Assembly (NCBI GenBank): GCA_002869385.1
Contig: PKTB01000003.1
Location: 24,843-88,842 of the forward strand
Direction: 5' to 3'
DNA length: 64,000 nt
From: Marinilabiliales bacterium
GTDB lineage: Bacteria; Bacteroidota; Bacteroidia; Bacteroidales; ML635J-15
The notes under the pieces were generated by a model that saw only the letters and a program-made list of their open reading frames with translations, was not told the DNA's origin and ran no database searches. Position 1 is the first letter of the stretch. Every line of letters starts with the position of its first letter. Positions 1 to 64,000 of this stretch are shown here, piece by piece. A program made the position numbers and the translations under genes.

Positions 1-55
1 ATAGCCAACTGCTAATAGCTAACAGCCAACAGCTAACAGCCAATAGCCAATAGCT
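1..55. repeat. Short tandem repeat at window edge
   Basis: About four imperfect copies of a 13-15 base unit built from AACAGCCAATAGCTA run up to the stop codon of the aminotransferase gene. The array is cut by the window edge, so its full length is unknown. There are no spacers of constant length, so it is not a CRISPR array. It looks like a simple intergenic tandem repeat downstream of a gene. Confidence 0.7.
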
Positions 56-1181
56 AAACCCCAACAAACTCTAAAACAGAATCCGTAATATATTTCAATG
101 TATCCTGATCTAGTTCTGTATTCATTGGAAGTGAAAGAACCGTTTTGCACAATTCGTCTGTTACCGGATAATCATTTTCATTATAATCGTATCCTTGAAA
201 AGCTTTTTGATTATGTAATGCAACAGGATAATAAACAGCAGAAGACACTCCTTTCGACTTCAGATGTGCTTGCAAACCTTCTCTGTCAACACCTTTAAGA
301 ATCATTGTATATTGATGAAAAGTGTGAGTTGACTTTTTAAAGCGTTGTGGTGTAATTAACATATCGCAATCTGCAAACGCTCTGTCATAATAATCAGCAG
401 CAGCTCTTCTTGCAGCATTATACTCATCCAAATGTGGCAGCTTAACTCTTAAAACAGCTGCATGTACCGTATCTAAACGTGAATTAACACCTATCCTATC
501 GTGATAGTAGCGCACTTTCATGCCATGATTTACTATAGAACTTATTTTCTCTCCTAATTCATCATCATTAGTAAATATTGCACCTCCATCACCATAACAA
601 CCAAGATTTTTAGAAGGGAAAAATGAAGTGCAACCTATATGACCAATTGTTCCTGCTTTTTTTGTCCAGCCTTTTTCAGAACTAAAATCGCTACCAATTG
701 CCTGTGCAGTATCTTCAATTACATATAGATTGTGTTTTTCAGCAATTTCCATTATTCTATCCATATCAGCACACTGCCCGAAAAGGTGAACAGGAATAAT
801 AGCTTTTGTCTTAGGTGTAATTGCCTTTTCAATAGCTTCAGGCGAAATAGTAAATGTTTCAGGATCAACATCAACCATTACAGGAGTTAGTTGCAATAAG
901 GCAATTGTCTCAACAGTTGCTATAAACGTAAAATCTGTAGAGATTACTTCATCACCAGCTTTTAAGCCCAAAGCCATCATAGCTATTTGTAAAGCATCGG
1001 TACCGTTCCCACAAGTAATTACATGCTTTGCATTCAAATATGTGGCAAGTTCTTTCTTAAATTCCTTAACATCCTCGCCATTTACAAAAGCTGTGTTTTC
1101 AATAACATTTGCAATCTTACTATCAACCTCAGATTTAATTTTTAAATACTGAGACTTTAAATCAACCATTGGTATATTCAT
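54..1181 (-). CDS. DegT/DnrJ/EryC1/StrS family sugar aminotransferase
   Basis: A PLP-dependent aminotransferase of the family that transfers an amino group to keto-sugar nucleotides, acting in the cytoplasm in synthesis of surface-polysaccharide sugars. At 375 residues it has the family's usual length. Visible hallmarks are the N-terminal PMVDLKSQY segment, the cofactor-contacting EDTAQAIGS (Asp157), and SFFPSKNLGCYGDGGA, whose Lys191 should form the Schiff base with PLP. It resembles WbpE-type enzymes making 3-amino uronic acids, but substrate cannot be read from sequence. The start is the ATG at 1181 and the stop is TAG. The gene stands alone here, divergent from the T9SS cargo gene and with no other nucleotide-sugar gene beside it, so its pathway partners must lie beyond the window or elsewhere. 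Confidence 0.9.
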   Translation of the reverse strand: MNIPMVDLKSQYLKIKSEVDSKIANVIENTAFVNGEDVKEFKKELATYLNAKHVITCGNGTDALQIAMMALGLKAGDEVISTDFTFIATVETIALLQLTPVMVDVDPETFTISPEAIEKAITPKTKAIIPVHLFGQCADMDRIMEIAEKHNLYVIEDTAQAIGSDFSSEKGWTKKAGTIGHIGCTSFFPSKNLGCYGDGGAIFTNDDELGEKISSIVNHGMKVRYYHDRIGVNSRLDTVHAAVLRVKLPHLDEYNAARRAAADYYDRAFADCDMLITPQRFKKSTHTFHQYTMILKGVDREGLQAHLKSKGVSSAVYYPVALHNQKAFQGYDYNENDYPVTDELCKTVLSLPMNTELDQDTLKYITDSVLEFVGV

Positions 1182-1289
1182 ATCAATTATCTTTTATCTG
1201 TACTAAAACAAAAAAACAACTATTCAGTTTAATAATAAATTCTTAACGCAAAAATAAAGAATCTAATCAATTAAGTAATACATATTTTA

Positions 1290-1297
1290 TATATTTG
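1290..1297 (+). promoter_or_regulatory. Bacteroidota -7 box (TATATTTG)
   Basis: An exact TAnnTTTG match lies 40 bases before the ATG of the T9SS cargo gene. No clear TTTG -33 box is visible upstream, so the call rests on the -7 box and its position. Confidence 0.5.
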
Positions 1298-1337
1298 TAT
1301 AGTATTTATCTCAATTACAAACTAAAAGTTAAAAATT

Positions 1338-4300
1338 ATGAAAAATTTCTATGTTTTATTAGGGCTATTGTTGTTTGTTCCTGCAATAGCTTTTTCTCAA
1401 TTAAGTGTTACCACTGCAGATGTAAGTAACTTAATTGATTTCGACAATACAGTTGCCGGTGTTAATGAAGGAGCTTTTGATGGTTCTGGTTTTATGATGA
1501 CTCCGGTTACAGGTCAACTAGATGCTGACGGCTGGGCTGTTACAGGTATGTCAGATGGTGATAAAGATTTTGGTGTTGAAAACACAACAGGAGACCATGC
1601 AAGAGGAAATACAGATGGTGGGCTTGTAACAACAGGAGGTATGTATTCTTTTAATACATCAGAAGGAGTTTCAATTGGATTTCAATAGACAGGATCAGAT
1701 TTTACTCCGGGAACAATCGCATTAAAAGTTGATAACAACACTGGCGCAGAGCTGACAAGTGTAAGTTTAGAATATGACATTCTTGTTTATAATGATCAAA
1801 CAAGATCAAACTCTGTTACTATTAGCTATTCAAGCGACAACATTACTTATACTGAAGTAACAGGAGAAATGTATGCAACAACAGTTTTAGCTAGTCCAAG
1901 TCCTGATTGGTAAATATATCATCGTATTGTTACTTTCAATTTAACATTAGCTGATGCTGAATCTGTTTATTTAATGTGGACATTCGACGATAAAGGTGGT
2001 GAAAGCTCAAGAGATGAGATTGCATTAGACAATATTGATGTGGTTTTATCAGCTACACCTGCAAGCGACTGTGGTCCAATTAGCAGCTTCCCTTGGAGTG
2101 AAGATTTTGAATCATATTCTGATTTATCCGAATTAATTGACGTATGCTGGGAAGCAAGATATGGTTTTATTTCTGATGAATCACAACTAACCGAGGATGA
2201 TAATTTTAACTATTTTTACATTAGTGATTTTGCAAATGGAGCTTCCAATAATTCTATGGTAGTCAACCTCTATGATGAAGCTGCACATGACTGGGTAATT
2301 ACACCCGCATTTGATCTTGGTGATGGTAGCACAAACTATATGTTAGAGCTGGATATTGCTTTAACAGAATATTATAGTGCTACTCAAGGTGCTTTTGAAG
2401 AAGATGATTATTACGCTTTTGTAGTTTCAACTGATGGTGGTGATACATGGAGTGAGTTAAACGTAGTAGACGCTATTGACTCTGATAATGATGGCATACC
2501 TGCTGCAGGAACTCACTATATTGCCGACCTTACCGGTTTAACAGGAATAGTTAAGTTTGGAATATATGGAGTTTCAACTCTGAATGGACCGGAAGATTAT
2601 GATATTGAAATCTTTGTAGACAATCTAATGATCTCCGAACTAAGCGGATGTCTTGATCCATTTGGTGCAGGCTCATATGTTGTTGACGCATCATCTGTTT
2701 ATATTGATTGGGAAGATCTTTTAGAAGGTTCAAATCTATATAACCTTGAATATGGAACAGCTAGTTTTACCCAAGGAACAGGAACTTTGGTTGAAGGAAT
2801 TTCAGTAACAGAATATCTTATACATGAACTAACATTTGGTGATTATGATGTGTATATTCAAGCTGATTGTGGTGGTGGAAGTACTTCATCATGGGTTGGA
2901 CCAATTTCATTTACTTTAGAAGCAGGTGGAAGTTGTGCTACAGCCTTTGATTATGGTATGATAAATGACCCAACTGTTAGTAACACTATAGAATCTCTGG
3001 AGGAAGTCTGGTATTATGTAACATTAGATACTGACTATGATAACGTCTTATTTTCAACATGCGGTTCCCTATTTGATACAAAAATGTCTGTTTTAGTTGA
3101 ATGTGATGAACAAATAGGCTATAATGATGATGATGAATTAGGTCTTTGTGGTATTAATAATGAATCTACAATATTCTACCCTCATCTTCCTGCTGGGGTT
3201 TATCAAGTAAGAATTAACGGTTATGATGCTGATTCATATGGTGATTTTGATCTTACAATCACTAGTGACGAACCAATACCACATTTAATGTATTCAGGAG
3301 ACGCATTCTATGAATCTATATCAAATGACGGAACAATTTCTACAGTTATATATGTTGAATTAGAAAATGACACATTCACCGATGTTGATGTTGATTTCAC
3401 AGATGGTTTTGAATATACTTCTTATGGTGTTCCTACCAGTCTAAATATGGTTGTACACACATTAACAGAAACAACTGCAACAATCACATTAACAGGTACA
3501 GCAGACAGCCATACTACTGCTGACAACACTTTAGTTGAAATAGAATTTGACGATATCGCTTTTACAACTTATGCTGCAGGTGATGTAGTAAATTACTTTG
3601 CAGGATTCAATTTAGTATTTACTGACGAAGTTTTAGTTGTAGATCTAGCACTTATTGAACCTCAATCAGGATATGCTTGTAATGTTGATGATCAAACTCA
3701 TGTTCCATATCAATTAGAAAATGTTGGTACAGCTCCAATAGCATCAGGAACTCCAATTGGAATTATTTTCGAATCAGAATCTGTAGTTATAGTTGATGAG
3801 CCTATTATGCTAACTGAAGATTTACTACCTTCAGAAACATTCGAAGGACTCACTGTGGGAACTGTTGATCTATCAACAATTGGCGCAACTTACTTCAAAG
3901 CATATATTGACTTCGCACCTGATTCTGACCATACAAATGATACTTTAAACGGTTGGGTTGTACATTTTATGCAAGATGTAAGTTTCCCTGATGATGATGA
4001 TATGAACGATACAATTATTGTTGGCGCTTATCCATATACAATTGATGCTGATGTAGCTTATACGCCAGACTCCGCTTTCTTAGCGTCAAACACTAACTGG
4101 CAATGGGTTGGTGGTCCAATGGCTGACACCTACGAGGTAAGTACTGATGGTTGGTATTATATTGAAGTTGAAACTGTTGGTTGCTGGACACTTGATTCTG
4201 TATATGTTAAACTAATGACTCCTGCAGAACTTGCTGTTAACGACTTAAACTTGAATATTTATCCTAATCCGGCTAGTGAGAACTTTGTTGTAGAATATAG

Positions 4301-4490
4301 CTCTGCCGAAAGTGGTAATCTTAATATATACATATTAACTGTTGATGGTAAAGTAATAGAAACCAGAAGTTATGATTTTGATGGAGAAATCCGTGAATCA
4401 TTTGACATTTCTGACTATGCTCCGGGAATGTATATAGTTCGTTTTAACAATAATGGAAAAACAATTAACAAACGCCTTATCAAAAATTAA
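1338..4490 (+). CDS. T9SS-sorted secreted multidomain protein (two in-frame stops)
   Basis: One frame of 1051 codons encodes a large secreted protein interrupted by TAG at 1686-1688 and TAA at 1911-1913. Reading through both gives continuous beta-rich sequence, so this is one gene and not two. Residues 1-20 are a signal peptide ending AFSQ. The middle has a cleaved-adhesin/MAM-like segment starting FPWSEDFESYSDL and a pre-peptidase-like beta domain (around VWYYVTLDTDYD). The last ~80 residues form a type A T9SS sorting domain starting at LNIYPNPASENF and ending in a basic tail, so the product should cross the outer membrane through the T9SS and be anchored or released there. No enzymatic motif is visible. 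Either the stops are sequence errors or the gene is decayed. As written, only a 116-residue exported fragment would be made without readthrough. Confidence 0.75.
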
Positions 4491-4508
4491 ATAAGATTTC
4501 ATTTATTA

Positions 4509-4541
4509 AAAAACCGCATTATGATTTAATGCGGTTTTTTA
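4509..4541 (+). terminator. Rho-independent terminator after T9SS cargo gene
   Basis: AAACCGCATTA pairs with TAATGCGGTTT around a short loop and runs into a T tract, 19 bases after the stop codon. Confidence 0.85.
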
Positions 4542-4712
4542 TTTTTCTGCAAATTAACTAGATTGAAGACACTATAGAATATACGATCTACCAAAACCCA
4601 CTTATCCTAGATTGCTGAATTTCAATCACTTACCCCAACCCATATACACTAAATATGTTTCTTAACATATTTTTCAAAGCTCTAATGATTATTTAAAATT
4701 GTTTTAAACTAT

Positions 4713-4720
4713 TATCTTTG
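4713..4720 (+). promoter_or_regulatory. Bacteroidota -7 box (TATCTTTG)
   Basis: An exact TAnnTTTG match about 50 bases before the start of the P-loop gene. No convincing -33 TTTG was seen at the expected distance. Confidence 0.5.
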
Positions 4721-4769
4721 GACATTAGTAATTTATGTTAAACCTTAAATATTTCAAAATTATTTAGTT

Positions 4770-6107
4770 ATGGCAAGAAAAAATGTTCTTATTATTGGAG
4801 CTGCTGGAAGAGATTTTCACAACTTCAACACTTATTACATAAACAATTCTGACGTAAACGTTGTAGCTTTTACAGCTGCTCAGATTCCAGATATTGATGG
4901 AAGAAAATACCCTGCTGAATTAGCTGGCGAGTTATACCCAGAAGGTATTCCAATTTATGCTCAAGATGAGTTACCAAGATTAATCAAAGACTTACAAGTT
5001 GAAGAATGTATATTCTCATATAGTGACGTTCCATATCAAGTAGTAATGAACATTGGTGCATTAGTAAATGCTTGTGGAGCAAACTTCAACCTATTAGGCC
5101 CTGAAAAAACACAAATCAAATCAACTAAGCCGGTAATTGCTGTTGGTGCTGTTCGTACAGGTTGTGGTAAATCACAAACATCAAGAAGAATTATAGAATT
5201 ATTAATGGAAGCAGGTCTTAAAGTAGTTGCTATTCGTCACCCAATGCCTTATGGTGATCTAGTTGCTCAAAAAGTTCAGCGTTTTGCTAGTGTAGAAGAT
5301 TTAGCTAAACACAAATGTACTATTGAGGAAATGGAAGAATACGAACCACATGTATCTCGTGGAAACGTAATTTATGCAGGTGTTGATTATGAAGCTATTG
5401 TTAGAGCTGCAGAACAAGATCCTGATGGTTGTGATGTTATACTTTGGGACGGTGGAAATAATGACTTCCCATTCTACAAGCCTGACATGATGGTTACTGT
5501 AGTGGATCCACACAGACCTGGTCACGAATTATCATACTACCCAGGTGAAGCTACTTTAAGATTAGCTGACGTTGTTGTTATTAACAAAATGGACTCTGCT
5601 GGACCAGAAGCTATTCAAATTGTTAGAGATAACATTGAGAAAGTTAATCCTAATGCTAAAGTTGTTGACGGAGCTTCTCCACTATCAATTGACAAACCTG
5701 AACTTATCAGAGGTAAGAAAGTATTAGTTGTAGAAGATGGACCAACTCTTACACACGGTGAAATGAAAATTGGTGCTGGTACTGTTGCTGCTATGAAATG
5801 TGGTGCTGCAGAACTTGTTGATCCAAGAGAATATGCTGTAGGTAAATTAGCTGAAACATTCCAAATTTATCCTAACATAGGTACTCTTCTTCCAGCTATG
5901 GGATATGGTGCTGAGCAGGTTAAAGACTTAGAAAGAACTATCGCTGCTACTCCATGTGACGCTGTAGTTATTGCTACTCCAATTGATCTTAACAGAATCG
6001 TTAAAATTGACAAACCTAATGTTAAAGTTGGATACGATCTTCAAGAAATTGGAACTCCAAGTCTTAAAGTTTTCACAGACGAGTTTATTGCTAAATACGT
6101 TAAGTAA
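4770..6107 (+). CDS. P-loop protein of the cyclic 2,3-diphosphoglycerate synthetase family
   Basis: A 445-residue cytoplasmic nucleotide-binding protein. It begins with a Rossmann-like segment (VLIIGAAGRDFHNFN), and a P-loop GAVRTGCGKSQ lies near residues 126-136. After that come RHPMPYGDL, the DVILWDGGNNDFPF segment and an ADVVVINKMD motif resembling a GTPase NKxD box. This order is typical of proteins annotated as cyclic 2,3-diphosphoglycerate synthetase-like GTPases. The archaeal enzyme makes a thermoprotectant, but the role of the bacterial relatives is unknown to me, so I do not assign the reaction. The gene is a single transcription unit: its own -7 box lies upstream and a strong terminator follows. 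Codon use looks like that of a well-expressed gene, with many GTT, GCT and GGT codons. Confidence 0.8.
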   Translation: MARKNVLIIGAAGRDFHNFNTYYINNSDVNVVAFTAAQIPDIDGRKYPAELAGELYPEGIPIYAQDELPRLIKDLQVEECIFSYSDVPYQVVMNIGALVNACGANFNLLGPEKTQIKSTKPVIAVGAVRTGCGKSQTSRRIIELLMEAGLKVVAIRHPMPYGDLVAQKVQRFASVEDLAKHKCTIEEMEEYEPHVSRGNVIYAGVDYEAIVRAAEQDPDGCDVILWDGGNNDFPFYKPDMMVTVVDPHRPGHELSYYPGEATLRLADVVVINKMDSAGPEAIQIVRDNIEKVNPNAKVVDGASPLSIDKPELIRGKKVLVVEDGPTLTHGEMKIGAGTVAAMKCGAAELVDPREYAVGKLAETFQIYPNIGTLLPAMGYGAEQVKDLERTIAATPCDAVVIATPIDLNRIVKIDKPNVKVGYDLQEIGTPSLKVFTDEFIAKYVK

Positions 6108-6128
6108 TAACTTAATTTATACATAAAA

Positions 6129-6156
6129 GAAAGCTCTCGATTGAGAGCTTTTTTTT
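6129..6156 (+). terminator. Rho-independent terminator
   Basis: AAGCTCTC and GAGAGCTT pair around a four-base loop, followed by an uninterrupted T run, 22 bases after the P-loop gene. Confidence 0.9.
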
Positions 6157-6186
6157 GTGCTATCTATCTGAAATGTTGTATATTTG
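6154..6186 (+). promoter_or_regulatory. Promoter of lepA (TTTG ... TATATTTG)
   Basis: The -7 box TATATTTG at 6179-6186 is exact. A TTTG at 6154-6157 sits 21 bases upstream, slightly wider than ideal, and overlaps the T run of the preceding terminator. The predicted start of transcription falls shortly before the ATG at 6209, which supports that ATG over an upstream in-frame one at 6155. Confidence 0.55.
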
Positions 6187-6208
6187 CCGATTATTAGAAT
6201 TACAACAG

Positions 6209-7999
6209 ATGAAGAACACTCGTAACTTTTGCATAATAGCTCATATAGACCATGGGAAAAGTACTTTAGCTGATCGTCTACTTCAAACTACAAACTCTGT
6301 AAATGAAAGAGACTTTCAGAATCAGATGCTTGACGACATGGATATAGAGAGAGAAAGAGGTATTACTATCAAAAGCCACGCAATACAAATGGAATATCAG
6401 GAAGGAAAAGAAAAGTACATTCTCAACCTGATTGATACTCCCGGTCACGTTGATTTTTCATACGAAGTTAGTCGTTCGATTGCAGCATGCGAAGGAGCAC
6501 TATTAATAGTTGATGCTACACAAGGTGTTCAAGCACAAACTATATCAACTCTCTATCAAGCTATTGATAATGATTTAGAAATCATTCCAGTACTTAACAA
6601 GATGGATCTCGACGCTGCAATGCCAGAAGAAGTTGAAGATCAAATTCTTGAACTTATTGGAGGTGAGCGTGAAGATATTATACACGCTAGCGGAAAAACA
6701 GGATTTGGAGTTGATAAAATCATTGATGCAATTATCAATAAAATCCCTGCACCTGTTGGTGATCCAGAGAAACCACTAGAAGCTTTAATATTTGATTCAG
6801 TCTTTAATTCCTTTCGCGGAATAATCGCATATTTTAGAATTCTTAATGGTTCTATTCATAAAAAAGAATTAGTAAAATTTGTAAATACTGGTAAAGAATA
6901 TTATGCTGATGAAATCGGTGTTCTAAAAATGTGCAATAACCAACCCAAAGACAAACTTTCAGCCGGTGATGTTGGATATATTATATCTGGGATAAAAACA
7001 GCTGTAGAAGTTAAAGTTGGAGATACAATAACCTCTGTTGAAAACCCATGTGAAAAAGCAATAGAAGGATTTTCGGAAGTAAAACCTATGCTTTTTGCAG
7101 GTATTTACCCAGTAGATGCTGATGATTATGAAGAACTTCGAGCATCAATCGAAAAACTTCAATTAAATGATGCATCACTAACATTCACCCTTGAGTCTTC
7201 TGCTGCATTAGTCTTTGGTTTCCGTTGTGGTTTTCTTGGTTTACTCCATATGGAAATAGTTCAGGAAAGACTGGATAGAGAGTTTGATATGGATGTTATT
7301 ACTACTGTACCAAACGTTCAATATCTAGCATACACAACTAAAGGAGAAGTAATTGAAGTACATAATCCATCAGGTATGCCGGAACCAAATTATCTTGACT
7401 ACGTTGAAGAACCATATATTAAAGGTACTGTAATCACTAAATCTGATTATGTTGGGTCAATTATTAAGCTAGTAATCGACAAAAGAGGAATGCTTCAAAA
7501 TCAGATTTATCTAAGTACTGATAGAGTTGAATTACATTTTGATATCCCATTAGGTGAAATAGTTTTTGATTTTTATGATAGATTAAAAAGTATCTCAAAA
7601 GGCTATGCATCTTTTGACTATTTTCAATCAGGATATGAGAAATCAAAACTTGTTAGGTTGGACATTTTACTCAATGGTGAAATGGTAGATGCTCTATCAA
7701 CCTTAACACACTTTGACAATGCTCAAAGCTTTGGTCGTAGAATGTGCGAAAAGCTCAAGGATCTTATCCCGAGACAACAGTTTGATGTTGCTATTCAGGC
7801 AGCTATCGGAAGTAAAATCATTGCCCGAGAAACAGTTAAAGCACTTAGAAAAGATGTTACTGCAAAATGTTATGGTGGTGATATTACCCGTAAACGTAAA
7901 CTACTAGAAAAGCAGAAGAAAGGTAAAAAACGTATGCGTCAGGTAGGTAATGTTGAGGTTCCTCAATCTGCATTTTTAGCAGTTCTAAAACTAGACTAA
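6209..7999 (+). CDS. lepA: Elongation factor 4 (LepA), translational GTPase
   Basis: LepA binds the ribosome and back-translocates or remodels stalled elongation complexes, hydrolysing GTP. From the ATG at 6209 it is 596 residues, the normal family length. It shows AHIDHGKST (G1, residues 11-19), the G2 region [18 protein letters not shown] (G3), NKMD (G4), and a C-terminal LepA-specific domain ending in a lysine-rich segment [15 protein letters not shown] that is diagnostic of LepA rather than EF-G or TypA. The frame extends 18 codons upstream to 6155, but those codons overlap the promoter and are not LepA-like, so the internal ATG is chosen. It converges with the M28 peptidase gene, three bases apart, with no obvious terminator between them. 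Confidence 0.97.
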
Positions 8000-8002
8000 A
8001 TC

Positions 8003-8893
8003 TTAGATATTCTTAAGGTATTGAAATATCATATTATTAATAATATGCATTCCTTTATAGTTTAACTTATCAGGAGTATCAGAAACCTTGTGATAGTCTT
8101 CATGAACACCTGTGGAGAAGAAAATTACATGACCTTTATAATTAGATAAAACTGAATGGTCTCCTGTTAATTCTTCTTTATCTTGAAAATATAATTCTCC
8201 AGCCGGAAAATCAAATGCTTGATATGGATCGAATCCCTTTTTTGAATTAAATATTAGCATTTGTTTTGTTTCCCTGTCTAATCGTCCTATCATATCAAGA
8301 TTAATCAGCAAACAAACCGATTTCAATTCGTTTGCATTACTATCATTAAAATACTTTGCACCAAATAAGCCTTTTTCGTGAGCTCCGGTAAATAAAAAAA
8401 TATAATTATAATTCTTATTCCCTTTCCGCTTAATCTTTTTAGCTAAAAGCAGGTTTAAAGCAACTCCAGAAGCATTATCATCAGCTCCCGGATGTACCTT
8501 GTCGCTGACAAAGCTTCTAGATCTAGGCCCTCCTAAACCAATATGGTCGTAATGTGAAATAATTAAAATTGTTGAATCTGCACCATTATCAATTCTTCCA
8601 ATAATATTCTGCGAACTCAAGGTATCTCCTTTATTTACAAATGTAAAATATTGTGAGTATGAATATTCAAAAAATGGACTAATATGAAGCTTTTGCAGCT
8701 CGTCAGAAATATATTTTGAAGCATATTTCTCATAAACACTACCTCCATCCCTACCCATCAAGCTGTCAGATGATAAAAATGTAATTGTCTTATGCAGAAA
8801 AACAGAATCTCTTTTGTAACCTCGTGCTGAGACTACAAAAGAGAAACTTAATAAATAGATTAACAATAATATCTGAATAAATCTGATTTTCAA
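8003..8893 (-). CDS. Exported M28-family zinc peptidase
   Basis: A 296-residue exported protein with an N-terminal signal sequence ending near VVSARG and a compact M28 fold. The zinc ligands expected for the family are visible: SHYDHIG (His), HPGADDNASG (bridging Asp), AHEKGLFGAKYF (Glu), INLDMIG (Asp) and GVHEDYHKVSDTPDK (His). In well-studied M28 aminopeptidases the catalytic base and a zinc ligand are adjacent glutamates; here the first is His (HE instead of EE). That variant may be common in Bacteroidota M28 proteins, but catalysis could be altered. The protein is shorter than full aminopeptidases and lacks a PA domain. It lies ten bases downstream of the large repeat protein on the same strand and may be co-transcribed with it. 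Confidence 0.85.
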   Translation of the reverse strand: MKIRFIQILLLIYLLSFSFVVSARGYKRDSVFLHKTITFLSSDSLMGRDGGSVYEKYASKYISDELQKLHISPFFEYSYSQYFTFVNKGDTLSSQNIIGRIDNGADSTILIISHYDHIGLGGPRSRSFVSDKVHPGADDNASGVALNLLLAKKIKRKGNKNYNYIFLFTGAHEKGLFGAKYFNDSNANELKSVCLLINLDMIGRLDRETKQMLIFNSKKGFDPYQAFDFPAGELYFQDKEELTGDHSVLSNYKGHVIFFSTGVHEDYHKVSDTPDKLNYKGMHIINNMIFQYLKNI

Positions 8894-8902
8894 TTAAAAT
8901 TA

Positions 8903-11900
8903 CTATTGATTATTTAAATTTCTTTCTTCTTCGGCTTTTTTAGCTGCTTCATCTACCGGTTCCTCAGGAATAGCATCAAATCTGAGTTTTGTTCCATCCC
9001 ACCACATTGGAGTAGCATTTCTGTTTGTTATGTTGTCATTGAACATAAAGCCTTTTAGATTATTACTGAATTCTTCATTAGCAATATCTTTTGGTAAGTT
9101 TGCCTCTTTATAATCAATACGTTCTGCAACAGCTATCCATGTGAAGTTAACAGTATTACCTGTTGAATTATCATTAGCAATTACAAAACCGTCATTTCTA
9201 ATTTCTTTCACATATAAAGGAGCCCAAACACCTACAGCAGAAACAGTAATAGTAGGTAGATTATCTGCACTTACTAATGCAACAAAATCTTTATCAAAAG
9301 CTACAAATACTTCACTTGAATTTATTTCAGATTTTCCATCTGCATAAACTTTTAAGTTTGTAGATGTTACAGTATATGCAGCATTTCTTCCTTCTGCAGA
9401 AGTTACAATATCAGCAGAGAAACCATCAGTATAAGAATTCCCATCATTATAAAGAGCATACATTTCACCTGAAGTTGTAAATCCCATGAGTTCACCATAA
9501 GACCAACCTCCCATAAGACTACCATACGCACCTATACCTATTTGTGATAATTCTTCATCAGGCATAAATCCTGTACCAGTTGTTGAAGAAGTGAAATATC
9601 CACCATAAGTTGAAGAGCCACTATTCTTATATCCTAATGAACCCCAATAGCTACCATCATATCTTGCTCCAAGAACACCACCTGCTCTAGTATAATCGTT
9701 CCAATTAAAACCTGATGTACCAAATGAATAAAGATCTCCCCAATAATTATAACCTTTTATTGCAGAATTAGAAGTAGAATATGAATAATTTGTACCATCA
9801 TTTTGTGAATCTCTGGTTCTGTATGCATATAGACTTGCTTGTCCATCACCATCAGCTGTTAAATGTTGATCATAAACATACAATCTATAGTCTGTCGAAG
9901 GTGTAGTATTAATTGCAGTATGACCGTGATAACCGATAGTCATTCTTTTTGATAAAGTCGTTGTTCCATCATCAGTTGTCCAAAAAGACATATCTGTTGG
10001 GTAATCTCCTGATGCACCAGTAGTACCTCTTTCAACTAATATTCTTGCTTGTCCTGTTGTTGAATGAGTATCTCCAAAATCAATAATTGACATATCTGAA
10101 CCAGAACTTGTCAGATTTCCTCCGTATTGCAAAAACATACTTGTTCCTGTACCAGTTATATGCATGAGTGCATTAGGAGAAACATTACCTATACCTAAAC
10201 GATTACTAGCTGCGTTATAATAAAAACTACCCGGATCATACGTCTGTGTATTTGCTCCATTCCAATATGACACATATCCACTACTTCCTGTTCCGGTTAC
10301 CATATTGGTATGTGTATGATCACCCTCTGCAACAGTATTTGCCGCAGTTCCAAAAGTAGCACTAAAGGTTGTTCCAGCAAGAGTAATACCATTACCTGCA
10401 GAATATGTTGTATTATCATCATTTGCATTAACCCAAGCTTGTATATCTGTCCAATGCTGACCATCAAGTAAATCAGCATCTAGATCTGAACCAGTACCTT
10501 CAGACACATCAAATGTTGTACCTGTTAATGTCAATTGATTACCAGCAGAATATGTAGTGTTATTATCAGGAACAGTTACAGTTCCACCTCCATCTGACAA
10601 TGTAATATCATGGCCAACAATGCTTAAAGTTTGAAACTCATTAGCTGGATCCGCATCTGCATCTGTATCATCATCCAAAGCAGAAAGGTCAACTGTTGCA
10701 GAAGTTCCATTTTCGATAAAGATTTCAAGTGTATTACCAGTTAAAGTTGCACTTGTCAGATTCTGATCATCTGTTCCGGTTCCATCTTGCAAAGAAGCTA
10801 AATCTACTGTCTCGTTTGTTCCACCTTCGATACCAATTGTTAGTACTGTTCCTGCTAAGCCTGAACCAGAAACATTTTGGTCGTCTGTTCCTGTTCCATC
10901 TTGTAAAGCAGCTAAATCAACTGATGCTGATGTACCATCTTCTATATCTATTTGAAGTGTTGTTCCGGTTAAACTTGCTCCAGTTAGATTCTGATCATCT
11001 GTTCCTGTACCGTCTTGTAAAGCAGCCAAATCAACTGTCTCATTTGTTCCGCCTTCGATACCAATTGTAAGTACTGTTCCTGCTAAGCCTGAACCAGAAA
11101 TATTTTGATCGTCTGTTCCTGTTCCATCTTGTAAAGCAGCCAAATCAACTGATGCTGATGTACCATCTTCTATATCTATTTGAAGTGTTGTTCCGGTTAA
11201 GCTTGCTCCAGTTAGATTCTGATCATCTGTTCCTGTACCGTCTTGCAATGAAGCTAAGTCAACAGTTTCATTTGTTCCGCCTTCGATACCAATTGTTAGT
11301 ACTGTTCCTGCTAAGCCTGAACCTGAGATATTTTGGTCGTCTGTTCCAGTTCCATCTTGTAAAGCAGCCAAATCAACTGACGCTGATGTACCATCTTCTA
11401 TATCTATTTGAAGTGTTGTTCCCGTTAAGCTTGCTCCTGTAAGATTCTGATCGTCTGTTCCTGTTCCATCTTGTAATCCTGCCAGATCTACAGTCTCATT
11501 TAAACCATTATCAATGCCAATTGTAAGAACAGTACCTGTTAAATTCGAACCAGAAATATCCTGATATTCATTAGTTGGGTCAGCATCTGCATCAGTATCA
11601 TCATCAAGCGCTGACAAATCAACTAAAGCAGATGAACCATTTTCTATGTCGATTTGCAAAGTTGTACCAATCAAAGACGCACCTGTTAAATCCTGATCAT
11701 CAGTTCCAGTTCCATCCTGCAATGCAGCCAAATCTACAGATGCTGATGTCCCATCCTCAATATCAATTTGAAGTGTTGTTCCTGTAAGTGATGCACCAGT
11801 AAGATTTTGGTCATCACTACTACTTCCTGCTAAAGTTGCAAGATCAACATTTTGACTTGTTCCATTTTCTATTCCAATTGTAAGAACTGTTCCTACTAAA

Positions 11901-13435
11901 ACACAACCTGAAATATTCTGATCATCAGTCCCTGTACCGTCTTGCAATGCTGCTAAGTCTACTGTCGTTGATAATCCATTCTCAATATCTATCTGTAAAG
12001 TTGTGCCAGTTAAAGATGCACCGCTAAGGTTTTGATCATCAGTTCCAGTTCCATCTTGTAATGATGCTAAGTCAACTGTCTCATTTGTACCATTTTCAAT
12101 TCCAATTGTAAGAACAGTCCCAGCTAGTCCAGACCCTGATATATTCTGATCATCAGTTCCGGTTCCATCCTGTAATCCGGCTAAATCAACTGATGCTGAT
12201 GTACCATCCTCAATATCAATCTGAAGTGTTGTTCCGGTTAAACTTGCTCCTGTAAGATTCTGGTCATCAGTTCCGGTTCCGTCTTGCAATGATGCTAAGT
12301 CTACTGTCTCATTTGTACCATTTTCAATTCCAATTGTAAGAACTGTACCTGCTAATCCTGAACCTGATATGTTCTGGTCATCAGTTCCTGTTCCATCCTG
12401 CAATGCTGCCAAATCAACAGTTGCAGAAGTTCCATCTTCAATATCTATTTGCAAAGATGTTCCTGTAAGTGTTGCGGCAGTCAAACCCTGATCGTCTGTA
12501 CCGGTTCCATCTTGTAAAGCAGCTAAATCAACAGATGCTGAAGTTCCATCTTCAATATCTATTTGAAGTGTTGTTCCTGTTAAACTTGCTGCTGTAAGCC
12601 CCTGATCATCTGTTCCGGTTACGTCTTGAAGAGAAGCAAGGTCAACCATTTCTGAAGTACCATTTTCAATTCCAATTGTAAGCTCTGTACCTGTCAATAC
12701 TGAGCCGGAAATATTTTGATATTCATTGGTTGTGTCTGCGTCTGCGTCATCAACTTCATCAGGCAATGTTACTGTACCTCCATCTGAAAGGGTAAGGTCC
12801 TGACCTGAGATGCTTAAAGTCTGAATCTCGTTGAGTGGGTCATTATCAGCATCATCAACCAAATCCTCAGGTAATTCTATAAAACCACCATCACTCAAAT
12901 ATATAGTGTCATTTGAAATACTAATAATTTGAATTTCATTTGTAGCACTATAATCTACTTCTGTATGTCCATTAATCGCTGATGAATTTAATGAATGAAA
13001 TGCGTATGGAACAGCAAGTAATTGCTGCAAAGCAACAAGCTGGAATGTCCCATCATTCTCAATATCAAGTTCTACCTTAAGAAACTTTTTATCTTCTCCC
13101 CATGGGACATTTAAAATAGTATCATAGGTTGCTGCTCCTGTAGTTATTCCATGACCAATAATTACATTGAACAAGCCATACATATCTGTATTTGTCTCAT
13201 GGGTTTCCTGATACAATAATTCGCCATCAACTGAAGCATCAATAATACTAAATCTAACAGCTATAGTTTTTTCATATAAAATATTGCCATCTATATCCAT
13301 TCCGGCAATCTCTTTGCCATTCTCATCTAATGCAACTGCCTGATAATTAACACCATCAACAATCTGTGCATTAGCAATCTTTGTCGCAAGTAAAGCTAAA
13401 GCGCTTACTAAAATAATTATATATATCTTTTTCAT
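8903..13435 (-). CDS. Giant secreted repeat protein, ~18 x 38-residue repeats
   Basis: A 1510-residue exported protein. Residues 1-24 are a signal peptide ending IANAQ. Residues ~25-150 match an N-terminal domain frequent in Bacteroidota surface proteins (VNYQAVALDENGKEI ... ETHETNTDMYGLFNVIIG). Residues ~235-935 consist of about 18 units of ~38 residues in two alternating types, one with TLQIDIEDGTSASVDL, the other with VLTIGIENGTNETVDL, joined by DGTGTDDQ; some joints are DDDTDADADPTNEYQ. The aspartate-rich joints suggest calcium binding, by inference. The C-terminal ~500 residues are Gly/Tyr/Ser-rich tail-fibre-like head sequence (HITGTGTSMFLQ, YTRAGGVLGARYDGSYWGSLGY) and a short domain ending in a charged AAKKAEEERNLNNQ tail. 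There is no T9SS sorting domain. It probably functions as a surface stalk or adhesin. Confidence 0.85.
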   Translation of the reverse strand: MKKIYIIILVSALALLATKIANAQIVDGVNYQAVALDENGKEIAGMDIDGNILYEKTIAVRFSIIDASVDGELLYQETHETNTDMYGLFNVIIGHGITTGAATYDTILNVPWGEDKKFLKVELDIENDGTFQLVALQQLLAVPYAFHSLNSSAINGHTEVDYSATNEIQIISISNDTIYLSDGGFIELPEDLVDDADNDPLNEIQTLSISGQDLTLSDGGTVTLPDEVDDADADTTNEYQNISGSVLTGTELTIGIENGTSEMVDLASLQDVTGTDDQGLTAASLTGTTLQIDIEDGTSASVDLAALQDGTGTDDQGLTAATLTGTSLQIDIEDGTSATVDLAALQDGTGTDDQNISGSGLAGTVLTIGIENGTNETVDLASLQDGTGTDDQNLTGASLTGTTLQIDIEDGTSASVDLAGLQDGTGTDDQNISGSGLAGTVLTIGIENGTNETVDLASLQDGTGTDDQNLSGASLTGTTLQIDIENGLSTTVDLAALQDGTGTDDQNISGCVLVGTVLTIGIENGTSQNVDLATLAGSSSDDQNLTGASLTGTTLQIDIEDGTSASVDLAALQDGTGTDDQDLTGASLIGTTLQIDIENGSSALVDLSALDDDTDADADPTNEYQDISGSNLTGTVLTIGIDNGLNETVDLAGLQDGTGTDDQNLTGASLTGTTLQIDIEDGTSASVDLAALQDGTGTDDQNISGSGLAGTVLTIGIEGGTNETVDLASLQDGTGTDDQNLTGASLTGTTLQIDIEDGTSASVDLAALQDGTGTDDQNISGSGLAGTVLTIGIEGGTNETVDLAALQDGTGTDDQNLTGASLTGTTLQIDIEDGTSASVDLAALQDGTGTDDQNVSGSGLAGTVLTIGIEGGTNETVDLASLQDGTGTDDQNLTSATLTGNTLEIFIENGTSATVDLSALDDDTDADADPANEFQTLSIVGHDITLSDGGGTVTVPDNNTTYSAGNQLTLTGTTFDVSEGTGSDLDADLLDGQHWTDIQAWVNANDDNTTYSAGNGITLAGTTFSATFGTAANTVAEGDHTHTNMVTGTGSSGYVSYWNGANTQTYDPGSFYYNAASNRLGIGNVSPNALMHITGTGTSMFLQYGGNLTSSGSDMSIIDFGDTHSTTGQARILVERGTTGASGDYPTDMSFWTTDDGTTTLSKRMTIGYHGHTAINTTPSTDYRLYVYDQHLTADGDGQASLYAYRTRDSQNDGTNYSYSTSNSAIKGYNYWGDLYSFGTSGFNWNDYTRAGGVLGARYDGSYWGSLGYKNSGSSTYGGYFTSSTTGTGFMPDEELSQIGIGAYGSLMGGWSYGELMGFTTSGEMYALYNDGNSYTDGFSADIVTSAEGRNAAYTVTSTNLKVYADGKSEINSSEVFVAFDKDFVALVSADNLPTITVSAVGVWAPLYVKEIRNDGFVIANDNSTGNTVNFTWIAVAERIDYKEANLPKDIANEEFSNNLKGFMFNDNITNRNATPMWWDGTKLRFDAIPEEPVDEAAKKAEEERNLNNQ
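10620..12745 (-). repeat. Coding tandem repeat array (114-base units, 228-base higher order)
   Basis: The array inside the giant repeat protein. Units of 114 bases alternate in two types, so the longer repeating period is 228 bases. The units nearest 10.75-11.5 kb are almost identical in DNA sequence, while those toward 12 kb are more diverged, suggesting recent copy-number expansion at the 3-prime side of the array. Antisense frames through this array are long and low in complexity; they are by-products and not genes. Confidence 0.9.
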
Positions 13436-14085
13436 ATCCTTGGGGTTTTATCGTTATTATCAATATTAAAGATCAATACAAAATGTATTGAAACTGCTCT
13501 GTTAAATAATTTTTGATTGTCTCCAACATTTAGATTTTTTTCAAGTTGTCCAAATCCGGTAGAATTGCGTAATTCAAAATAAATTCCTGCAATGCTTGTA
13601 AAATCATATTGAACACCAATAAATTCGCTCAAACCGAAATCAATCTTCTTAATGCTTTCACTATCAAGCATATTATAATACTCTTCTCCAATAAACTGGT
13701 CAGCTTTGTACAAATATGCAAAATATGGTGAAATACCTGCATATGGTTTAAATTTCCATTCATTATAAATATATCCTGCACCAAAGTTTAAATCCAGGTA
13801 ATTTAATTACCATTTGAGTCTTTGATTATTGTTAATAATTGATACAGCTCCCCAGTTCTTATATCCTAGTTCGGGACGAATAAAAATGCCCATATCAAAG
13901 ATTTTCGAATAATTTACTCCATAAGAATAATTAATATCAGAGCTGAGTGTTTCGTCAACTGTTCCCTCTGAATCCACAAATTTGAATTTTGAATATGTTT
14001 GGGCAAAATGAACAGAAAAATTATTCTGACCAAATGCTATCATGACAAAAAACAACAAAGTACTTATAATTGTAATCTTTTTCAT
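13432..14085 (-). CDS. Outer-membrane beta-barrel protein (in-frame TAA)
   Basis: One frame of 218 codons with TAA at 13807-13809. The N-terminal half has a signal peptide (LLFFVMIAFGQ) and strands such as FSVHFAQTYSKFKF and YSYGVNYSKIFDMGIFIRPELGYKNWG. The C-terminal half continues directly with YLDLNFGAGYIYNEWKFKPYAGISPYFAY and ends AVSIHFVLIFNIDN. Alternating aromatic/hydrophobic residues and repeated Gly-Tyr/Phe pairs are those of a small 8-stranded porin-like barrel. The two halves only make sense joined, so the stop is a substitution in an otherwise intact gene. The stop codon overlaps the start of the giant repeat protein by four bases, and the gene begins three bases after the upstream T9SS cargo gene, giving a tight operon. 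Confidence 0.7.
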
Positions 14086-14087
14086 AG

Positions 14088-14588
14088 TTAAAAAGTTTTA
14101 GTTATTTTTTTTGTAACAAGATTTGACATATCACTTTGTTTATATACATTAACAAAGTAAACACCAGGTGCTAAATCAGAGAAGTTGTATGAATATTTTG
14201 CATTTGACAAAATATTGTCTTCAAAAATTATCTGACCTAACATATTTGACATATTAAAAACTACAGGAATCTCCTCTCCTCCAAGTTCAATGTATATTAC
14301 ATCCTGAAAAGGATTTGGATAAACACTTAATGTAAACTCTATTTCTGAATGGTAAATAGTCATTGTAGAAGATAATGGCTGTTGAAAACCTTGTCTAATT
14401 ACCTTACCATCCTCTAATATTTTAGTTCCGGTAAGTGAAGACTGTCCAACTGTTTGGCTTACTGCCACGTTCGAAAAGCTCCCTGCATTTCCAAATGAGT
14501 TAATAGATTGTCGCATTATTTTCTGCGAATAGCCCCCTCCGGAAATAAGCAATAAAAGTGAGAGAGTCATAAGAAATAACTTTTTCAT
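14088..14588 (-). CDS. Small T9SS C-terminal sorting domain protein
   Basis: 166 residues from the internal ATG at 14588, which begins a clear signal peptide (MKKLFLMTLSLLLLISGGGYSQ); the longer frame to 14642 adds an unlikely hydrophobic leader. After a short linker with IRQGFQQPL, residues ~85-166 form a T9SS type A sorting domain (VYPNPFQDVIYIELGG ... LAPGVYFVNVY ... VTKKITKTF). The N-terminal part, with FGNAGSFSNVAVSQTVGQSSLTGT, matches the short module that commonly precedes sorting domains in proteins of unknown function. It starts an operon with the barrel protein and the giant repeat protein and could be a cell-surface partner of these. Confidence 0.8.
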   Translation of the reverse strand: MKKLFLMTLSLLLLISGGGYSQKIMRQSINSFGNAGSFSNVAVSQTVGQSSLTGTKILEDGKVIRQGFQQPLSSTMTIYHSEIEFTLSVYPNPFQDVIYIELGGEEIPVVFNMSNMLGQIIFEDNILSNAKYSYNFSDLAPGVYFVNVYKQSDMSNLVTKKITKTF

Positions 14589-14684
14589 ATTAAGGTAAAT
14601 TGATGAGCTTATAAAGATATAAAAATACATATATAATTCCAAGTTTAATGTAATGTTTTATATTTTAAACTTGTAATGATATAA

Positions 14685-15221
14685 TTACATATCAAAATCA
14701 AAATAATATGCTTGTTGGTTATCCTCATCATACCAATAATATTGGTAATATTCATTACCATTTGTCCAGGAGTATTTATCTAGTTCTTTGATTTTATCTT
14801 TATCCCACCAAGGAAAATCGTGCTGAATACCAAAAGCATTATCAGTATTAATTGTATCCAGTTTAAGATTATGTTTATCTATAATTTTCTGTGAAGTTTC
14901 AGGATTACAATTAAACGCAAACATATAATCAGAGTCAATTCCAAGATTATCTGCAAAACAATAGATATTCTTAATATCAGAAGAAAGCTCTACTTGAATA
15001 AACTCTTTAAATCGTTGCTTATTACTTTTAGTATCAGGGACATCATGATCAAATCTAGGAAAAACTTTGTCTACTAAGATGTCGTACGGCTCATCAACAT
15101 AATCATTCTTTAATTCCTTGATATCTTTTTTCACAGAATCTGTCTTATCAGATATCCTGTTACATGATATCAAGTAAAATAAAAATACTAATATTAAAAT
15201 AGATTCAATAATCCTAAGCAT
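14685..15221 (-). CDS. Putative lipoprotein of unknown function
   Basis: 178 residues, not recognised. The N-terminus ILILVFLFYLISCNR is a lipoprotein signal with Cys20 in the lipobox. The rest is hydrophilic and charged, rich in Asp, Lys and Tyr, and ends with a Tyr/Trp-rich tail (EYYQYYWYDEDNQQAYYFDFDM). There is no TM segment after the signal. It lies between the T9SS operon and the FSAG-repeat protein, all on the minus strand. Confidence 0.65.
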   Translation of the reverse strand: MLRIIESILILVFLFYLISCNRISDKTDSVKKDIKELKNDYVDEPYDILVDKVFPRFDHDVPDTKSNKQRFKEFIQVELSSDIKNIYCFADNLGIDSDYMFAFNCNPETSQKIIDKHNLKLDTINTDNAFGIQHDFPWWDKDKIKELDKYSWTNGNEYYQYYWYDEDNQQAYYFDFDM

Positions 15222-15238
15222 AGCTTAAAGATAATAAA

Positions 15239-15538
15239 TTAATTTATCGATGTAACTGATAGTCGTCTTTTTCTCCATCCGCCAACAAAAAGTCCTACTG
15301 CTAATATACCTACATTAAAGATACCTATTGAAAAAACTCCCACACTAAATATTCCGGCTGAAAAGATACCAACTGAAAACATTCCAGCTGAAAAAACACC
15401 AGCTGAAAAACTTCCGGCTGAAAAATAATTTAATGTAAACTCTCCCGCACTAAAAACGCCTCCGGATACAAACTCTAATATTATACCTCCAATAATTAAA
15501 ACTAGTGCAATTAATGCAATCCAAATATTCTTTTTCAT
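15239..15538 (-). CDS. Hydrophobic FSAGx pentapeptide-repeat membrane protein
   Basis: 99 residues starting at the ATG at 15538 (MKKNIWIALIAL), preferred over upstream in-frame starts because it begins a TM segment. Residues ~28-88 are a regular five-residue repeat, F-S-A/V-G-x (SFSAGVFSAGMFSVGIFSAG), then FNVGILAVGLFVGG and a basic tail GWRKRRL that would stay in the cytoplasm. The period of five with Phe at one corner and Gly at another recalls pentapeptide-repeat beta-helices and the NxGxG-type repeats of mycobacterial PPE proteins, but this one is entirely hydrophobic. It may form a membrane-embedded solenoid or a set of short membrane strands. Function is unknown. Confidence 0.75.
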   Translation of the reverse strand: MKKNIWIALIALVLIIGGIILEFVSGGVFSAGEFTLNYFSAGSFSAGVFSAGMFSVGIFSAGIFSVGVFSIGIFNVGILAVGLFVGGWRKRRLSVTSIN

Positions 15539-15674
15539 AACTTTAAATTTTATAATTAACAAAATATTATGCTGCAATATTAAGTCCTGAATATTATATT
15601 TCAAAGCATTTGGGACGCTATACAATCTTTTGTGATAACTTGCATAAGGTTTGTGATAAGATTATTATCTGATT

Positions 15675-16532
15675 CTATTTGCGGGAATTAAGAAGTGCTT
15701 TTTTAAATAATTTTGTTTGACTTCTTGATACAGGAATTTGAACTTCGCAATTCTCAATTGTCAAAACATATCCTTGAGAATTTCCACTAACTTTTTTTAC
15801 TTTATATATATTTACGATATATGCCCTGTGAGTTTTAATAAAGCAATTACTATCAAGACTTTATTCAATATTTTTAATTGTATTTCTAATTAACTGCCTT
15901 TTCATAACACCTTCAGAGCAGTAATTAACATTTATATAGTTTCCATCAGACTCCATAAAAAGAATTTCATTAATCTGAAATGCAAACTCTTCTTTTCCGG
16001 AATTTAGTTTTATAAGAGTATTATCAATAGTAGTTCCTGAACTATCAATCGAAGAGTTTAACTTCTCTGATGAATCTATATTCCGTCTTAAATGTAAATT
16101 CCATGTAATTAAGATTATAACAACAATAGGAATAATTGCAATTGCTAAAGTAAAGAAGGTAAAGAGTACAAATCCTGTTAAACCATGCCAAGTAATGACA
16201 TTTAATTTTACCGAATATAAATAATTTCCTACAACAATTGTAAGAACGATAAAAATTAGCCATAAAACTTCCTTATATAGCTTCCAATTATCCTCGTTAA
16301 AGATATTCTTTACTATAAACGGAATCAGAATTAAGTCTATCAAAAGAACAGCAAATGTAACAAAGCCATAACCAATAATTATTAAATCTTTGTTTTCCGA
16401 CTCTAAAGACTGTAATCCAAATGGTTTAAAAACCCATAGAAATAATGAAATAAAAACACTGATTATAACAATCAATTTCCATTTATTAAGATTTTGCGGG
16501 TAGGGTTGATTTAGGACTTTACTAAACTTCAT
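15675..16532 (-). CDS. Membrane-anchored LytTR regulator (in-frame TAA)
   Basis: 286 codons with TAA at 15861-15863. The N-terminal ~145 residues hold about four TM segments (LIVIISVFISLFLWVF, YGFVTFAVLLIDLILIPFIV, VLWLIFIVLTIVVGNYL, LFTFFTLAIAIIPIVVIILI). The C-terminal part is a LytTR DNA-binding domain: FAFQINEILFMESDGNYINVNY before the stop, and after it, in the same frame, CFIKTHRAYIVNIYKVKKV and a final VQIPVSRSQTKLFKKALLN. Histidine-Arg-Ala-Tyr and the SRS motif are hallmarks of the recognition half of LytTR domains, so truncation at the stop would remove most DNA contacts. Without a receiver domain, the membrane part is the likely sensor. It starts one base into the stop of the upstream gene (TAATG) and closes a five-gene operon. 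Confidence 0.8.
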
Positions 16533-18052
16533 TATTCAAAAACTATTTTTGAAATAAAATAAATCTTTCTCTTTCTTTCAACATCTTTATTTTCTTTATT
16601 CTTTATCTTTTGATTCCCATAAGCGATAAAAACATTTCCATACCAATAGTATATATTTGAAAAAGACCTTTTTACTTTATCTCCTTCAAATCCTGTTTCA
16701 ATTTCTTCAGTTTGAAAATCAGAAATTACTTGACCATCATTTCATAGCAGCTTTGTCATAATTCGATTATAGCTTACATAAACCATTTTCACACTCTGGT
16801 CATCATTTTCAGCAACATAAATAAACTCTTTAACTCTAAAAGGTTTATATGTAGGCCACATAGAAAAAGTCTGATCCCAGATAAGATCCCCATCAAAACC
16901 GAATTTGGCAATATATGCATGTGTGTATTGGTACCCGTCAAACACCTGTCTGGTATGTGTTGTTACAGTTGTATGCCCATTTACTGTTGAAGTTGTAGTA
17001 TAAGTTTCAGTATAATACGTTGCATAGTATGCTTCTCCAATTAATAAATAACCGTCATCCCTAACAATTACATCATGTGCTGCTATATTATAATTTAAAG
17101 CAAAATCATTGCCTCTTGATTCCTTTCTCTTCTTTTTCTTTTCAATTTTTTTCTGTCTTTTTTCAGGTAGATAAGATAAAAAGTTTTGCAAATCTATATA
17201 ATTATAAAATTTGATGTATTCCAATTGTCCATCAGTAATCTTAGAAATATAAATACCTTCTGATGTAACTTTCGAATCCTTTGCAAAAGTTCCTAAAACC
17301 AAGTATGAATTATCTGACAATTTTGAGGCAGTTGCACTAATTATATTTTGCTCCATGTTTCTAAAAACATCAAAAACTGCCTTTTTATCGCCTTTACTAT
17401 TAAGAATAACAATTTTAGATTCTGTCTTTTTTCTGCTTATTTTGGCTGAAACCAGAAGCATAATTTCATCTTCACCTTCTATTAACTGAAAGCTTTCTAA
17501 CATCAAATCCTTTGGTTTTGTTCCTGCAACAGACAACATTATTGGTTTTTGAAGTCCTGTGTTAAGGTTAATTGTGAATAGATATGAATTTCCTTTAATT
17601 ACACTTTTGAAATATGCAAAATCACCTGAAACAACCATATCTCTAATACGACATTTGCGAGGTAATGAACCAGAAATGCTTTCTAGACTCTTTTCCTGTG
17701 GATTTACTGTTACTATTACAAAATCACCTTTTACATTTTTAAAGATTGAATATAGTTCCTTTCCATCTGAGAATTTTTCATCAAGCCTAAGCTTTTTATC
17801 TACATCAATTTCAACACTACTTACTTTCTCCAAATCAGTATTGTAAAAATCATATACCCAATTTTTTGATTGTCTATCATCCGTAAAGTTTACTGTGCTA
17901 AATATAAATCCCTGTTCTCCAAACTCATAAATACCATTGTCATTAAATTCATCTTCTATTTCAATTCGTTTTCCATAGCTAATCTGAGAATAAAATGACT
18001 TGCTGAAAAGTAATAATAAAAGAATAGGAATATACTTTTTTAATAAACTCAT
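16532..18052 (-). CDS. Exported protein of unknown function, propeller-like (in-frame TGA)
   Basis: 507 codons with TGA at 16742-16744; the frame continues for 69 codons to the real TAA, which overlaps the LytTR start. The N-terminus LLLLLFSKSFYSQ is a signal peptide. Repeating strand-turn patterns (FVIVTVNPQEKSL, DGYLLIGEAYYATYYTETYTTT, GFDGDLIWDQTFSMWP) resemble beta-propeller proteins seen in Bacteroidota, where such blades end in a Trp-containing strand. A lysine-rich loop (KRQKKIEKKKKRKESRG) near residue 315 is unusual. The downstream part ends with YYWYGNVFIAYGNQ and IYFISKIVFE, consistent with a last blade. I do not know a function. It starts four bases before the end of the upstream membrane protein gene. 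Confidence 0.65.
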
Positions 18053-18543
18053 TTCAATTTCTTTTTAACATTAACTTTATTTAAAATAGATCTCAATTTT
18101 TCAATTTCTACAGAATCCTGAGGTTTTGTTACAATATTCATCAACCTGTTATTATGATATAGCAGAAACCAATCTTTTAATTCAAGAATCCTATACAATT
18201 TATCAAGCTCTATTTCTGAATTAAAAGTTTCACCGGTAATAGTTACATTATTCTCTTGAAAATCATATATTATTGTTTCCTGAATAAGCTTATGTGTCTT
18301 AAAAGTCCTTTTTTCACCAAGCCATACAGAAAAAGGCAAATATGTAATGATAAATATTCCAAGTATCAACTGTATGATGTGCTCAAAAGAGTTAGGCAGT
18401 ATTATATTAGTAAAATACAATAATGACATTGCAATTATAGCTACTCCCAATAATGTAACAATAATTACAATAGGTCTCTTATATGTTAATATAAACAATA
18501 ACCTAAGATATTCTTTAAATTCAAGTTTAGTCTGTATCTTCAT
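18049..18543 (-). CDS. YcxB-like small membrane protein
   Basis: 164 residues. Two TM segments (PIVIIVTLLGVAIIAMSLLYF and IIQLILGIFIITYLPFSVWLG) are followed by a cytoplasmic or periplasmic domain of ~80 residues with the pattern of YcxB-like proteins: TIIYDFQENNVTITGETFNSEIELDKLYRILELKDWFLLYHNNR. The family has no assigned activity. The ATGA overlap with the following gene shows translational coupling inside the five-gene operon. Confidence 0.7.
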   Translation of the reverse strand: MKIQTKLEFKEYLRLLFILTYKRPIVIIVTLLGVAIIAMSLLYFTNIILPNSFEHIIQLILGIFIITYLPFSVWLGEKRTFKTHKLIQETIIYDFQENNVTITGETFNSEIELDKLYRILELKDWFLLYHNNRLMNIVTKPQDSVEIEKLRSILNKVNVKKKLK

Positions 18544-18548
18544 ATTTA

Positions 18549-19064
18549 CTATTTTGTTTGCTTTATCTCTGCTACAATTTCATTAGAGTTTTTTAAAGTC
18601 ATAATTTCACTTGGATTTAGCTTCATTTCTCTACATATACGATCTAAACTAGGGAATAAAATAATCATATAAATTAGTACTAAAGTTCCAAGACCAATAA
18701 TTATTAGATCACCTGTTATAACGAACAGTATAAAAGATGAAATTACACCGCCTTCTAACAAAGCAATTCTAATAATAAATGCTGTTATATATGCAGATGT
18801 TTTAGCTTTTAATTCCGTAAGTAAATGTATTTTTTGCATACTCTTGTTAAATAGAAAGTTCCCCGCAAAGAACAAACTAATTACTATAACAATATCTATA
18901 ATCAGAAATTGAATATTTGAAACGCCATCAACATTTACTACATCTCCTGAATAATGCATTGTTAACATTACCATTGCCATCATTATTGCCCCAACAACAA
19001 TTGCTATATGAATAATTTTTATTGTGCGAAGGTACTCTTTGGCAGTTAGCTTTTTATATTCCAT
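18549..19064 (-). CDS. Four-TM membrane protein of unknown function
   Basis: 171 residues, not recognised. Hydrophobic segments are near residues 18-36 (IHIAIVVGAIMMAMVMLTM), 48-66 (FLIIDIVIVISLFFAGNF), 90-118 and 122-140 (LIIIGLGTLVLIYMIILFP). The C-terminus (REMKLNPSEIMTLKNSNEIVAEIKQ) is hydrophilic. It lies six bases upstream of the YcxB-like gene and six bases downstream of the lipoprotein gene, as the second of five operon genes. Confidence 0.7.
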   Translation of the reverse strand: MEYKKLTAKEYLRTIKIIHIAIVVGAIMMAMVMLTMHYSGDVVNVDGVSNIQFLIIDIVIVISLFFAGNFLFNKSMQKIHLLTELKAKTSAYITAFIIRIALLEGGVISSFILFVITGDLIIIGLGTLVLIYMIILFPSLDRICREMKLNPSEIMTLKNSNEIVAEIKQTK

Positions 19065-19070
19065 TATACA

Positions 19071-19760
19071 TTATTTACCAAAATAATAATTAGACGCATC
19101 ACAGCAGTCACCATAAAACAGCATCATATCAAATTGTTCCAAAACCATATCATATCGGATAACAACAACATCTCCGTATACTCCTAATACGTCAATCATA
19201 TCCATTATATCCTCCGACAGCATATCTAAAGCATAAATATAAAGGTAACTACCTTCAACTAATGTTTATTCGCTTAAACCTTCCGGCATCATAATATAAT
19301 CTTCAACCGGTTTTTCAAGATTAAAGTCCATTCCATCTTCAATAAAAGGAATTCTGAAAATTGGTTCACCCTGACAATACAAATTAACAGTAAGTTCATC
19401 ATCTACAACTATCTTCATTGTTTGCAATTTGTCTAATTCATCCTCATCCAAATCAATATCATAACCAAATCTTTCGCCTCCTTCATTTGCAGAACCGCTT
19501 GCATACCACTGTCCATCTTCGATATAATAATCTACCATTGTATTTGCGCCTAATAAGGCATTTGCAGATTGTAACTTATGCTCTCCAATAAGGGCTTCAA
19601 GAATATTCGCTTTTGTTAGTCCTGCCTGATTTTCGTCCGTCTGCTCAATATCCTGTTCGTTTTTTTTATCCTTTTCAGACTTATCACTTGTTGAACCTTG
19701 ATTACATGAAGCTACCAATAGTGAAGTAGCAAATAAAAATAAAATGAAATTTCTTTTCAT
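19071..19760 (-). CDS. Putative lipoprotein (in-frame TAA)
   Basis: 230 codons with TAA at 19266-19268. A lipoprotein signal ends at LLVASCNQ, with the lipid-accepting Cys at residue 19, followed by an acidic/lysine linker (SEKDKKNEQDIEQTDE). The first 164 residues then carry a compact alpha-beta domain (GQWYASGSANEGGERFGYDI). After the stop the same frame continues with VEGSYLYIYALDMLSEDIMDMIDVLG up to a TAA only seven bases before the next gene. That tail explains an otherwise unexplained ~190-base gap in a tight operon. Function is unknown. It is the first gene of the operon ending in the LytTR regulator. Confidence 0.65.
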
Positions 19761-19785
19761 AATTAATTGGGTTTTGATTTATATA

Positions 19786-19793
19786 CAAATTTA
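19786..19793 (-). promoter_or_regulatory. Bacteroidota -7 box of the LytTR operon (TAAATTTG)
   Basis: On the minus strand TAAATTTG fits TAnnTTTG and lies 26 bases before the lipoprotein start. No clear -33 box was seen. Confidence 0.45.
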
Positions 19794-19860
19794 AATAAAG
19801 TTTTTTACTATAGCAATTTGCAATACATCTGTTGCTTCTAATAAAAAATCTAGATTTTCA

Positions 19861-22266
19861 CTATTTTACAATTATTAAACGGCTATTATAATTGAAATTT
19901 TTGGAGCTTATGCTTAAACTATAAGTGCCAGAAGACAAATTCTGTGTATTTAATAAAACTCCATTATACAAAGAATCCGAATTCACAAGGAAAGTCTCAA
20001 CTACTACACCAGACTGACTATATACAGTTATTTTTAATTCCTTTTCACATATTATTTCAGAATCATTTATTCTTAGAAAAACATTTTCAGAAGCAGGATT
20101 TGGCCATAAAAACAACTTATTATCATTCATAGCTACGTCTTTATCCTTTGTCAATAGATCATGTAGATCATACTTCCATAAACCTCCACCTAATGTTCCA
20201 GCATATAGAATAGAATCATGACACTCTAATGAAAGAATAAACTTTCTTTCCATTCCAGCAGTGTCAAGAGCTTGCCAGTTATATTCCTCATCGTTGATAT
20301 TGGTATACCAAACTCCTTTACCAGTAATGGTATCTCTGGACGTAATAGTATATTGTCCACCTATTCCTACAAAAAGTAAATCTCCACAAATTGCGAACTC
20401 CATTGCATTATCATGAAGCCAGGCATCTTCTCTACTTTGCCAACAATCATCACTCCAGCTAATACCACCGTATGTATTATCATCAGTATTAATCAACCAA
20501 CCTCCATTTGCTGTGAACAACCTACAAGATTCGTTTTCATCAGTAGTAATTCTATATGTTAGTTTGTAGTTTTCAGCATCCCAAAGTGGTGATAAAGACC
20601 AATTATATCCCTTATCCTCACTAATAAACATACCGATTGTTGTAGCGGCATAAACCTTTGAATCATCAAACGGATCTACTTTTATATCCATAATCTGAAC
20701 GCCTGGGTACCATATTGAAGTCATCCCGAAACTTAGTCCACCATCTTCACTTAACCATATCCCATAAGTGCTATCTGGGCTTGCTCCTCCCGTACCTGCT
20801 AAAATAATTTGCTGGTCTTCGTCATATAATAACTCAAGGCAATTCACTGTCCTAAAATCAAAGTTTACTGAGGGTAACCAATTTACGCCAGCATCATTAC
20901 TCTCATAAAACACACCTTCTGAAGGATAATCATGTAATCCACCTGAATGCGCCATACCACAAGCATAAATCAAATTGTCGTTAACAGGATCTTGCTCAAA
21001 GTCAAAAAGTGATAACATTGTATGTTCATTTGTAGCAGTTTCCATTGACATTATACCTAAATAATCCCAAACTCCATTTTGAACATTCATCCTCGCCATT
21101 TGAGGTACATCTTTATATACTCCAAAAGAATTTATTGTGTAAATATATTCATAGTCATCAACTGACAAATGTTTTGTCCTAAAGCTTATATAATAATTTA
21201 ATCCATAATTTTTTTGAGTCCAGCTCTGTCCTTCATCAGAGCTTTTATAAATGCCACCACCACCATCACCAGTTGTATATAAAATTGATGGATTATTTGG
21301 ATCAATAGCTAAATCCTTAAGCATCAAATCATTTATGCCAGCACTCCTATATATCCAGTTATCACCTGAATCATCGGAAAAATAAACTCCAGGAGTTATT
21401 ACACAAGATTCAAAAACAGCAACATAAATTTTTGATGCATTAAAAGGATCTATTCTGATTGCCTCGATATTTGATTGGAATGAACGAAGAGAATCCCAGG
21501 TCACTCCTCCATCAGTTGTTAAATAAAGAGTACCATCTAAATAATAATTCTCAGCCTGGTAAAATGCACAGGCATAAATTGAATCTGCACCATTCCATGC
21601 AATTGCAGCTGTGGGGACTCCAGGGACTGCATCTTTTATAGGACCTAGTAATTCCCAATCCACACCTCCGTTTTCCGTATAAAAAACTCCTGACCCACAA
21701 GAGGCAATGACTTTCTGAGAGTCCTCTTGTGAGATTATTATTTCTGTCATTAGATTTGGCGACAATCCTATTTGAGTAAAGCTTAGACCTCCGTCAATTG
21801 ATTTAAAAACACCATAACCTGTCCCATCCCATGCTAGACTGCCTGTACCAATATAAATAACATTTGCATTATTCGGATCGCAAGCTAAACTATGAATTAT
21901 AGTATCTTGAAATGCAATTCTTTCCCAGGTAAGACCTTTATCAGTAGTTTTCAATAAACCATTAGAACTACCAGCATAAGCAATATTTATATCTGTATAG
22001 TTAAAACCAAAACACAATACCTGTTGCATGTGCATTCCAACATATTCCCAGTTTTCACCAGCATCCAAAGATCTATAAATACCTCCTTTAATATCTCCGC
22101 CTGTTAAAATAAAATCAGAGTCAATCGGTGAAATACCCAATGAAACGTTAAATACTCCCTCTACTCCTGTGTTTATCCATTGTGAATATGCTACAAGTGA
22201 GACAAATAAAAATAGCAGCAAAAATATCTTTTTACTATGTTTTAATAATCTTAATTCTAGTTTCAT
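19861..22266 (-). CDS. T9SS-sorted BNR/sortilin-type beta-propeller protein
   Basis: 801 residues from the ATG at 22266, which is followed by a signal peptide (SKKIFLLLFLFVSLVAYSQ); a start at 22284 is also possible. The body is a run of repeats with the Asp-box signature S-x-D-x-G-x-x-W and neighbours (SLDAGENWEYVG, TTDKGLTWERI, SIDGGLSFTQIG, TTDGGVTWDSL, SDDSGDNWIYRS, SSDEGQSWTQKN, SNDAGVNWLPS, SEDKGYNWSLS). These are characteristic of BNR/VPS10-like propellers, and two tandem propellers fit the length. The C-terminal ~85 residues are a T9SS sorting domain (LWPNPASENVFLRI ... NLSSGTYSLSIS ... RLIIVK). It is probably a surface or secreted binding protein; nothing identifies a catalytic site. 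Confidence 0.85.
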   Translation of the reverse strand: MKLELRLLKHSKKIFLLLFLFVSLVAYSQWINTGVEGVFNVSLGISPIDSDFILTGGDIKGGIYRSLDAGENWEYVGMHMQQVLCFGFNYTDINIAYAGSSNGLLKTTDKGLTWERIAFQDTIIHSLACDPNNANVIYIGTGSLAWDGTGYGVFKSIDGGLSFTQIGLSPNLMTEIIISQEDSQKVIASCGSGVFYTENGGVDWELLGPIKDAVPGVPTAAIAWNGADSIYACAFYQAENYYLDGTLYLTTDGGVTWDSLRSFQSNIEAIRIDPFNASKIYVAVFESCVITPGVYFSDDSGDNWIYRSAGINDLMLKDLAIDPNNPSILYTTGDGGGGIYKSSDEGQSWTQKNYGLNYYISFRTKHLSVDDYEYIYTINSFGVYKDVPQMARMNVQNGVWDYLGIMSMETATNEHTMLSLFDFEQDPVNDNLIYACGMAHSGGLHDYPSEGVFYESNDAGVNWLPSVNFDFRTVNCLELLYDEDQQIILAGTGGASPDSTYGIWLSEDGGLSFGMTSIWYPGVQIMDIKVDPFDDSKVYAATTIGMFISEDKGYNWSLSPLWDAENYKLTYRITTDENESCRLFTANGGWLINTDDNTYGGISWSDDCWQSREDAWLHDNAMEFAICGDLLFVGIGGQYTITSRDTITGKGVWYTNINDEEYNWQALDTAGMERKFILSLECHDSILYAGTLGGGLWKYDLHDLLTKDKDVAMNDNKLFLWPNPASENVFLRINDSEIICEKELKITVYSQSGVVVETFLVNSDSLYNGVLLNTQNLSSGTYSLSISSKNFNYNSRLIIVK

Positions 22267-22353
22267 GGCGATTTTTAACCACAATTTACAAATTTTTAGA
22301 TTATCAACAAAACATAAAGAAAATTATTGCTGCTATCTATGATTATGATGATT

Positions 22354-23265
22354 TTATCTTACAGCATCCATCTTAACCCAAGAACTGGCATTCATATCTC
22401 TGTTATAAACAGATTTATCTGATAATGCAATAACATAAAATACATCTCCATTAGGTTTTACATAAGATGATACTTTTTCAATTGTACCATTAACACCATC
22501 TGTAGATACTCTAGCCCATGTGCTACCATCAGTCTTAGATGACCATATTGTATTATCATTCAAGAGTAATATAAAATATGAATCCCCATTTGGGGTTGTA
22601 TATGCAGATATCTCCTTTGCATTAAAGCTACTATGAAGTGCATCTGCATTAACTTTTGACCAGCTACTATTAGTTGCAGGTTCTGACCACCAAATTTCAT
22701 TATTTGATAAAACGACAATAATTCTAGCGTTTGAATTAGGAGTTACATATGTTGATAATAATTTAATATCATGGACTTTCATTGCATCTGCCAAATAGAT
22801 GCAAGACCATATATTTGGATTATCATTTGTACACCAGATTGTATTATCAGAACATGAAATTACAAAACGCATATCGTTTTGCTGCTTTAAGTAAGCTGCT
22901 AATTGATTAACAACATAACCTTTAGGTAAGGATCCAATATTTACTTCCTCCCAATTTACATTCTCAGGATCTGAGCTCCATATTGAATTATCTGCTAACG
23001 AAATTGCATACATTGATTTACCATTTGATTTACCATAGGCATATAAATACTTAATCCCTTTACCGTTCTTTGTAATGTCCTCTGTACTTACCTTATTCCA
23101 ACCAGATTTTCCAGGCTCTGCCCAGAAAACTGTATTATCACTTAAAGAAACAATAATTTTAGCTTTTCCATTAGGTCTTACAATAGAGGTTAAATTCGTA
23201 ACAGATTGAGAAAAAACAGAAACACTAAATAATGCTATTGCTAGTACTAAAATAATCTTTTTCAT
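22354..23265 (-). CDS. Exported BNR-like repeat protein
   Basis: 303 residues. A signal peptide (LALVIALFSVSVFSQ-like, ending SVFSQ) is followed by six repeats of ~46 residues. Each has a D-N-T/S-I-W/F core and a later W-x-K/R-V-S/N segment (DNTVFWAEPGKSGWNKVS, DNSIWSSDPENVNWEEVN, DNTIWCTNDNPNIWSC, NNEIWWSEPATNSSWSKV, DNTIWSSKTDGSTWARVS, DKSVYNRDMNASSWVKM). Six units would close a six-bladed beta-propeller. There is no T9SS signal, lipobox or catalytic motif. It has its own two-box promoter. Function is unknown; ligand binding is likely from the fold. Confidence 0.75.
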   Translation of the reverse strand: MKKIILVLAIALFSVSVFSQSVTNLTSIVRPNGKAKIIVSLSDNTVFWAEPGKSGWNKVSTEDITKNGKGIKYLYAYGKSNGKSMYAISLADNSIWSSDPENVNWEEVNIGSLPKGYVVNQLAAYLKQQNDMRFVISCSDNTIWCTNDNPNIWSCIYLADAMKVHDIKLLSTYVTPNSNARIIVVLSNNEIWWSEPATNSSWSKVNADALHSSFNAKEISAYTTPNGDSYFILLLNDNTIWSSKTDGSTWARVSTDGVNGTIEKVSSYVKPNGDVFYVIALSDKSVYNRDMNASSWVKMDAVR

Positions 23266-23319
23266 AATTTTTTATTTAAATATTAAATTTCTTTGGGTTA
23301 ATCCCTTTTTTTAAGGAAA

Positions 23320-23350
23320 CAAATTTATCAAAAACGATACCAAGTTCAAA
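23320..23350 (-). promoter_or_regulatory. Promoter (TTTG-19-TAAATTTG) of the BNR-like gene
   Basis: Minus-strand -7 box at 23320-23327 and -33 TTTG at 23347-23350, separated by 19 bases, the ideal Bacteroidota spacing. The 55-base leader before the ATG contains a GGGTTAATCCC palindrome. Confidence 0.65.
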
Positions 23351-23381
23351 CTATTTCAATAAAATAAGATTCTCATAAGGA

Positions 23382-23945
23382 TTATATGATTTCTATCCTG
23401 TATTTTGTCAACAAACCAGAAATTCCTGAACTTGAAAATTTAGCGCTTTTCAACATATTATTCTCTGGGTCTATCACATAATTCTCAGCATTTGTAAAGT
23501 CAGCTTTTTCTAAATTTGTATTATCAAATATTGCATTTTCGAGATCAGTAGAGTCAAAATTTGATTCGGAAATATCACAATCGCTAAAATCTACACCTTT
23601 CAAACTGCAATTAATAAATCTTGTCCGTTTAATTTTTGTATTGTAAAATACTGAATGATCTAAAATACAGTTTTCGAAATTAAACGAAAGCCCAATACCA
23701 TTACACTCATCAAAATGCAACCCTAATAATTTACAATTTCTAAAAATGACATCTCTGAAGGCTGCTTTAAGAACTTTCGAATTGCTAAAATCACAATCAA
23801 CAAATTCGCAGTCCATAAAGATGGTTTCCTTTAAACTAATACCTGAAAAATCACAATTAATAAACTTACAGCTTTCAAATTCACTTTTTTCAAGTGGTTC
23901 TTTGATATTATTTATACTAGTAAACTCCTTTTCGTACTGATACAT
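23382..23945 (-). CDS. Pentapeptide-repeat protein (right-handed beta-helix)
   Basis: 187 residues without signal peptide. From residue ~20 to 155 nearly every fifth position is Phe/Leu, preceded at i-2 by Cys, Ala, Ser or Asn (FESCKFINCDFSG, FMDCEFVDCDFSN, FINCSLKGVDFSD, ENAIFDNTNLEKADF). This predicts a quadrilateral right-handed beta-helix of about 30 units. The Cys/Asp-rich faces and C-terminal cap (ENYVIDPENNMLKSAKFS) resemble the Qnr/MfpA class that mimics DNA and shields gyrase, and similar proteins are common in Bacteroidota. Gyrase binding is an inference. It lies twelve bases downstream of the small gene 23958-24173, on the same strand as the ferredoxin-nitroreductase. Confidence 0.85.
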   Translation of the reverse strand: MYQYEKEFTSINNIKEPLEKSEFESCKFINCDFSGISLKETIFMDCEFVDCDFSNSKVLKAAFRDVIFRNCKLLGLHFDECNGIGLSFNFENCILDHSVFYNTKIKRTRFINCSLKGVDFSDCDISESNFDSTDLENAIFDNTNLEKADFTNAENYVIDPENNMLKSAKFSSSGISGLLTKYRIEII

Positions 23946-23957
23946 TTTATGCTACTT

Positions 23958-24173
23958 TTATTTATTTCTTAACTTATATCCTGCTTTCAACATAATCTGT
24001 TTCTCCTCATCGCGGGCCTCAACTAAAATACAATCCTCTGCGGGCACTTGTATTTGCACAGTAACATCAACGAATTCAATCGTATATTCTTTTTCTCGCG
24101 AAAACATAGATGACATTAAGACAAGCTTGGCCTCTTTAGTTTCATAATTAAACAATGGGTGTTTGATTTTCAT
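23958..24173 (-). CDS. Small cytoplasmic protein of unknown function
   Basis: 71 residues, no signal or TM segment, beta-rich and charged (TKEAKLVLMSSMFSREKEYTIEFVDVTVQIQVP). Not recognised. Its start codon overlaps the stop of the nitroreductase gene by one base (TAATG), which argues that it is translated and functionally tied to that gene. Confidence 0.65.
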   Translation of the reverse strand: MKIKHPLFNYETKEAKLVLMSSMFSREKEYTIEFVDVTVQIQVPAEDCILVEARDEEKQIMLKAGYKLRNK

Positions 24174-25054
24174 TATGAGATAATTTTTACACTTTTTAAT
24201 TCTCTTTTTATTCCCCGATGATACTTGTATTTAGGATACCCCAATATCAAGGATATCACCGAATTATGCTTATCGGGAATTTCATAAATCTTTCTTAGTT
24301 CCGGGGACTTATTTAATGCAGCAGGCACAAGTCCGACAATTGTTGCACCAATACCTAATGCATGTGCTGCTATACTTGCATAACTTACCATTATAAAGGC
24401 ATCTTCAACATGTTCCTCTGAATCATAAGGTGCATGAAAAATCATTAATGTATATGCTCCCCTTGTTATTCCATCATAATCATCCGAAAAATTCTGATAA
24501 ACTCCTTTTTCTATTCTTGGTAAAAGATGATTCTTCAATGTATTTAATGTTGCTTCACCTTTACGTTTCTTTATAATTCTTCTCATAAATGGATTATGCA
24601 ACCATTTCCCAAGTTTGTCGAAGAACTCGGACATTAAAGGAATCCCCTCCATTATCTTTTCACGACTATTAAGAATTGTAATTTCAACATTATGATGTGC
24701 ATCTCCATGAGGCACATTTGAAATAGCATTAATAATTTTATTCAAATCTTCCTGACATAATGGTTTGTGCTTAAATTGTCTCACAGATCTTCGCGATTCT
24801 AAGAGAGATAAAAAATCATCAGCTCGTGTAATCTCAAAGAAATCATCTGCATAATTCATCCCTTTTGCAAATACTGATTTTGTCTTACATACAGCCATAC
24901 ATTGCCCACAACCCAGACACAAATCTAAATTATTACTATTAAAATCAATACTACCGTCATCTAACTTTTCAATTACCAATGCTGGACATACAGCTTCACA
25001 TATTCCGCATTGTGAACAAGTTGACTTTTCAATATAAAAACTATTTACAGGCAT
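24173..25054 (-). CDS. Ferredoxin-nitroreductase fusion protein
   Basis: 293 residues. The N-terminus carries two complete 4Fe-4S motifs, CxxCxxCxxxCP with Cys 13, 16, 19, 23 and CxxCxxCxxxC with Cys 46, 49, 52, 56. From residue ~85 it becomes an FMN nitroreductase-fold domain starting LLESRRSVRQFKHKPL, with the FMN-contacting arginines RRSVRQF and a C-terminal VISLILGYPKYKYHRG. The family reduces nitro or quinone-type substrates, taking electrons through its own ferredoxin-like head. The physiological substrate is not known. It is followed with one-base overlap by a 71-residue gene and then by the pentapeptide protein. Confidence 0.9.
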   Translation of the reverse strand: MPVNSFYIEKSTCSQCGICEAVCPALVIEKLDDGSIDFNSNNLDLCLGCGQCMAVCKTKSVFAKGMNYADDFFEITRADDFLSLLESRRSVRQFKHKPLCQEDLNKIINAISNVPHGDAHHNVEITILNSREKIMEGIPLMSEFFDKLGKWLHNPFMRRIIKKRKGEATLNTLKNHLLPRIEKGVYQNFSDDYDGITRGAYTLMIFHAPYDSEEHVEDAFIMVSYASIAAHALGIGATIVGLVPAALNKSPELRKIYEIPDKHNSVISLILGYPKYKYHRGIKRELKSVKIIS

Positions 25055-25106
25055 TTTATTTTAGTTTTATTTCAAGTATCACCTATGAGAACAAACTCAA
25101 TTTACA

Positions 25107-25712
25107 TTATGATTCATAACTCTTTTTAATATCTATGACTCTTGTTTTTGAAATTACATCATGCCAACCATTAACATCGGAGCCAAAGAAAGAAAAAGCC
25201 TCAAATGGAATAAAACGGCATATTGATCTAACAAAAACACTATACATTGGTGGTTTATTACCATCATATGTTACTACTTTAGTAGCTGTTATATACTTTG
25301 CCACTGATCTTCCTGTTGTAGCTTCCATCAAAGTATAATATATTACACCTACTATAAAGGCAAAAGCATAATTAAACAGTTTACTTTCCAGTGGTATACT
25401 CCTCAAGAATACGGGAGCAAATGTTGCTAATATTATTCCTAAAGATAGGGCTGTAGCATAGATTAAACATAGTAAAACAATTTGGTCTATTAGATAATTA
25501 AAAAACCTTTTACCAATACTTGCCAATTTAGCTTCAACTTCACCTTCTGCTTGTCTGTTTTCGTATTCATTTAGTTTTTTGGCATCTTCAATGTACTGTT
25601 TACAATGCTCAGCAAAATCAGGCTTTTCACTGGTTAAACCACAAACCAAACCCAATTCAGGATTAAACGATCTGTTTTTACATGTTTTGCACATTTTCAA
25701 TCGATCATTCAT
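25107..25712 (-). CDS. RDD-family membrane protein with N-terminal cysteine cluster
   Basis: 201 residues. Residues 1-45 hold Cys8, Cys11, Cys24 and Cys37 in a zinc-ribbon-like spacing (MCKTCKNRSFNPELGLVCG). Residues ~65-200 are an RDD domain: GKRFFNYLIDQIVLLCLIY with the defining Arg and Asp, then two further TM segments and TTGRSVAKYITATKVV. RDD proteins are poorly characterised membrane proteins, some linked to ion transport. It is monocistronic or weakly linked to the downstream nitroreductase gene (52-base gap). Confidence 0.85.
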   Translation of the reverse strand: MNDRLKMCKTCKNRSFNPELGLVCGLTSEKPDFAEHCKQYIEDAKKLNEYENRQAEGEVEAKLASIGKRFFNYLIDQIVLLCLIYATALSLGIILATFAPVFLRSIPLESKLFNYAFAFIVGVIYYTLMEATTGRSVAKYITATKVVTYDGNKPPMYSVFVRSICRFIPFEAFSFFGSDVNGWHDVISKTRVIDIKKSYES

Positions 25713-25806
25713 ATTATAAATGCATTATCAAAATAAATAAAAGCTCTATAAAAATAAAAACTAATAATAATATAAACAAGTTTTTGAAATATGTATTTAA
25801 GAAAGT

Positions 25807-26856
25807 TTATTCAGATTTACTCATTGTAAATGCAATAGTCGTTCCTAGCCCCAATGTACTTCTTACATTTACAGTTTGTTCGTGAGCATCAATAATATGT
25901 TTAACTATAGCTAAACCTAAACCAGAGCCTCCTGAATTTAAAGATCTACTTTTATCTACCCGATAAAACCTTTCGAAAACTCTTGGTAAATCTTCCTCAG
26001 GAATTCCAATTCCATCATCAGTTATTTCAACCAATATACTTTTATCCATTTCAAAAAACTCAGCCTTTATATTACCGTTTTCATCATTATAATGAATAGC
26101 ATTAATAAAAAGATTTGTAAATACCTGACGCATAAATTCTCTGTCTGCATTAACAAAAAAAGACTTCTCATAATGCTTAATTACATCTATTTTTACACTT
26201 TTAGCTAGATAAATTTCTTCTAAAGATTCGATAATCTCGTTGCAAAAAACTATCGGACTAAAAGATTCCAAACGCAACTTTAATTGTCCCGATTCAAGCC
26301 TGGTTATTAAATCAAGGTCATTAACAATAGTTGTCATCCGATTAATGTTTTTTTCTATTTTTTTCAGATACTTTTTATTGATACTTTCATCTTCTAACCC
26401 ACCTTCAAGAAGAGTTAGGGTATATCCCTGAATATTAAAGATTGGGGTTTTTAACTCGTGTGAAACATTACCAACAAATTCTTTGCGATAATTATTCATC
26501 TCTCTCATACGATTCATTTCTTTTTCCTGTTCATCAGCCCATTTACTAACATCATCTTCTACCTTAGAAATTAAATCTAAATTATGATCTAAAGAAATTG
26601 CATGACCTGTTTTACCTGTTTTTCTTTTATTGATTGTCTTATAGATTAGACGAATACGATTATAAAGATAATTAAACAATAAATATCTTAAAATGAAGAA
26701 TGAAACCAACATACAAACAAATGATGTTGCCAGAATTATTCCAATATTTAAATCTAGACTAAAAATAAAACTACTTATAAATAGAGTCCCAAAAACTGAT
26801 CCTCCAATTATAGCGGAATATAAAAGGGATAAATTATTTGCACTATAGTTTGTCAA
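25807..26856 (-). CDS. Sensor histidine kinase, PhoR type
   Basis: 349 residues. Two TM segments (~residues 12-32 and 38-62) with almost no periplasmic loop suggest sensing in the membrane or from the cytoplasmic side. A DHp domain has the phosphorylated His133 in VSHELKTPIFNIQGY. The ATP-binding domain has the N box (FTNLFINAIHYNDENG), the G1 box (DDGIGIPEED), the F box (FERFYRVDKSRS) and the G2 box (GGSGLGLAIVKHI). No HAMP or PAS domain is evident. It lies 19 bases downstream of the response-regulator gene, its clear partner. Targets are unknown; the adjacent polysaccharide locus is a candidate only by proximity. Confidence 0.9.
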   Translation of the reverse strand: MTNYSANNLSLLYSAIIGGSVFGTLFISSFIFSLDLNIGIILATSFVCMLVSFFILRYLLFNYLYNRIRLIYKTINKRKTGKTGHAISLDHNLDLISKVEDDVSKWADEQEKEMNRMREMNNYRKEFVGNVSHELKTPIFNIQGYTLTLLEGGLEDESINKKYLKKIEKNINRMTTIVNDLDLITRLESGQLKLRLESFSPIVFCNEIIESLEEIYLAKSVKIDVIKHYEKSFFVNADREFMRQVFTNLFINAIHYNDENGNIKAEFFEMDKSILVEITDDGIGIPEEDLPRVFERFYRVDKSRSLNSGGSGLGLAIVKHIIDAHEQTVNVRSTLGLGTTIAFTMSKSE

Positions 26857-26875
26857 AGGTTAAAATATTCTATAT

Positions 26876-27562
26876 TTAAATACTTAATTTATATCCCACA
26901 CCTTTAAGTGTTGTGATATACTCTCCACCTATCTTCTCTCTTAACTTTCTAATATGTACATCTATAGTTCTATCTCCAACAACAACATCTGAGCCCCAAA
27001 CATTATTATAGATTTCATCGCGTGTAAACACTTTTCCCGGATCAGATACTAATAATTTCAGAAGAAGAAATTCCTTTTTGGCAAGTTGAATATTTTCACC
27101 ATTAACGGAGACGTCTCTTGTTTCAAAATTTATTTTGAGAAAATCTGATTCAAATGTTTTAACTGCTTTAGGTTCTGCAATCTTATTGGCACGTCGTAAT
27201 AAAGCGTCAATTTTTTTCAGAAAAACATTTGGTTGAATTGGCTTAGTAATATAATCATCAGCACCGGCATCAAATCCTGCTATTTGAGAGTAATCTTCTC
27301 CTCTGGCTGTTAAAAATGTAACTATTACATCTTTCAAGTCTTCTTTGGTGCGTAATATTTCACACACCTGAATACCATCTTTCCCCGGCATCATAATATC
27401 AAGAATTATTAAATCCGGCTGATTTGATTCTGCTAATATAATAGCTTCGTCTCCATTATAAGCATTTGACACTTCATATCCAGATTTCTCCAAGTTATAA
27501 GTCATAAACTCCTGGATATCCGGATCATCGTCAACAAGTAGGATTTTTGCTTTTACTGACAT
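26876..27562 (-). CDS. Response regulator, OmpR/PhoB family
   Basis: 228 residues. The receiver domain has the acidic pair in LLVDDDPD, phospho-acceptor Asp55 in LIILDIMMPGKDG, the conserved Thr in VTFLTARGED and Lys in DDYITKPI. The C-terminal winged helix begins FLKINFETRDV and includes KKEFLLLKLLVSDPGKVFTRDEIYNNVWG and RTIDVHIRKLREKIG, the classical OmpR-type recognition helix region. It pairs with the downstream kinase in one operon. Confidence 0.95.
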   Translation of the reverse strand: MSVKAKILLVDDDPDIQEFMTYNLEKSGYEVSNAYNGDEAIILAESNQPDLIILDIMMPGKDGIQVCEILRTKEDLKDVIVTFLTARGEDYSQIAGFDAGADDYITKPIQPNVFLKKIDALLRRANKIAEPKAVKTFESDFLKINFETRDVSVNGENIQLAKKEFLLLKLLVSDPGKVFTRDEIYNNVWGSDVVVGDRTIDVHIRKLREKIGGEYITTLKGVGYKLSI

Positions 27563-27670
27563 AACAAGCTGTCTAACTTTTCTTTTTATTCTGCATAAAA
27601 GTACGAAATTTTATAAATAGTTCACAATCAATCTATGAACATTTAATTATTACTTAACAATGGGGGAAAA

Positions 27671-29092
27671 TTAAAAACGGAAATATATGAAAGGATTAAA
27701 TCCTGATGATGTAATTGAACCAGCACAAAGCACAAGTAATATTATGACAATAACAGCCATAACGAGATATCCTGATACCGAGTAGTCACCAAAAAAGACT
27801 TTTTGTTCTAGTTTATATCCGGGTTTAAAGGCTGTAATAAAACTAAATAAGGTAGCAATGATAAAAATAGTCCAAAACTCAATATCTGGCTCAATTATTA
27901 AACCTCCTTTAAAGGTAAACATTTTTGCAATATAATCTGCTGCAAAATCCATTGTTAAAGATCGGAAAATCACCCAACCAACAACAGTAACCAGAAATGT
28001 TAAAACAATTGACGGCAGTTTACCAATTTTATCCAGAAACTTCATTAAGAATAATCTGTCAAGAATTAAAAACAATCCATGGAATGCTCCCCAAGCAACA
28101 AATGTCCATGATGCACCATGCCATAATCCTGATATTAAAAAGACGAACCATAAATTAAAATAGAGACGAAAATTTGAATTGACTCTATTCCCACCTAAAG
28201 GGATGTATAGGTAATCTTTCATCCATCTCCCTAAGGTCATATGCCATCTTCTCCAGAATTCAGAAATTGACCGGCTCACATAAGGATTATTAAAGTTTTC
28301 GGGGAATTTAAAGCCTATCATCTTACCTAAACCTATCGCCATATCAGAATAACCGGAGAAATCAAAATAAATCTGGAAAGTATACGCCAAAACTCCAATC
28401 CATGCGGTTGAGGTTGATATTGCGTTCGGATCTAAGCTAAATATTTTATCAGCTTCTGCACCCATTACATTAGCAATAAGAACTTTTTTTGCCAAACCAA
28501 TAATAAAACGATAAAAACCTTTTATACGATTATCTACATTTTCGTTCTGCTCTCTGTTTGTAAGCTGATCTGCAATCTCGCTATATCGCACAATAGGACC
28601 TGCTATCAACTGAGGGAACAATAAGATATATAGAAAAAGGTCTGATACCTTATCTAAGGGCTTATGTTTACCTCTAAAAACATCAATGGTGTAGGTAAAC
28701 TTCTGAAATGTAAAGAATGAAATTCCTATAGGCAAAACAATCTTAGCCATTGAAATTGAGCCAATACCGATTGTATTTAATAGTGCATTAAGATTATCTA
28801 CGAAGAAATTTGCATATTTAAAATATGCCAATAACCCTATATTCAGAATAACTGAGAGAACTAAGTAAACTTTTTTTGTTTTCCCCTCAGAATTGTACAT
28901 TTGACGTACTAAATAAAAGTCTGCCAGAATTGATCCTAAAACAACAAAAATAAAACGTGGTGCTCCCCATGCATAAAAAATGACACTGGCAAACAGTGCA
29001 ACATAGTTTTTGTATTTTTTATCTGCAAGAAAATACAATCCAAGAAATATCGGAAGAAAATAAAAAATAAATATGTTGCTACTAAATACCAT
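27671..29092 (-). CDS. MBOAT-family O-acyltransferase (AlgI-like)
   Basis: 473 residues, about ten or more TM segments. It carries the MBOAT/AlgI signature: IYFDFSGYSDMAIGLG, FNNPYVSRSISEFWRRWHMTLGRWMKDYLYIPLGG and the catalytic His325 in SGLWHGASWTFVAWG. Proteins of this family pass acetyl or other acyl groups across the inner membrane to modify polysaccharides; AlgI for alginate and DltB for teichoic acid are known examples. No SGNH partner (AlgJ/AlgX/DltD type) is encoded nearby. Two bases separate it from the GH16-like lipoprotein gene upstream, so they are co-transcribed and probably work on the same polymer. Confidence 0.93.
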   Translation of the reverse strand: MVFSSNIFIFYFLPIFLGLYFLADKKYKNYVALFASVIFYAWGAPRFIFVVLGSILADFYLVRQMYNSEGKTKKVYLVLSVILNIGLLAYFKYANFFVDNLNALLNTIGIGSISMAKIVLPIGISFFTFQKFTYTIDVFRGKHKPLDKVSDLFLYILLFPQLIAGPIVRYSEIADQLTNREQNENVDNRIKGFYRFIIGLAKKVLIANVMGAEADKIFSLDPNAISTSTAWIGVLAYTFQIYFDFSGYSDMAIGLGKMIGFKFPENFNNPYVSRSISEFWRRWHMTLGRWMKDYLYIPLGGNRVNSNFRLYFNLWFVFLISGLWHGASWTFVAWGAFHGLFLILDRLFLMKFLDKIGKLPSIVLTFLVTVVGWVIFRSLTMDFAADYIAKMFTFKGGLIIEPDIEFWTIFIIATLFSFITAFKPGYKLEQKVFFGDYSVSGYLVMAVIVIILLVLCAGSITSSGFNPFIYFRF

Positions 29093-29094
29093 AA

Positions 29095-31023
29095 TTATTC
29101 TACAGTAATTTCAAGAATTTCTCCAACATAATCTTCAGCTGGAAAAGGAATATTTTCAGTATGATACGGTGAGCCTGGCCACCAACCTGTATTATGAAAT
29201 TCCTGAGTAACGATAAGCAACATCTGATTCCCAGGAATCATTGAAATAGTCTGATCAATGTAACCAACTTCGTACAACATATCTTTCTCCGGACCTATTC
29301 GCCATATTATTTTATCTGGTTGCAAGTCTATCTGAAAATAGAAATAATCTCTACCAAACACATCATCGTCAGGAGCCATATATTTTGTAGTAACTGCCCT
29401 ATAACAATCTTCCCATCTGTGAGCCAAATATGTTTTACCATTATGAGTAACTTCATGACAACCGGCAGAGAAATTTTTAGGTTCCCAACATGCCATATCC
29501 CAATTAGTACAACAAACTGCTATATCTGCATCATGTTCCAACACATCTTCTGGTAATTCAGTATCCCAATCTCGTACTTTATTAGTATGAGCTTCGTAAT
29601 TACTGTAAACTGGTGGAAACTTACTGGAAGGACAATATGGGACAGTCTTTAAAATTTCAAAATCAATTTCTGAATAAGCAACTCTTTCGACACGCTCATC
29701 AAATCTACCTCCCCAATATGTTTTCATATAACCTTTTTCACGACATGGTCTACGAAGATTCCATCCGGTTTCATTAGATCCTCTACCTCCTTGATAAATC
29801 AACCAAATTGCATTGGTAATTCCATTCCAGACATTATCATAGTTCAACAACTCTGTAAGATTAGCTTTAACAGTAAACTTACCATATGTAAAACCATGTC
29901 TGGTTATCATTCCGACATTTTGTTTTTGCCAATTTCCATATGTAGATTTTGGATTTCTGATAACAATTTTATCTTCAACGGAATCACTTAAAATGGTTTC
30001 ACATGGGACTTTAGGCGTCTGGGGAACTACCTTTATACGATCTTCAGGGCCATAAAATGCTCTTAACCAGTTATATTCTTCTTTAGTAAAATTACCGTTA
30101 AAAAAATCAACAATTACAGGGACATTATTGAACTGTGAAGATTCATCTATATAATGAATAAACTGAGCCACCGGAGCTTTCTAATACATCTCATCAGATT
30201 CATTACAATTACAATTATAGTAATCTTCAAAACCTTCATCATCCTTATTTACGAATTTATATTTATCAATATAAACACCATCTCCAAGGTCAGGGGATGC
30301 TTTTACATTAATAAATTTCTCATTTAAACTTACCTGACATGATTCTAGCTTAGATCCATCGCCATGCTTAAAGAAAAAGAAAGGTGAGATAAATTTATCA
30401 TTTTTCGTTTTGTTTATGTTTACAATTTCTTCTGGGATTTCTTTTAAAGTTTCCGAATTTACAATAACTATCATTAAGGTATAATCCCCAACTCTTGGAT
30501 TACGTTTCCATCTGTCATTTTCCCCTTCGTAAAAATACTTCTCTTCATTTCTTGGATTTCCAACAATCCTGAAGGAGTCCTCAACTTTTATTTGCTCCCC
30601 TGATTTTATCTTTCCGCATGGTTTAAACCCAATTTGTGTATCTTCCCAACTACCGTAGAAATTCTCATGGGCAAATTCATGCTGTTGCCCTTCATCAGAA
30701 GGGTTTGCATCTGGAAATTTATATGATTCATTTTGATAATAAATATTGTAAAAATATTCTTGGTCTTTATCTGATGTGTTTTTTACAGAAAACTCTATAT
30801 CAAATTTACCATTAGATGTTTGATTTTTACTTGGAATAACAAAACCTCTGATTGCGCCTTCATAATCCATCCAAATTGTTTTCTGCTGATAATTCGTTAT
30901 TTTCAGTGCACTTACCTCAATATTTGAATTATTGAGAGGTTTCTTTTCATGCTTACAAGAAAATACAACGCTTAGGATAAATAAAAAGGGCAATATTATA
31001 TTTAGCTTCTTCATATTATTCAA
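29095..31023 (-). CDS. Lipoprotein with GH16-like glycanase domain (in-frame TAG)
   Basis: 643 codons with TAG at 30181-30183. The N-terminal part is a lipoprotein (LFILSVVFSCKHE, Cys near residue 23) with a beta-sandwich domain. After the stop the same frame continues KAPVAQFIHYIDESSQF, with only a weak GTG at 30171 as alternative start and no export signal of its own, so one protein is more likely than two. The C-terminal part resembles a concanavalin-type fold of GH16: YGKFTVKANL, VWNGITNAIWLIYQ and SEIDFEIL. The E-I-D-F-E there (about residues 452-456) matches the GH16 nucleophile, Asp and acid/base pattern. Several cysteines (CCTNWDMACW) suggest disulfides. It probably cuts or remodels the polysaccharide handled by this locus. 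It overlaps the upstream gene by eight bases. Confidence 0.7.
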
Positions 31024-33133
31024 ATGAGTAAATCTCCACTTTTTGACTTAGCCAATCAACCTTATGTAGGTTGTCCTGAAAGATAATTATTTCAGTCCTT
31101 TCGTCACCTACAAAATCGCCACAAATCAATTTATTAACTTCATAATATTTTGGATTTTGCTTTCCAGGATAGCCCACAAAATCGATATTATATAAGATCT
31201 CATATGACATTTTATTAAACTCTAATAACCTCAATTCAAACTTTTTGCTTTTGCTAAAACTAAGAGTTTTAAAATGTCCATCTTGGTCATATTTGCATAA
31301 ATAATAATCATTATTAAACAAGAGCCTATCGTGTCCCTGACTCGATTTATTTACATGCAAATCTGACAAGCTCCAACTAGATGTAGATGCATTGTAATCA
31401 AATATCTGATATTTATCTATTCCGTTTTGTTTAAAGATAAATAGTACCTGATTATTATTTCCCAAAATATTTCCTTTAATAATTTTAACATTTCCAAATT
31501 CCGGTTGAAATAAGTATTGATCTTTAATTTTTGTAAAATTACTATTTGAATCTTTGTAAGTTTCAACACTACCATTATTGTAAAATATACTAAAGGACTT
31601 ATCTTTATTACAAGAAAAGACTGCTACTTTTGTTGCATCTACATCATTTATCTCAAAATTCTTTTCAAACTTTGAATCAATATACTCAAATAAGAAAATA
31701 TTATTATCATCAATATTACAAACAGCAATATATTCATCATCAGCAAACACACTATAATTACCTTGCAACTCAGGAACAAATTTAGGTTCGGAAACAATTA
31801 TCTCATTGTCTTTAAAATCAATCATTACTGCCCCAGTCTTATAAATTGCAAGGATTTCATCACACTTATTATCTTCAATAAAATTTCCTACTAGAGTTTT
31901 TTTACTTTTTGTAAATACTTTTAATAATTCTTCAATATTATCATCCGAGATTACAACTTTTTTTACATATTTAAAATCATAAGGTGGATGATTTGATTTT
32001 TTCTCAAATTCTTGATTCTTAAGAAGATCTGCAGCAGGTTCAACATCTTTACCATCTCCGCTATTTTCTTTTATAACCAAATAAACATCGTCAATGTATA
32101 TTGTATTCTCGTTTCTATTCCACAAATATATTTTTATTTTATTTGTTGAATCAATAGCTTCTTTAGGGATTATTGAATTACCATTTCCAATTTCCCAAAC
32201 TCCAGTTTCATGGTTTTCAAAACTTAAGTGTGTACTTTGCCACAGAACATCATTTCCAGAACTATCAGTAATTGACAATACAAATGCAGCATCAACAACC
32301 GGTTCTTCACATAAGTAATGAAAACTGTAAGCAATACTATGCATATTCTCGTATTTGATTTCTTTCATTGGAATCTTTATTGCATACGAAAATGCATCTA
32401 CTCCAGCAGCTATCGTACTATAAAAGCCCGATAAAGAATATTTTGAACTTATCTTCTTACTTTCACAATTTTCAAAATCAATAAATTTTGAACGCGGACT
32501 GTTTTGACTGGTATTCTCATTCATACTGATAGTTATATCATCAATATAAACGGCTTTGTCATAATCCTTTTGATTCCAAAAATAGATTTTCATTGTATTT
32601 CTGGTACTAACTAAATCTGCAGGGAAATTAAACTGATGTTGAAAGACCTGCCAATTGTCTGCAAGTAAATCTTCTCGTTTAATATTATATCCATCCCAGT
32701 GAATCTGGTTTTTATTCTGATCTAAAACACTAAAGACTAAGGTAATATTTACATCTTCACTTTCAGGGTTTAGCCAGAAATTAATATTAAGACCGTCTAC
32801 ATCAGTTGTGTCATCTGTTGGCACAGCGATGTTTATCGAAGGGCTATAAGCTTTATATCCATATAATTTCCCACTTTTCGAACCTGATAAAAACCTATCA
32901 CTACTAATAGCTGAAGTATTTGTTAAATACCTGTTAGATTCAAAATCTATGACATACTTATATTCATCTGTATTTAAGTTTAATTCCGTCTGATGCTTTA
33001 TATTTCGAGAGTCCATATACTTACCAATGATGTATATCATCGGCACCAAACTAAGTGAAACTAAAATAAAGATTATAAACCTAATACGCTTATTTCTGTT
33101 CACTTTTTGAGTATCTGAATCAGTCTTCTTCAT
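31016..33133 (-). CDS. Membrane-anchored carbohydrate-binding-like protein of the polysaccharide locus
   Basis: 705 residues. A basic N-terminus (VNRNKRIR) precedes one TM segment (FIIFILVSLSLVPMIYIIG), leaving ~670 residues in the periplasm. Two jelly-roll modules follow: one around YVIDFESNRYLTNTS to KAVYIDDITISMNE and one around KFIDFENCESKKIS to NTIYIDDVYLVIKE. Both contain MKIYFWNQ/IKIYLWNR and a final IDD strand, a pattern of carbohydrate-binding modules. The C-terminal ~300 residues have VCBS/FG-GAP-like strands (VGNFIEDNKCDEILAIYK, CGDFVGDERTEIIIFQD) that may form a propeller. Its function is not established; context suggests polymer binding during export. Confidence 0.7.
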   Translation of the reverse strand: MKKTDSDTQKVNRNKRIRFIIFILVSLSLVPMIYIIGKYMDSRNIKHQTELNLNTDEYKYVIDFESNRYLTNTSAISSDRFLSGSKSGKLYGYKAYSPSINIAVPTDDTTDVDGLNINFWLNPESEDVNITLVFSVLDQNKNQIHWDGYNIKREDLLADNWQVFQHQFNFPADLVSTRNTMKIYFWNQKDYDKAVYIDDITISMNENTSQNSPRSKFIDFENCESKKISSKYSLSGFYSTIAAGVDAFSYAIKIPMKEIKYENMHSIAYSFHYLCEEPVVDAAFVLSITDSSGNDVLWQSTHLSFENHETGVWEIGNGNSIIPKEAIDSTNKIKIYLWNRNENTIYIDDVYLVIKENSGDGKDVEPAADLLKNQEFEKKSNHPPYDFKYVKKVVISDDNIEELLKVFTKSKKTLVGNFIEDNKCDEILAIYKTGAVMIDFKDNEIIVSEPKFVPELQGNYSVFADDEYIAVCNIDDNNIFLFEYIDSKFEKNFEINDVDATKVAVFSCNKDKSFSIFYNNGSVETYKDSNSNFTKIKDQYLFQPEFGNVKIIKGNILGNNNQVLFIFKQNGIDKYQIFDYNASTSSWSLSDLHVNKSSQGHDRLLFNNDYYLCKYDQDGHFKTLSFSKSKKFELRLLEFNKMSYEILYNIDFVGYPGKQNPKYYEVNKLICGDFVGDERTEIIIFQDNLHKVDWLSQKVEIYSFE

Positions 33134-33151
33134 TTACCTACATTAGAAATG

Positions 33152-33159
33152 CAAAGATA
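33152..33159 (-). promoter_or_regulatory. Bacteroidota -7 box (TATCTTTG) for the three-gene polysaccharide operon
   Basis: Minus-strand TATCTTTG lies 19 bases before the ATG at 33133, at the right distance for transcription of the carbohydrate-binding, GH16-like and MBOAT genes. No obvious -33 box. Confidence 0.5.
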
Positions 33160-33208
33160 AAGTTTTTTTGAAATTATCAGAATTTAATAAAAATGTATTT
33201 CTGTTGGT

Positions 33209-34678
33209 TTAATCTATAGGTTTTTTAAGCTTATTCTCTTGGTTTGCTTTTAAGATTTCAAATATTGGTTTTAGTTTAAACATCCCAAGAATGAATGCAA
33301 AAACAATGCTTATCGTTATTGATGCAAAAGCAGTGTAATACCATTGTACATTATCAAATTTTAATTGCCAGTATAATAAAATGCTAATAGCAATAAATAA
33401 GCACAAGGATAAAATCAATTTATAATTAATCCTAAACTTGAATAGTTTAGTAGAAATCAAAAGTTGACTTATACCTGTTGCAATTTGAGTTACCATACTT
33501 GAAATAGCCGCTCCTAAAACCTGATATTTAGGAATCAGGATTAAATTTAAAACTATATTAAGTATCATCCCTCCTGTTGCCATTATGTTAAGATATTTTA
33601 AGCTCCCATTTGCTGTTAGCAAGGTTCCGAAAATATATGTTGTACAAACTCCAGCAAAACCAATTATAATAACACTAAGTACCTGAGAACTAACACTCAC
33701 ATGCTCCCAGTACATGAGGCTCATTATTTCTTCACTGTAAAATACACAAACACCAATCATAGCAATTGCAGGCACTATAATCATAGAAAAAGAGAGTTTT
33801 GATAAATCCTCAACTGACTCTTTCTTTTTTAGCATTTTTGCAAACATAGGTAAAAGCAATCCAGCAAATAAAAATCCAAACATAGATGCTGCCTCAAGAA
33901 TTCTATATGCCTGAGCATAAATCCCGGCTTGTTCTTTCCCATCAGGTAAAAGGCGCTCCAACATTACAGAATCAATTCTATTGTAAAAAGCCATTAATAG
34001 AGTTAATAAAGCGTAAGGATAGCTCTGCTTTAAAAAGACTCTGAAAAATTCAAAATCAAAATTTAATTTGAAAAAATCTGCTTTACCTAAAACAATAAAA
34101 AAAGCAGTAATGGCAGTAAGTAGATATGCAGCAGTTTGGGATAGAACAAACAATTCTATTTTCATCTGGTGATCGGTAAACCCACCCCAAATCAGAATTG
34201 AACAAAATATAATCATTAGTAACCTATCCAAAACCGAAATCATACTATCAGTTTTAAAATACTGTAATCCACTAATATTCGATCTCAAATATAAAATCGT
34301 TGACAATAAGAACTGATTAAAAAGCAAAACCCCTAAAATCATCATCTGCCTTTTATCATAACCAATAATAGTAGCGATAAGAACAGATAAAATGCCGTAA
34401 ACCACAGCTAGTAAAAACTTTAAAGCTATAATATTTGAAAAGTGTTTACTTAAAATACTAGGATTCTGAGCAATATTTCTGTTGTTAAAATTAATAATTC
34501 CCAAATCAAGAATTATATACAATATCATTGAAAAATTTAGTAGAGAGAAGTAAAACCCAAATTCAGATGCACCAACTATATTCTGAACAGACCTTTCTAC
34601 ACCAAATATCCAAAACGGCTTTACCAAAACGTTAAGGAAAAGCAGAAATATCAGATTTATGACAAATTTCTTCTTCAA
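33209..34678 (-). CDS. Polysaccharide flippase (Wzx/MOP superfamily)
   Basis: 489 residues with about 12-14 hydrophobic segments spread evenly along the chain, starting FVINLIFLLFLNVLVKPFWIFGVE and GFYFSLLNFSMILYIILDLGIINFNNRNIAQ. These match the start of oligosaccharide flippases that turn lipid-linked polysaccharide units across the inner membrane. The length is typical of Wzx-like proteins. It stands at the head of the polysaccharide locus, 75 bases upstream of the carbohydrate-binding-like gene. No polymerase or glycosyltransferase is encoded beside it. Confidence 0.85.
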   Translation of the reverse strand: MKKKFVINLIFLLFLNVLVKPFWIFGVERSVQNIVGASEFGFYFSLLNFSMILYIILDLGIINFNNRNIAQNPSILSKHFSNIIALKFLLAVVYGILSVLIATIIGYDKRQMMILGVLLFNQFLLSTILYLRSNISGLQYFKTDSMISVLDRLLMIIFCSILIWGGFTDHQMKIELFVLSQTAAYLLTAITAFFIVLGKADFFKLNFDFEFFRVFLKQSYPYALLTLLMAFYNRIDSVMLERLLPDGKEQAGIYAQAYRILEAASMFGFLFAGLLLPMFAKMLKKKESVEDLSKLSFSMIIVPAIAMIGVCVFYSEEIMSLMYWEHVSVSSQVLSVIIIGFAGVCTTYIFGTLLTANGSLKYLNIMATGGMILNIVLNLILIPKYQVLGAAISSMVTQIATGISQLLISTKLFKFRINYKLILSLCLFIAISILLYWQLKFDNVQWYYTAFASITISIVFAFILGMFKLKPIFEILKANQENKLKKPID

Positions 34679-34697
34679 GGGTATTACTTTAAAAACA

Positions 34698-34730
34698 CAA
34701 ATATAATTCTTTTAGGCTTTCTTTTACAAA
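34698..34730 (-). promoter_or_regulatory. Promoter of the flippase gene (TTTG ... TATATTTG)
   Basis: Minus-strand TATATTTG at 34698-34705 is an exact -7 box 20 bases before the start codon. TTTG at 34727-34730 lies 21 bases further, slightly wide. Confidence 0.55.
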
Positions 34731-34905
34731 CAATTGCAATATGCTAACTCGAAAAATTTCAAAATTATTGCTTTTGGATTTTATTGTCGATTAATTTATC
34801 AAAACATATTCAAAAATATGGAATTTTATGCAGGAAAAGTTATTCAAAACTTAACATGTATTATCAAGCTTAAAATTGATTTTTCTAATTAATAATAATG
34901 TAGGG

Positions 34906-34935
34906 TTTGAACTTCCATATTTTTTATTATTTTTG
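34906..34935 (+). promoter_or_regulatory. Promoter of the EF-G paralog (TTTG-18-TATTTTTG)
   Basis: TTTG at 34906-34909 and TATTTTTG at 34928-34935 with an 18-base spacer. The leader to the ATG at 35002 would be about 60 bases. Confidence 0.6.
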
Positions 34936-35001
34936 TCAGCCAATTAAATTTAGTAATAAATTGATATAAAATAACTTAAAATTTAAATCTAGTATTGTTA
35001 T

Positions 35002-37152
35002 ATGAAAACTTATCAAACCGACCAGATCAGGAACATTGCCCTTGTAGGTAATTCAGGTTCCGGTAAAACATCTCTTGCAGAGAGCATGTTACAAATAGGT
35101 GGGGTAATCAAAAGAAAAGGAGACATTGGTAGTAAAAACACTGTGTCTGATTATCGCCCTATAGAACAAGAAAACGAAAACTCACTTTTTTCAACAGTAC
35201 TATATACTGAAATAGGAAATACAAAAATCAACATTCTCGACAATCCGGGCATGGATGACTTTGTAGGAAACCTTGTTTCCTCATTATTTCCGGCGGATAT
35301 TGCATTAATGCTAATAAATGCACAAAACGGAGTTGAAGTTGGAACTGAAATTCATAACAGATATATTGATAAAGCTGGTAAACCAATGATTATTGCTGTA
35401 AATCACCTTGATCATGAAAAAACCAACTTTGACAAATCAATTGATAATATCAAAGAAACTTTTGGTGGGAATGCTGTTGTTGCACAATTTCCAGTAGATG
35501 CAGGAGTTGATTTCACTTCAATTATCGATGTTATTACTAATAAAATGTACACTGTAAAAGGTGATAAGGTTGAAATAGCTGACATCCCTGCTGAGCATGC
35601 TGATAAAGCTGAGGAATACAAAACTGAGCTTATTGAAAAAGCTGCTGAGGCTGATGAATCTCTTATGGAATTATTCTTTGAGAACGACACTCTTACTGAA
35701 GAAGAAATGATGAGAGGTATAGCTGCAGGTTTACCACAAAGAGGAATTTTTCCAATTTTCTGTATTAATGCAAGAAATGATCTTGGTGTAAAACGTCTAC
35801 TTGAGTTTATCTCAGGCGTTACTCCTTCACCTGACAAATTTGAAGCAGTTAAGGACACAGATGGCAATGATGTTGTATGCGATGCTAATGGAAAACCATT
35901 ATTATTTATCTTTAAAGCATCAACTGAAGAACACATTGGCGAAATCTGTTACTTCAAAGTGTTACGCGGAACATTAACAGAAAGTATCGACTTATACAAT
36001 CCTAAAACTAACGCTAAAGAAAGACTTTCATCTTTATTTGTTTGCGCTGGTAGAAATCGTGAGAAAGTAGAAAAACTTGTTGCCGGTGATATTGGAGCTA
36101 CAGTTAAACTTAAAGCGACAAAAACTTGTCACACTTTAACAGCACCTGGAGATGATACTCAAATTCCTGTTATTTCATGGCCAAATCCTAAATACAGAGT
36201 TGCTATCAAGCCTCTAAGTGAAGGTGACGAAGAAAAACTTGGTGAAGCGCTTAACAGAATGAAAGACGAAGATCCAACTATTATTGTTGAGTATTCAAAA
36301 GAGCTTAAACAACTTATTGTTCAAGGACAAGGTGAATATCATTTAAATATACTTAAATGGCATCTTGACAATCAGTTTAAAATTGAAACTGAATTCTTAA
36401 AGCCAAAAATTCAATATAGAGAAACCATTACTAAAAAAGCTGCTGCTGACTACCGTCACAAAAAACAATCCGGTGGTGCTGGACAGTTTGGTGAAGTTCA
36501 TCTGATTATTGAGCCATATACAGATGGAATGGCTGATCCAACAATGTTTAAAATTGATTGTAAAGAAATTAAAATTTCTGTAAGAGGAAAAGAAGAACAC
36601 AAACTTGAATGGGGTGGTAAATTAGAATATTTCAACTGTATCGTTGGTGGTTCTATCGACGCTAGATTCCTTCCTGCAATCCTTAAAGGTATTATGGAAA
36701 AAATGGAAGAAGGTCCACTTACAGGTTCATACGCTCGTGATATCAGAGTTTTTGTAGTTGATGGTAAAATGCACCCTGTTGATTCAAATGAAATCTCTTT
36801 CAAACTTGCAGGACGTAATGCTTTTAGTGCAGCATTTAAATAAGCAGGTCCAAAAATTATGGAACCGGTTTACAATCTTGAAGTTTTAGTCCCTGGTGAC
36901 AGAATGGGTGATGTTATGAGTGACCTTCAAGGTCGTCGTGCTATTGTTCAGGGTATGAGTAGTGAAAAAGGATTTGAAAAAATCACTGCAAGAGTTCCTC
37001 TAGCTGAAATGAGTAACTATTCAACTGCGCTACGTTCTAACACAGGTGGCCGTGCAATGTATGAAATGTCATTCTTTGAGTATCAGCAAGTACCACCAGA
37101 CGTACAAGAGCAACTTCTTAAAGAATACGAAGAGAGTCAAGAAGAAGAATAA
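35002..37152 (+). CDS. EF-G paralog (EF-G2-like) with degenerate GTPase motifs (in-frame TAA)
   Basis: 717 codons with TAA at 36841-36843. The frame resumes AGPKIMEPVYNLEVLVPGDRMGDVMSDLQGRRA, which is domain V of EF-G, so the ORF downstream is the same gene. The P-loop is GNSGSGKTS (residues 16-24) instead of AHIDAGKTT. The switch II motif is DNPGMDDF (80-87) instead of DTPGHVDF, so the catalytic His is absent, and the NKxD box is NHLD (134-137). Domain IV (HKKQSGGAGQFGEVHLIIEP) is intact. Bacteroides species have an EF-G2 paralog described as supporting translocation without GTP hydrolysis, and this gene matches that type. It has its own promoter and a following terminator. If the stop were real and not suppressed, domain V would be lost. 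Confidence 0.85.
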
Positions 37153-37172
37153 AAAGAAGAAATACCCACATA

Positions 37173-37210
37173 ACAAAAGCTGTCTATATAAGGCAGCTTT
37201 TGTTTTATCA
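37173..37210 (+). terminator. Rho-independent terminator after the EF-G paralog
   Basis: A perfect ten-base stem, ACAAAAGCTG with CAGCTTTTGT, is followed by TTTTATC, 20 bases after the stop. Confidence 0.85.
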
Positions 37211-37266
37211 CAAAGTAAACGTTTATAAATTCGATTTACTTTCGGCACAATATTTGAAAAAAAAGC

Positions 37267-37274
37267 TATATTTG
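37267..37274 (+). promoter_or_regulatory. Bacteroidota -7 box (TATATTTG) for the lipoprotein array
   Basis: Exact -7 match 16 bases before the first lipoprotein ATG at 37291, so the leader would be very short. Confidence 0.5.
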
Positions 37275-37290
37275 TGAAAACAAACTAGTT

Positions 37291-37755
37291 ATGAGATTCA
37301 AAGTAATATTAGTAATTAGCTTAATTTTTACTATTACGGCATGCACATATTATGAGCATGGTCCAGTACTATCATTTAAGTAAGTAAAAACAAGACTCTC
37401 AGGAGAATGGGAGCTTACTGATGTAATAATTAATGACAAAACTGATGATGTTATTCTAGAAAATGAAAACGATATAACTTATCAATTTGTTGAGGATGGT
37501 AGCTTAATTATTAAAAGCAATAGTAATACCAGATCTATCCCGGATGTTATCAATGGAACATGGGAACTTAATAATGATAAAACCTGTATCATATTGGATA
37601 TAGATAATATCAATTCCGAAATTAGCATTCCCAAAGATGAAATGACTATTTTAAGGTTAACAGATGATGAATTGTGGATATATGACGAATGCTCAGCTTT
37701 AAGAGAGTCTGACTATATTACCGAAAGACGTTACAGAAAAATATCTAAACTATGA
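37291..37755 (+). CDS. Tandem lipoprotein paralog 1 (in-frame TAA)
   Basis: 155 codons, with TAA at 37381-37383. The signal LVISLIFTITACTYYEHGP places the lipid-accepting Cys at residue 18. The next motif LSFK, then after the stop VKTRLSGEWELTDVIINDKT, aligns with the other three lipoproteins (SFSSPEKRIAGDYTVEAYY; SLLTKKARITGTWTLSEM; TVIPAESRIKGTWNQVEWY). It ends with IYDECSALRESDYITERRYRK. The alignment to its neighbours is what shows that the stop is internal. Its final stop overlaps the next start (ATGA). Confidence 0.7.
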
Positions 37756-38192
37756 AAAATTACCTTATTGCAACTTTAATTGCTCTATTCGCTTTAGGTT
37801 TTACTTCTTGCAGTAAATACGAAGATGGTCCATTTATGAGCTTTTCTTCTCCTGAAAAAAGAATTGCCGGTGATTACACAGTTGAAGCTTACTATATCGA
37901 TAACGAACTAATTACTCTTAATGAGATAGGAATAAGTCAATACAGATTGGTGTATAACGAAGATGGTACTGGTACTAGTTATATCACAGTAAATGACTTT
38001 ACGTCCGAAAGCGAATTCGAATGGGAATTAGACGAAAAGAAAGAGAACATTCGAGAAAGAGTAAAAGGACAAAATGATCAGTGGAGTGCCTGGAGTGAAT
38101 ATAAACAAGTTTTAAGATTAACTAAAACAGAGTTCTGGTTTATTGATAATAACTCTCAGGAAATAACAGAATTTAATTTAATTGAACAATAA
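37752..38192 (+). CDS. Tandem lipoprotein paralog 2
   Basis: 146 residues. Lipobox LGFTSC with Cys20, then SKYEDGPFMSFSSPEKRIAGDYTVEAYY. The shared family pattern is Cys-x-x-Tyr-Glu-x-Gly-Pro-x-(Leu/Met/Phe)-Ser, then (Lys/Glu)-x-R-(I/L)-x-G-x-(W/Y). A second shared block (GTGTSYITVND and EFEWELDEKKENIRERVKGQNDQWSAWSEYK) ends with a recognition-like LRLTKTEFWFID. This is a lipocalin-like lipoprotein pattern of Bacteroidota without a known role. It is translationally coupled to paralog 1 (ATGA overlap). Confidence 0.8.
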   Translation: MKNYLIATLIALFALGFTSCSKYEDGPFMSFSSPEKRIAGDYTVEAYYIDNELITLNEIGISQYRLVYNEDGTGTSYITVNDFTSESEFEWELDEKKENIRERVKGQNDQWSAWSEYKQVLRLTKTEFWFIDNNSQEITEFNLIEQ

Positions 38193-38260
38193 TAACAATT
38201 TTTGTTATATATTCGCATATAAATTATAAACTAGTACTAACTAAATTAAATTAAATTTTT

Positions 38261-38707
38261 ATGAAAAAATTTGCAATTATTTTAACTATTGTTGCTGCAA
38301 CAGCAATGATTTTTTCTTCATGTGGTAAATACGAAGAAGGACCTGCGTTCTCACTTCTAACTAAAAAAGCTAGAATTACAGGTACATGGACTTTATCAGA
38401 AATGACAATTGATGGCGAAGTTCAAGATTTAGCAGGTATGACAACAACAACAGTTCTTGAAAAAGATGGAACAGGTTCAATGACTGCTTCATTTGGTGGA
38501 TTTTCTTTCTCAGCTGACATAGAGTGGGAATTTGATGACACTAAAGAAAACTTAAGAACAAGAACTTATGATGCTGACTCTGAGGAGTGGAGCGATTGGT
38601 CAGAAACTAAAATCACAAAACTTACAAACAGCGAATGCTGGATGGAAGATTCTGAAACTGTAGGTGAAGTTACAGTTGTTACTGTTACTAAAATGACAAA
38701 AGAATAA
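38261..38707 (+). CDS. Tandem lipoprotein paralog 3
   Basis: 148 residues. Lipobox MIFSSC with Cys21, then GKYEEGPAFSLLTKKARITGTWTLSEMTIDGE. The second block is DGTGSMTASFGG and DIEWEFDDTKENLRTRTYDADSEEWSDWSETK, ending ITKLTNSECWMED. It is close to paralogs 2 and 4. A 68-base gap upstream, containing TTTGTTATATATTCG, may hold a weak promoter. Confidence 0.82.
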   Translation: MKKFAIILTIVAATAMIFSSCGKYEEGPAFSLLTKKARITGTWTLSEMTIDGEVQDLAGMTTTTVLEKDGTGSMTASFGGFSFSADIEWEFDDTKENLRTRTYDADSEEWSDWSETKITKLTNSECWMEDSETVGEVTVVTVTKMTKE

Positions 38708-38711
38708 AAGT

Positions 38712-39131
38712 ATGAAAAAGCTTATTGTATTAAGCATCATTGCACTTTCTTTAGCTGCTACTTTTAGTGCGTGCACTACTTATGAAGAGGGACCTGCATT
38801 TACAGTTATTCCTGCAGAATCTCGTATTAAAGGAACTTGGAATCAAGTTGAGTGGTATGTAAACGATGAACTTCAGGACAATACCTTTATCGTCAACTTT
38901 ACATTCAATTCTGATGGTACCGGATCCCAAACAGTTACTTGGGGAGGTATTACAGATACTAACGATATTGACTGGGAATTTAATGACGATAAAACTCTGA
39001 TTATGTTCAAAAATACTGATGCTGAAGAATGGGATGAAGCTACAGTAAAAAGATTAACTACTAAAGAATTATTGATTGTTGAAGACGCCGGACTATTCGG
39101 CATCTGGGAATTCAGATATGAAAAGGTTTAA
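38712..39131 (+). CDS. Tandem lipoprotein paralog 4
   Basis: 139 residues. Lipobox TFSAC with Cys21, then TTYEEGPAFTVIPAESRIKGTWNQVEWYVND. The second block is DGTGSQTVTWGG and DIDWEFNDDKTLIMFK, ending VKRLTTKELLIVED and WEFRYEKV. It starts four bases after paralog 3 and is followed by a strong terminator, closing the array. Confidence 0.82.
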   Translation: MKKLIVLSIIALSLAATFSACTTYEEGPAFTVIPAESRIKGTWNQVEWYVNDELQDNTFIVNFTFNSDGTGSQTVTWGGITDTNDIDWEFNDDKTLIMFKNTDAEEWDEATVKRLTTKELLIVEDAGLFGIWEFRYEKV

Positions 39132-39145
39132 TCGCAAATTATATT

Positions 39146-39180
39146 AAAAAAAAAGCTCCAAAATTTTGGAGCTTTTTTTT
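39146..39180 (+). terminator. Rho-independent terminator of the lipoprotein array
   Basis: AAAAGCTCCAAAA pairs with TTTTGGAGCTTTT, followed by more T. The stem is symmetrical, so it could also work in the other direction. Confidence 0.9.
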
Positions 39181-39312
39181 ATAAATACTCTACAAAACAT
39201 TAGTTAATAACAATTTATAAAAATCATGTTTTTTATGCCTAATCGCATTTTTTTAATCATATCTTTTTTCTACCTTTAGTCCCCAGAATAAAACAAAATA
39301 AACACTATAAAA

Positions 39313-41325
39313 ATGCTAAGTAAAGACGAATTCAAAAAGCTTATTTCACAAGGCATTCCGGAAGTTTTACCAAAGCCTTCAAAAATTGAAGATGGTATTA
39401 ATCATGCACCTATCAGGAAACAGATTCTTACCAAAGAGGAAAAAAAATTAGCCTTAAAAAATGCCTTACGTTATTTTCCAAAAAAATTCCATCAGGAACT
39501 AGCACCCGAGTTTAAAGAGGAATTAGAAAAATACGGTCGAATTTATATGTACAGATTCCGTCCGGATTATGAAATTACAGCAAAAGACATTAGTTGGTTC
39601 CCGCATAAAACTGTACAGGCAGCAGCTATTATGTTAATGATATCTAACAACTTGGATTATGCCGTTGCTCAACATCCGCACGAGTTAATAACATATGGTG
39701 GCAACGGAGCTGTTTTTCAAAATTGGGCACAATATCTTTTAACAATGAAATATCTATCAGAGATGACTGATGAACAAACTCTGGTAATGTATTCAGGTCA
39801 TCCTATGGGATTATATCCCTCTCACAAAGATGCACCAAGAGTTGTTGTAACTAATGGTATGATGATACCAAATTATTCTAAGCCAGATGATTGGGAAAGA
39901 TATAATGCACTCGGCGTAACCCAATATGGCCAAATGACTGCTGGTTCATATATGTATATCGGTCCTCAAGGAATTGTGCACGGCACAACAATAACTGTTA
40001 TAAACGCTAGCCGTAAAATTAGTAAAGCAAACGAAGGTACAGCAGGCAAACTATTTGTAACATCAGGGCTTGGTGGGATGAGTGGGGCACAACCTAAAGC
40101 TGCTAATATTGCAGGTGTTGTAAGCATTACAGCAGAAGTTAATCCAAAAGCTGCATATAAAAGACATGAACAAGGCTGGGTAGATGAAATTATCGAAGAT
40201 GCTGATTTAGCAATTGACAGTGCATTAAACTGGCAAAACAAGAAAGAAGCTCATTCAATTGCTTATCTGGGTAACATCGTTGACTTATGGGAAAAACTAG
40301 CAGAAAGAAACATTAAAGTTGATTTAGGTAGTGACCAGACTTCTTTACATAACCCATGGGCAGGAGGATATTATCCTTCCGGTCTGTCATACGAAGAATC
40401 TAATGATTTAATGTCAAAAGATCCTGAATTATTTAAGGAAAAAGTTCAGGAATCACTTCGTCGTCAGGTTACTGCAATAAACAAGCTTACTGCAGATGGA
40501 ATGTACTTCTTTGACTATGGTAATGCATTCCTACTTGAAAGTTCGCGAGCAAATGCAGATATTATGGCCGAAAATAATATAGATTTCAGATACCCTTCAT
40601 ATGTACAATATATTATGGGGCCAATGTGCTTTGATTATGGATTTGGACCATTCAGATGGGTATGTACATCAAGCAAACCCGAAGATCTTGAGCTTACTGA
40701 TAATATTGCAATGAATGTTTTGGAAGAAATTGCCGCAACAGCTCCGGATGAAATCTCTCAGCAAATGAAAGATAACATCAAGTGGATTCGTGAAGCTAAA
40801 GCAAATAAGCTAGTTGTTGGATCACAAGCTCGTATTTTATATGCTGATGCAGAAGGAAGAATAAAAATTGCAAAAGCATTTAATGATGCTATTAAAACAG
40901 GGAAATTAAAAGCTCCCGTTGTTCTTGGTCGTGATCATCATGATGTGTCCGGAACCGACTCCCCTTTCCGTGAAACTTCTAACATTTACGATGGAAGTAA
41001 ATTTACCGCCGATATGGCAATACACAATGTAATAGGAGATTCATTCAGAGGTGCTACATGGGTATCTATACACAATGGTGGCGGTGTTGGCTGGGGTGAA
41101 GTTATTAATGGTGGATTTGGAATGGTCTTAGACGGTAGCGAAGATTCCGAAAGAAGATTAAAAATGATGCTTTATTGGGATGTCAACAATGGTATCAGCC
41201 GTAGAAGTTGGGCAAGAAATGAAGGAGCTGTTTTTGCTGCAAAACGAGCAATGGCAGAAAATCCGGATTTAAAAATCACTATACCCGAAATAGCAGATGA
41301 TGATTTAATAAATAATATATTCTAA
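39313..41325 (+). CDS. hutU: Urocanate hydratase (urocanase)
   Basis: Converts urocanate to imidazolone propionate in histidine degradation, using tightly bound NAD as electrophile. 670 residues, the length of the longer urocanase group found in Bacteroidota. Visible family segments are GRIYMYRFRPDYEITAKDI near the N-terminus, LITYGGNGAVFQNWAQYLLTMKYL, SGHPMGLYPSHKDAPRVVVTNGM, the glycine-rich LFVTSGLGGMSGAQPKA, LGSDQTSLHNPWAGGYYPSGL, and the C-terminal SIHNGGGVGWGEVINGGFG. The other hut genes (hutH, hutI) are not next to it, and the gene is flanked by terminators on both sides, so it is transcribed alone. A TACCTTTA at 39271-39278 is a possible -7 box. Confidence 0.95.
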   Translation: MLSKDEFKKLISQGIPEVLPKPSKIEDGINHAPIRKQILTKEEKKLALKNALRYFPKKFHQELAPEFKEELEKYGRIYMYRFRPDYEITAKDISWFPHKTVQAAAIMLMISNNLDYAVAQHPHELITYGGNGAVFQNWAQYLLTMKYLSEMTDEQTLVMYSGHPMGLYPSHKDAPRVVVTNGMMIPNYSKPDDWERYNALGVTQYGQMTAGSYMYIGPQGIVHGTTITVINASRKISKANEGTAGKLFVTSGLGGMSGAQPKAANIAGVVSITAEVNPKAAYKRHEQGWVDEIIEDADLAIDSALNWQNKKEAHSIAYLGNIVDLWEKLAERNIKVDLGSDQTSLHNPWAGGYYPSGLSYEESNDLMSKDPELFKEKVQESLRRQVTAINKLTADGMYFFDYGNAFLLESSRANADIMAENNIDFRYPSYVQYIMGPMCFDYGFGPFRWVCTSSKPEDLELTDNIAMNVLEEIAATAPDEISQQMKDNIKWIREAKANKLVVGSQARILYADAEGRIKIAKAFNDAIKTGKLKAPVVLGRDHHDVSGTDSPFRETSNIYDGSKFTADMAIHNVIGDSFRGATWVSIHNGGGVGWGEVINGGFGMVLDGSEDSERRLKMMLYWDVNNGISRRSWARNEGAVFAAKRAMAENPDLKITIPEIADDDLINNIF

Positions 41326-41331
41326 AATTAT

Positions 41332-41368
41332 AACAGGCTTAAACTTCTTTAAGCCTGTTTTTTTTGTA
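41332..41368 (+). terminator. Rho-independent terminator after hutU
   Basis: AACAGGCTTAAA pairs with TTTAAGCCTGTT around a short loop, followed by a long T run. Confidence 0.92.
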
Positions 41369-41374
41369 TTTTTG
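41367..41374 (+). promoter_or_regulatory. Bacteroidota -7 box (TATTTTTG) abutting the hutU terminator
   Basis: TATTTTTG begins within the terminator's T tract and lies 22 bases before the ATG of the metallopeptidase-like lipoprotein. No separate -33 box is discernible because the region is the terminator stem. Confidence 0.4.
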
Positions 41375-41396
41375 ATAACGAACAAAACCTATTAAA

Positions 41397-43463
41397 ATGA
41401 AAATAAAAAATTTAATTCTACTTTCACTCGTTTTTATTGCAGTGATTTCATGTAATCAGGTAAATAATGATCCAAAGAATCAAGATTCATTTGATTTTAG
41501 TATCTAAAAAGAAACTATAGACGAAACTATTAGATCTTTAAAAGAAAAATACTCTGATGCACACTCTTTTAGAATAGAAAAAGGCGTTAAGCAAGTTGCT
41601 GCATTATGGCAGGACACAGATGGGAGCGTAGAGGATTTCCAGACTTTCTGTCTTGAAAACTTTATTGCAGACTCAAGTGAATTAGAATTAGCTTACGACA
41701 AGATTGAACGTAACTTCGAAGTCGTTTTTGGTATGTATAACAGTATGACTATTAAACTTATGGAACCTCTTCATCTTGATATGGGAGATATTCACTATGT
41801 TGATGAAATTATGGGTTCTTACTCTCCTTCTTCTCACCTTACCGAAGATCTATTTAACAATAAAATGGCCTTTTATATCGCATTGAATTTCCCATCATAT
41901 TCTTTAAAGGAAAAAACAGAGAATGCAGAAAACTGGACTCGTCGTGATTGGGCATATGCAAGAATGGGTGACATGTTTATTTCCAGAGTACCGGCAGACT
42001 TACAACAAAATGCTGCCGTAATCTCAACAAATGCTGATACTTATATTGCTGACTATAATATCTATATGGGTAAACTCGTAAATGACAATATGGAAACATT
42101 ATTTCCTGAGGATCTTGTACTGATTACTCATTGGGGATTAAGAGATGAGTTAAAATCAAATTATAATGCTGAAAACGGGTTTGAGAAACAACAAATGATT
42201 TACAATGTCATGTTAGATATAATAAATCAGGACATCCCTCAAGAAGTAATAAATTCTGGAGATTACATCTGGAATCCGGTAAGCAATAAAGTATACGACA
42301 ATGGACAAGAAATGTCCTTTACTACTGAACCATTTACAAGATATGAACACCTTCTTCATAACTTTAAAGCTCTATCCGCAATGGATAAATATAATCCGGT
42401 TTATCCTACATATATCGACAGGGCATATTATGAATCTATGGAAATCAGCAAAGAAGATATAGAAGCTCTATTTATCGAATTTATCACATCACCTGAGATT
42501 GCTGAAATTGCTAAATTAATAAAGACTCGTCTGGGAAGAGATTTACAACCATACGATATATGGTATGATGGGTTTAAAGCTCGCACAAACATAAACGAAG
42601 AGGATCTTAATAAAATTACTCGTAGAAAATATCCTAATCCACAAGCATTTGAAAATGATATTCCAAGAATGTTGGTTGACTTAGGTTGGTCAAGAGCTAA
42701 AGCTCAAGAAATTGCTAATAAGATTAGTGTTGACCCAGCTCGAGGCGCAGGCCATGCCTGGGGATCTGAGATGAAAGGCGATAATGCACATCTAAGAACT
42801 AGAATTCCAGCAGAAGGAATGGATTATAAAGGATATAATATTGCTACTCATGAATTAGGGCATAATGTTGAGCAAACATTAACATTATATGATATTGACT
42901 ATTATATGCTCAAAGGAGTCCCAAACACAGCTTTTACAGAAGCAATTGCATTCTTATTCCAAGCAAACGATCTAAAGCTATTAGGACAAAGTAATAATGG
43001 AAATTCTGAGGAAGCAGAAGCATTAGCAGCTTTAGACAATTGTTGGTCTGCCTATGAAATTATGGGTGTGTCGCTACTGGACATGTATGTTTGGGAATGG
43101 ATGTACGCTCACCCTGATGCTGATCCAAAAGAACTACAGGAAGCTGTTGTTAATATAGCAATAGAAGTATGGAATGAGTATTATTATCCAGTTTTTGGAA
43201 TAAAAGACTCTCCAATCTTAGCAATTTACTCGCATATGATAACATCTCCTTTATATCTTGCAAATTACCCTGTTGGTCATTTAATTGAATTCCAGATTGA
43301 ACAATATGTAAAAGACAGACAATTTGCTGATGAAGTTACAAGAATGCTACTTCAAGGTCAGATAATCCCTCAAGAATGGATGAAAGGTGCTGTTGGAAGA
43401 GAAATTTCCGGTGAACCAACGCTAAAAGCAGTTGATCATGCACTGGAAATCATTACAGAATGA
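41397..43463 (+). CDS. HExxH zinc-metallopeptidase-like lipoprotein (in-frame TAA)
   Basis: 689 codons with TAA at 41505-41507. The lipoprotein signal LILLSLVFIAVISCNQ puts the lipidated Cys near residue 19. After the stop the frame runs on with KETIDETIRSLKEKYSDAHSFRIEKG, a helical domain. The C-terminal half has an HExxH zinc motif, HELGH at about residues 485-489, and a candidate third ligand Glu515 in TEAIAFLF, spaced as in gluzincins. Helical content and arrangement recall M3/M49-like peptidases, but HELGH differs from the M49 motif (HELLGH) and I cannot place it in a named family. It should face the periplasm or cell surface. It overlaps the following exported TsaA-like gene by four bases (ATGA). 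Confidence 0.75.
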
Positions 43464-44029
43464 AATTAAGGTACTTTTTTTATTTCACATTTTTATTTGC
43501 TATGCTAAACTCCATTGTTTATTCACAAACAATGGATAGCATAGTAAGTTACTCTCCTATTGGAGTTTTTCATACATATTATACTAGTTTTACTGGTGCA
43601 CCCAGACAAGGGATTCAAAATCCAAATACAAAGGGCACTATCGAAATCTTTGACGACTATAAAGAAGGCCTAAAATACCTATCAGCCTTTGAATATATTA
43701 TTGTACTTTATCACTTTAATGAGGTAAGTGGTTGGGATGAAACAATACAACCTCCTGGTTCAGATCAATCACAAGAATATGGTGTTTTTGCTACCCGAAG
43801 TCCCAGAAGACCAAACCCAATAGGTTTCTCTATTGTTAAACTTGAAAAAATTGAAAATGGCGTTTTATACGTTTCAGGAATCGATGCTTTTGATAATTCA
43901 CCAATTATTGACATTAAACCATATTTACCCTCTATAGATTGCATCAAAAGTGTTCAAAATAATAATGCAGAAGTTAAATTTGGTCATCATGATGAATTGT
44001 TTTTAAATGATAGTAGTTTCTATAGATAA
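43460..44029 (+). CDS. Exported TsaA/TrmO-fold protein
   Basis: 189 residues. Residues 1-22 are a signal peptide (YFFYFTFLFAMLNSIVYSQ). The rest matches the TsaA/TrmO domain, known in Escherichia coli as a SAM-dependent methyltransferase for a modified tRNA adenosine: SPIGVFHTYYTSFTGAPRQG at the start, EYIIVLYHFNEVSGWDE, the diagnostic VFATRSPRRPNPIGFSIVKLEKI, and SPIIDIKPYLPSID. These are the SAM-binding and dimer-core segments of the family. A tRNA enzyme would have no substrate outside the cytoplasm, so either the protein acts on something else or the leader is not cleaved. It is coupled to the HExxH lipoprotein by a four-base overlap. Confidence 0.85.
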   Translation: MKLRYFFYFTFLFAMLNSIVYSQTMDSIVSYSPIGVFHTYYTSFTGAPRQGIQNPNTKGTIEIFDDYKEGLKYLSAFEYIIVLYHFNEVSGWDETIQPPGSDQSQEYGVFATRSPRRPNPIGFSIVKLEKIENGVLYVSGIDAFDNSPIIDIKPYLPSIDCIKSVQNNNAEVKFGHHDELFLNDSSFYR

Positions 44030-44040
44030 AATGTAATATT

Positions 44041-44070
44041 TTTGTCATAGAGATTTTTTTCATATATTTG
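44041..44070 (+). promoter_or_regulatory. Promoter (TTTG-18-TATATTTG) of a T9SS cargo gene
   Basis: TTTG at 44041-44044 and TATATTTG at 44063-44070 with an 18-base spacer, 37 bases before the ATG. This is among the best matches to the Bacteroidota sigma consensus in the window. Confidence 0.75.
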
Positions 44071-44107
44071 ATAATAAATCCATTTATTCTTAAAATATCT
44101 AAACTAA

Positions 44108-45091
44108 ATGAAATTTTTATACACAATCTTTATTTTTACATGTCTTAGCATTTCTATTTTTTCACAAAACATTCCATATTATGCTAACACTGAACTCATA
44201 AGCTATGAAGACCTTTCTGGTTCAACAACTATCAATGGAGTTGAAGTTTGGAATAGTAATTATAGCACACCTGTATATTTTAATTTTGATTTCGAAATAT
44301 TAGGCCAAAATTACACTTCTCTAAATGTATTGGCTGGTGGAATTGAATTTGCCGGTTATGGAGATAAGGAACTAATGCTTATTCACACTCCATTTGGTGG
44401 TTATTTTATGAAAGACAGAGGCAGTAGCTTAAGCGAATCTCCCATCAGCTATCTTATAGAAGGACAAGAAGGCGAAAAAATCCTAAAAATAGAATGGAAA
44501 AATGCCGGATTTGAAGAATGGGCAGCAGAATTTGATCCTGATAATGATTATACAAATTTTCAAATATGGTTATTCGAAGAAGATAACCATATTGAAATAC
44601 ATTGGGGCAAGAGTATGTCTGGTTATGGCGATACTTTCAGTGATTTTATAGATCCATTATTTTTTATTGATGATCCATTTGCATTTACATTCTTTGGAAC
44701 AGCTGATAACCCATCCTATGATTATGTATATTATTCCGAACCAACATATTTTATGATAGACGCACTTCCCTCTGAAGGAATTGTATATAACTTATATCCA
44801 AATTTGGAATATACCAATATAAACCATGCTTCAAGTAGTTCTTTATTTGAGATTTATCCTGTACCTTCTAACGGATTTATCAATATAAAGTCAAATAGAT
44901 TTGACAAAAGTAATTACAATATAGAGGTCTATGATATAAGTGGAAGACTCTGTTATAAATCTAATTTATGTAAGACAGAATCTAAAGTCTTAGATTTATC
45001 AGAATACCAAACAGGTGAATATTTACTTTATATTCAGAATTCAGAAGGAACAATAATCGAAACAAAAAAAATAAGTATTATCAATCAATAA
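44108..45091 (+). CDS. T9SS-sorted secreted protein
   Basis: 327 residues. Signal peptide (IFIFTCLSISIFSQ), a single beta-sandwich-like domain to residue ~235 (WNSNYSTPVYFNFDFEILGQNYTSL, YTNFQIWLFEEDNHIEIHWG), then a T9SS type A sorting domain (EIYPVPSNGFINIKS, VYDISGRLCYKSN, LSEYQTGEYLLYIQNSEG, KKISIIN). No catalytic residues are recognisable. It has its own promoter and no co-transcribed neighbour. Confidence 0.8.
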   Translation: MKFLYTIFIFTCLSISIFSQNIPYYANTELISYEDLSGSTTINGVEVWNSNYSTPVYFNFDFEILGQNYTSLNVLAGGIEFAGYGDKELMLIHTPFGGYFMKDRGSSLSESPISYLIEGQEGEKILKIEWKNAGFEEWAAEFDPDNDYTNFQIWLFEEDNHIEIHWGKSMSGYGDTFSDFIDPLFFIDDPFAFTFFGTADNPSYDYVYYSEPTYFMIDALPSEGIVYNLYPNLEYTNINHASSSSLFEIYPVPSNGFINIKSNRFDKSNYNIEVYDISGRLCYKSNLCKTESKVLDLSEYQTGEYLLYIQNSEGTIIETKKISIINQ

Positions 45092-45274
45092 GCTTTATCG
45101 GTTTTATGATGTAATGCAAATAAGAATTATCGACTTTGTTAATGATAAAACAATTCATTATTATTTAGCAAAGCATTATGGAATAATTCAAAAAGAATTA
45201 TCTATACTGATCATGCTGAAACATGGAATTTAATAAGATTTAATGTAATACAAGAGCATTAATCAATAAGCTTT
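45083..45274. repeat. Perfect 14-base direct repeat flanking an intergenic segment
   Basis: AATCAATAAGCTTT occurs at 45083-45096 and again at 45261-45274. Each copy contains the stop codon of the adjoining convergent gene. The 164 bases between hold no convincing gene; a 39-codon frame at 45114-45233 has no support. Confidence 0.6.
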
Positions 45275-45582
45275 TTTATCCTTTCATATTCTAACTCTAA
45301 CTTTGCTAAATCTACAAACCTTATCATACTAATAACCTCTTGTCCTGCAAAATAGACCTTAAGAGCAGGAACACTCATTACAAGGTTCTGTGCTGCTATG
45401 TCGGGATACTTAAAACAATCAACTATATGGACTTCCTCCCCCCATTCTTCGGTGAGATTCTGTAGTTGTGGCAGTAGAGAATCACAAACAGAGCACCTAT
45501 CATTTTTGAAATAAATAAAATTAAGCTTGTCTGCGGATTTGAGTTCTTCTAACTCATCAATACTATTAATTAGTTGTTCCAT
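45259..45582 (-). CDS. Thioredoxin-family protein
   Basis: 107 residues, cytoplasmic. A thioredoxin fold with the redox motif Cys30-Ser-Val-Cys33 (KNDRCSVCDSLLP) instead of CGPC, and the cis-proline segment MSVPALKVYF. It probably acts as a thiol-disulfide reductant or small redox regulator. It overlaps the upstream ispF gene by 17 bases, at the end of the porU-porV-ispF cluster. Confidence 0.88.
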   Translation of the reverse strand: MEQLINSIDELEELKSADKLNFIYFKNDRCSVCDSLLPQLQNLTEEWGEEVHIVDCFKYPDIAAQNLVMSVPALKVYFAGQEVISMIRFVDLAKLELEYERIKKLID

Positions 45583-46057
45583 CTTTATAAATCAAAACTG
45601 TTGAAATAGCACTTACTCCCTCTTCTCTCCCTTCGAAACCAAGTCCTTCTGTTGTAGTTGCCTTAACAGAAACCTGATTTTCTTCAAGCTCAAGAACTGA
45701 AGCTAGTGTTTTTATCATCTCGGGAATATAGTTTTTGATTTTTGGTTTTTGAAGACTTATTGTAGAGTCAATATTTGATATTTTATATCCTTCTTTAGAT
45801 AAAATCTCGTGTGTTTTACTCAATAAGATTTTACTATCTATATTTTTAAATTCAGAGTTGTTGTCTGGAAAATGAAAGCCAATATCCCGAAGTGCTGCAG
45901 CACCAAGCAGAGCATCACAAATAGCATGTATAAGGACGTCTCCATCAGAATGTGCGATACAACCTTTAGTATTAGGGATTTTTATACCTCCCAGCCATAA
46001 ATCCAATCCTTCTTTAAGGACATGAACATCATAACCGTTACCGACTCGAAAGTTCAT
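45566..46057 (-). CDS. ispF: 2-C-methyl-D-erythritol 2,4-cyclodiphosphate synthase
   Basis: IspF cyclises CDP-methylerythritol phosphate in the non-mevalonate isoprenoid pathway. At 163 residues it has the typical length. Zinc ligands Asp10 and His12 in NGYDVH and His44 in DVLIHAICDALLGA are present, with the conserved HSDGD, GFHFPD and the C-terminal KATTTEGLGFEGREEGVSA. Its ATG overlaps the stop of porV by one base. The arrangement porU, porV, ispF is also found in Porphyromonas. Confidence 0.97.
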   Translation of the reverse strand: MNFRVGNGYDVHVLKEGLDLWLGGIKIPNTKGCIAHSDGDVLIHAICDALLGAAALRDIGFHFPDNNSEFKNIDSKILLSKTHEILSKEGYKISNIDSTISLQKPKIKNYIPEMIKTLASVLELEENQVSVKATTTEGLGFEGREEGVSAISTVLIYKDGTTN

Positions 46058-47316
46058 TAAATTTGACTTTCACTGTTCAACCCACCTATATCAAATATAA
46101 GAGTAAAGCGTAATGTATTCTGTAATGGATTTGCCTGAGTTGTAGGAATAAGGTAAGCGAAATCTAATCCAAATACGTTCATTTTTAACCCGGCACCTAC
46201 AGTAAAATATTTACGATTACCTTTATATTCGTGCTCTGAGAAATAACCTAAACGCAAAGCGAATTGCTTATCATACCAATATTCAAGTCCTGTAGAAATT
46301 GTAAATTCTGCCATTTCCTCTTTAAATGGAGAAGCTGAGCCATCATTAACAAATGCTGTTGCAACTCCTGGAGCGTCATACCATGATTTAAATAAAGAAG
46401 CACCAATGGAGATATTTGGATCTCTACCGTATTTAATTATCTCGTCACTAGGTAAAACAGTATCGCCACTTGGTAATACCTCTCCGGCATCATAATAAAC
46501 AGGCGGTGTTGGAACCAAAAGTTTATTTACATCGACTGTTACCATAAATTCGTTATGCTCATCTAATTCCATATTATATCCTATACCGGTACGGAAATTC
46601 ATCGGTATAAAATCTCTATATTCGTTTGTAGTATAAGAAATTTTACCTCCAATGTTGCTTAAATTCATTCCCCACATGAGTGTTCCTGGCATTCCGCCTA
46701 ACTCAATTTCATCATTGTAATAGTAAAATGCAACATCAGCTGCAACAGTCTTTCCGGGGAAAGACTCACTCCCTTGCACTTCTATACCACCTGTAAGGTT
46801 TGAATAAATAAACCTCATGGTAACAGCACCTGATAATTTTTCGCTCAATAATCTTGAATAACCAAAATCAACTGCAAACTCATGAGGTGTAAAATCACGT
46901 AATAAAGCATTATTTATATCACGAAACTGAATACTTCCCAAGTCAAAATACAACAGTGATGCACTAAAAACATTCTCTTCATTCATTCGCTTGTATGCAG
47001 AGACATAAGCTAAGTTCATATCAGAGACCAATTGTCTCAACCAAGGTGTATAAGATATTGCAATACCTACATCATTTTTAATAAAACTATATTTTGCAGG
47101 ATTCCAATGCTGAGAATTAACATCAGGAGTTGTTGCTACACCAGCATCACCCAAACCTCCAGCTCTTGTATCAGGAGCAATTAATAAAAATGGAACTGTT
47201 GTGGTGATTGTATTTGGAGCATCCCTACCTATTACATCATTTGACGTATTTTGAGCTTTAAGAACCATGCTAACACTCAAAACTGATATCAAAACTAAAA
47301 CTGCCTTCTTGATCAT
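46057..47316 (-). CDS. porV: PorV (LptO), T9SS outer-membrane shuttle/attachment protein
   Basis: 419 residues. A signal peptide (LISVLSVSMVLKAQ) is followed by FadL-type beta-barrel sequence. Diagnostic for PorV are the N-terminal GRDAPNTITTTVPFLLIAPDTRAGGLGDAGVAT and PDVNSQHWNPAKYSF, and strands ending LDFAYLIPTTQANPLQNTLRFTL. PorV receives T9SS cargo from the Sov pore and brings it to PorU. It lies about 100 bases downstream of porU and overlaps ispF. Confidence 0.95.
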   Translation of the reverse strand: MIKKAVLVLISVLSVSMVLKAQNTSNDVIGRDAPNTITTTVPFLLIAPDTRAGGLGDAGVATTPDVNSQHWNPAKYSFIKNDVGIAISYTPWLRQLVSDMNLAYVSAYKRMNEENVFSASLLYFDLGSIQFRDINNALLRDFTPHEFAVDFGYSRLLSEKLSGAVTMRFIYSNLTGGIEVQGSESFPGKTVAADVAFYYYNDEIELGGMPGTLMWGMNLSNIGGKISYTTNEYRDFIPMNFRTGIGYNMELDEHNEFMVTVDVNKLLVPTPPVYYDAGEVLPSGDTVLPSDEIIKYGRDPNISIGASLFKSWYDAPGVATAFVNDGSASPFKEEMAEFTISTGLEYWYDKQFALRLGYFSEHEYKGNRKYFTVGAGLKMNVFGLDFAYLIPTTQANPLQNTLRFTLIFDIGGLNSESQI

Positions 47317-47338
47317 TTCTTGTCTAATTAATTTTGTA

Positions 47339-47346
47339 CAAATATA
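47339..47346 (-). promoter_or_regulatory. Bacteroidota -7 box (TATATTTG) for porV-ispF
   Basis: Minus-strand exact -7 match 23 bases before the porV ATG, suggesting that porV-ispF-thioredoxin can be transcribed independently of porU. No clear -33 box. Confidence 0.5.
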
Positions 47347-47423
47347 TTATTAATATTTAAAATCAAGCCTTCTTGATAGAAATAGAAACGCTAAAAACAA
47401 AAATTTAGTATTTCAGGACTATT

Positions 47424-50400
47424 TTAATTCAGAATAACAAGCTTCTCAATCTCCTCAACAACATTTCCCTCTGCACTTCGAACTTTAATCTTATAAACGT
47501 AAACTCCCTTACCAATTTTATCTCCGTATTCATCTTTTCCATCCCAATGAATAGGTTGAGAGCGGAATCCGTCGCTCATCACAACATCTTCGATTGTTTT
47601 TACGTGCTTTCCTGATACTGTAAACACCTGAATAATCACATCAAGTACCTGATTTGGTTGATTATGATCAAAATAAAAATCTGTGCTTGTTGAAAAAGGA
47701 TTTGGATAGTTAAAGATATGGTCAATTACAAGTTCTGCAGAATTTGCAACAATAAAATCAGTAACTGCTTCACCACTATTGTTTAATACGTCCCAGGCTT
47801 TAACCTTAACTGTGTGTGGACCAAGCTCTAATTCAGACATAGGATAGTTTATATCACCTGATGTAAAATCGTCAATGGTTGATTCATAGAATTTATTTAA
47901 AACTATCACATTTGAAGTGTTTTCATCAAAAGTCAATGTAATATCATGTCCAATTCCACTACCAACAGTATTAATCCCAGACTCATCAGCAATTTGAGCA
48001 AGCATCAATGGATTTTCGTCTGTTATCCCACCGGGGATAAACTGTTCATTATTCATAAACAACTGTATTTCCGGTCCTTCATTATCATTAAGATTATTTT
48101 CAGCCGATCCTCCAATTAAGAATGAGTTATCATAACCAGCAGCTTCAGTATCTGAACTATTGTGAGCGTAATAACTAACTTTACCTTCATCATAAAAATA
48201 AGCGATATCAATAGGTACAATAAATGAAAATCTAAATTTCCCATTGGTAACACTAGCCTGACCATTGAATATTACATTCTTTTGTGCTGTATAATTTAAT
48301 GGGTCATAACCGTCATTGCCTCTGGTTGAATATTCCATTCTTTTATCAAAAACAGTAGGATAAATAATCCCATTAAAATCAGTAGCTAAGTTTCCTTCCG
48401 AATCTGTTATTTCTCCTTCAAATGTTACCATAGATGTTGCCTTGATAGTATCATTAAATTCAGCAACGCCCACACCATTTATTTTAGTTGTATATGCTGT
48501 ATATGTCGGAACAGAAGGGCGCAAAGCCGGGTCTCCTAATAAAGAGAATACTCTTTTGTTGGTATCCCCAACTAATGCGTTTTTAGCATAAATTGCCGAT
48601 AATCCAATCGGATAAACACGACCATCAGCATCTTTCAATAAAAGATTTTCATAGAATTTGTAAGACAATGATGCATTACTAGAGGAGAATGCTAATCGAG
48701 TTGTGGTAAACAATCCAATTCCTCCACCATCAGTATTTAAAAGAACCTCTTCTCCACCCGAAACCAGTGTATGATGATCCCACGGAGAAAATTCGCAAGT
48801 AGCAGTAACAAATATTGGATATCTATTAGTATTTTGCCAAGCAGATATCATGCTTAAAGTTAAAACACTTTCGTGAGCCCATCCTTTTTCATTTCCGTGA
48901 CCAATCCAATTAATAACAAGAACACCATTATTTATATAATCATTAATAGCCTGATTAACTTCAGGATATTTATGTACCTGCACAGTTGATACTTGTTCAT
49001 AATCATCAAGGAATAATTTCTCTAAATTATAATTTGGGAAATCTTCTTCTAGCTGTATGCCTAATGTATTGCTTTGAGTTTGATGTATAGTCTCTCCTCC
49101 TTCAGCATCATCTGCAATTAGTAAGAGCTTATTTTTCCAACTACAATAACTTTCAGGGCCATAATATGCCTGAAGTTTTGCAACAAAACTTTCTGCTTCT
49201 TCTACTGTTTTAACCGGCATACGGCCAATGCCAACATCAATGTCATGTGAACCATTAACAGAGCCTTCACCATCATCTAGAAAAACATAAAAATCATCGG
49301 AAACAAAAGAACTTGTAGGAGCAAGCGACGATTCTGATTGATAGGTTAATATGAAATTCGTTGCCTGATCATCTATTCCCAGATTATCATAACTACCATC
49401 ACCTATTAATAATAGATTTTCAGGTATTTCATCATCTGTAGAAGCTCTATCATACAACATTTTCATAAAGTTTCTAATAGCTGAAACATCAGGTGTTCCA
49501 CTTGAAAATTCATTATAAATCTTTTCAGGAGTTGTAATGAAAACACTCATCCCATCATAATTTTCATGTAATTGCTTAATTGATTCAGCTTGAGACATAA
49601 AATCAGAGTGAGTGACAATAATAAGATCAACAGGAGAAACACCATGCAAATTTTGATTACCCACATTACCTATGTCAGAATATCCAGTATATGTTGGTGA
49701 TGGATAAGAACCATTTTTATTAAATGCAACATATTCACGCAAATTTGAAACATCAGCATTAAAACTATAAACCCCACTTGATAAACTTCCTTGCATTTTC
49801 TTAACATTATCTCTTTCAGTTATATCCCAAACAACCACATTAGCATCTGCATTAGAAATATTAAACTTTCCTATTTCACCCGATGCCAAAGATTTAGTAT
49901 CTCGGAAGTGAAGATAGTCATCACTTATTTTCAACTTTCTCCTTAGTTTAATAGAGATATAATCTAACCAACCCTTAGAACTTGAACTTGTTTTTGTATA
50001 TGTTAATCCAAGAGAAAATGTATTGGAACTTGGTTTAATTCTAAATGTATTAAGGTCGTTAGTTTTAGCGTAAATTGATAATGAACTATTTGTTGTTGCT
50101 GCTACATTAATTGTTGATTGATTTACACCATTAATAATAAGATTAAAATAACTTGCAACATTTGATCGTGCAGCAAGCATAACTTTAACTTCTGCTGTAT
50201 CAGTTGTTGAAACATTATCAAAAGATTTTGTGAAGTCATAAGACAAATAATAATCAAACTCTCTCCAGAACAGGTTTCGACCACTATGTAAAAGATTTAT
50301 AGAATCTTTCTCTAAAAATGCATAGTCATCATATGTATTAATTTCCGTATCAAAGGTTGCCTCAGAAGCCTGATTCGTTGCTTGTTTCCACGTTCCTCCA

Positions 50401-51236
50401 TCGCTCACAAAATAGTATGAATAAGCTGAATATGCATGATATTCGTGCTCAACATCTCCATCTTCATCCCATGTAATTTGATGTGGCCCATCTGCATAAA
50501 ACAATAAATAATCTCCAGAGTCAAAAACAGAGTTTGAATTAACATCAACTTTAAGAACAGGAAGTTCTTGCAAATCGTCATATAATTCCTCCCCAACAGT
50601 TTTAGGCACAATGCCTCCATAGCCAAATATTCCAATGCTACTAAAATCATTGAAACCCATCTCGGATAACTGTGAATAAGTTAGTCGGTAAATACCAGAT
50701 TGACTAACTCTGATTTTATACCAATTTCCTGAGGCCAACTTACTAGTATAAGTATACGATTTGTTACTCTTAGTCGTTGTAAGAACCTCATATATAATCT
50801 TATATTCAAAGGATTTTAACCTTTCAATTTCTCCTGTTATTTTGTTCCTTTTCAGTGGAACCAATTCAAAGTTTAAATAGTCCTTTTTTCTAAATTTCGA
50901 ATTGTATATTTTTACTTTTGGCATGTCTGATAACTCGTTAATATTTTCTACGTCAACAAGCTGATTTTTGTTAATAACTTCATATTCAGCATTAACTAAT
51001 TCAATATCATTTATATACAGTTCTCCACTAACAGGAATTTTATAAAAATAGACCGGAAAATTATCTATACTGCTAATCTGTGCATTTTCAAAGGATAAAA
51101 TATTTTGCTTATTATTATCGTTATCTATAAAAGTTTTATTATTTTGCCACCTTAAAGAATCTTTAATTGTCATAATTTGAGCTGTTAATAAACTGTTGAT
51201 AAAAACGGCTGTAAGTATTACTAGGAATTTTTTCAT
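47424..51236 (-). CDS. porU: PorU, T9SS sortase (C25 gingipain-like peptidase)
   Basis: 1270 residues. PorU cleaves the C-terminal sorting domain from T9SS cargo and attaches it to lipopolysaccharide. A signal peptide (AVFINSLLTAQ) is followed by the prodomain, then a C25 peptidase domain. The catalytic His lies in WIGHGNEKGWAHE at about residue 780 and the Cys in FVTATCEFSPWDH at about residue 815. LLLIGDGSYDN and VGIGRMPVKTVEEAE also match family blocks. The C-terminus is a sorting-domain-like segment: NYPNPFSTSTDFYF, HWDGKDEYGDKIGKGVYVYKIKV. The length agrees with PorU homologs. It is divergent from porP-gldJ-murF. Confidence 0.96.
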   Translation of the reverse strand: MKKFLVILTAVFINSLLTAQIMTIKDSLRWQNNKTFIDNDNNKQNILSFENAQISSIDNFPVYFYKIPVSGELYINDIELVNAEYEVINKNQLVDVENINELSDMPKVKIYNSKFRKKDYLNFELVPLKRNKITGEIERLKSFEYKIIYEVLTTTKSNKSYTYTSKLASGNWYKIRVSQSGIYRLTYSQLSEMGFNDFSSIGIFGYGGIVPKTVGEELYDDLQELPVLKVDVNSNSVFDSGDYLLFYADGPHQITWDEDGDVEHEYHAYSAYSYYFVSDGGTWKQATNQASEATFDTEINTYDDYAFLEKDSINLLHSGRNLFWREFDYYLSYDFTKSFDNVSTTDTAEVKVMLAARSNVASYFNLIINGVNQSTINVAATTNSSLSIYAKTNDLNTFRIKPSSNTFSLGLTYTKTSSSSKGWLDYISIKLRRKLKISDDYLHFRDTKSLASGEIGKFNISNADANVVVWDITERDNVKKMQGSLSSGVYSFNADVSNLREYVAFNKNGSYPSPTYTGYSDIGNVGNQNLHGVSPVDLIIVTHSDFMSQAESIKQLHENYDGMSVFITTPEKIYNEFSSGTPDVSAIRNFMKMLYDRASTDDEIPENLLLIGDGSYDNLGIDDQATNFILTYQSESSLAPTSSFVSDDFYVFLDDGEGSVNGSHDIDVGIGRMPVKTVEEAESFVAKLQAYYGPESYCSWKNKLLLIADDAEGGETIHQTQSNTLGIQLEEDFPNYNLEKLFLDDYEQVSTVQVHKYPEVNQAINDYINNGVLVINWIGHGNEKGWAHESVLTLSMISAWQNTNRYPIFVTATCEFSPWDHHTLVSGGEEVLLNTDGGGIGLFTTTRLAFSSSNASLSYKFYENLLLKDADGRVYPIGLSAIYAKNALVGDTNKRVFSLLGDPALRPSVPTYTAYTTKINGVGVAEFNDTIKATSMVTFEGEITDSEGNLATDFNGIIYPTVFDKRMEYSTRGNDGYDPLNYTAQKNVIFNGQASVTNGKFRFSFIVPIDIAYFYDEGKVSYYAHNSSDTEAAGYDNSFLIGGSAENNLNDNEGPEIQLFMNNEQFIPGGITDENPLMLAQIADESGINTVGSGIGHDITLTFDENTSNVIVLNKFYESTIDDFTSGDINYPMSELELGPHTVKVKAWDVLNNSGEAVTDFIVANSAELVIDHIFNYPNPFSTSTDFYFDHNQPNQVLDVIIQVFTVSGKHVKTIEDVVMSDGFRSQPIHWDGKDEYGDKIGKGVYVYKIKVRSAEGNVVEEIEKLVILN

Positions 51237-51284
51237 AAAAAAATAAAAAATAAAAAAAACTTAACGAATTATTTTCATAAACGA

Positions 51285-51292
51285 CAAAAATA
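51285..51292 (-). promoter_or_regulatory. Bacteroidota -7 box (TATTTTTG) for porU
   Basis: Minus-strand match 49 bases before the porU ATG, within the ~105-base divergent region to porP. Confidence 0.5.
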
Positions 51293-51341
51293 ACTTATTA
51301 TTGTAGTTTATATTTTAGATTTAAAGGAAATTTTATTAATA

Positions 51342-52355
51342 TTGCGCATTGTTGTTAAGAAAAATATTATTGTTAAACGTTACATAATCGTATTAAGTGC
51401 CTTATTTTTAGGTAGTTGGGGTTTGGTTAATGCTCAGGACGCACATTTTTCACAGTTCTATGCAAATTCGCTATACCTCAATCCTGCATTTGCGGGCTCA
51501 GAAAAGTGTCCCAGACTAAGCCTTAATTATCGTAATCAATGGCCCGCTTTAGGACCTACTTACGTTACTTATAGTGCTTCTTACGATCAATACTGGAATG
51601 CTTTGCAGGGTGGAGTTGGATTACATCTTATGAATGACGTTCAGGGTGGAGGTACAATAACAACCACACAAATTAGTGGGATGTATTCATACACATTGCC
51701 TGTTACCAGAAGATTCTTTGTTGCTGGAGGTTTCCAAGCATCATACATAATGAAAACCATCAACTGGGATTTTGTATTTCCTAATATGATTCACCCATTA
51801 TACGGACCAATATACGCTTCACTTGAAAATCCTGATATCATTAACAACCAGCGCAATTATGTTGACTTTTCAACAGGGTTTATTGCATTTAGTGAACGTA
51901 CTTTCTTCGGTGTTGCTATTCATCACTTGACACAACCTTCTGAATCTTTCTTAAGAGGAAGTGATGCTGTATTACCAAGAAAAATAACTGCACACTTTGG
52001 TACAGAAGTTCCAATTAACAGCAGTAAATATCGTAGAGGAGAATTAAAAATTGCTCCTCAGTTATTATTCCACCAACAAGGACAATTCCAGCAATTTAAC
52101 TGGTGTGTCTATGTTGCCAGAAAGCAAATTGTTGCAGGTTTCTGGTTACGTCAGAACTTTAACTTCCAGTATGATTCATTTATCATGCTTGCAGGATTTA
52201 AACAAGACAATCTGAGATTTGCATACAGTTACGACTTGACAGTTTCCAGATTAAAGAACTCAACCTATGGTGCACATGAGGTTTCTGTAGCATTTACTTT
52301 TTCTTGTCACGAAAAAGATACCAAGCCTGGCATAATAAGTTGTCCTTCTTTTTAG
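51342..52355 (+). CDS. PorP/SprF-family outer-membrane protein
   Basis: 337 residues, starting at TTG (51342). A signal peptide (YIIVLSALFLGSWGLVNAQ) is followed by DAHFSQFYANSLYLNPAFAGSEKCPRLSLNYRNQWP, the hallmark start of PorP/SprF proteins. Strands end with KNSTYGAHEVSVAFTFSC. In T9SS systems PorP-like proteins form outer-membrane barrels that work with PorE/PorK/PorM-type components or with particular cargo. No ATG is nearby upstream, so the TTG start is chosen because the signal peptide follows. It is 37 bases upstream of gldJ and probably co-transcribed with it. Confidence 0.9.
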   Translation: MRIVVKKNIIVKRYIIVLSALFLGSWGLVNAQDAHFSQFYANSLYLNPAFAGSEKCPRLSLNYRNQWPALGPTYVTYSASYDQYWNALQGGVGLHLMNDVQGGGTITTTQISGMYSYTLPVTRRFFVAGGFQASYIMKTINWDFVFPNMIHPLYGPIYASLENPDIINNQRNYVDFSTGFIAFSERTFFGVAIHHLTQPSESFLRGSDAVLPRKITAHFGTEVPINSSKYRRGELKIAPQLLFHQQGQFQQFNWCVYVARKQIVAGFWLRQNFNFQYDSFIMLAGFKQDNLRFAYSYDLTVSRLKNSTYGAHEVSVAFTFSCHEKDTKPGIISCPSF

Positions 52356-52392
52356 TTATATAGTTATTGAATATTGTTAAATTATCATAGAT

Positions 52393-54363
52393 ATGAAAAA
52401 GAATACTTTGTTTATCTTAATAGTTCTTGCAGGAGCAGCAATTCTTGTAAGTTCTTGTAAAAAAGAAGTATCGAGTACAACCGGATGGAATTACAACGAT
52501 CCTAATTTCGGTGGATTCCAAAATCATCCGTGATATGAACAAGAAACCGGACCTGGCCTAGTATTTATTGAAGGTGGTTCGTTTGCTATGGGTCGTGTTG
52601 AACAAGACGTTATGTACGACTGGAACAACATTCCAAGAAGAGTAACTGTATCTTCATTCTACATGGATGAAACTGAGGTAAGAAATCTGGACTACAGAGA
52701 GTACCTCTACTGGTTATCATATGTTTATTCATCAGACTATAGATTCTTATACAGAGAGGCTTTACATGACACTTTAGTTTGGAGAGAAAGACTTGCATAT
52801 AATGAACCTATGGTTGAGCTATATTTAAGACACCCTGCATATGAGCAATATCCAGTTGTAGGAGTAAGTTGGGTACAAGCAACAAAATATTGTGAATGGC
52901 GTACTGATCGTGTAAACGAATTAATTCTTCTTCGCGAAGGTATTATTGATAAATATATTGCTCCTCATGATCAAGCAAAACATTTTAATACTGATGCATA
53001 TCTTATTTATGCTGAAAACTTAGATTTAGCTGTTGATGAAACAGGTAAAGGTCCTGACGGAAAAGTTCAAAATCTTTATGTTGACCCTGCAACACTTCAG
53101 GCTGGTCGTAAAGGTGGCGCTGTAAACACAGGAGAAGACAGACGTTGGGTAAGAATGGAAGATGGAATTTTCTTACCACGTTACAGACTACCAACAGAAG
53201 CAGAGTGGGAATTTGCTGCATTAGCACATATCGGTAACCACTACAGAGAAATAATTTATGAAAGAAGATTATACCCATGGAATGGTCACTATATCAGAAA
53301 CGATTCGCGCGGTGAGGAAAGAGGCCTAATGATGGCTAACTCAATGCGTGGTCGTGGTGATAACATGGGGGTAGCTGGAGCGCTTAATGATAAAGCTGAT
53401 ATAGCAGCTCCTGTTAAATCATACTGGCCTAATGAATATGGATTATATTGTATGGCTGGTAATGTTAACGAATGGGTAATGGACGTTTACAGAGATCTTA
53501 CTTTTGAAGATATGGAAGAGTTCAGACCATTTAGAGGTAACATCTATACTGACTATGAAGTAATTATCGACCCACGATCTGGTGATATTGAATTAACTCC
53601 TGAAGCTGAAAACTATTTCGATTATTCTGGAAAGATTCTCCGTAAACCAGTTAGAGATGAAGAATGTTACAGTCGTGAAAACTATACAACTTCTGATAAC
53701 AGAAACTATCTTGATGGTGACTTAGAATCATTAATACCAAACGGAAATGCTGAAGAATACTGGGTTAAAGGAGACAGATATGAATTTGAATCTGATGAAA
53801 TTAAAGTGAACGATCCTGTTGCTGAAGGTCTTACCGCAGAAAATGTCGGTGACATCTATCCTGGTGCTACTTTAATGTCTGGTGGAAACGAAATTCTTCT
53901 ACCTAATGGAATTAAAGTTGATCTTCAAAATATGACTTATATATTACCTACAGGTCATGAGAAAACTGCTGACGGAAATATCCTAATGCCTGATGGATCA
54001 ATGGTATTACCTGATGGTAAATTGCAACTAGCAGATGGTAGTATTATCTATCCTGATCAGTTCTTCAAAAAGTCTACTCCTGGTATGTACCAAGAAGGTA
54101 ATTGGGGTGAATATGGAGAATGGGGATTTGGTCAATTTGATCCTTCTAATCCTAAAATCAACAAAGGTGATGGTATAACAGGTGAACAAATGACAACTCT
54201 TGTATCTGACCGCTCTAGAGTATTTAAAGGTGGTTCATGGAAAGACAGAGCCTATTGGATGGTTCCATGTACCAGAAGATTCTTAGATGAAAAACTCGCT
54301 CGTGCTGACCTTGGTTTCAGATGTGCAATGGATAGAGTTGGATCTCCTATAATAGAAGACTAA
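52393..54363 (+). CDS. gldJ: GldJ-type gliding/T9SS lipoprotein (in-frame TGA)
   Basis: 657 codons with TGA at 52531-52533. The N-terminus LFILIVLAGAAILVSSCKK is a lipoprotein signal, with Cys near residue 21. After the stop comes YEQETGPGLVFIEGGSFAMG, the start of a formylglycine-generating-enzyme-like fold: VSSFYMDETEVRNLDYREYL, PVVGVSWVQATKYCEWR, RLPTEAEWEFAALA, GLYCMAGNVNEWVMDVY and the final VFKGGSWKDRAYWMV ... DLGFRCAMD. These are GldJ/GldK features, and GldJ is favoured by its position next to porU/porV and before murF. An insertion near residues 490-555 carries PDG-type repeats. Without readthrough the lipidated part would be lost. Confidence 0.85.
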
Positions 54364-54384
54364 AATATTTCAAAAACTAAAATA

Positions 54385-54415
54385 AAAACCCCAGCAATGG
54401 GGTTTTCATTTTTTT
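54385..54415 (+). terminator. Terminator-like hairpin abutting the murF start
   Basis: AAAACCCC pairs with GGGGTTTT around a six-base loop, then CATTTTTTT runs to the base before the murF ATG. It can end gldJ transcription, act as an attenuator, or mask the murF start. Confidence 0.75.
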
Positions 54416-55708
54416 ATGAGTACAATAGAGCAAATATATTCTGTTTTCAAATCCTGCAGAGCAATAAATACTGACTCTCGTATAAGTCAACCAAACTCAA
54501 TATTTTTTGCTCTTAAAGGAGATAATTTTGATGGCAATAAATTTGTAGACCAAGCCCTCGAAAAAGGTTGTAAAGCAGCTGTTGTCTCTGACCCGAAATT
54601 CAAAGGTACTGATAATGTATTTATAGTTGATGATACATTAAAAGCATTACAAGATTTAGCAAACCTTCACAGAAGAAAACTCAATATCCCAATATTTGCT
54701 ATAACAGGAACAAATGGTAAAACCACGACAAAAGAGCTTCTCGCTTCTGTCATGGCTCAAAAAGTAAGAGTATCATACACAAGTGGAAATAAAAACAATC
54801 ATATTGGTGTACCACTTACCTTACTAGCAATGAATCATACCGTTGATTTTGGTATTATTGAAATGGGAGCAAATCATCCTGGTGAGATAAAAACTCTTTG
54901 TGAAATAGCAGAACCTGATTTCGGACTAATAACAAATATAGGTAAAGCCCACCTTGAAGGATTTGGTTCTATTGAGAATGTAAAAAAAACAAAAGGTGAG
55001 CTATACGAATACCTTAAGAAAAAACAAGGTCTTATTTTTAGTAATATTGATAACCCAATATTAAATGAATTGCTTAATAACTATTCTTCTGTAACTTACG
55101 GAAAGTCTTCAAAAGCTTTTTGTTGTGGAGAATACAAAGAATTTGGATTAGAAGCAGCTGTTAACTGGAAGGTTAATAATGAAACAGGGCAAGCAAAATC
55201 TAATCTTATTGGAGAATATAATTTTGAAAACATACTTGCAGCAATAACTGTGGGTTCATATTTTAATGTTCCCGGAACTGCTATCGACAACGCCATTGCT
55301 TGTTATCACCCAAGAAATAACAGATCACAGCTTGTTAAAACTTTAAGAAACTCTCTTATATTAGATTTTTATAATGCAAATCCTACAAGTATGTCTGCGG
55401 CAATTGATAATTTCAATAAAATAAAAGACAGAAACAAATGTTTGATACTTGTGGATATGCTTGAACTTGGTGAAGATAGTTTAGAAGAACATAAAAAGAT
55501 TCTAGATAAAGTTGAAGCAATAAATTTTAGAAAAGTATTTCTAGTAGGTGAGCAGTTTTATAAATACAACGGTAAATACGAATTTAATTTCTTTAAAACA
55601 GTTGAAGATCTTGCAAAGTATTTTGTCACACATCCTGAAGCAAGTAAGTTCTTCCTCATAAAAGGTTCCAGAGGTATTAAACTGGAGAAATGTACAGATT
55701 ACTTATAG
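54416..55708 (+). CDS. murF: UDP-N-acetylmuramoyl-tripeptide--D-alanyl-D-alanine ligase
   Basis: MurF adds D-Ala-D-Ala to the peptidoglycan precursor in the cytoplasm, using ATP. 430 residues, normal length. ATP-binding loop GTNGKTTT (residues 98-105), the N-terminal substrate domain with NSIFFALKGDNFDGNKF, Mg-binding EMGANHPGEI, the conserved NIGKAHLEGFGS, and YNANPTSMSAAIDNF in the C-terminal domain. The start is the ATG at 54416, directly after the hairpin, with no Shine-Dalgarno. The stop overlaps the convergent methyltransferase gene by ten bases. Confidence 0.96.
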   Translation: MSTIEQIYSVFKSCRAINTDSRISQPNSIFFALKGDNFDGNKFVDQALEKGCKAAVVSDPKFKGTDNVFIVDDTLKALQDLANLHRRKLNIPIFAITGTNGKTTTKELLASVMAQKVRVSYTSGNKNNHIGVPLTLLAMNHTVDFGIIEMGANHPGEIKTLCEIAEPDFGLITNIGKAHLEGFGSIENVKKTKGELYEYLKKKQGLIFSNIDNPILNELLNNYSSVTYGKSSKAFCCGEYKEFGLEAAVNWKVNNETGQAKSNLIGEYNFENILAAITVGSYFNVPGTAIDNAIACYHPRNNRSQLVKTLRNSLILDFYNANPTSMSAAIDNFNKIKDRNKCLILVDMLELGEDSLEEHKKILDKVEAINFRKVFLVGEQFYKYNGKYEFNFFKTVEDLAKYFVTHPEASKFFLIKGSRGIKLEKCTDYL

Positions 55709-56850
55709 TCCCTATCTTTACGGCTTCCTTTATAAATAGAATAACTCAACAATCTACATTCTAGCCTACCATTATATAATTCAATTTTCTTTTCAGGTTT
55801 CATACCAATAAATTTAACAGCAGCTAAGTCTGAAGAAATAATCCATGCAGTATAACCAGCAAAATCAAATTTCAGCTTATCCCCAATCTTTTTATAAAAG
55901 GCTTTAGAATCAGCAAGCTTAAGTCTCTCCCCATATGGAGGATTGCAAACAATCAAACCGCCATTCGTAAACCCTTTTAAATGGAAAAAGTTTTTAGGTA
56001 AAGTTTTAACTGTATGCTCTCTATCTATTTTCATTAAGTTTGACCGTGTCAACCTAACAGCATCAGGACTGATATCACATGCAATAATATTAGCATTTGT
56101 TTTGATTATCTGATCATGTGCGTTCGTTAAAATATTTTGCCATATAGCATAGTCAAAGTTTTTCCAATTTAAAAAAGCAAATTCTCTTCTTTTAATTGTT
56201 GGTGGGAATTTTGAAGCCATCATGTATGCTTCCGTAATAAATGTACCACTTCCACACATCGTATCAATAAGATCATCCTCACAATTCCAGCCACTCAAAT
56301 ACAAAATTCCTGCAGCGAGACATTCATTTATCGGAGCCTCCCCTATTTCCTTATCAAATCCTCTCAAATATAATGGCTTACCTGAACTGTCTAGGTACAA
56401 TATGCAAATATCATCAGTAAGATATAAACTAATGTTCACTTGTGGGTTTCTGACATCAACATCAGGACGGTAACCATATTTATCTCTAAAATAATCAACT
56501 ATTGCATCTTTTGTCTTTTGCTCAAGAAATAGACTATGATTCATTTTTGTCGATAATGAAACCGCACGTACAGCAATCGTTTTATCAATATCAAAGTAAG
56601 AATCCCATTCCACTTTTCTTATAAAACTATAAAGCTCATTTTCATTTCTTACCTTACCATATGAAATTTTCACTAAAACACTTAATGCTGTTCTAAGATG
56701 CAAGTTGCATTTGTATATTTGCTCTAAATCAGCTTCAAATTCAATAGCTCTTGATAAAACAGTAACTTCAGTTATTCCAATTTCTTCAAGCTCTTTTTTA
56801 AGTACTTCTTCAAGCCCGAATAAGGTTTTAATTACAACAGTATATTTCAT
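55699..56850 (-). CDS. THUMP-domain RNA methyltransferase (RlmL/UPF0020 type)
   Basis: 383 residues from the ATG at 56850, which lies just after the upstream stop; the longer frame to 56913 overlaps that gene and is not conserved-looking. It has an N-terminal THUMP region (VVIKTLFGLEEVLKKELEEIG ... KVEWDSYFDI) and a Rossmann methyltransferase: DTMCGSGTFITEAYMMASKFPP, DISPDAVRLTRSNL, and the N6-adenine/N2-guanine-type NPPYGERL. Homologs methylate 23S rRNA guanine (G2445 in E. coli RlmL). The fused RlmK part is absent, as in Bacteroidota. Confidence 0.9.
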   Translation of the reverse strand: MKYTVVIKTLFGLEEVLKKELEEIGITEVTVLSRAIEFEADLEQIYKCNLHLRTALSVLVKISYGKVRNENELYSFIRKVEWDSYFDIDKTIAVRAVSLSTKMNHSLFLEQKTKDAIVDYFRDKYGYRPDVDVRNPQVNISLYLTDDICILYLDSSGKPLYLRGFDKEIGEAPINECLAAGILYLSGWNCEDDLIDTMCGSGTFITEAYMMASKFPPTIKRREFAFLNWKNFDYAIWQNILTNAHDQIIKTNANIIACDISPDAVRLTRSNLMKIDREHTVKTLPKNFFHLKGFTNGGLIVCNPPYGERLKLADSKAFYKKIGDKLKFDFAGYTAWIISSDLAAVKFIGMKPEKKIELYNGRLECRLLSYSIYKGSRKDRDYK

Positions 56851-56851
56851 T

Positions 56852-57490
56852 TTATTGATCTTTATATAATGTACGTGAAGTCTTAGCTGCCATATGACGA
56901 GCTGCTTTCTCACTCAACGAATAGAATACATTTTCATCGAGTTCTTTATATGTATATTCAGAATTGTCTTTATTATTTCCAAAGATAATTTGCCAAAATG
57001 TCCTACTATTAGAAAGTTTCTCGCCCTTATCTACATTTAAAGATATAGTTTTAATTTTAACCTGTTCTCCCCTACTGTTAAATTTATATAAATCACCACT
57101 GATGTCAATATCACATGTAACAACTTCAAAATACTCAGGTGAAGTTGCCATACTATCCATATAAACAGATTGTGCTTCATAAGTCTCAGTAAATGTCATA
57201 TTCTTCATATCAAGAACATAGATCTTTTCATCACCTGATGGCTCTGTCCCCGCATTAATAATATAAATATTATATGTCTTTAATGAGGATTCTAGTTCAG
57301 TTTCTAAAGCAGAAAGATATTCATTCTCCAAATTCTGATTCAAATATTTATTGATTTCTGTATCAAAATATGTTTGAAAGACAGAACTTTGTATTTTAAT
57401 ATAGGCAGGTTTTTCAAGACTTTTTCCAATCCCACAAGAAGCTAGTAGAACACTAAGTCCAGCATAAACTAATAGTGATTTTATCTTCAT
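56852..57490 (-). CDS. Putative lipoprotein of unknown function
   Basis: 212 residues. Lipobox LASCGIG with Cys19, then SSVFQTYFDTEINKYLNQ and a beta domain (YKFNSRGEQVKIKTISLNVDKGE). Not recognised. It is preceded by a good promoter and lies one base upstream of the methyltransferase start, so the two are co-transcribed. Confidence 0.72.
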   Translation of the reverse strand: MKIKSLLVYAGLSVLLASCGIGKSLEKPAYIKIQSSVFQTYFDTEINKYLNQNLENEYLSALETELESSLKTYNIYIINAGTEPSGDEKIYVLDMKNMTFTETYEAQSVYMDSMATSPEYFEVVTCDIDISGDLYKFNSRGEQVKIKTISLNVDKGEKLSNSRTFWQIIFGNNKDNSEYTYKELDENVFYSLSEKAARHMAAKTSRTLYKDQ

Positions 57491-57503
57491 CTTATTTTTT
57501 ATT

Positions 57504-57534
57504 CAAACATACATAAAGTTTTGATGAACCCAAA
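57504..57534 (-). promoter_or_regulatory. Promoter (TTTG-19-TATGTTTG) of the lipoprotein-methyltransferase pair
   Basis: Minus-strand TATGTTTG at 57504-57511 and TTTG at 57531-57534, 19-base spacer, 14 bases before the lipoprotein ATG. Confidence 0.7.
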
Positions 57535-57596
57535 ATCAAAAATAGAATGCGATATAGTAAATTACAATTTTTTGCTCATATACTAAGAGAATACGT

Positions 57597-59921
57597 TTAA
57601 TAATCAAATACTCTTTTATTGAAAATCACATATCCAAAATGCAGCATAAAATAAGTAGTGCTGGAATCGGTATCATAGTAATTTACCGTAAATGCTAATG
57701 GCCCAAAGTCTGTATTATAAACTAATCCTGCCATTCCAAGAAAATGAAGGTAAGCATACCTTTCACTATAATAAGGTTCGTAAACTCTGTCGATTAGCTC
57801 TCTTTTTAGTATCTTTTCAAATGGTGCAAAAGCATATACCTCAAATCTTAGATTTAGCCTATCTGTAAATTTAATAATTGGTTTTAAGCCCAAAGCGGCA
57901 AAAGAGTTTGCACGATAATTTGGTAAAAATAGTGTTTTACTATGAGGTGTGGGACTAAAAACAGGAGCTGACAATATACTTGATGTGTAATTTCTAAAAA
58001 GTTGTTTATTACTAACCAATAACTCTGCATAAACACCCATTGTGAAATGCTTAGAAACTCTTGAATAGGAATCCGAAACAGCATCAAATTGAATCCAAGA
58101 ATGATCCATTCCATAATAATCAGTTAATGAGGTAGTAGATCCAGGAATATTTTCCTCATAACCAAAAGTATACCTTAAACTCATTTGATTTTTACTCCCC
58201 TTTGTTGTATATTGAATATAATTATGATTATTTCTGACAATACTAAAGTGGAAAGTATTTAACATAAATGAAGTATAATCTGCAGTATCATTTTGTAAAA
58301 AATTACTCACCTGAAAATAATCGTAAGTCTGAAATCCTGTAGCATAACCAAGTTTTATAACAGACATTCTTGTTAAAGGTGTAAATAAATCTACTCTAGT
58401 ATTATTATCATAATTAATTAAATATGGGGGGCGATAATCCAACGAAAATAATCGCGAATTACCTTTGAAATAATCAAATCTATTTACGTTTGCTGCTACC
58501 TCAAGAGCCAAAGGTGTACTGAAAGGAAAATCCAATCTTCCTGAAATATGCAATGAACTATATAATCTTCCAAAATACAAATTTGCATTAAGCAAAGTCG
58601 AAACTCTGTTTAATATTTTGTAGTTAAAACCTACAAATCCAGTATTTGAATAACCTGTTGACAAACCTGCACCAAATAAAACATCTGCTCGTTTTTCCTT
58701 TTTTACATTAAATATTACATCAAAAAAACCTGTAGTATCATTAAATCGAGCCAATGGAGTAGCAGTTTCGATCTGAAAATCTGAGATTAGCTTATAATAT
58801 TCTGATTCAAGCTGCCTAATATTTAACTTTTCTGACTTTCCTTTAAAAGAATTAATAATATAATCCTGCGATTTCTGGTCAATTCCTTGAATGTATATCT
58901 TATCAAAATCAAATACAGGGACTTTCGTCTGAAAATCTTGCCTTCTTTCTGCAAGCATAACGGAATCTTGTTTTCTTGGAATTCTACCTTTAATACTATC
59001 CATCATAAGCATGCAGGTTTCATATCCCTTTTGAGAAAACTCATCAATCCTGTGAAAATCAAGTAAGCTCACATTTGTAAAATCAATATTTATAGTAATC
59101 CCCTCGTCGGGTGGAACTTCATACTCCTTTTTTTCACCCATTATCATGTTTTCTATCTGCAGCATTAAATCATCAGGATTAGGTTTTTCCGAATAACTTG
59201 TAACACTAACCCCAATCATAATATCCGGATGAAATTCATTTCGCATTACATCAACAGGGAAATTATTATAAATACCTCCATCAAAAAAAAGAACACTATC
59301 AATTACAACAGGTTTAAAATAGAATGGAAATGTCATTGATGCTCGTATAGACTGTCCAAGGTCTCCTTTTTTGAAAATAACTTCTCGATTATTATATACA
59401 TCAGAGCCGACACATCGAAAAGGAACAAATAAACTATCGAAATCACCATTTGCAGCAGCAGAGTATTGAGCAAAATATTCCATTATGCCAAAATCCATCG
59501 GTTGAGTAGCCACAAGATTTGTTGGTAATACAATATTAATATTACTATCCAATCGGGCTAGGCCAAGACTAAATGACGACGCATCAGGTTCTGTTGTCTT
59601 AAAATAATAATACTGATCATCAGGTATTTGACCTTTATAATAATTCAGAAATCTTTCTTCACGAAACATTTGCTCCATTTGATCGGGAGTAAGACCAATA
59701 GAATATAGCCCTCCGATAATTGCACCAATAGATGTTCCAACAACATAATCAATCGGGATATTATTTTCTTACAAAGCACGAATAACGCCAATATGAGCCA
59801 TACCTTTAGAGCCTCCTCCACTTAAAACTAAACCAACAGTTTGTGAAAAAGAAGCTACAGGAATAGTTATAGTAAAAAGTAAAATCAATAATATTTTGGT
59901 TCTTATACCGACTGATGACAT
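57597..59921 (-). CDS. Patatin-like phospholipase with POTRA and beta-barrel, PlpD type (in-frame TAA)
   Basis: 775 codons with TAA at 59769-59771. The true start is the ATG at 59921 followed by a signal peptide (KILLILLFTITIPVASFSQ) and the patatin oxyanion loop VGLVLSGGGSKGMAHIG. After the stop come IPIDYVVGTSIGAIIGGL with nucleophile Ser64 (GTSIG) and Asp214 in FFDGGIYNNFP, completing the Ser-Asp dyad. A POTRA-like segment (DKIYIQGIDQKSQDYIINSFKG) follows, then a ~400-residue barrel with strands such as VLFGAGLSTGYSNTGFVGFNY, ending YFMLHFGYVIF. This is the type Vd architecture, in which the barrel holds or exports the lipase. A start at 59678 would lack the catalytic serine, so the longer frame is the real gene. 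Confidence 0.85.
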
Positions 59922-60120
59922 TAATTAAGTTACTTTATAATAATATAACGTAAAAACATCTAAAAGGGTGCTACAAAACACATATTATTTTATAACAAAT
60001 TACATACAAATTTAGAATTTTAAAATATGAATTTTAAAGATTAAGATTAAATAATTAATAAATGTACAAATAGCTTTTAATTTAGGATGGTTTTAGTCAT
60101 TTTTGTAAAAAATTTGAATC

Positions 60121-60981
60121 TTGATTTCTAAAATTACTAAATACTTAAATTTGGTGAAATTCAGCCACACTATTTTTGCAATGCCATTTGCATTAATTGG
60201 TTTCTTTAGTGCTATTAAACAAGATTCTTATGATTTTAACTTGCTTTTACTTTTGCTTATCGTGTTGTGTATGGTTTTTGCCAGAAATAGTGCAATGGCC
60301 TTTAATCGATATGCAGATAGAATAATAGATGCAGAAAATCCCAGAACTTCGAATCGTGAAATTCCTTCTAAAAAAGTAAGTGCAAGAAATGCTTTGACTT
60401 TTACAATAGTAAATTCTATTCTGTTTGTAGTAGCAACGGCTTTTATTAATCGAACAACATTGTTCTTGTCTCCAATTGCTCTTGCTATCGTACTATCCTA
60501 TTCTTACACGAAGAGATTTACATTCCTTGCTCATATAATTTTAGGGATAGGACTTGCAATCGCTCCAGCCGGAGCATATATCGCAGTTAGTGAAACTCTT
60601 AATCTCAGAATTATACTTTTATCCATCGTTGTTCTGCTCTGGACTGCCGGCTTTGACATCCTATACTCTCTTCAAGATGAAGAGTTCGACAGAGAAAATG
60701 GATTATTTTCTATTCCCGCAAAATTTGGAAGAAAAACAGCTATGTATATTTCAAGTCTTATACATATTATTTCCATCGGCATTATGTTTTTATGGGCATA
60801 TATTCAGGACGCTAATTATCTATTATGGTCAGGTGTTGGAGTATTTACGATTTTATTAATTTATCAGCACCTCATAGTTAAACCTAATGATATATCAAGA
60901 GTAAATCTAGCATTTGGGACTACTAATGGAATTGCTTCAGTATGTCTTGCAACACTAACAATAATATCCTATTTTATATAA
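60121..60981 (+). CDS. UbiA-family polyprenyltransferase (MqnP-like)
   Basis: 286 residues, starting at TTG. Nine hydrophobic segments and the two Asp-rich motifs of UbiA enzymes: NRYADRIIDAENPRTSNREIP (first) and DILYSLQDEEFDRENGLFSIP (second), which bind the prenyl diphosphate through magnesium. The first motif resembles the menaquinone futalosine-route enzyme MqnP, an assignment by similarity. It attaches a prenyl tail to an aromatic ring in quinone synthesis at the inner membrane. The 3-prime end overlaps the convergent VTT gene by eight bases. Confidence 0.88.
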   Translation: MISKITKYLNLVKFSHTIFAMPFALIGFFSAIKQDSYDFNLLLLLLIVLCMVFARNSAMAFNRYADRIIDAENPRTSNREIPSKKVSARNALTFTIVNSILFVVATAFINRTTLFLSPIALAIVLSYSYTKRFTFLAHIILGIGLAIAPAGAYIAVSETLNLRIILLSIVVLLWTAGFDILYSLQDEEFDRENGLFSIPAKFGRKTAMYISSLIHIISIGIMFLWAYIQDANYLLWSGVGVFTILLIYQHLIVKPNDISRVNLAFGTTNGIASVCLATLTIISYFI

Positions 60982-61588
60982 ATCCCAATACAATTGGTGC
61001 ATACAAATAAAAACGTGCTATTCTGAACACGCCAATAATTGCTAATCGTTGCATAGGAAACTTCAACACTCCGGCTAATGTACAAACTGTTGCATATGGT
61101 AAAGGGAACAATGCTGCAATAATGACAAATACTGCACCCCATTTTTTAATTTTATCTAAGTGATTCGCATATAAACGTAAAAGTCGTTTACGAAGACTTG
61201 GAATTTTCCTTACCCAAACACCAATCAAATATGCATTAATCCCACACAAATAAGATACTGCACCTAATATTCCAACCCATAGATAAAAGCTCTCCATTTT
61301 ACTAACCCATAATATAAAAAAATCAGGAGGTATTAATCCAAGTACACTTTCTGTAAATAAGAAGAATGCAAGAACTACTTCTTTTCTAAAATTATCAATA
61401 ATATATTGAGGAATCTCACTAACTTGTATTATAAATGTATTTAAAATCCAAACAACCAGAATTACAATGCCAATAATTGCTAGAACCTTTATAATATTTG
61501 AAATCAAAAACGAAAGAATGCCTCTCGATTTATAATATCTATAATAAATATTAAATGTTCGCCAGATATTGCGTCTCTCTTTCCTCAT
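60974..61588 (-). CDS. VTT/YqaA-type membrane protein (DedA-related)
   Basis: 204 residues. Four to five TM segments (VLAIIGIVILVVWILNTFII, VLAFFLFTESVLGLIPPDFFILW, LWVGILGAVSYLCGINAYLIG, WGAVFVIIAALFPLPYATVCTLAG). The LIPPDFFIL and the following FPLPYATVCTLAGVLKFPMQRL are the VTT-domain core, found in proteins implicated in lipid scrambling or undecaprenyl-phosphate recycling. Substrate unknown. Confidence 0.82.
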   Translation of the reverse strand: MRKERRNIWRTFNIYYRYYKSRGILSFLISNIIKVLAIIGIVILVVWILNTFIIQVSEIPQYIIDNFRKEVVLAFFLFTESVLGLIPPDFFILWVSKMESFYLWVGILGAVSYLCGINAYLIGVWVRKIPSLRKRLLRLYANHLDKIKKWGAVFVIIAALFPLPYATVCTLAGVLKFPMQRLAIIGVFRIARFYLYAPIVLGFI

Positions 61589-61747
61589 TTCAAAAAGTAA
61601 TATACAAAGAAACTAATTTATTAAATATAAAAACCCACTTTTTGTTCATCAAATAAACTTTTTTACAAAATCTTAGGCATATTTCTTGTTTTGCAATAAT
61701 TAAACAAAATTTTTCACGTTGTAATATAGGAATAAATTAAAATAAAA

Positions 61748-61755
61748 TATCTTTG
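61748..61755 (+). promoter_or_regulatory. Bacteroidota -7 box (TATCTTTG) with a nearly leaderless start
   Basis: TATCTTTG is an exact match and ends eight bases before the ATG of the PorE-like gene, so the transcript would have almost no leader. A second in-frame ATG at 61770 gives the alternative start MLRNLY, which still leaves only a short leader. Confidence 0.45.
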
Positions 61756-61763
61756 TTGTTTGT

Positions 61764-63797
61764 ATGTCAATGCTAAGAAATTTATACATAATAATATTGT
61801 TTTCCCTTCTAACAAGTTCTCTTGGATTTGGGCAATATATGTTTGAGTTTTGTAATGACATTGACGATAAAATACTTCTCAAAAGATATGATAAAGCTGT
61901 AAATATGCTAACATCCGGAAAGTTAGATGATGCAGAACTTGAATTTGCAAAAATTCTGGATGAAGAACCTGACTTTACCGAAGCATGGGTTGCTGTTGCT
62001 GAGATAAATTATTCAAGGTATAAAATGGCTCAGGATAGAAAATCACAAGATCTTTATTATGGAAAATATATTAAGTCCCTAGAAAGAGTAGCCTCATCTT
62101 GTCCTTCCTTCCAAAATTATGAGACAAACTACAAACTTGGTAAGATCTTTTTTGCTGAAGACGAATTAGAAAACGCAAAAAAGTATCTCAAAGTTTTTGT
62201 AAAAAATTCTAATAGAAGTTCAAAATATTATGCAGATGCAGAAAATACTTTGAATTATATAGACCAATACTTAAAGCTTACGCACAATACGGTACCATTC
62301 GACCCGGTAATTGTAGAAGGTATATCTACAAATAATGATGAGTACTTGCCAATAATATCACCGGATGGTACTATGGCCTTCTTCACACACCGTTACATGA
62401 AAGATGATGTAACTTCGATTTACGGGCCTAAATATACTGAAGAATATACAATGGCTACAGCTATTGATAATACTGGACTTAAATTTAAAGAGATCCAAGC
62501 ACTCCCCTATCCTTTTAATGCAGGCTTAAATCAGGGTGCATCATCAATTACAATTGATAATAATACTATGTATGTTACAATTTGTAAACCAATAAGTGCT
62601 GATTACGATAATTGTGATATCTTTTATACAACTCGAACTGCCGGTGGAGGTTGGAATGAATTAAGAAGTGTTGGGAATAACATTAATGGTTTAAAAACAT
62701 GGGAATCTCAACCGAGTATTTCTTCTGATGGTAAGATTCTGTATTTTGCAAGTGTTCGTGAAAGCAATATTGGTTTTGATCCTAACCACCCAACATCTGA
62801 CATTTACTTTTCAGTGAAAAATGAAGATGGTTCATGGGGTGACCCACAAAATCTTGGAACAGTAATTAATACATCTGGAAATGAGAAATCACCGTTTATA
62901 CACTCAGACAGCCAAACATTATATTTCTCCTCTGACGGACATCTTGGTATTGGAGGTTTAGACATTCTATTTTCTAAGTACAGAGAAGACTCATGGACAA
63001 AACCAGTAAATATTGGCTACCCGATAAATACAAAAAGAAACGATTTAGGTTTTATTGTAAACACCCAAGGGACAAAGGCTTATTTTGCATCTAATGATCT
63101 TGGTGGTCAAGGTGGTTGGGATATCTATTCTTTTGATTTATATCCAGAAGCAAGACCTGAAAAAGTATTTCTCGTAAAAGGACAATTAATTGACGATGAA
63201 GGAGCAGCTTTAACCGAGGCTAAACTGGAAGTAAGAAATATCAGAACCCAAGAAGTTTCGGAAGGTATTGTCGACTCAGAAACTGGAAATTATGCTGTTG
63301 CTGTTACAGTTGAAGAAGAAAAAGAAGATGACGATTATCTTATGGTTGTAAAAAAAGAAGACTACAGTTATACTTCTGCACTAATTGAACCAACAGAAGA
63401 AACATTTATAGAACCAGTAGAAGTTAATTTTGAAGTCAAGCCGATAGCTGTTGGAGAAGCTGTTGAATTAAGAGATATTTATTATCCTACTGCCTCGTAT
63501 ACTATCGATAACAAAAGTTTAGCTGTTCTTGATGGTTTTATTGAATTTATGAATGACAACCCCGGTGTAAAAGTAGAAATTCGCGGACATACAGATAATA
63601 CAGGCTCATATCAGGGCAATATAAACCTTTCGAATCAAAGAGCAAAATCGGTTTACGATTACCTTGTTGCACATGGTATAAACAGTTCCAGATTGAAATA
63701 TAGAGGATATGGCCCTGATAAACCAATTGCTTCAAATGATAATGAAGATGGTAGAGCAAAAAACCGCCGAACAGAGTTCTTTATAATTGAAAAATAA
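61764..63797 (+). CDS. PorE-like OmpA-family protein with TPR and PD40 repeats
   Basis: 677 residues. Signal peptide (IILFSLLTSSLGFGQ), then TPR helices (AVNMLTSGKLDDAELEFAKILDEEP, YKLGKIFFAEDELENAKKYLKVFVK) to residue ~160. Next come PD40/WD40-type strands (NDEYLPIISPDGTMAFFTHRY, QPSISSDGKILYFAS, SPFIHSDSQTLYFSSDGHLGIGGLDI, TKAYFASNDLGGQGGWDIY), then a carboxypeptidase-regulatory-like domain (VFLVKGQLIDDEGAALTEAKLEV). The last part is an OmpA peptidoglycan-binding domain: GHTDNTGSYQGNINLSNQRAKSVYDYL ... GRAKNRRTEFFI. This order, TPR-PD40-CRD-OmpA, is that of PorE, the periplasmic link of the T9SS to peptidoglycan. Paralogs with the same order accompany PorP/SprF proteins, so PorE itself is probable, not certain. 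Confidence 0.85.
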   Translation: MSMLRNLYIIILFSLLTSSLGFGQYMFEFCNDIDDKILLKRYDKAVNMLTSGKLDDAELEFAKILDEEPDFTEAWVAVAEINYSRYKMAQDRKSQDLYYGKYIKSLERVASSCPSFQNYETNYKLGKIFFAEDELENAKKYLKVFVKNSNRSSKYYADAENTLNYIDQYLKLTHNTVPFDPVIVEGISTNNDEYLPIISPDGTMAFFTHRYMKDDVTSIYGPKYTEEYTMATAIDNTGLKFKEIQALPYPFNAGLNQGASSITIDNNTMYVTICKPISADYDNCDIFYTTRTAGGGWNELRSVGNNINGLKTWESQPSISSDGKILYFASVRESNIGFDPNHPTSDIYFSVKNEDGSWGDPQNLGTVINTSGNEKSPFIHSDSQTLYFSSDGHLGIGGLDILFSKYREDSWTKPVNIGYPINTKRNDLGFIVNTQGTKAYFASNDLGGQGGWDIYSFDLYPEARPEKVFLVKGQLIDDEGAALTEAKLEVRNIRTQEVSEGIVDSETGNYAVAVTVEEEKEDDDYLMVVKKEDYSYTSALIEPTEETFIEPVEVNFEVKPIAVGEAVELRDIYYPTASYTIDNKSLAVLDGFIEFMNDNPGVKVEIRGHTDNTGSYQGNINLSNQRAKSVYDYLVAHGINSSRLKYRGYGPDKPIASNDNEDGRAKNRRTEFFIIEK

Positions 63798-64000
63798 TAA
63801 CTCTCACTTTCTTTATGTAAAAAAACAAATAGCGCATTAGCAAAACAAACTTCTTTTCGTTATTCAAATTACTACTATTGTTTATCGCAATATATTTTCT
63901 ACTGGTAGTGTTTAAAAAAGTGTGTATTTGAGCTTTTAAAATCGATAATAATTTTCTTTCAAAGGAAGCCTAATTTAAGAATTAGGACTTTCCTTATCAA

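Follow-up and report, generated by a model that had tools for sequence, protein, structure and literature searches.

A cluster of in-frame stop codons in a Marinilabiliales genome, most likely G:C-to-T:A misreads of a single assembly

Artefactual G>T changes have been ascribed chiefly to oxidation (PMC12390751), and a second study describes Elizabethkingia with a disrupted mutY, where 253 of 290 substitutions ran from G/C to T/A and where, in the Wisconsin outbreak of Elizabethkingia anophelis, 45 of 49 nonsense changes were of the GAA>TAA type (PMC5458099). Here, we analyse a window, the whole stretch of 64,000 nucleotides taken from contig PKTB01000003.1 of an uncultured Marinilabiliales bacterium, in which twelve in-frame stop codons interrupt eleven genes. 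The likeness to the oxidation (8-oxoguanine) artefact lies in a single G>T/C>A class of change, found in one version only, with no strong motif and no indels seen, and the likeness to the mutY outbreak strain lies in the G:C>T:A spectrum and the many nonsense changes. The published oxidation artefact concerns exome reads, where it appears as mismatches and called variants and is marked by a strand asymmetry, whereas the changes described here are seen in the consensus of an assembly and affect about 0.5-0.6% of G:C opportunities. The Elizabethkingia changes fall on the branches of an isolate tree, whereas those described here are missing from near-identical versions of the genes and hit needed genes. 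Among the literature matches listed, which consisted of titles and the beginnings of abstracts, no description of a G>T artefact in genomes assembled from metagenomes was found.

A preliminary description of this DNA had reported the twelve stops, and a check of the window sequence confirmed each of them in position and frame, with six in plus-strand and six in minus-strand genes and with two, at 1686 and 1911, in one gene; coordinates of minus-strand stops refer to the low base of the codon. The frame does continue past the stops, as that description had held: all twelve downstream pieces score best by codon usage in the interrupted frame, where they contain no further stop, as against at least two in each of the five other frames, the score being weak for 15861 and slightly below zero for the short piece upstream of 37381. 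Its statement that frameshifts are absent was likewise borne out, since none occurs in our own stretches aligned to relatives, against one among the ten relatives. Across 85,029 coding bases aligned in this way, the genome has 13 distinct internal stops, each with at least two supporting query genomes and two of them (L113:7200 and L114:5103) being unclear cases, while the ten relatives pooled have 2 in 666,753 bases, a denominator that is too large as overlapping relative loci were left unmerged. The number of internal stops in this genome exceeds chance.

The interrupted genes differ in how far their parent codons can be traced. On the plus strand, the gene at 1338-4490, for a secreted protein with a C-terminal sorting domain (Por_Secre_tail, PF18962), is cut twice, by TAG at 1686..1688, where the single aligned relative has Ser (AGT), and by TAA at 1911..1913, where the single aligned relative has Gln (CAG) and beyond which 858 codons remain that are coding by codon-usage score. 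On the minus strand, TAA codons interrupt the genes for a predicted secreted protein (stop 13807..13809, gene 13432-14085), a LytTR-domain protein (15861..15863, gene 15675-16532) and a predicted lipoprotein (19266..19268, gene 19071-19760) at places where no relative aligned; the post-stop piece matches LytTR (PF04397) with an E value of 1.3e-11 in the second of these and gave no match in Pfam in the first. A TGA at 16742..16744 on the same strand lies in the gene at 16532-18052, where the single aligned relative has Asp (GAT). With no or one relative aligned, these six stops carry no assigned parent codon. For TAG at 30181..30183 (minus strand, gene 29095-31023) both aligned relatives have Glu (GAA), pointing to G>T, and for TAA at 41505..41507 (plus strand, gene 41397-43463) both have Ser (TCG, TCT), pointing to C>A. 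The TAA at 59769..59771, in a minus-strand gene for a patatin-like phospholipase (57597-59921) with a Patatin match (PF01734) downstream of the stop, stands against Glu in six of six relatives, which makes it a G>T change, and for the TAA at 37381..37383 (plus strand), in a lipocalin-like lipoprotein gene (37291-37755) with a Lipocalin_4 match (PF13648) downstream, a parent codon can be presumed from Ser in three relatives and Thr in one.

The strongest evidence comes from near-identical proteins, which were available for three interrupted genes, namely the EF-G family gene of the window (P0001 and P0002, 716 aa each), gldJ (P0121, 656 aa) and, outside the window, fusA (P0242, P0243 and P0244). 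The names EF-G and GldJ are those carried by the near-identical proteins, while rpoB, discussed below, was identified separately. All six proteins are uncut, and they cover all three genes compared. As their contigs differ in size from our own (88,319 and 88,614 bases against 88,842 and, for fusA, 314,222, 167,443 and 4,249 against 179,999), these sister proteins apparently come from other assemblies of the organism. The comparison with a second assembly that the preliminary description had proposed returned sense codons at two of the twelve window stops and, judging by these sequences, the organism is not fixed for the compared stops.

The differences that accompany the stops are of a narrow kind. 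Against P0001, the plus-strand EF-G gene (35002-37152, with an EFG_C match, PF00679, in its downstream piece) shows two differences, both GC>TA: the TAA at 36841..36843, where both sisters have Ser, hence C>A, and relatives carry Asn or Lys, and a Gly>Cys change (G>T) at 36559..36561 that is absent from both sisters at a site with Gly in ten of ten relatives. GldJ (plus strand, 52393-54363) differs from P0121 at six positions, of which four are GC>TA, one is ambiguous and one, an Asn>Lys change, is private to P0121, the relatives having Asn as in our own version. The stop itself, TGA at 52531..52533, replaces a Gly present in P0121 and in six of six relatives, by G>T, and the missense changes within 52765..54270, namely Pro125His (52765), the ambiguous Gln192His (52966), Arg287Ile (53251) and Gly626Cys (54268), are all missing from P0121 and alter residues that are invariant across the six aligned relatives. 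FusA differs from P0242 and P0244, which are the same across the aligned part, at five positions: the stop and three further changes are G>T, and one is ambiguous (Arg496Ser). Pooled over the three proteins, ten of twelve changes in our own version are strictly G>T/C>A, equivalent to about 0.5% of 2,144 nonsynonymous G:C opportunities and near the excess of about 0.6% found against relatives, and the two ambiguous ones would count as A>T on the assumption that the parent had the relatives' commonest codon for the residue. Informative relatives side with the version that lacks the T or A. Private changes are also present in three of the six sister versions, and these fit the GC>TA class as well: Ser526Tyr (C>A) in P0002, the change in P0121 and, in P0243, a Gly>Cys at a site with Gly in seven of seven relatives together with an Arg>Leu at a variable site. 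The changes are not all independent, FusA Gly85Cys being common to our version and P0243, one of the three fusA sisters. When 57 of our own stretches (1,141,842 bases, some overlapping) were all compared with each other, nothing usable as a double reading was found among the 60 longest of 127 matches, the closest of these being 97.9% identical over 885 bases with differences of mixed classes (5 of 19 being G/T or A/C).

The same class stands out when the genome is set against its relatives at codon columns that are invariant in them, columns covered by less than four relatives or variable in residue being dropped and substitutions of ambiguous class being divided equally between classes. Private GC>TA missense changes occur at 95.8/10,392 = 0.0092 per opportunity, as against 0.0015-0.0044 in seven congeneric genomes treated in the same way, while four of the other classes lie inside the relatives' range and AT>TA stands at the top of that range (0.0055, the relatives' maximum being 0.0054); the contrast of GC>TA with other classes, own against pooled relatives, gives a Fisher p of 7e-8. 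Split by base, G>T stands at 0.0100 against 0.0017-0.0037 in relatives and C>A, less distinctly, at 0.0100 against 0.0016-0.0081. The excess is found on four contigs, and an inspection of the event list by eye shows plus-strand G>T and C>A interspersed along contigs with no strand phasing. No strong sequence motif was found within 8 bases of 81 events, which show a mild G excess on the 3' side (0.32 against 0.21).

All six stops at invariant columns are of the GC>TA class, a rate of 6/1,573 = 0.0038 per opportunity against an excess missense rate of about 0.006. Stops in this genome reach into genes needed for life, among them canonical fusA, der and rpsB (at codon 2), which, like rpsG and rpsJ, are named here from their sequences rather than from an annotation. 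The three top-ranking EF-G family genes of this genome are all interrupted, and FusA has in addition a Gly>Cys change inside its DTPGHVDF motif. Weighing against a misreading, the frame of rpoB is open and the GC>TA rate in the rpoB/rpoC stretch is only 0.0047. The stretch does have such changes at sites invariant among the compared relatives; rpoB has His in its DVAHNQ motif, where one of the two best-matching solved RNA polymerase sequences has Pro.

We consider, with a probability of roughly 0.88, that the twelve stops are G:C-to-T:A misreads peculiar to this assembly, with oxidised guanine as the probable origin, because the near-identical copies of the three comparable genes, two of them in the window, are uncut. 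8-Oxoguanine, or an equivalent lesion, would pair with A so that G is read as T, the effective depth of reads or templates would not have sufficed for the true base to prevail over the misread in the consensus, and the interrupted genes would be intact in the living organism. The contigs, of up to 754 kb with N runs of 1-29, have the look of short reads scaffolded at fair depth. At such depth the correct base should prevail over random damage, an objection to which amplification from few templates may be one answer. Assembly with substitution errors was also ranked first in the preliminary description, and the six uncut sisters agree with that part; its suggestion of mixed strains is unsupported, as the versions differ almost throughout by one class, unlike ordinary strain variation. 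It had also remarked that every stop could derive by G to T from GAA, GAG or GGA, which supplied the key clue in the form of the G:C>T:A class and fails in its detail, with Ser found at 36841 in both sisters and at 41505 in both relatives, two stops that appear to fit the complementary C>A from a serine codon.

A living mutator lineage, in which 8-oxoguanine repair has been lost and different assemblies pick different ones of the many real G:C>T:A alleles in the population, would produce the spectrum of a MutY/MutM defect and has the Elizabethkingia precedent in the same phylum (PMC5458099). MutY exceeds its family cut-off in none of 25 genomes of the genus, our own included, and MutM/Fpg in none of 41 genomes, under cut-offs that only 7 and 8, respectively, of 14 control genomes pass. 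We nonetheless judge such a lineage quite unlikely, for the seven measured relatives share the missing hits and have no GC>TA excess, the changes are unfixed and missing from near-identical versions save for the shared FusA Gly85Cys, stops in fusA, der and rpsB and the altered DTPGHVDF glycine should be intolerable to a living cell, and stops about as frequent, in order of magnitude, as the excess missense changes may mean little purging. A private loss of MutY/MutM does not account for the difference, with no passing hit in any examined member of the genus. It is very unlikely, too, that a natural Bacteroidales population, of a genus without MutY/MutM, has been exposed to oxygen and now carries real G:C>T:A alleles as a very high standing load, the lethal ones being supplied by cells that are dormant or dying and each assembly sampling a different set.

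The two biological explanations that the preliminary description had ranked below assembly error are both contradicted by the uncut sister versions and the accompanying missense changes. That the stops are real and read through, via suppressor tRNAs or weak termination, would accommodate the many interrupted genes, needed ones included, and the use of all three stop codons; it is hardly credible when the stop is missing from near-identical versions of every gene compared, when suppression cannot explain missense of the same class beside the stops and when normal genes also end in all three codons (TGA at 13432, TAG at 15675, TAA at 16532). The last point upholds the earlier exclusion of a single reassigned codon, and stop-codon reassignment in general was rejected, three codons being involved and near-identical versions having sense codons. 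Recent pseudogenisation, or ordinary variation between strains, agrees with versions that differ by single bases and is exceedingly improbable given the nearly uniform class of our own changes, the agreement of informative relatives with the other version and the simultaneous interruption of the three highest-ranking EF-G family genes. If a modified-base motif, and not damage, were causing systematic errors in basecalling or in the consensus, these would likewise be substitutions of one class only, and this we find scarcely plausible in view of the 81 events without a strong motif and of changed sites that differ between versions.

Misreading in one assembly thus being the preferred account, the stops are most likely not a biological feature. 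Extrapolated from 13 stops in 85 kb, false stops in the 4.25-Mb genome would number several hundred, and a rate of about 0.6% of G:C sites would give several thousand false G>T/C>A changes. A genome of this kind could be mistaken for one that is pseudogene-rich, recoded or that of a mutator and, with its marker genes split, may seem more contaminated than it is, while a simple check of the private substitution spectrum against relatives would detect the problem; the value of the finding lies in this warning rather than in the biology of the organism.

All twelve of the single in-frame stop codons listed in the preliminary description (1686, 1911, 13807, 15861, 16742, 19266, 30181, 36841, 37381, 41505, 52531 and 59769) are present in the sequence and in frame, and 3' of every one the interrupted frame is open and has the best codon-usage score. 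Pfam matches were obtained in five of the ten pieces scanned, all five from 3' of a stop, namely a secretion-tail domain, LytTR, the EF-G C-terminus, a lipocalin-like domain and patatin. Stretches of this genome carry 13 distinct internal stops per 85,029 aligned coding bases, two of the 13 not being clear cases, while the same count in ten pooled relatives, with overlapping loci left unmerged, gives 2 per 666,753 bases; these two lie at L248:780 and L004:3943 (G019 TAG, G020 TGA). Frameshift places numbered none in the own stretches compared and one among the relatives. By eye, the window also holds a minus-strand 1,510-residue protein of mostly similar repeats (8903-13435), a small protein, likewise on the minus strand, in which a GxFSAG/GIFSVG-like motif recurs (15239-15625), and a tandem of four small lipoprotein-like genes, apparent paralogues, the first of which holds a stop (37291-39131).

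The interruptions extend to genes that a cell needs. The fusA of the ribosomal operon, located between what we take from the sequences to be rpsG and rpsJ (L114:9163-11265), has TAG at the site of a Glu found in 7/7 aligned relatives, and the Gly of its DTPGHVDF motif is replaced by Cys. A second EF-G gene, on contig C19, reads TGA where 7/7 relatives carry Gly; that of the window is interrupted by TAA. Searched with the window's EF-G, the own genome gives nine matches, of which these three EF-G family genes rank highest, and all three are interrupted. In der, TAA occupies the site of a Ser present in 7/7 relatives, and rpsB starts ATG TAA, the relatives having Ser (three) or Pro (four) at that codon. 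The rpoB gene is uninterrupted, and the rpoB/rpoC stretch has G>T or C>A changes at sites invariant among the relatives compared. Read literally, these stops and changes could hardly permit translation by the cell.

Near-identical versions of three of the interrupted proteins exist on other contigs. A search with a piece of the window's EF-G returned P0001 and P0002 (716 residues), on contigs of 88,319 and 88,614 bases, the sizes of which suggest other assemblies of the window's contig (C4, 88,842 bases, to the end of which the window runs). At the site of the window's stop in this gene both carry Ser, and they keep Gly where it has Cys; one Ser>Tyr change is private to P0002. The GldJ version P0121, from a contig of 88,614 bases, runs to full length and carries Gly in place of the stop. 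It differs from the window version at six residues: four of these are G:C>T:A changes on the window's side, one (Gln>His) is of ambiguous class, and one is assigned to P0121, because six relatives match the window version there. The FusA versions P0242 (700 residues) and P0244 (687, with a later start) are uncut and identical across their aligned part, and differ from the own FusA at five places. Four of these, the stop among them, are G>T in the own version, and the fifth is ambiguous. If the parent codon was the one commonest among relatives for the residue, this change and the ambiguous one in GldJ would both be A>T. P0243, also uncut, has two private changes compatible with G>T and has the DTPGHVDF Gly>Cys in common with the own FusA, a change absent from P0242 and P0244; the own assembly and that of P0243 may therefore have some reads in common. 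Own-private differences from these versions amount to about 0.5% of nonsynonymous G:C opportunities, near the excess of about 0.6% measured against relatives.

That excess was measured from private missense changes at codon columns with four or more relatives, all sharing one residue. G:C>T:A changes number 95.8 per 10,392 opportunities (0.0092) in the own genome, compared with 0.0015 to 0.0044 in seven relatives treated alike (Fisher p 7e-8, relatives pooled). Four other substitution classes fall inside the relatives' range, and AT>TA (0.0055 against a maximum of 0.0054) lies at its upper edge. For single stretches the G:C>T:A rate comes to 0.0099 (window), 0.0129 and 0.0079 (both C19), 0.0169 (C17, 260 columns) and 0.0101 (C1); the rpoB/rpoC stretch of C1 has 0.0047, barely over the highest relative, with other classes low there too. 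All six stops at residue-invariant columns belong to the G:C>T:A class, and the changes are frequently radical (Gly>Cys, Asp>Tyr, Trp>Leu, Arg>Ile, Pro>Gln). One class of change dominates, mostly private to a version and spread across all kinds of gene, and the stops are absent from the versions compared, which cover two of the twelve stops of the window.

Substitution errors in the assembly, ranked first in the preliminary description, hold as the most likely explanation, given the uncut near-identical versions and the single dominant class. In the proposed mechanism oxidised guanine pairs with A, which makes a G appear as T and, on the opposite strand, a C as A; such misreadings would have stayed in the consensus through low coverage of each place by reads or template molecules. 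A contiguous assembly may have kept so many if a small number of templates was amplified. PMC12390751 names oxidation as the main source of artefactual G>T changes, and the mild excess of G 3' of the changed G (0.32 versus 0.21) is weakly compatible with it. A real mutator lineage would be expected to yield the same spectrum, and MutY exceeded its family cut-off in 0/25 genomes of the genus (weaker matches only) and MutM/Fpg had no match in 41/41 genomes examined, at cut-offs that only 7 and 8 of 14 control genomes pass. The genus may thus be without the usual 8-oxoguanine repair pair, and the closest natural precedent is an Elizabethkingia outbreak strain with disrupted mutY (PMC5458099); however, relatives equally without these matches show no such excess, nor have the changes gone to fixation. 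Neither the missense changes nor the uncut near-identical versions are accounted for by readthrough of real stops or by pseudogenisation.

The source genome comprises 4.25 Mb in 28 contigs (93.35% complete, 6.77% contamination), and the window's EF-G gene led to named relatives that belong to Bacteroidales and other Bacteroidota, most of the records being labelled metagenome-assembled. Runs of 1 to 29 N in 11/57 own stretches, and tandem repeats at or near the ends of several contigs (e.g. L130:1-2000, L294:13265-17159), look like short-read scaffolding, and false stops that split marker genes may have raised the contamination estimate. One relative, G001, has two rpoB matches (L255 and L261) and may be a mixed bin. 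The twelve stops are most probably a quality problem of one assembly and not a biological feature; the problem has a clear signature, and a simple test, the private substitution spectrum set against that of relatives, exposes it.
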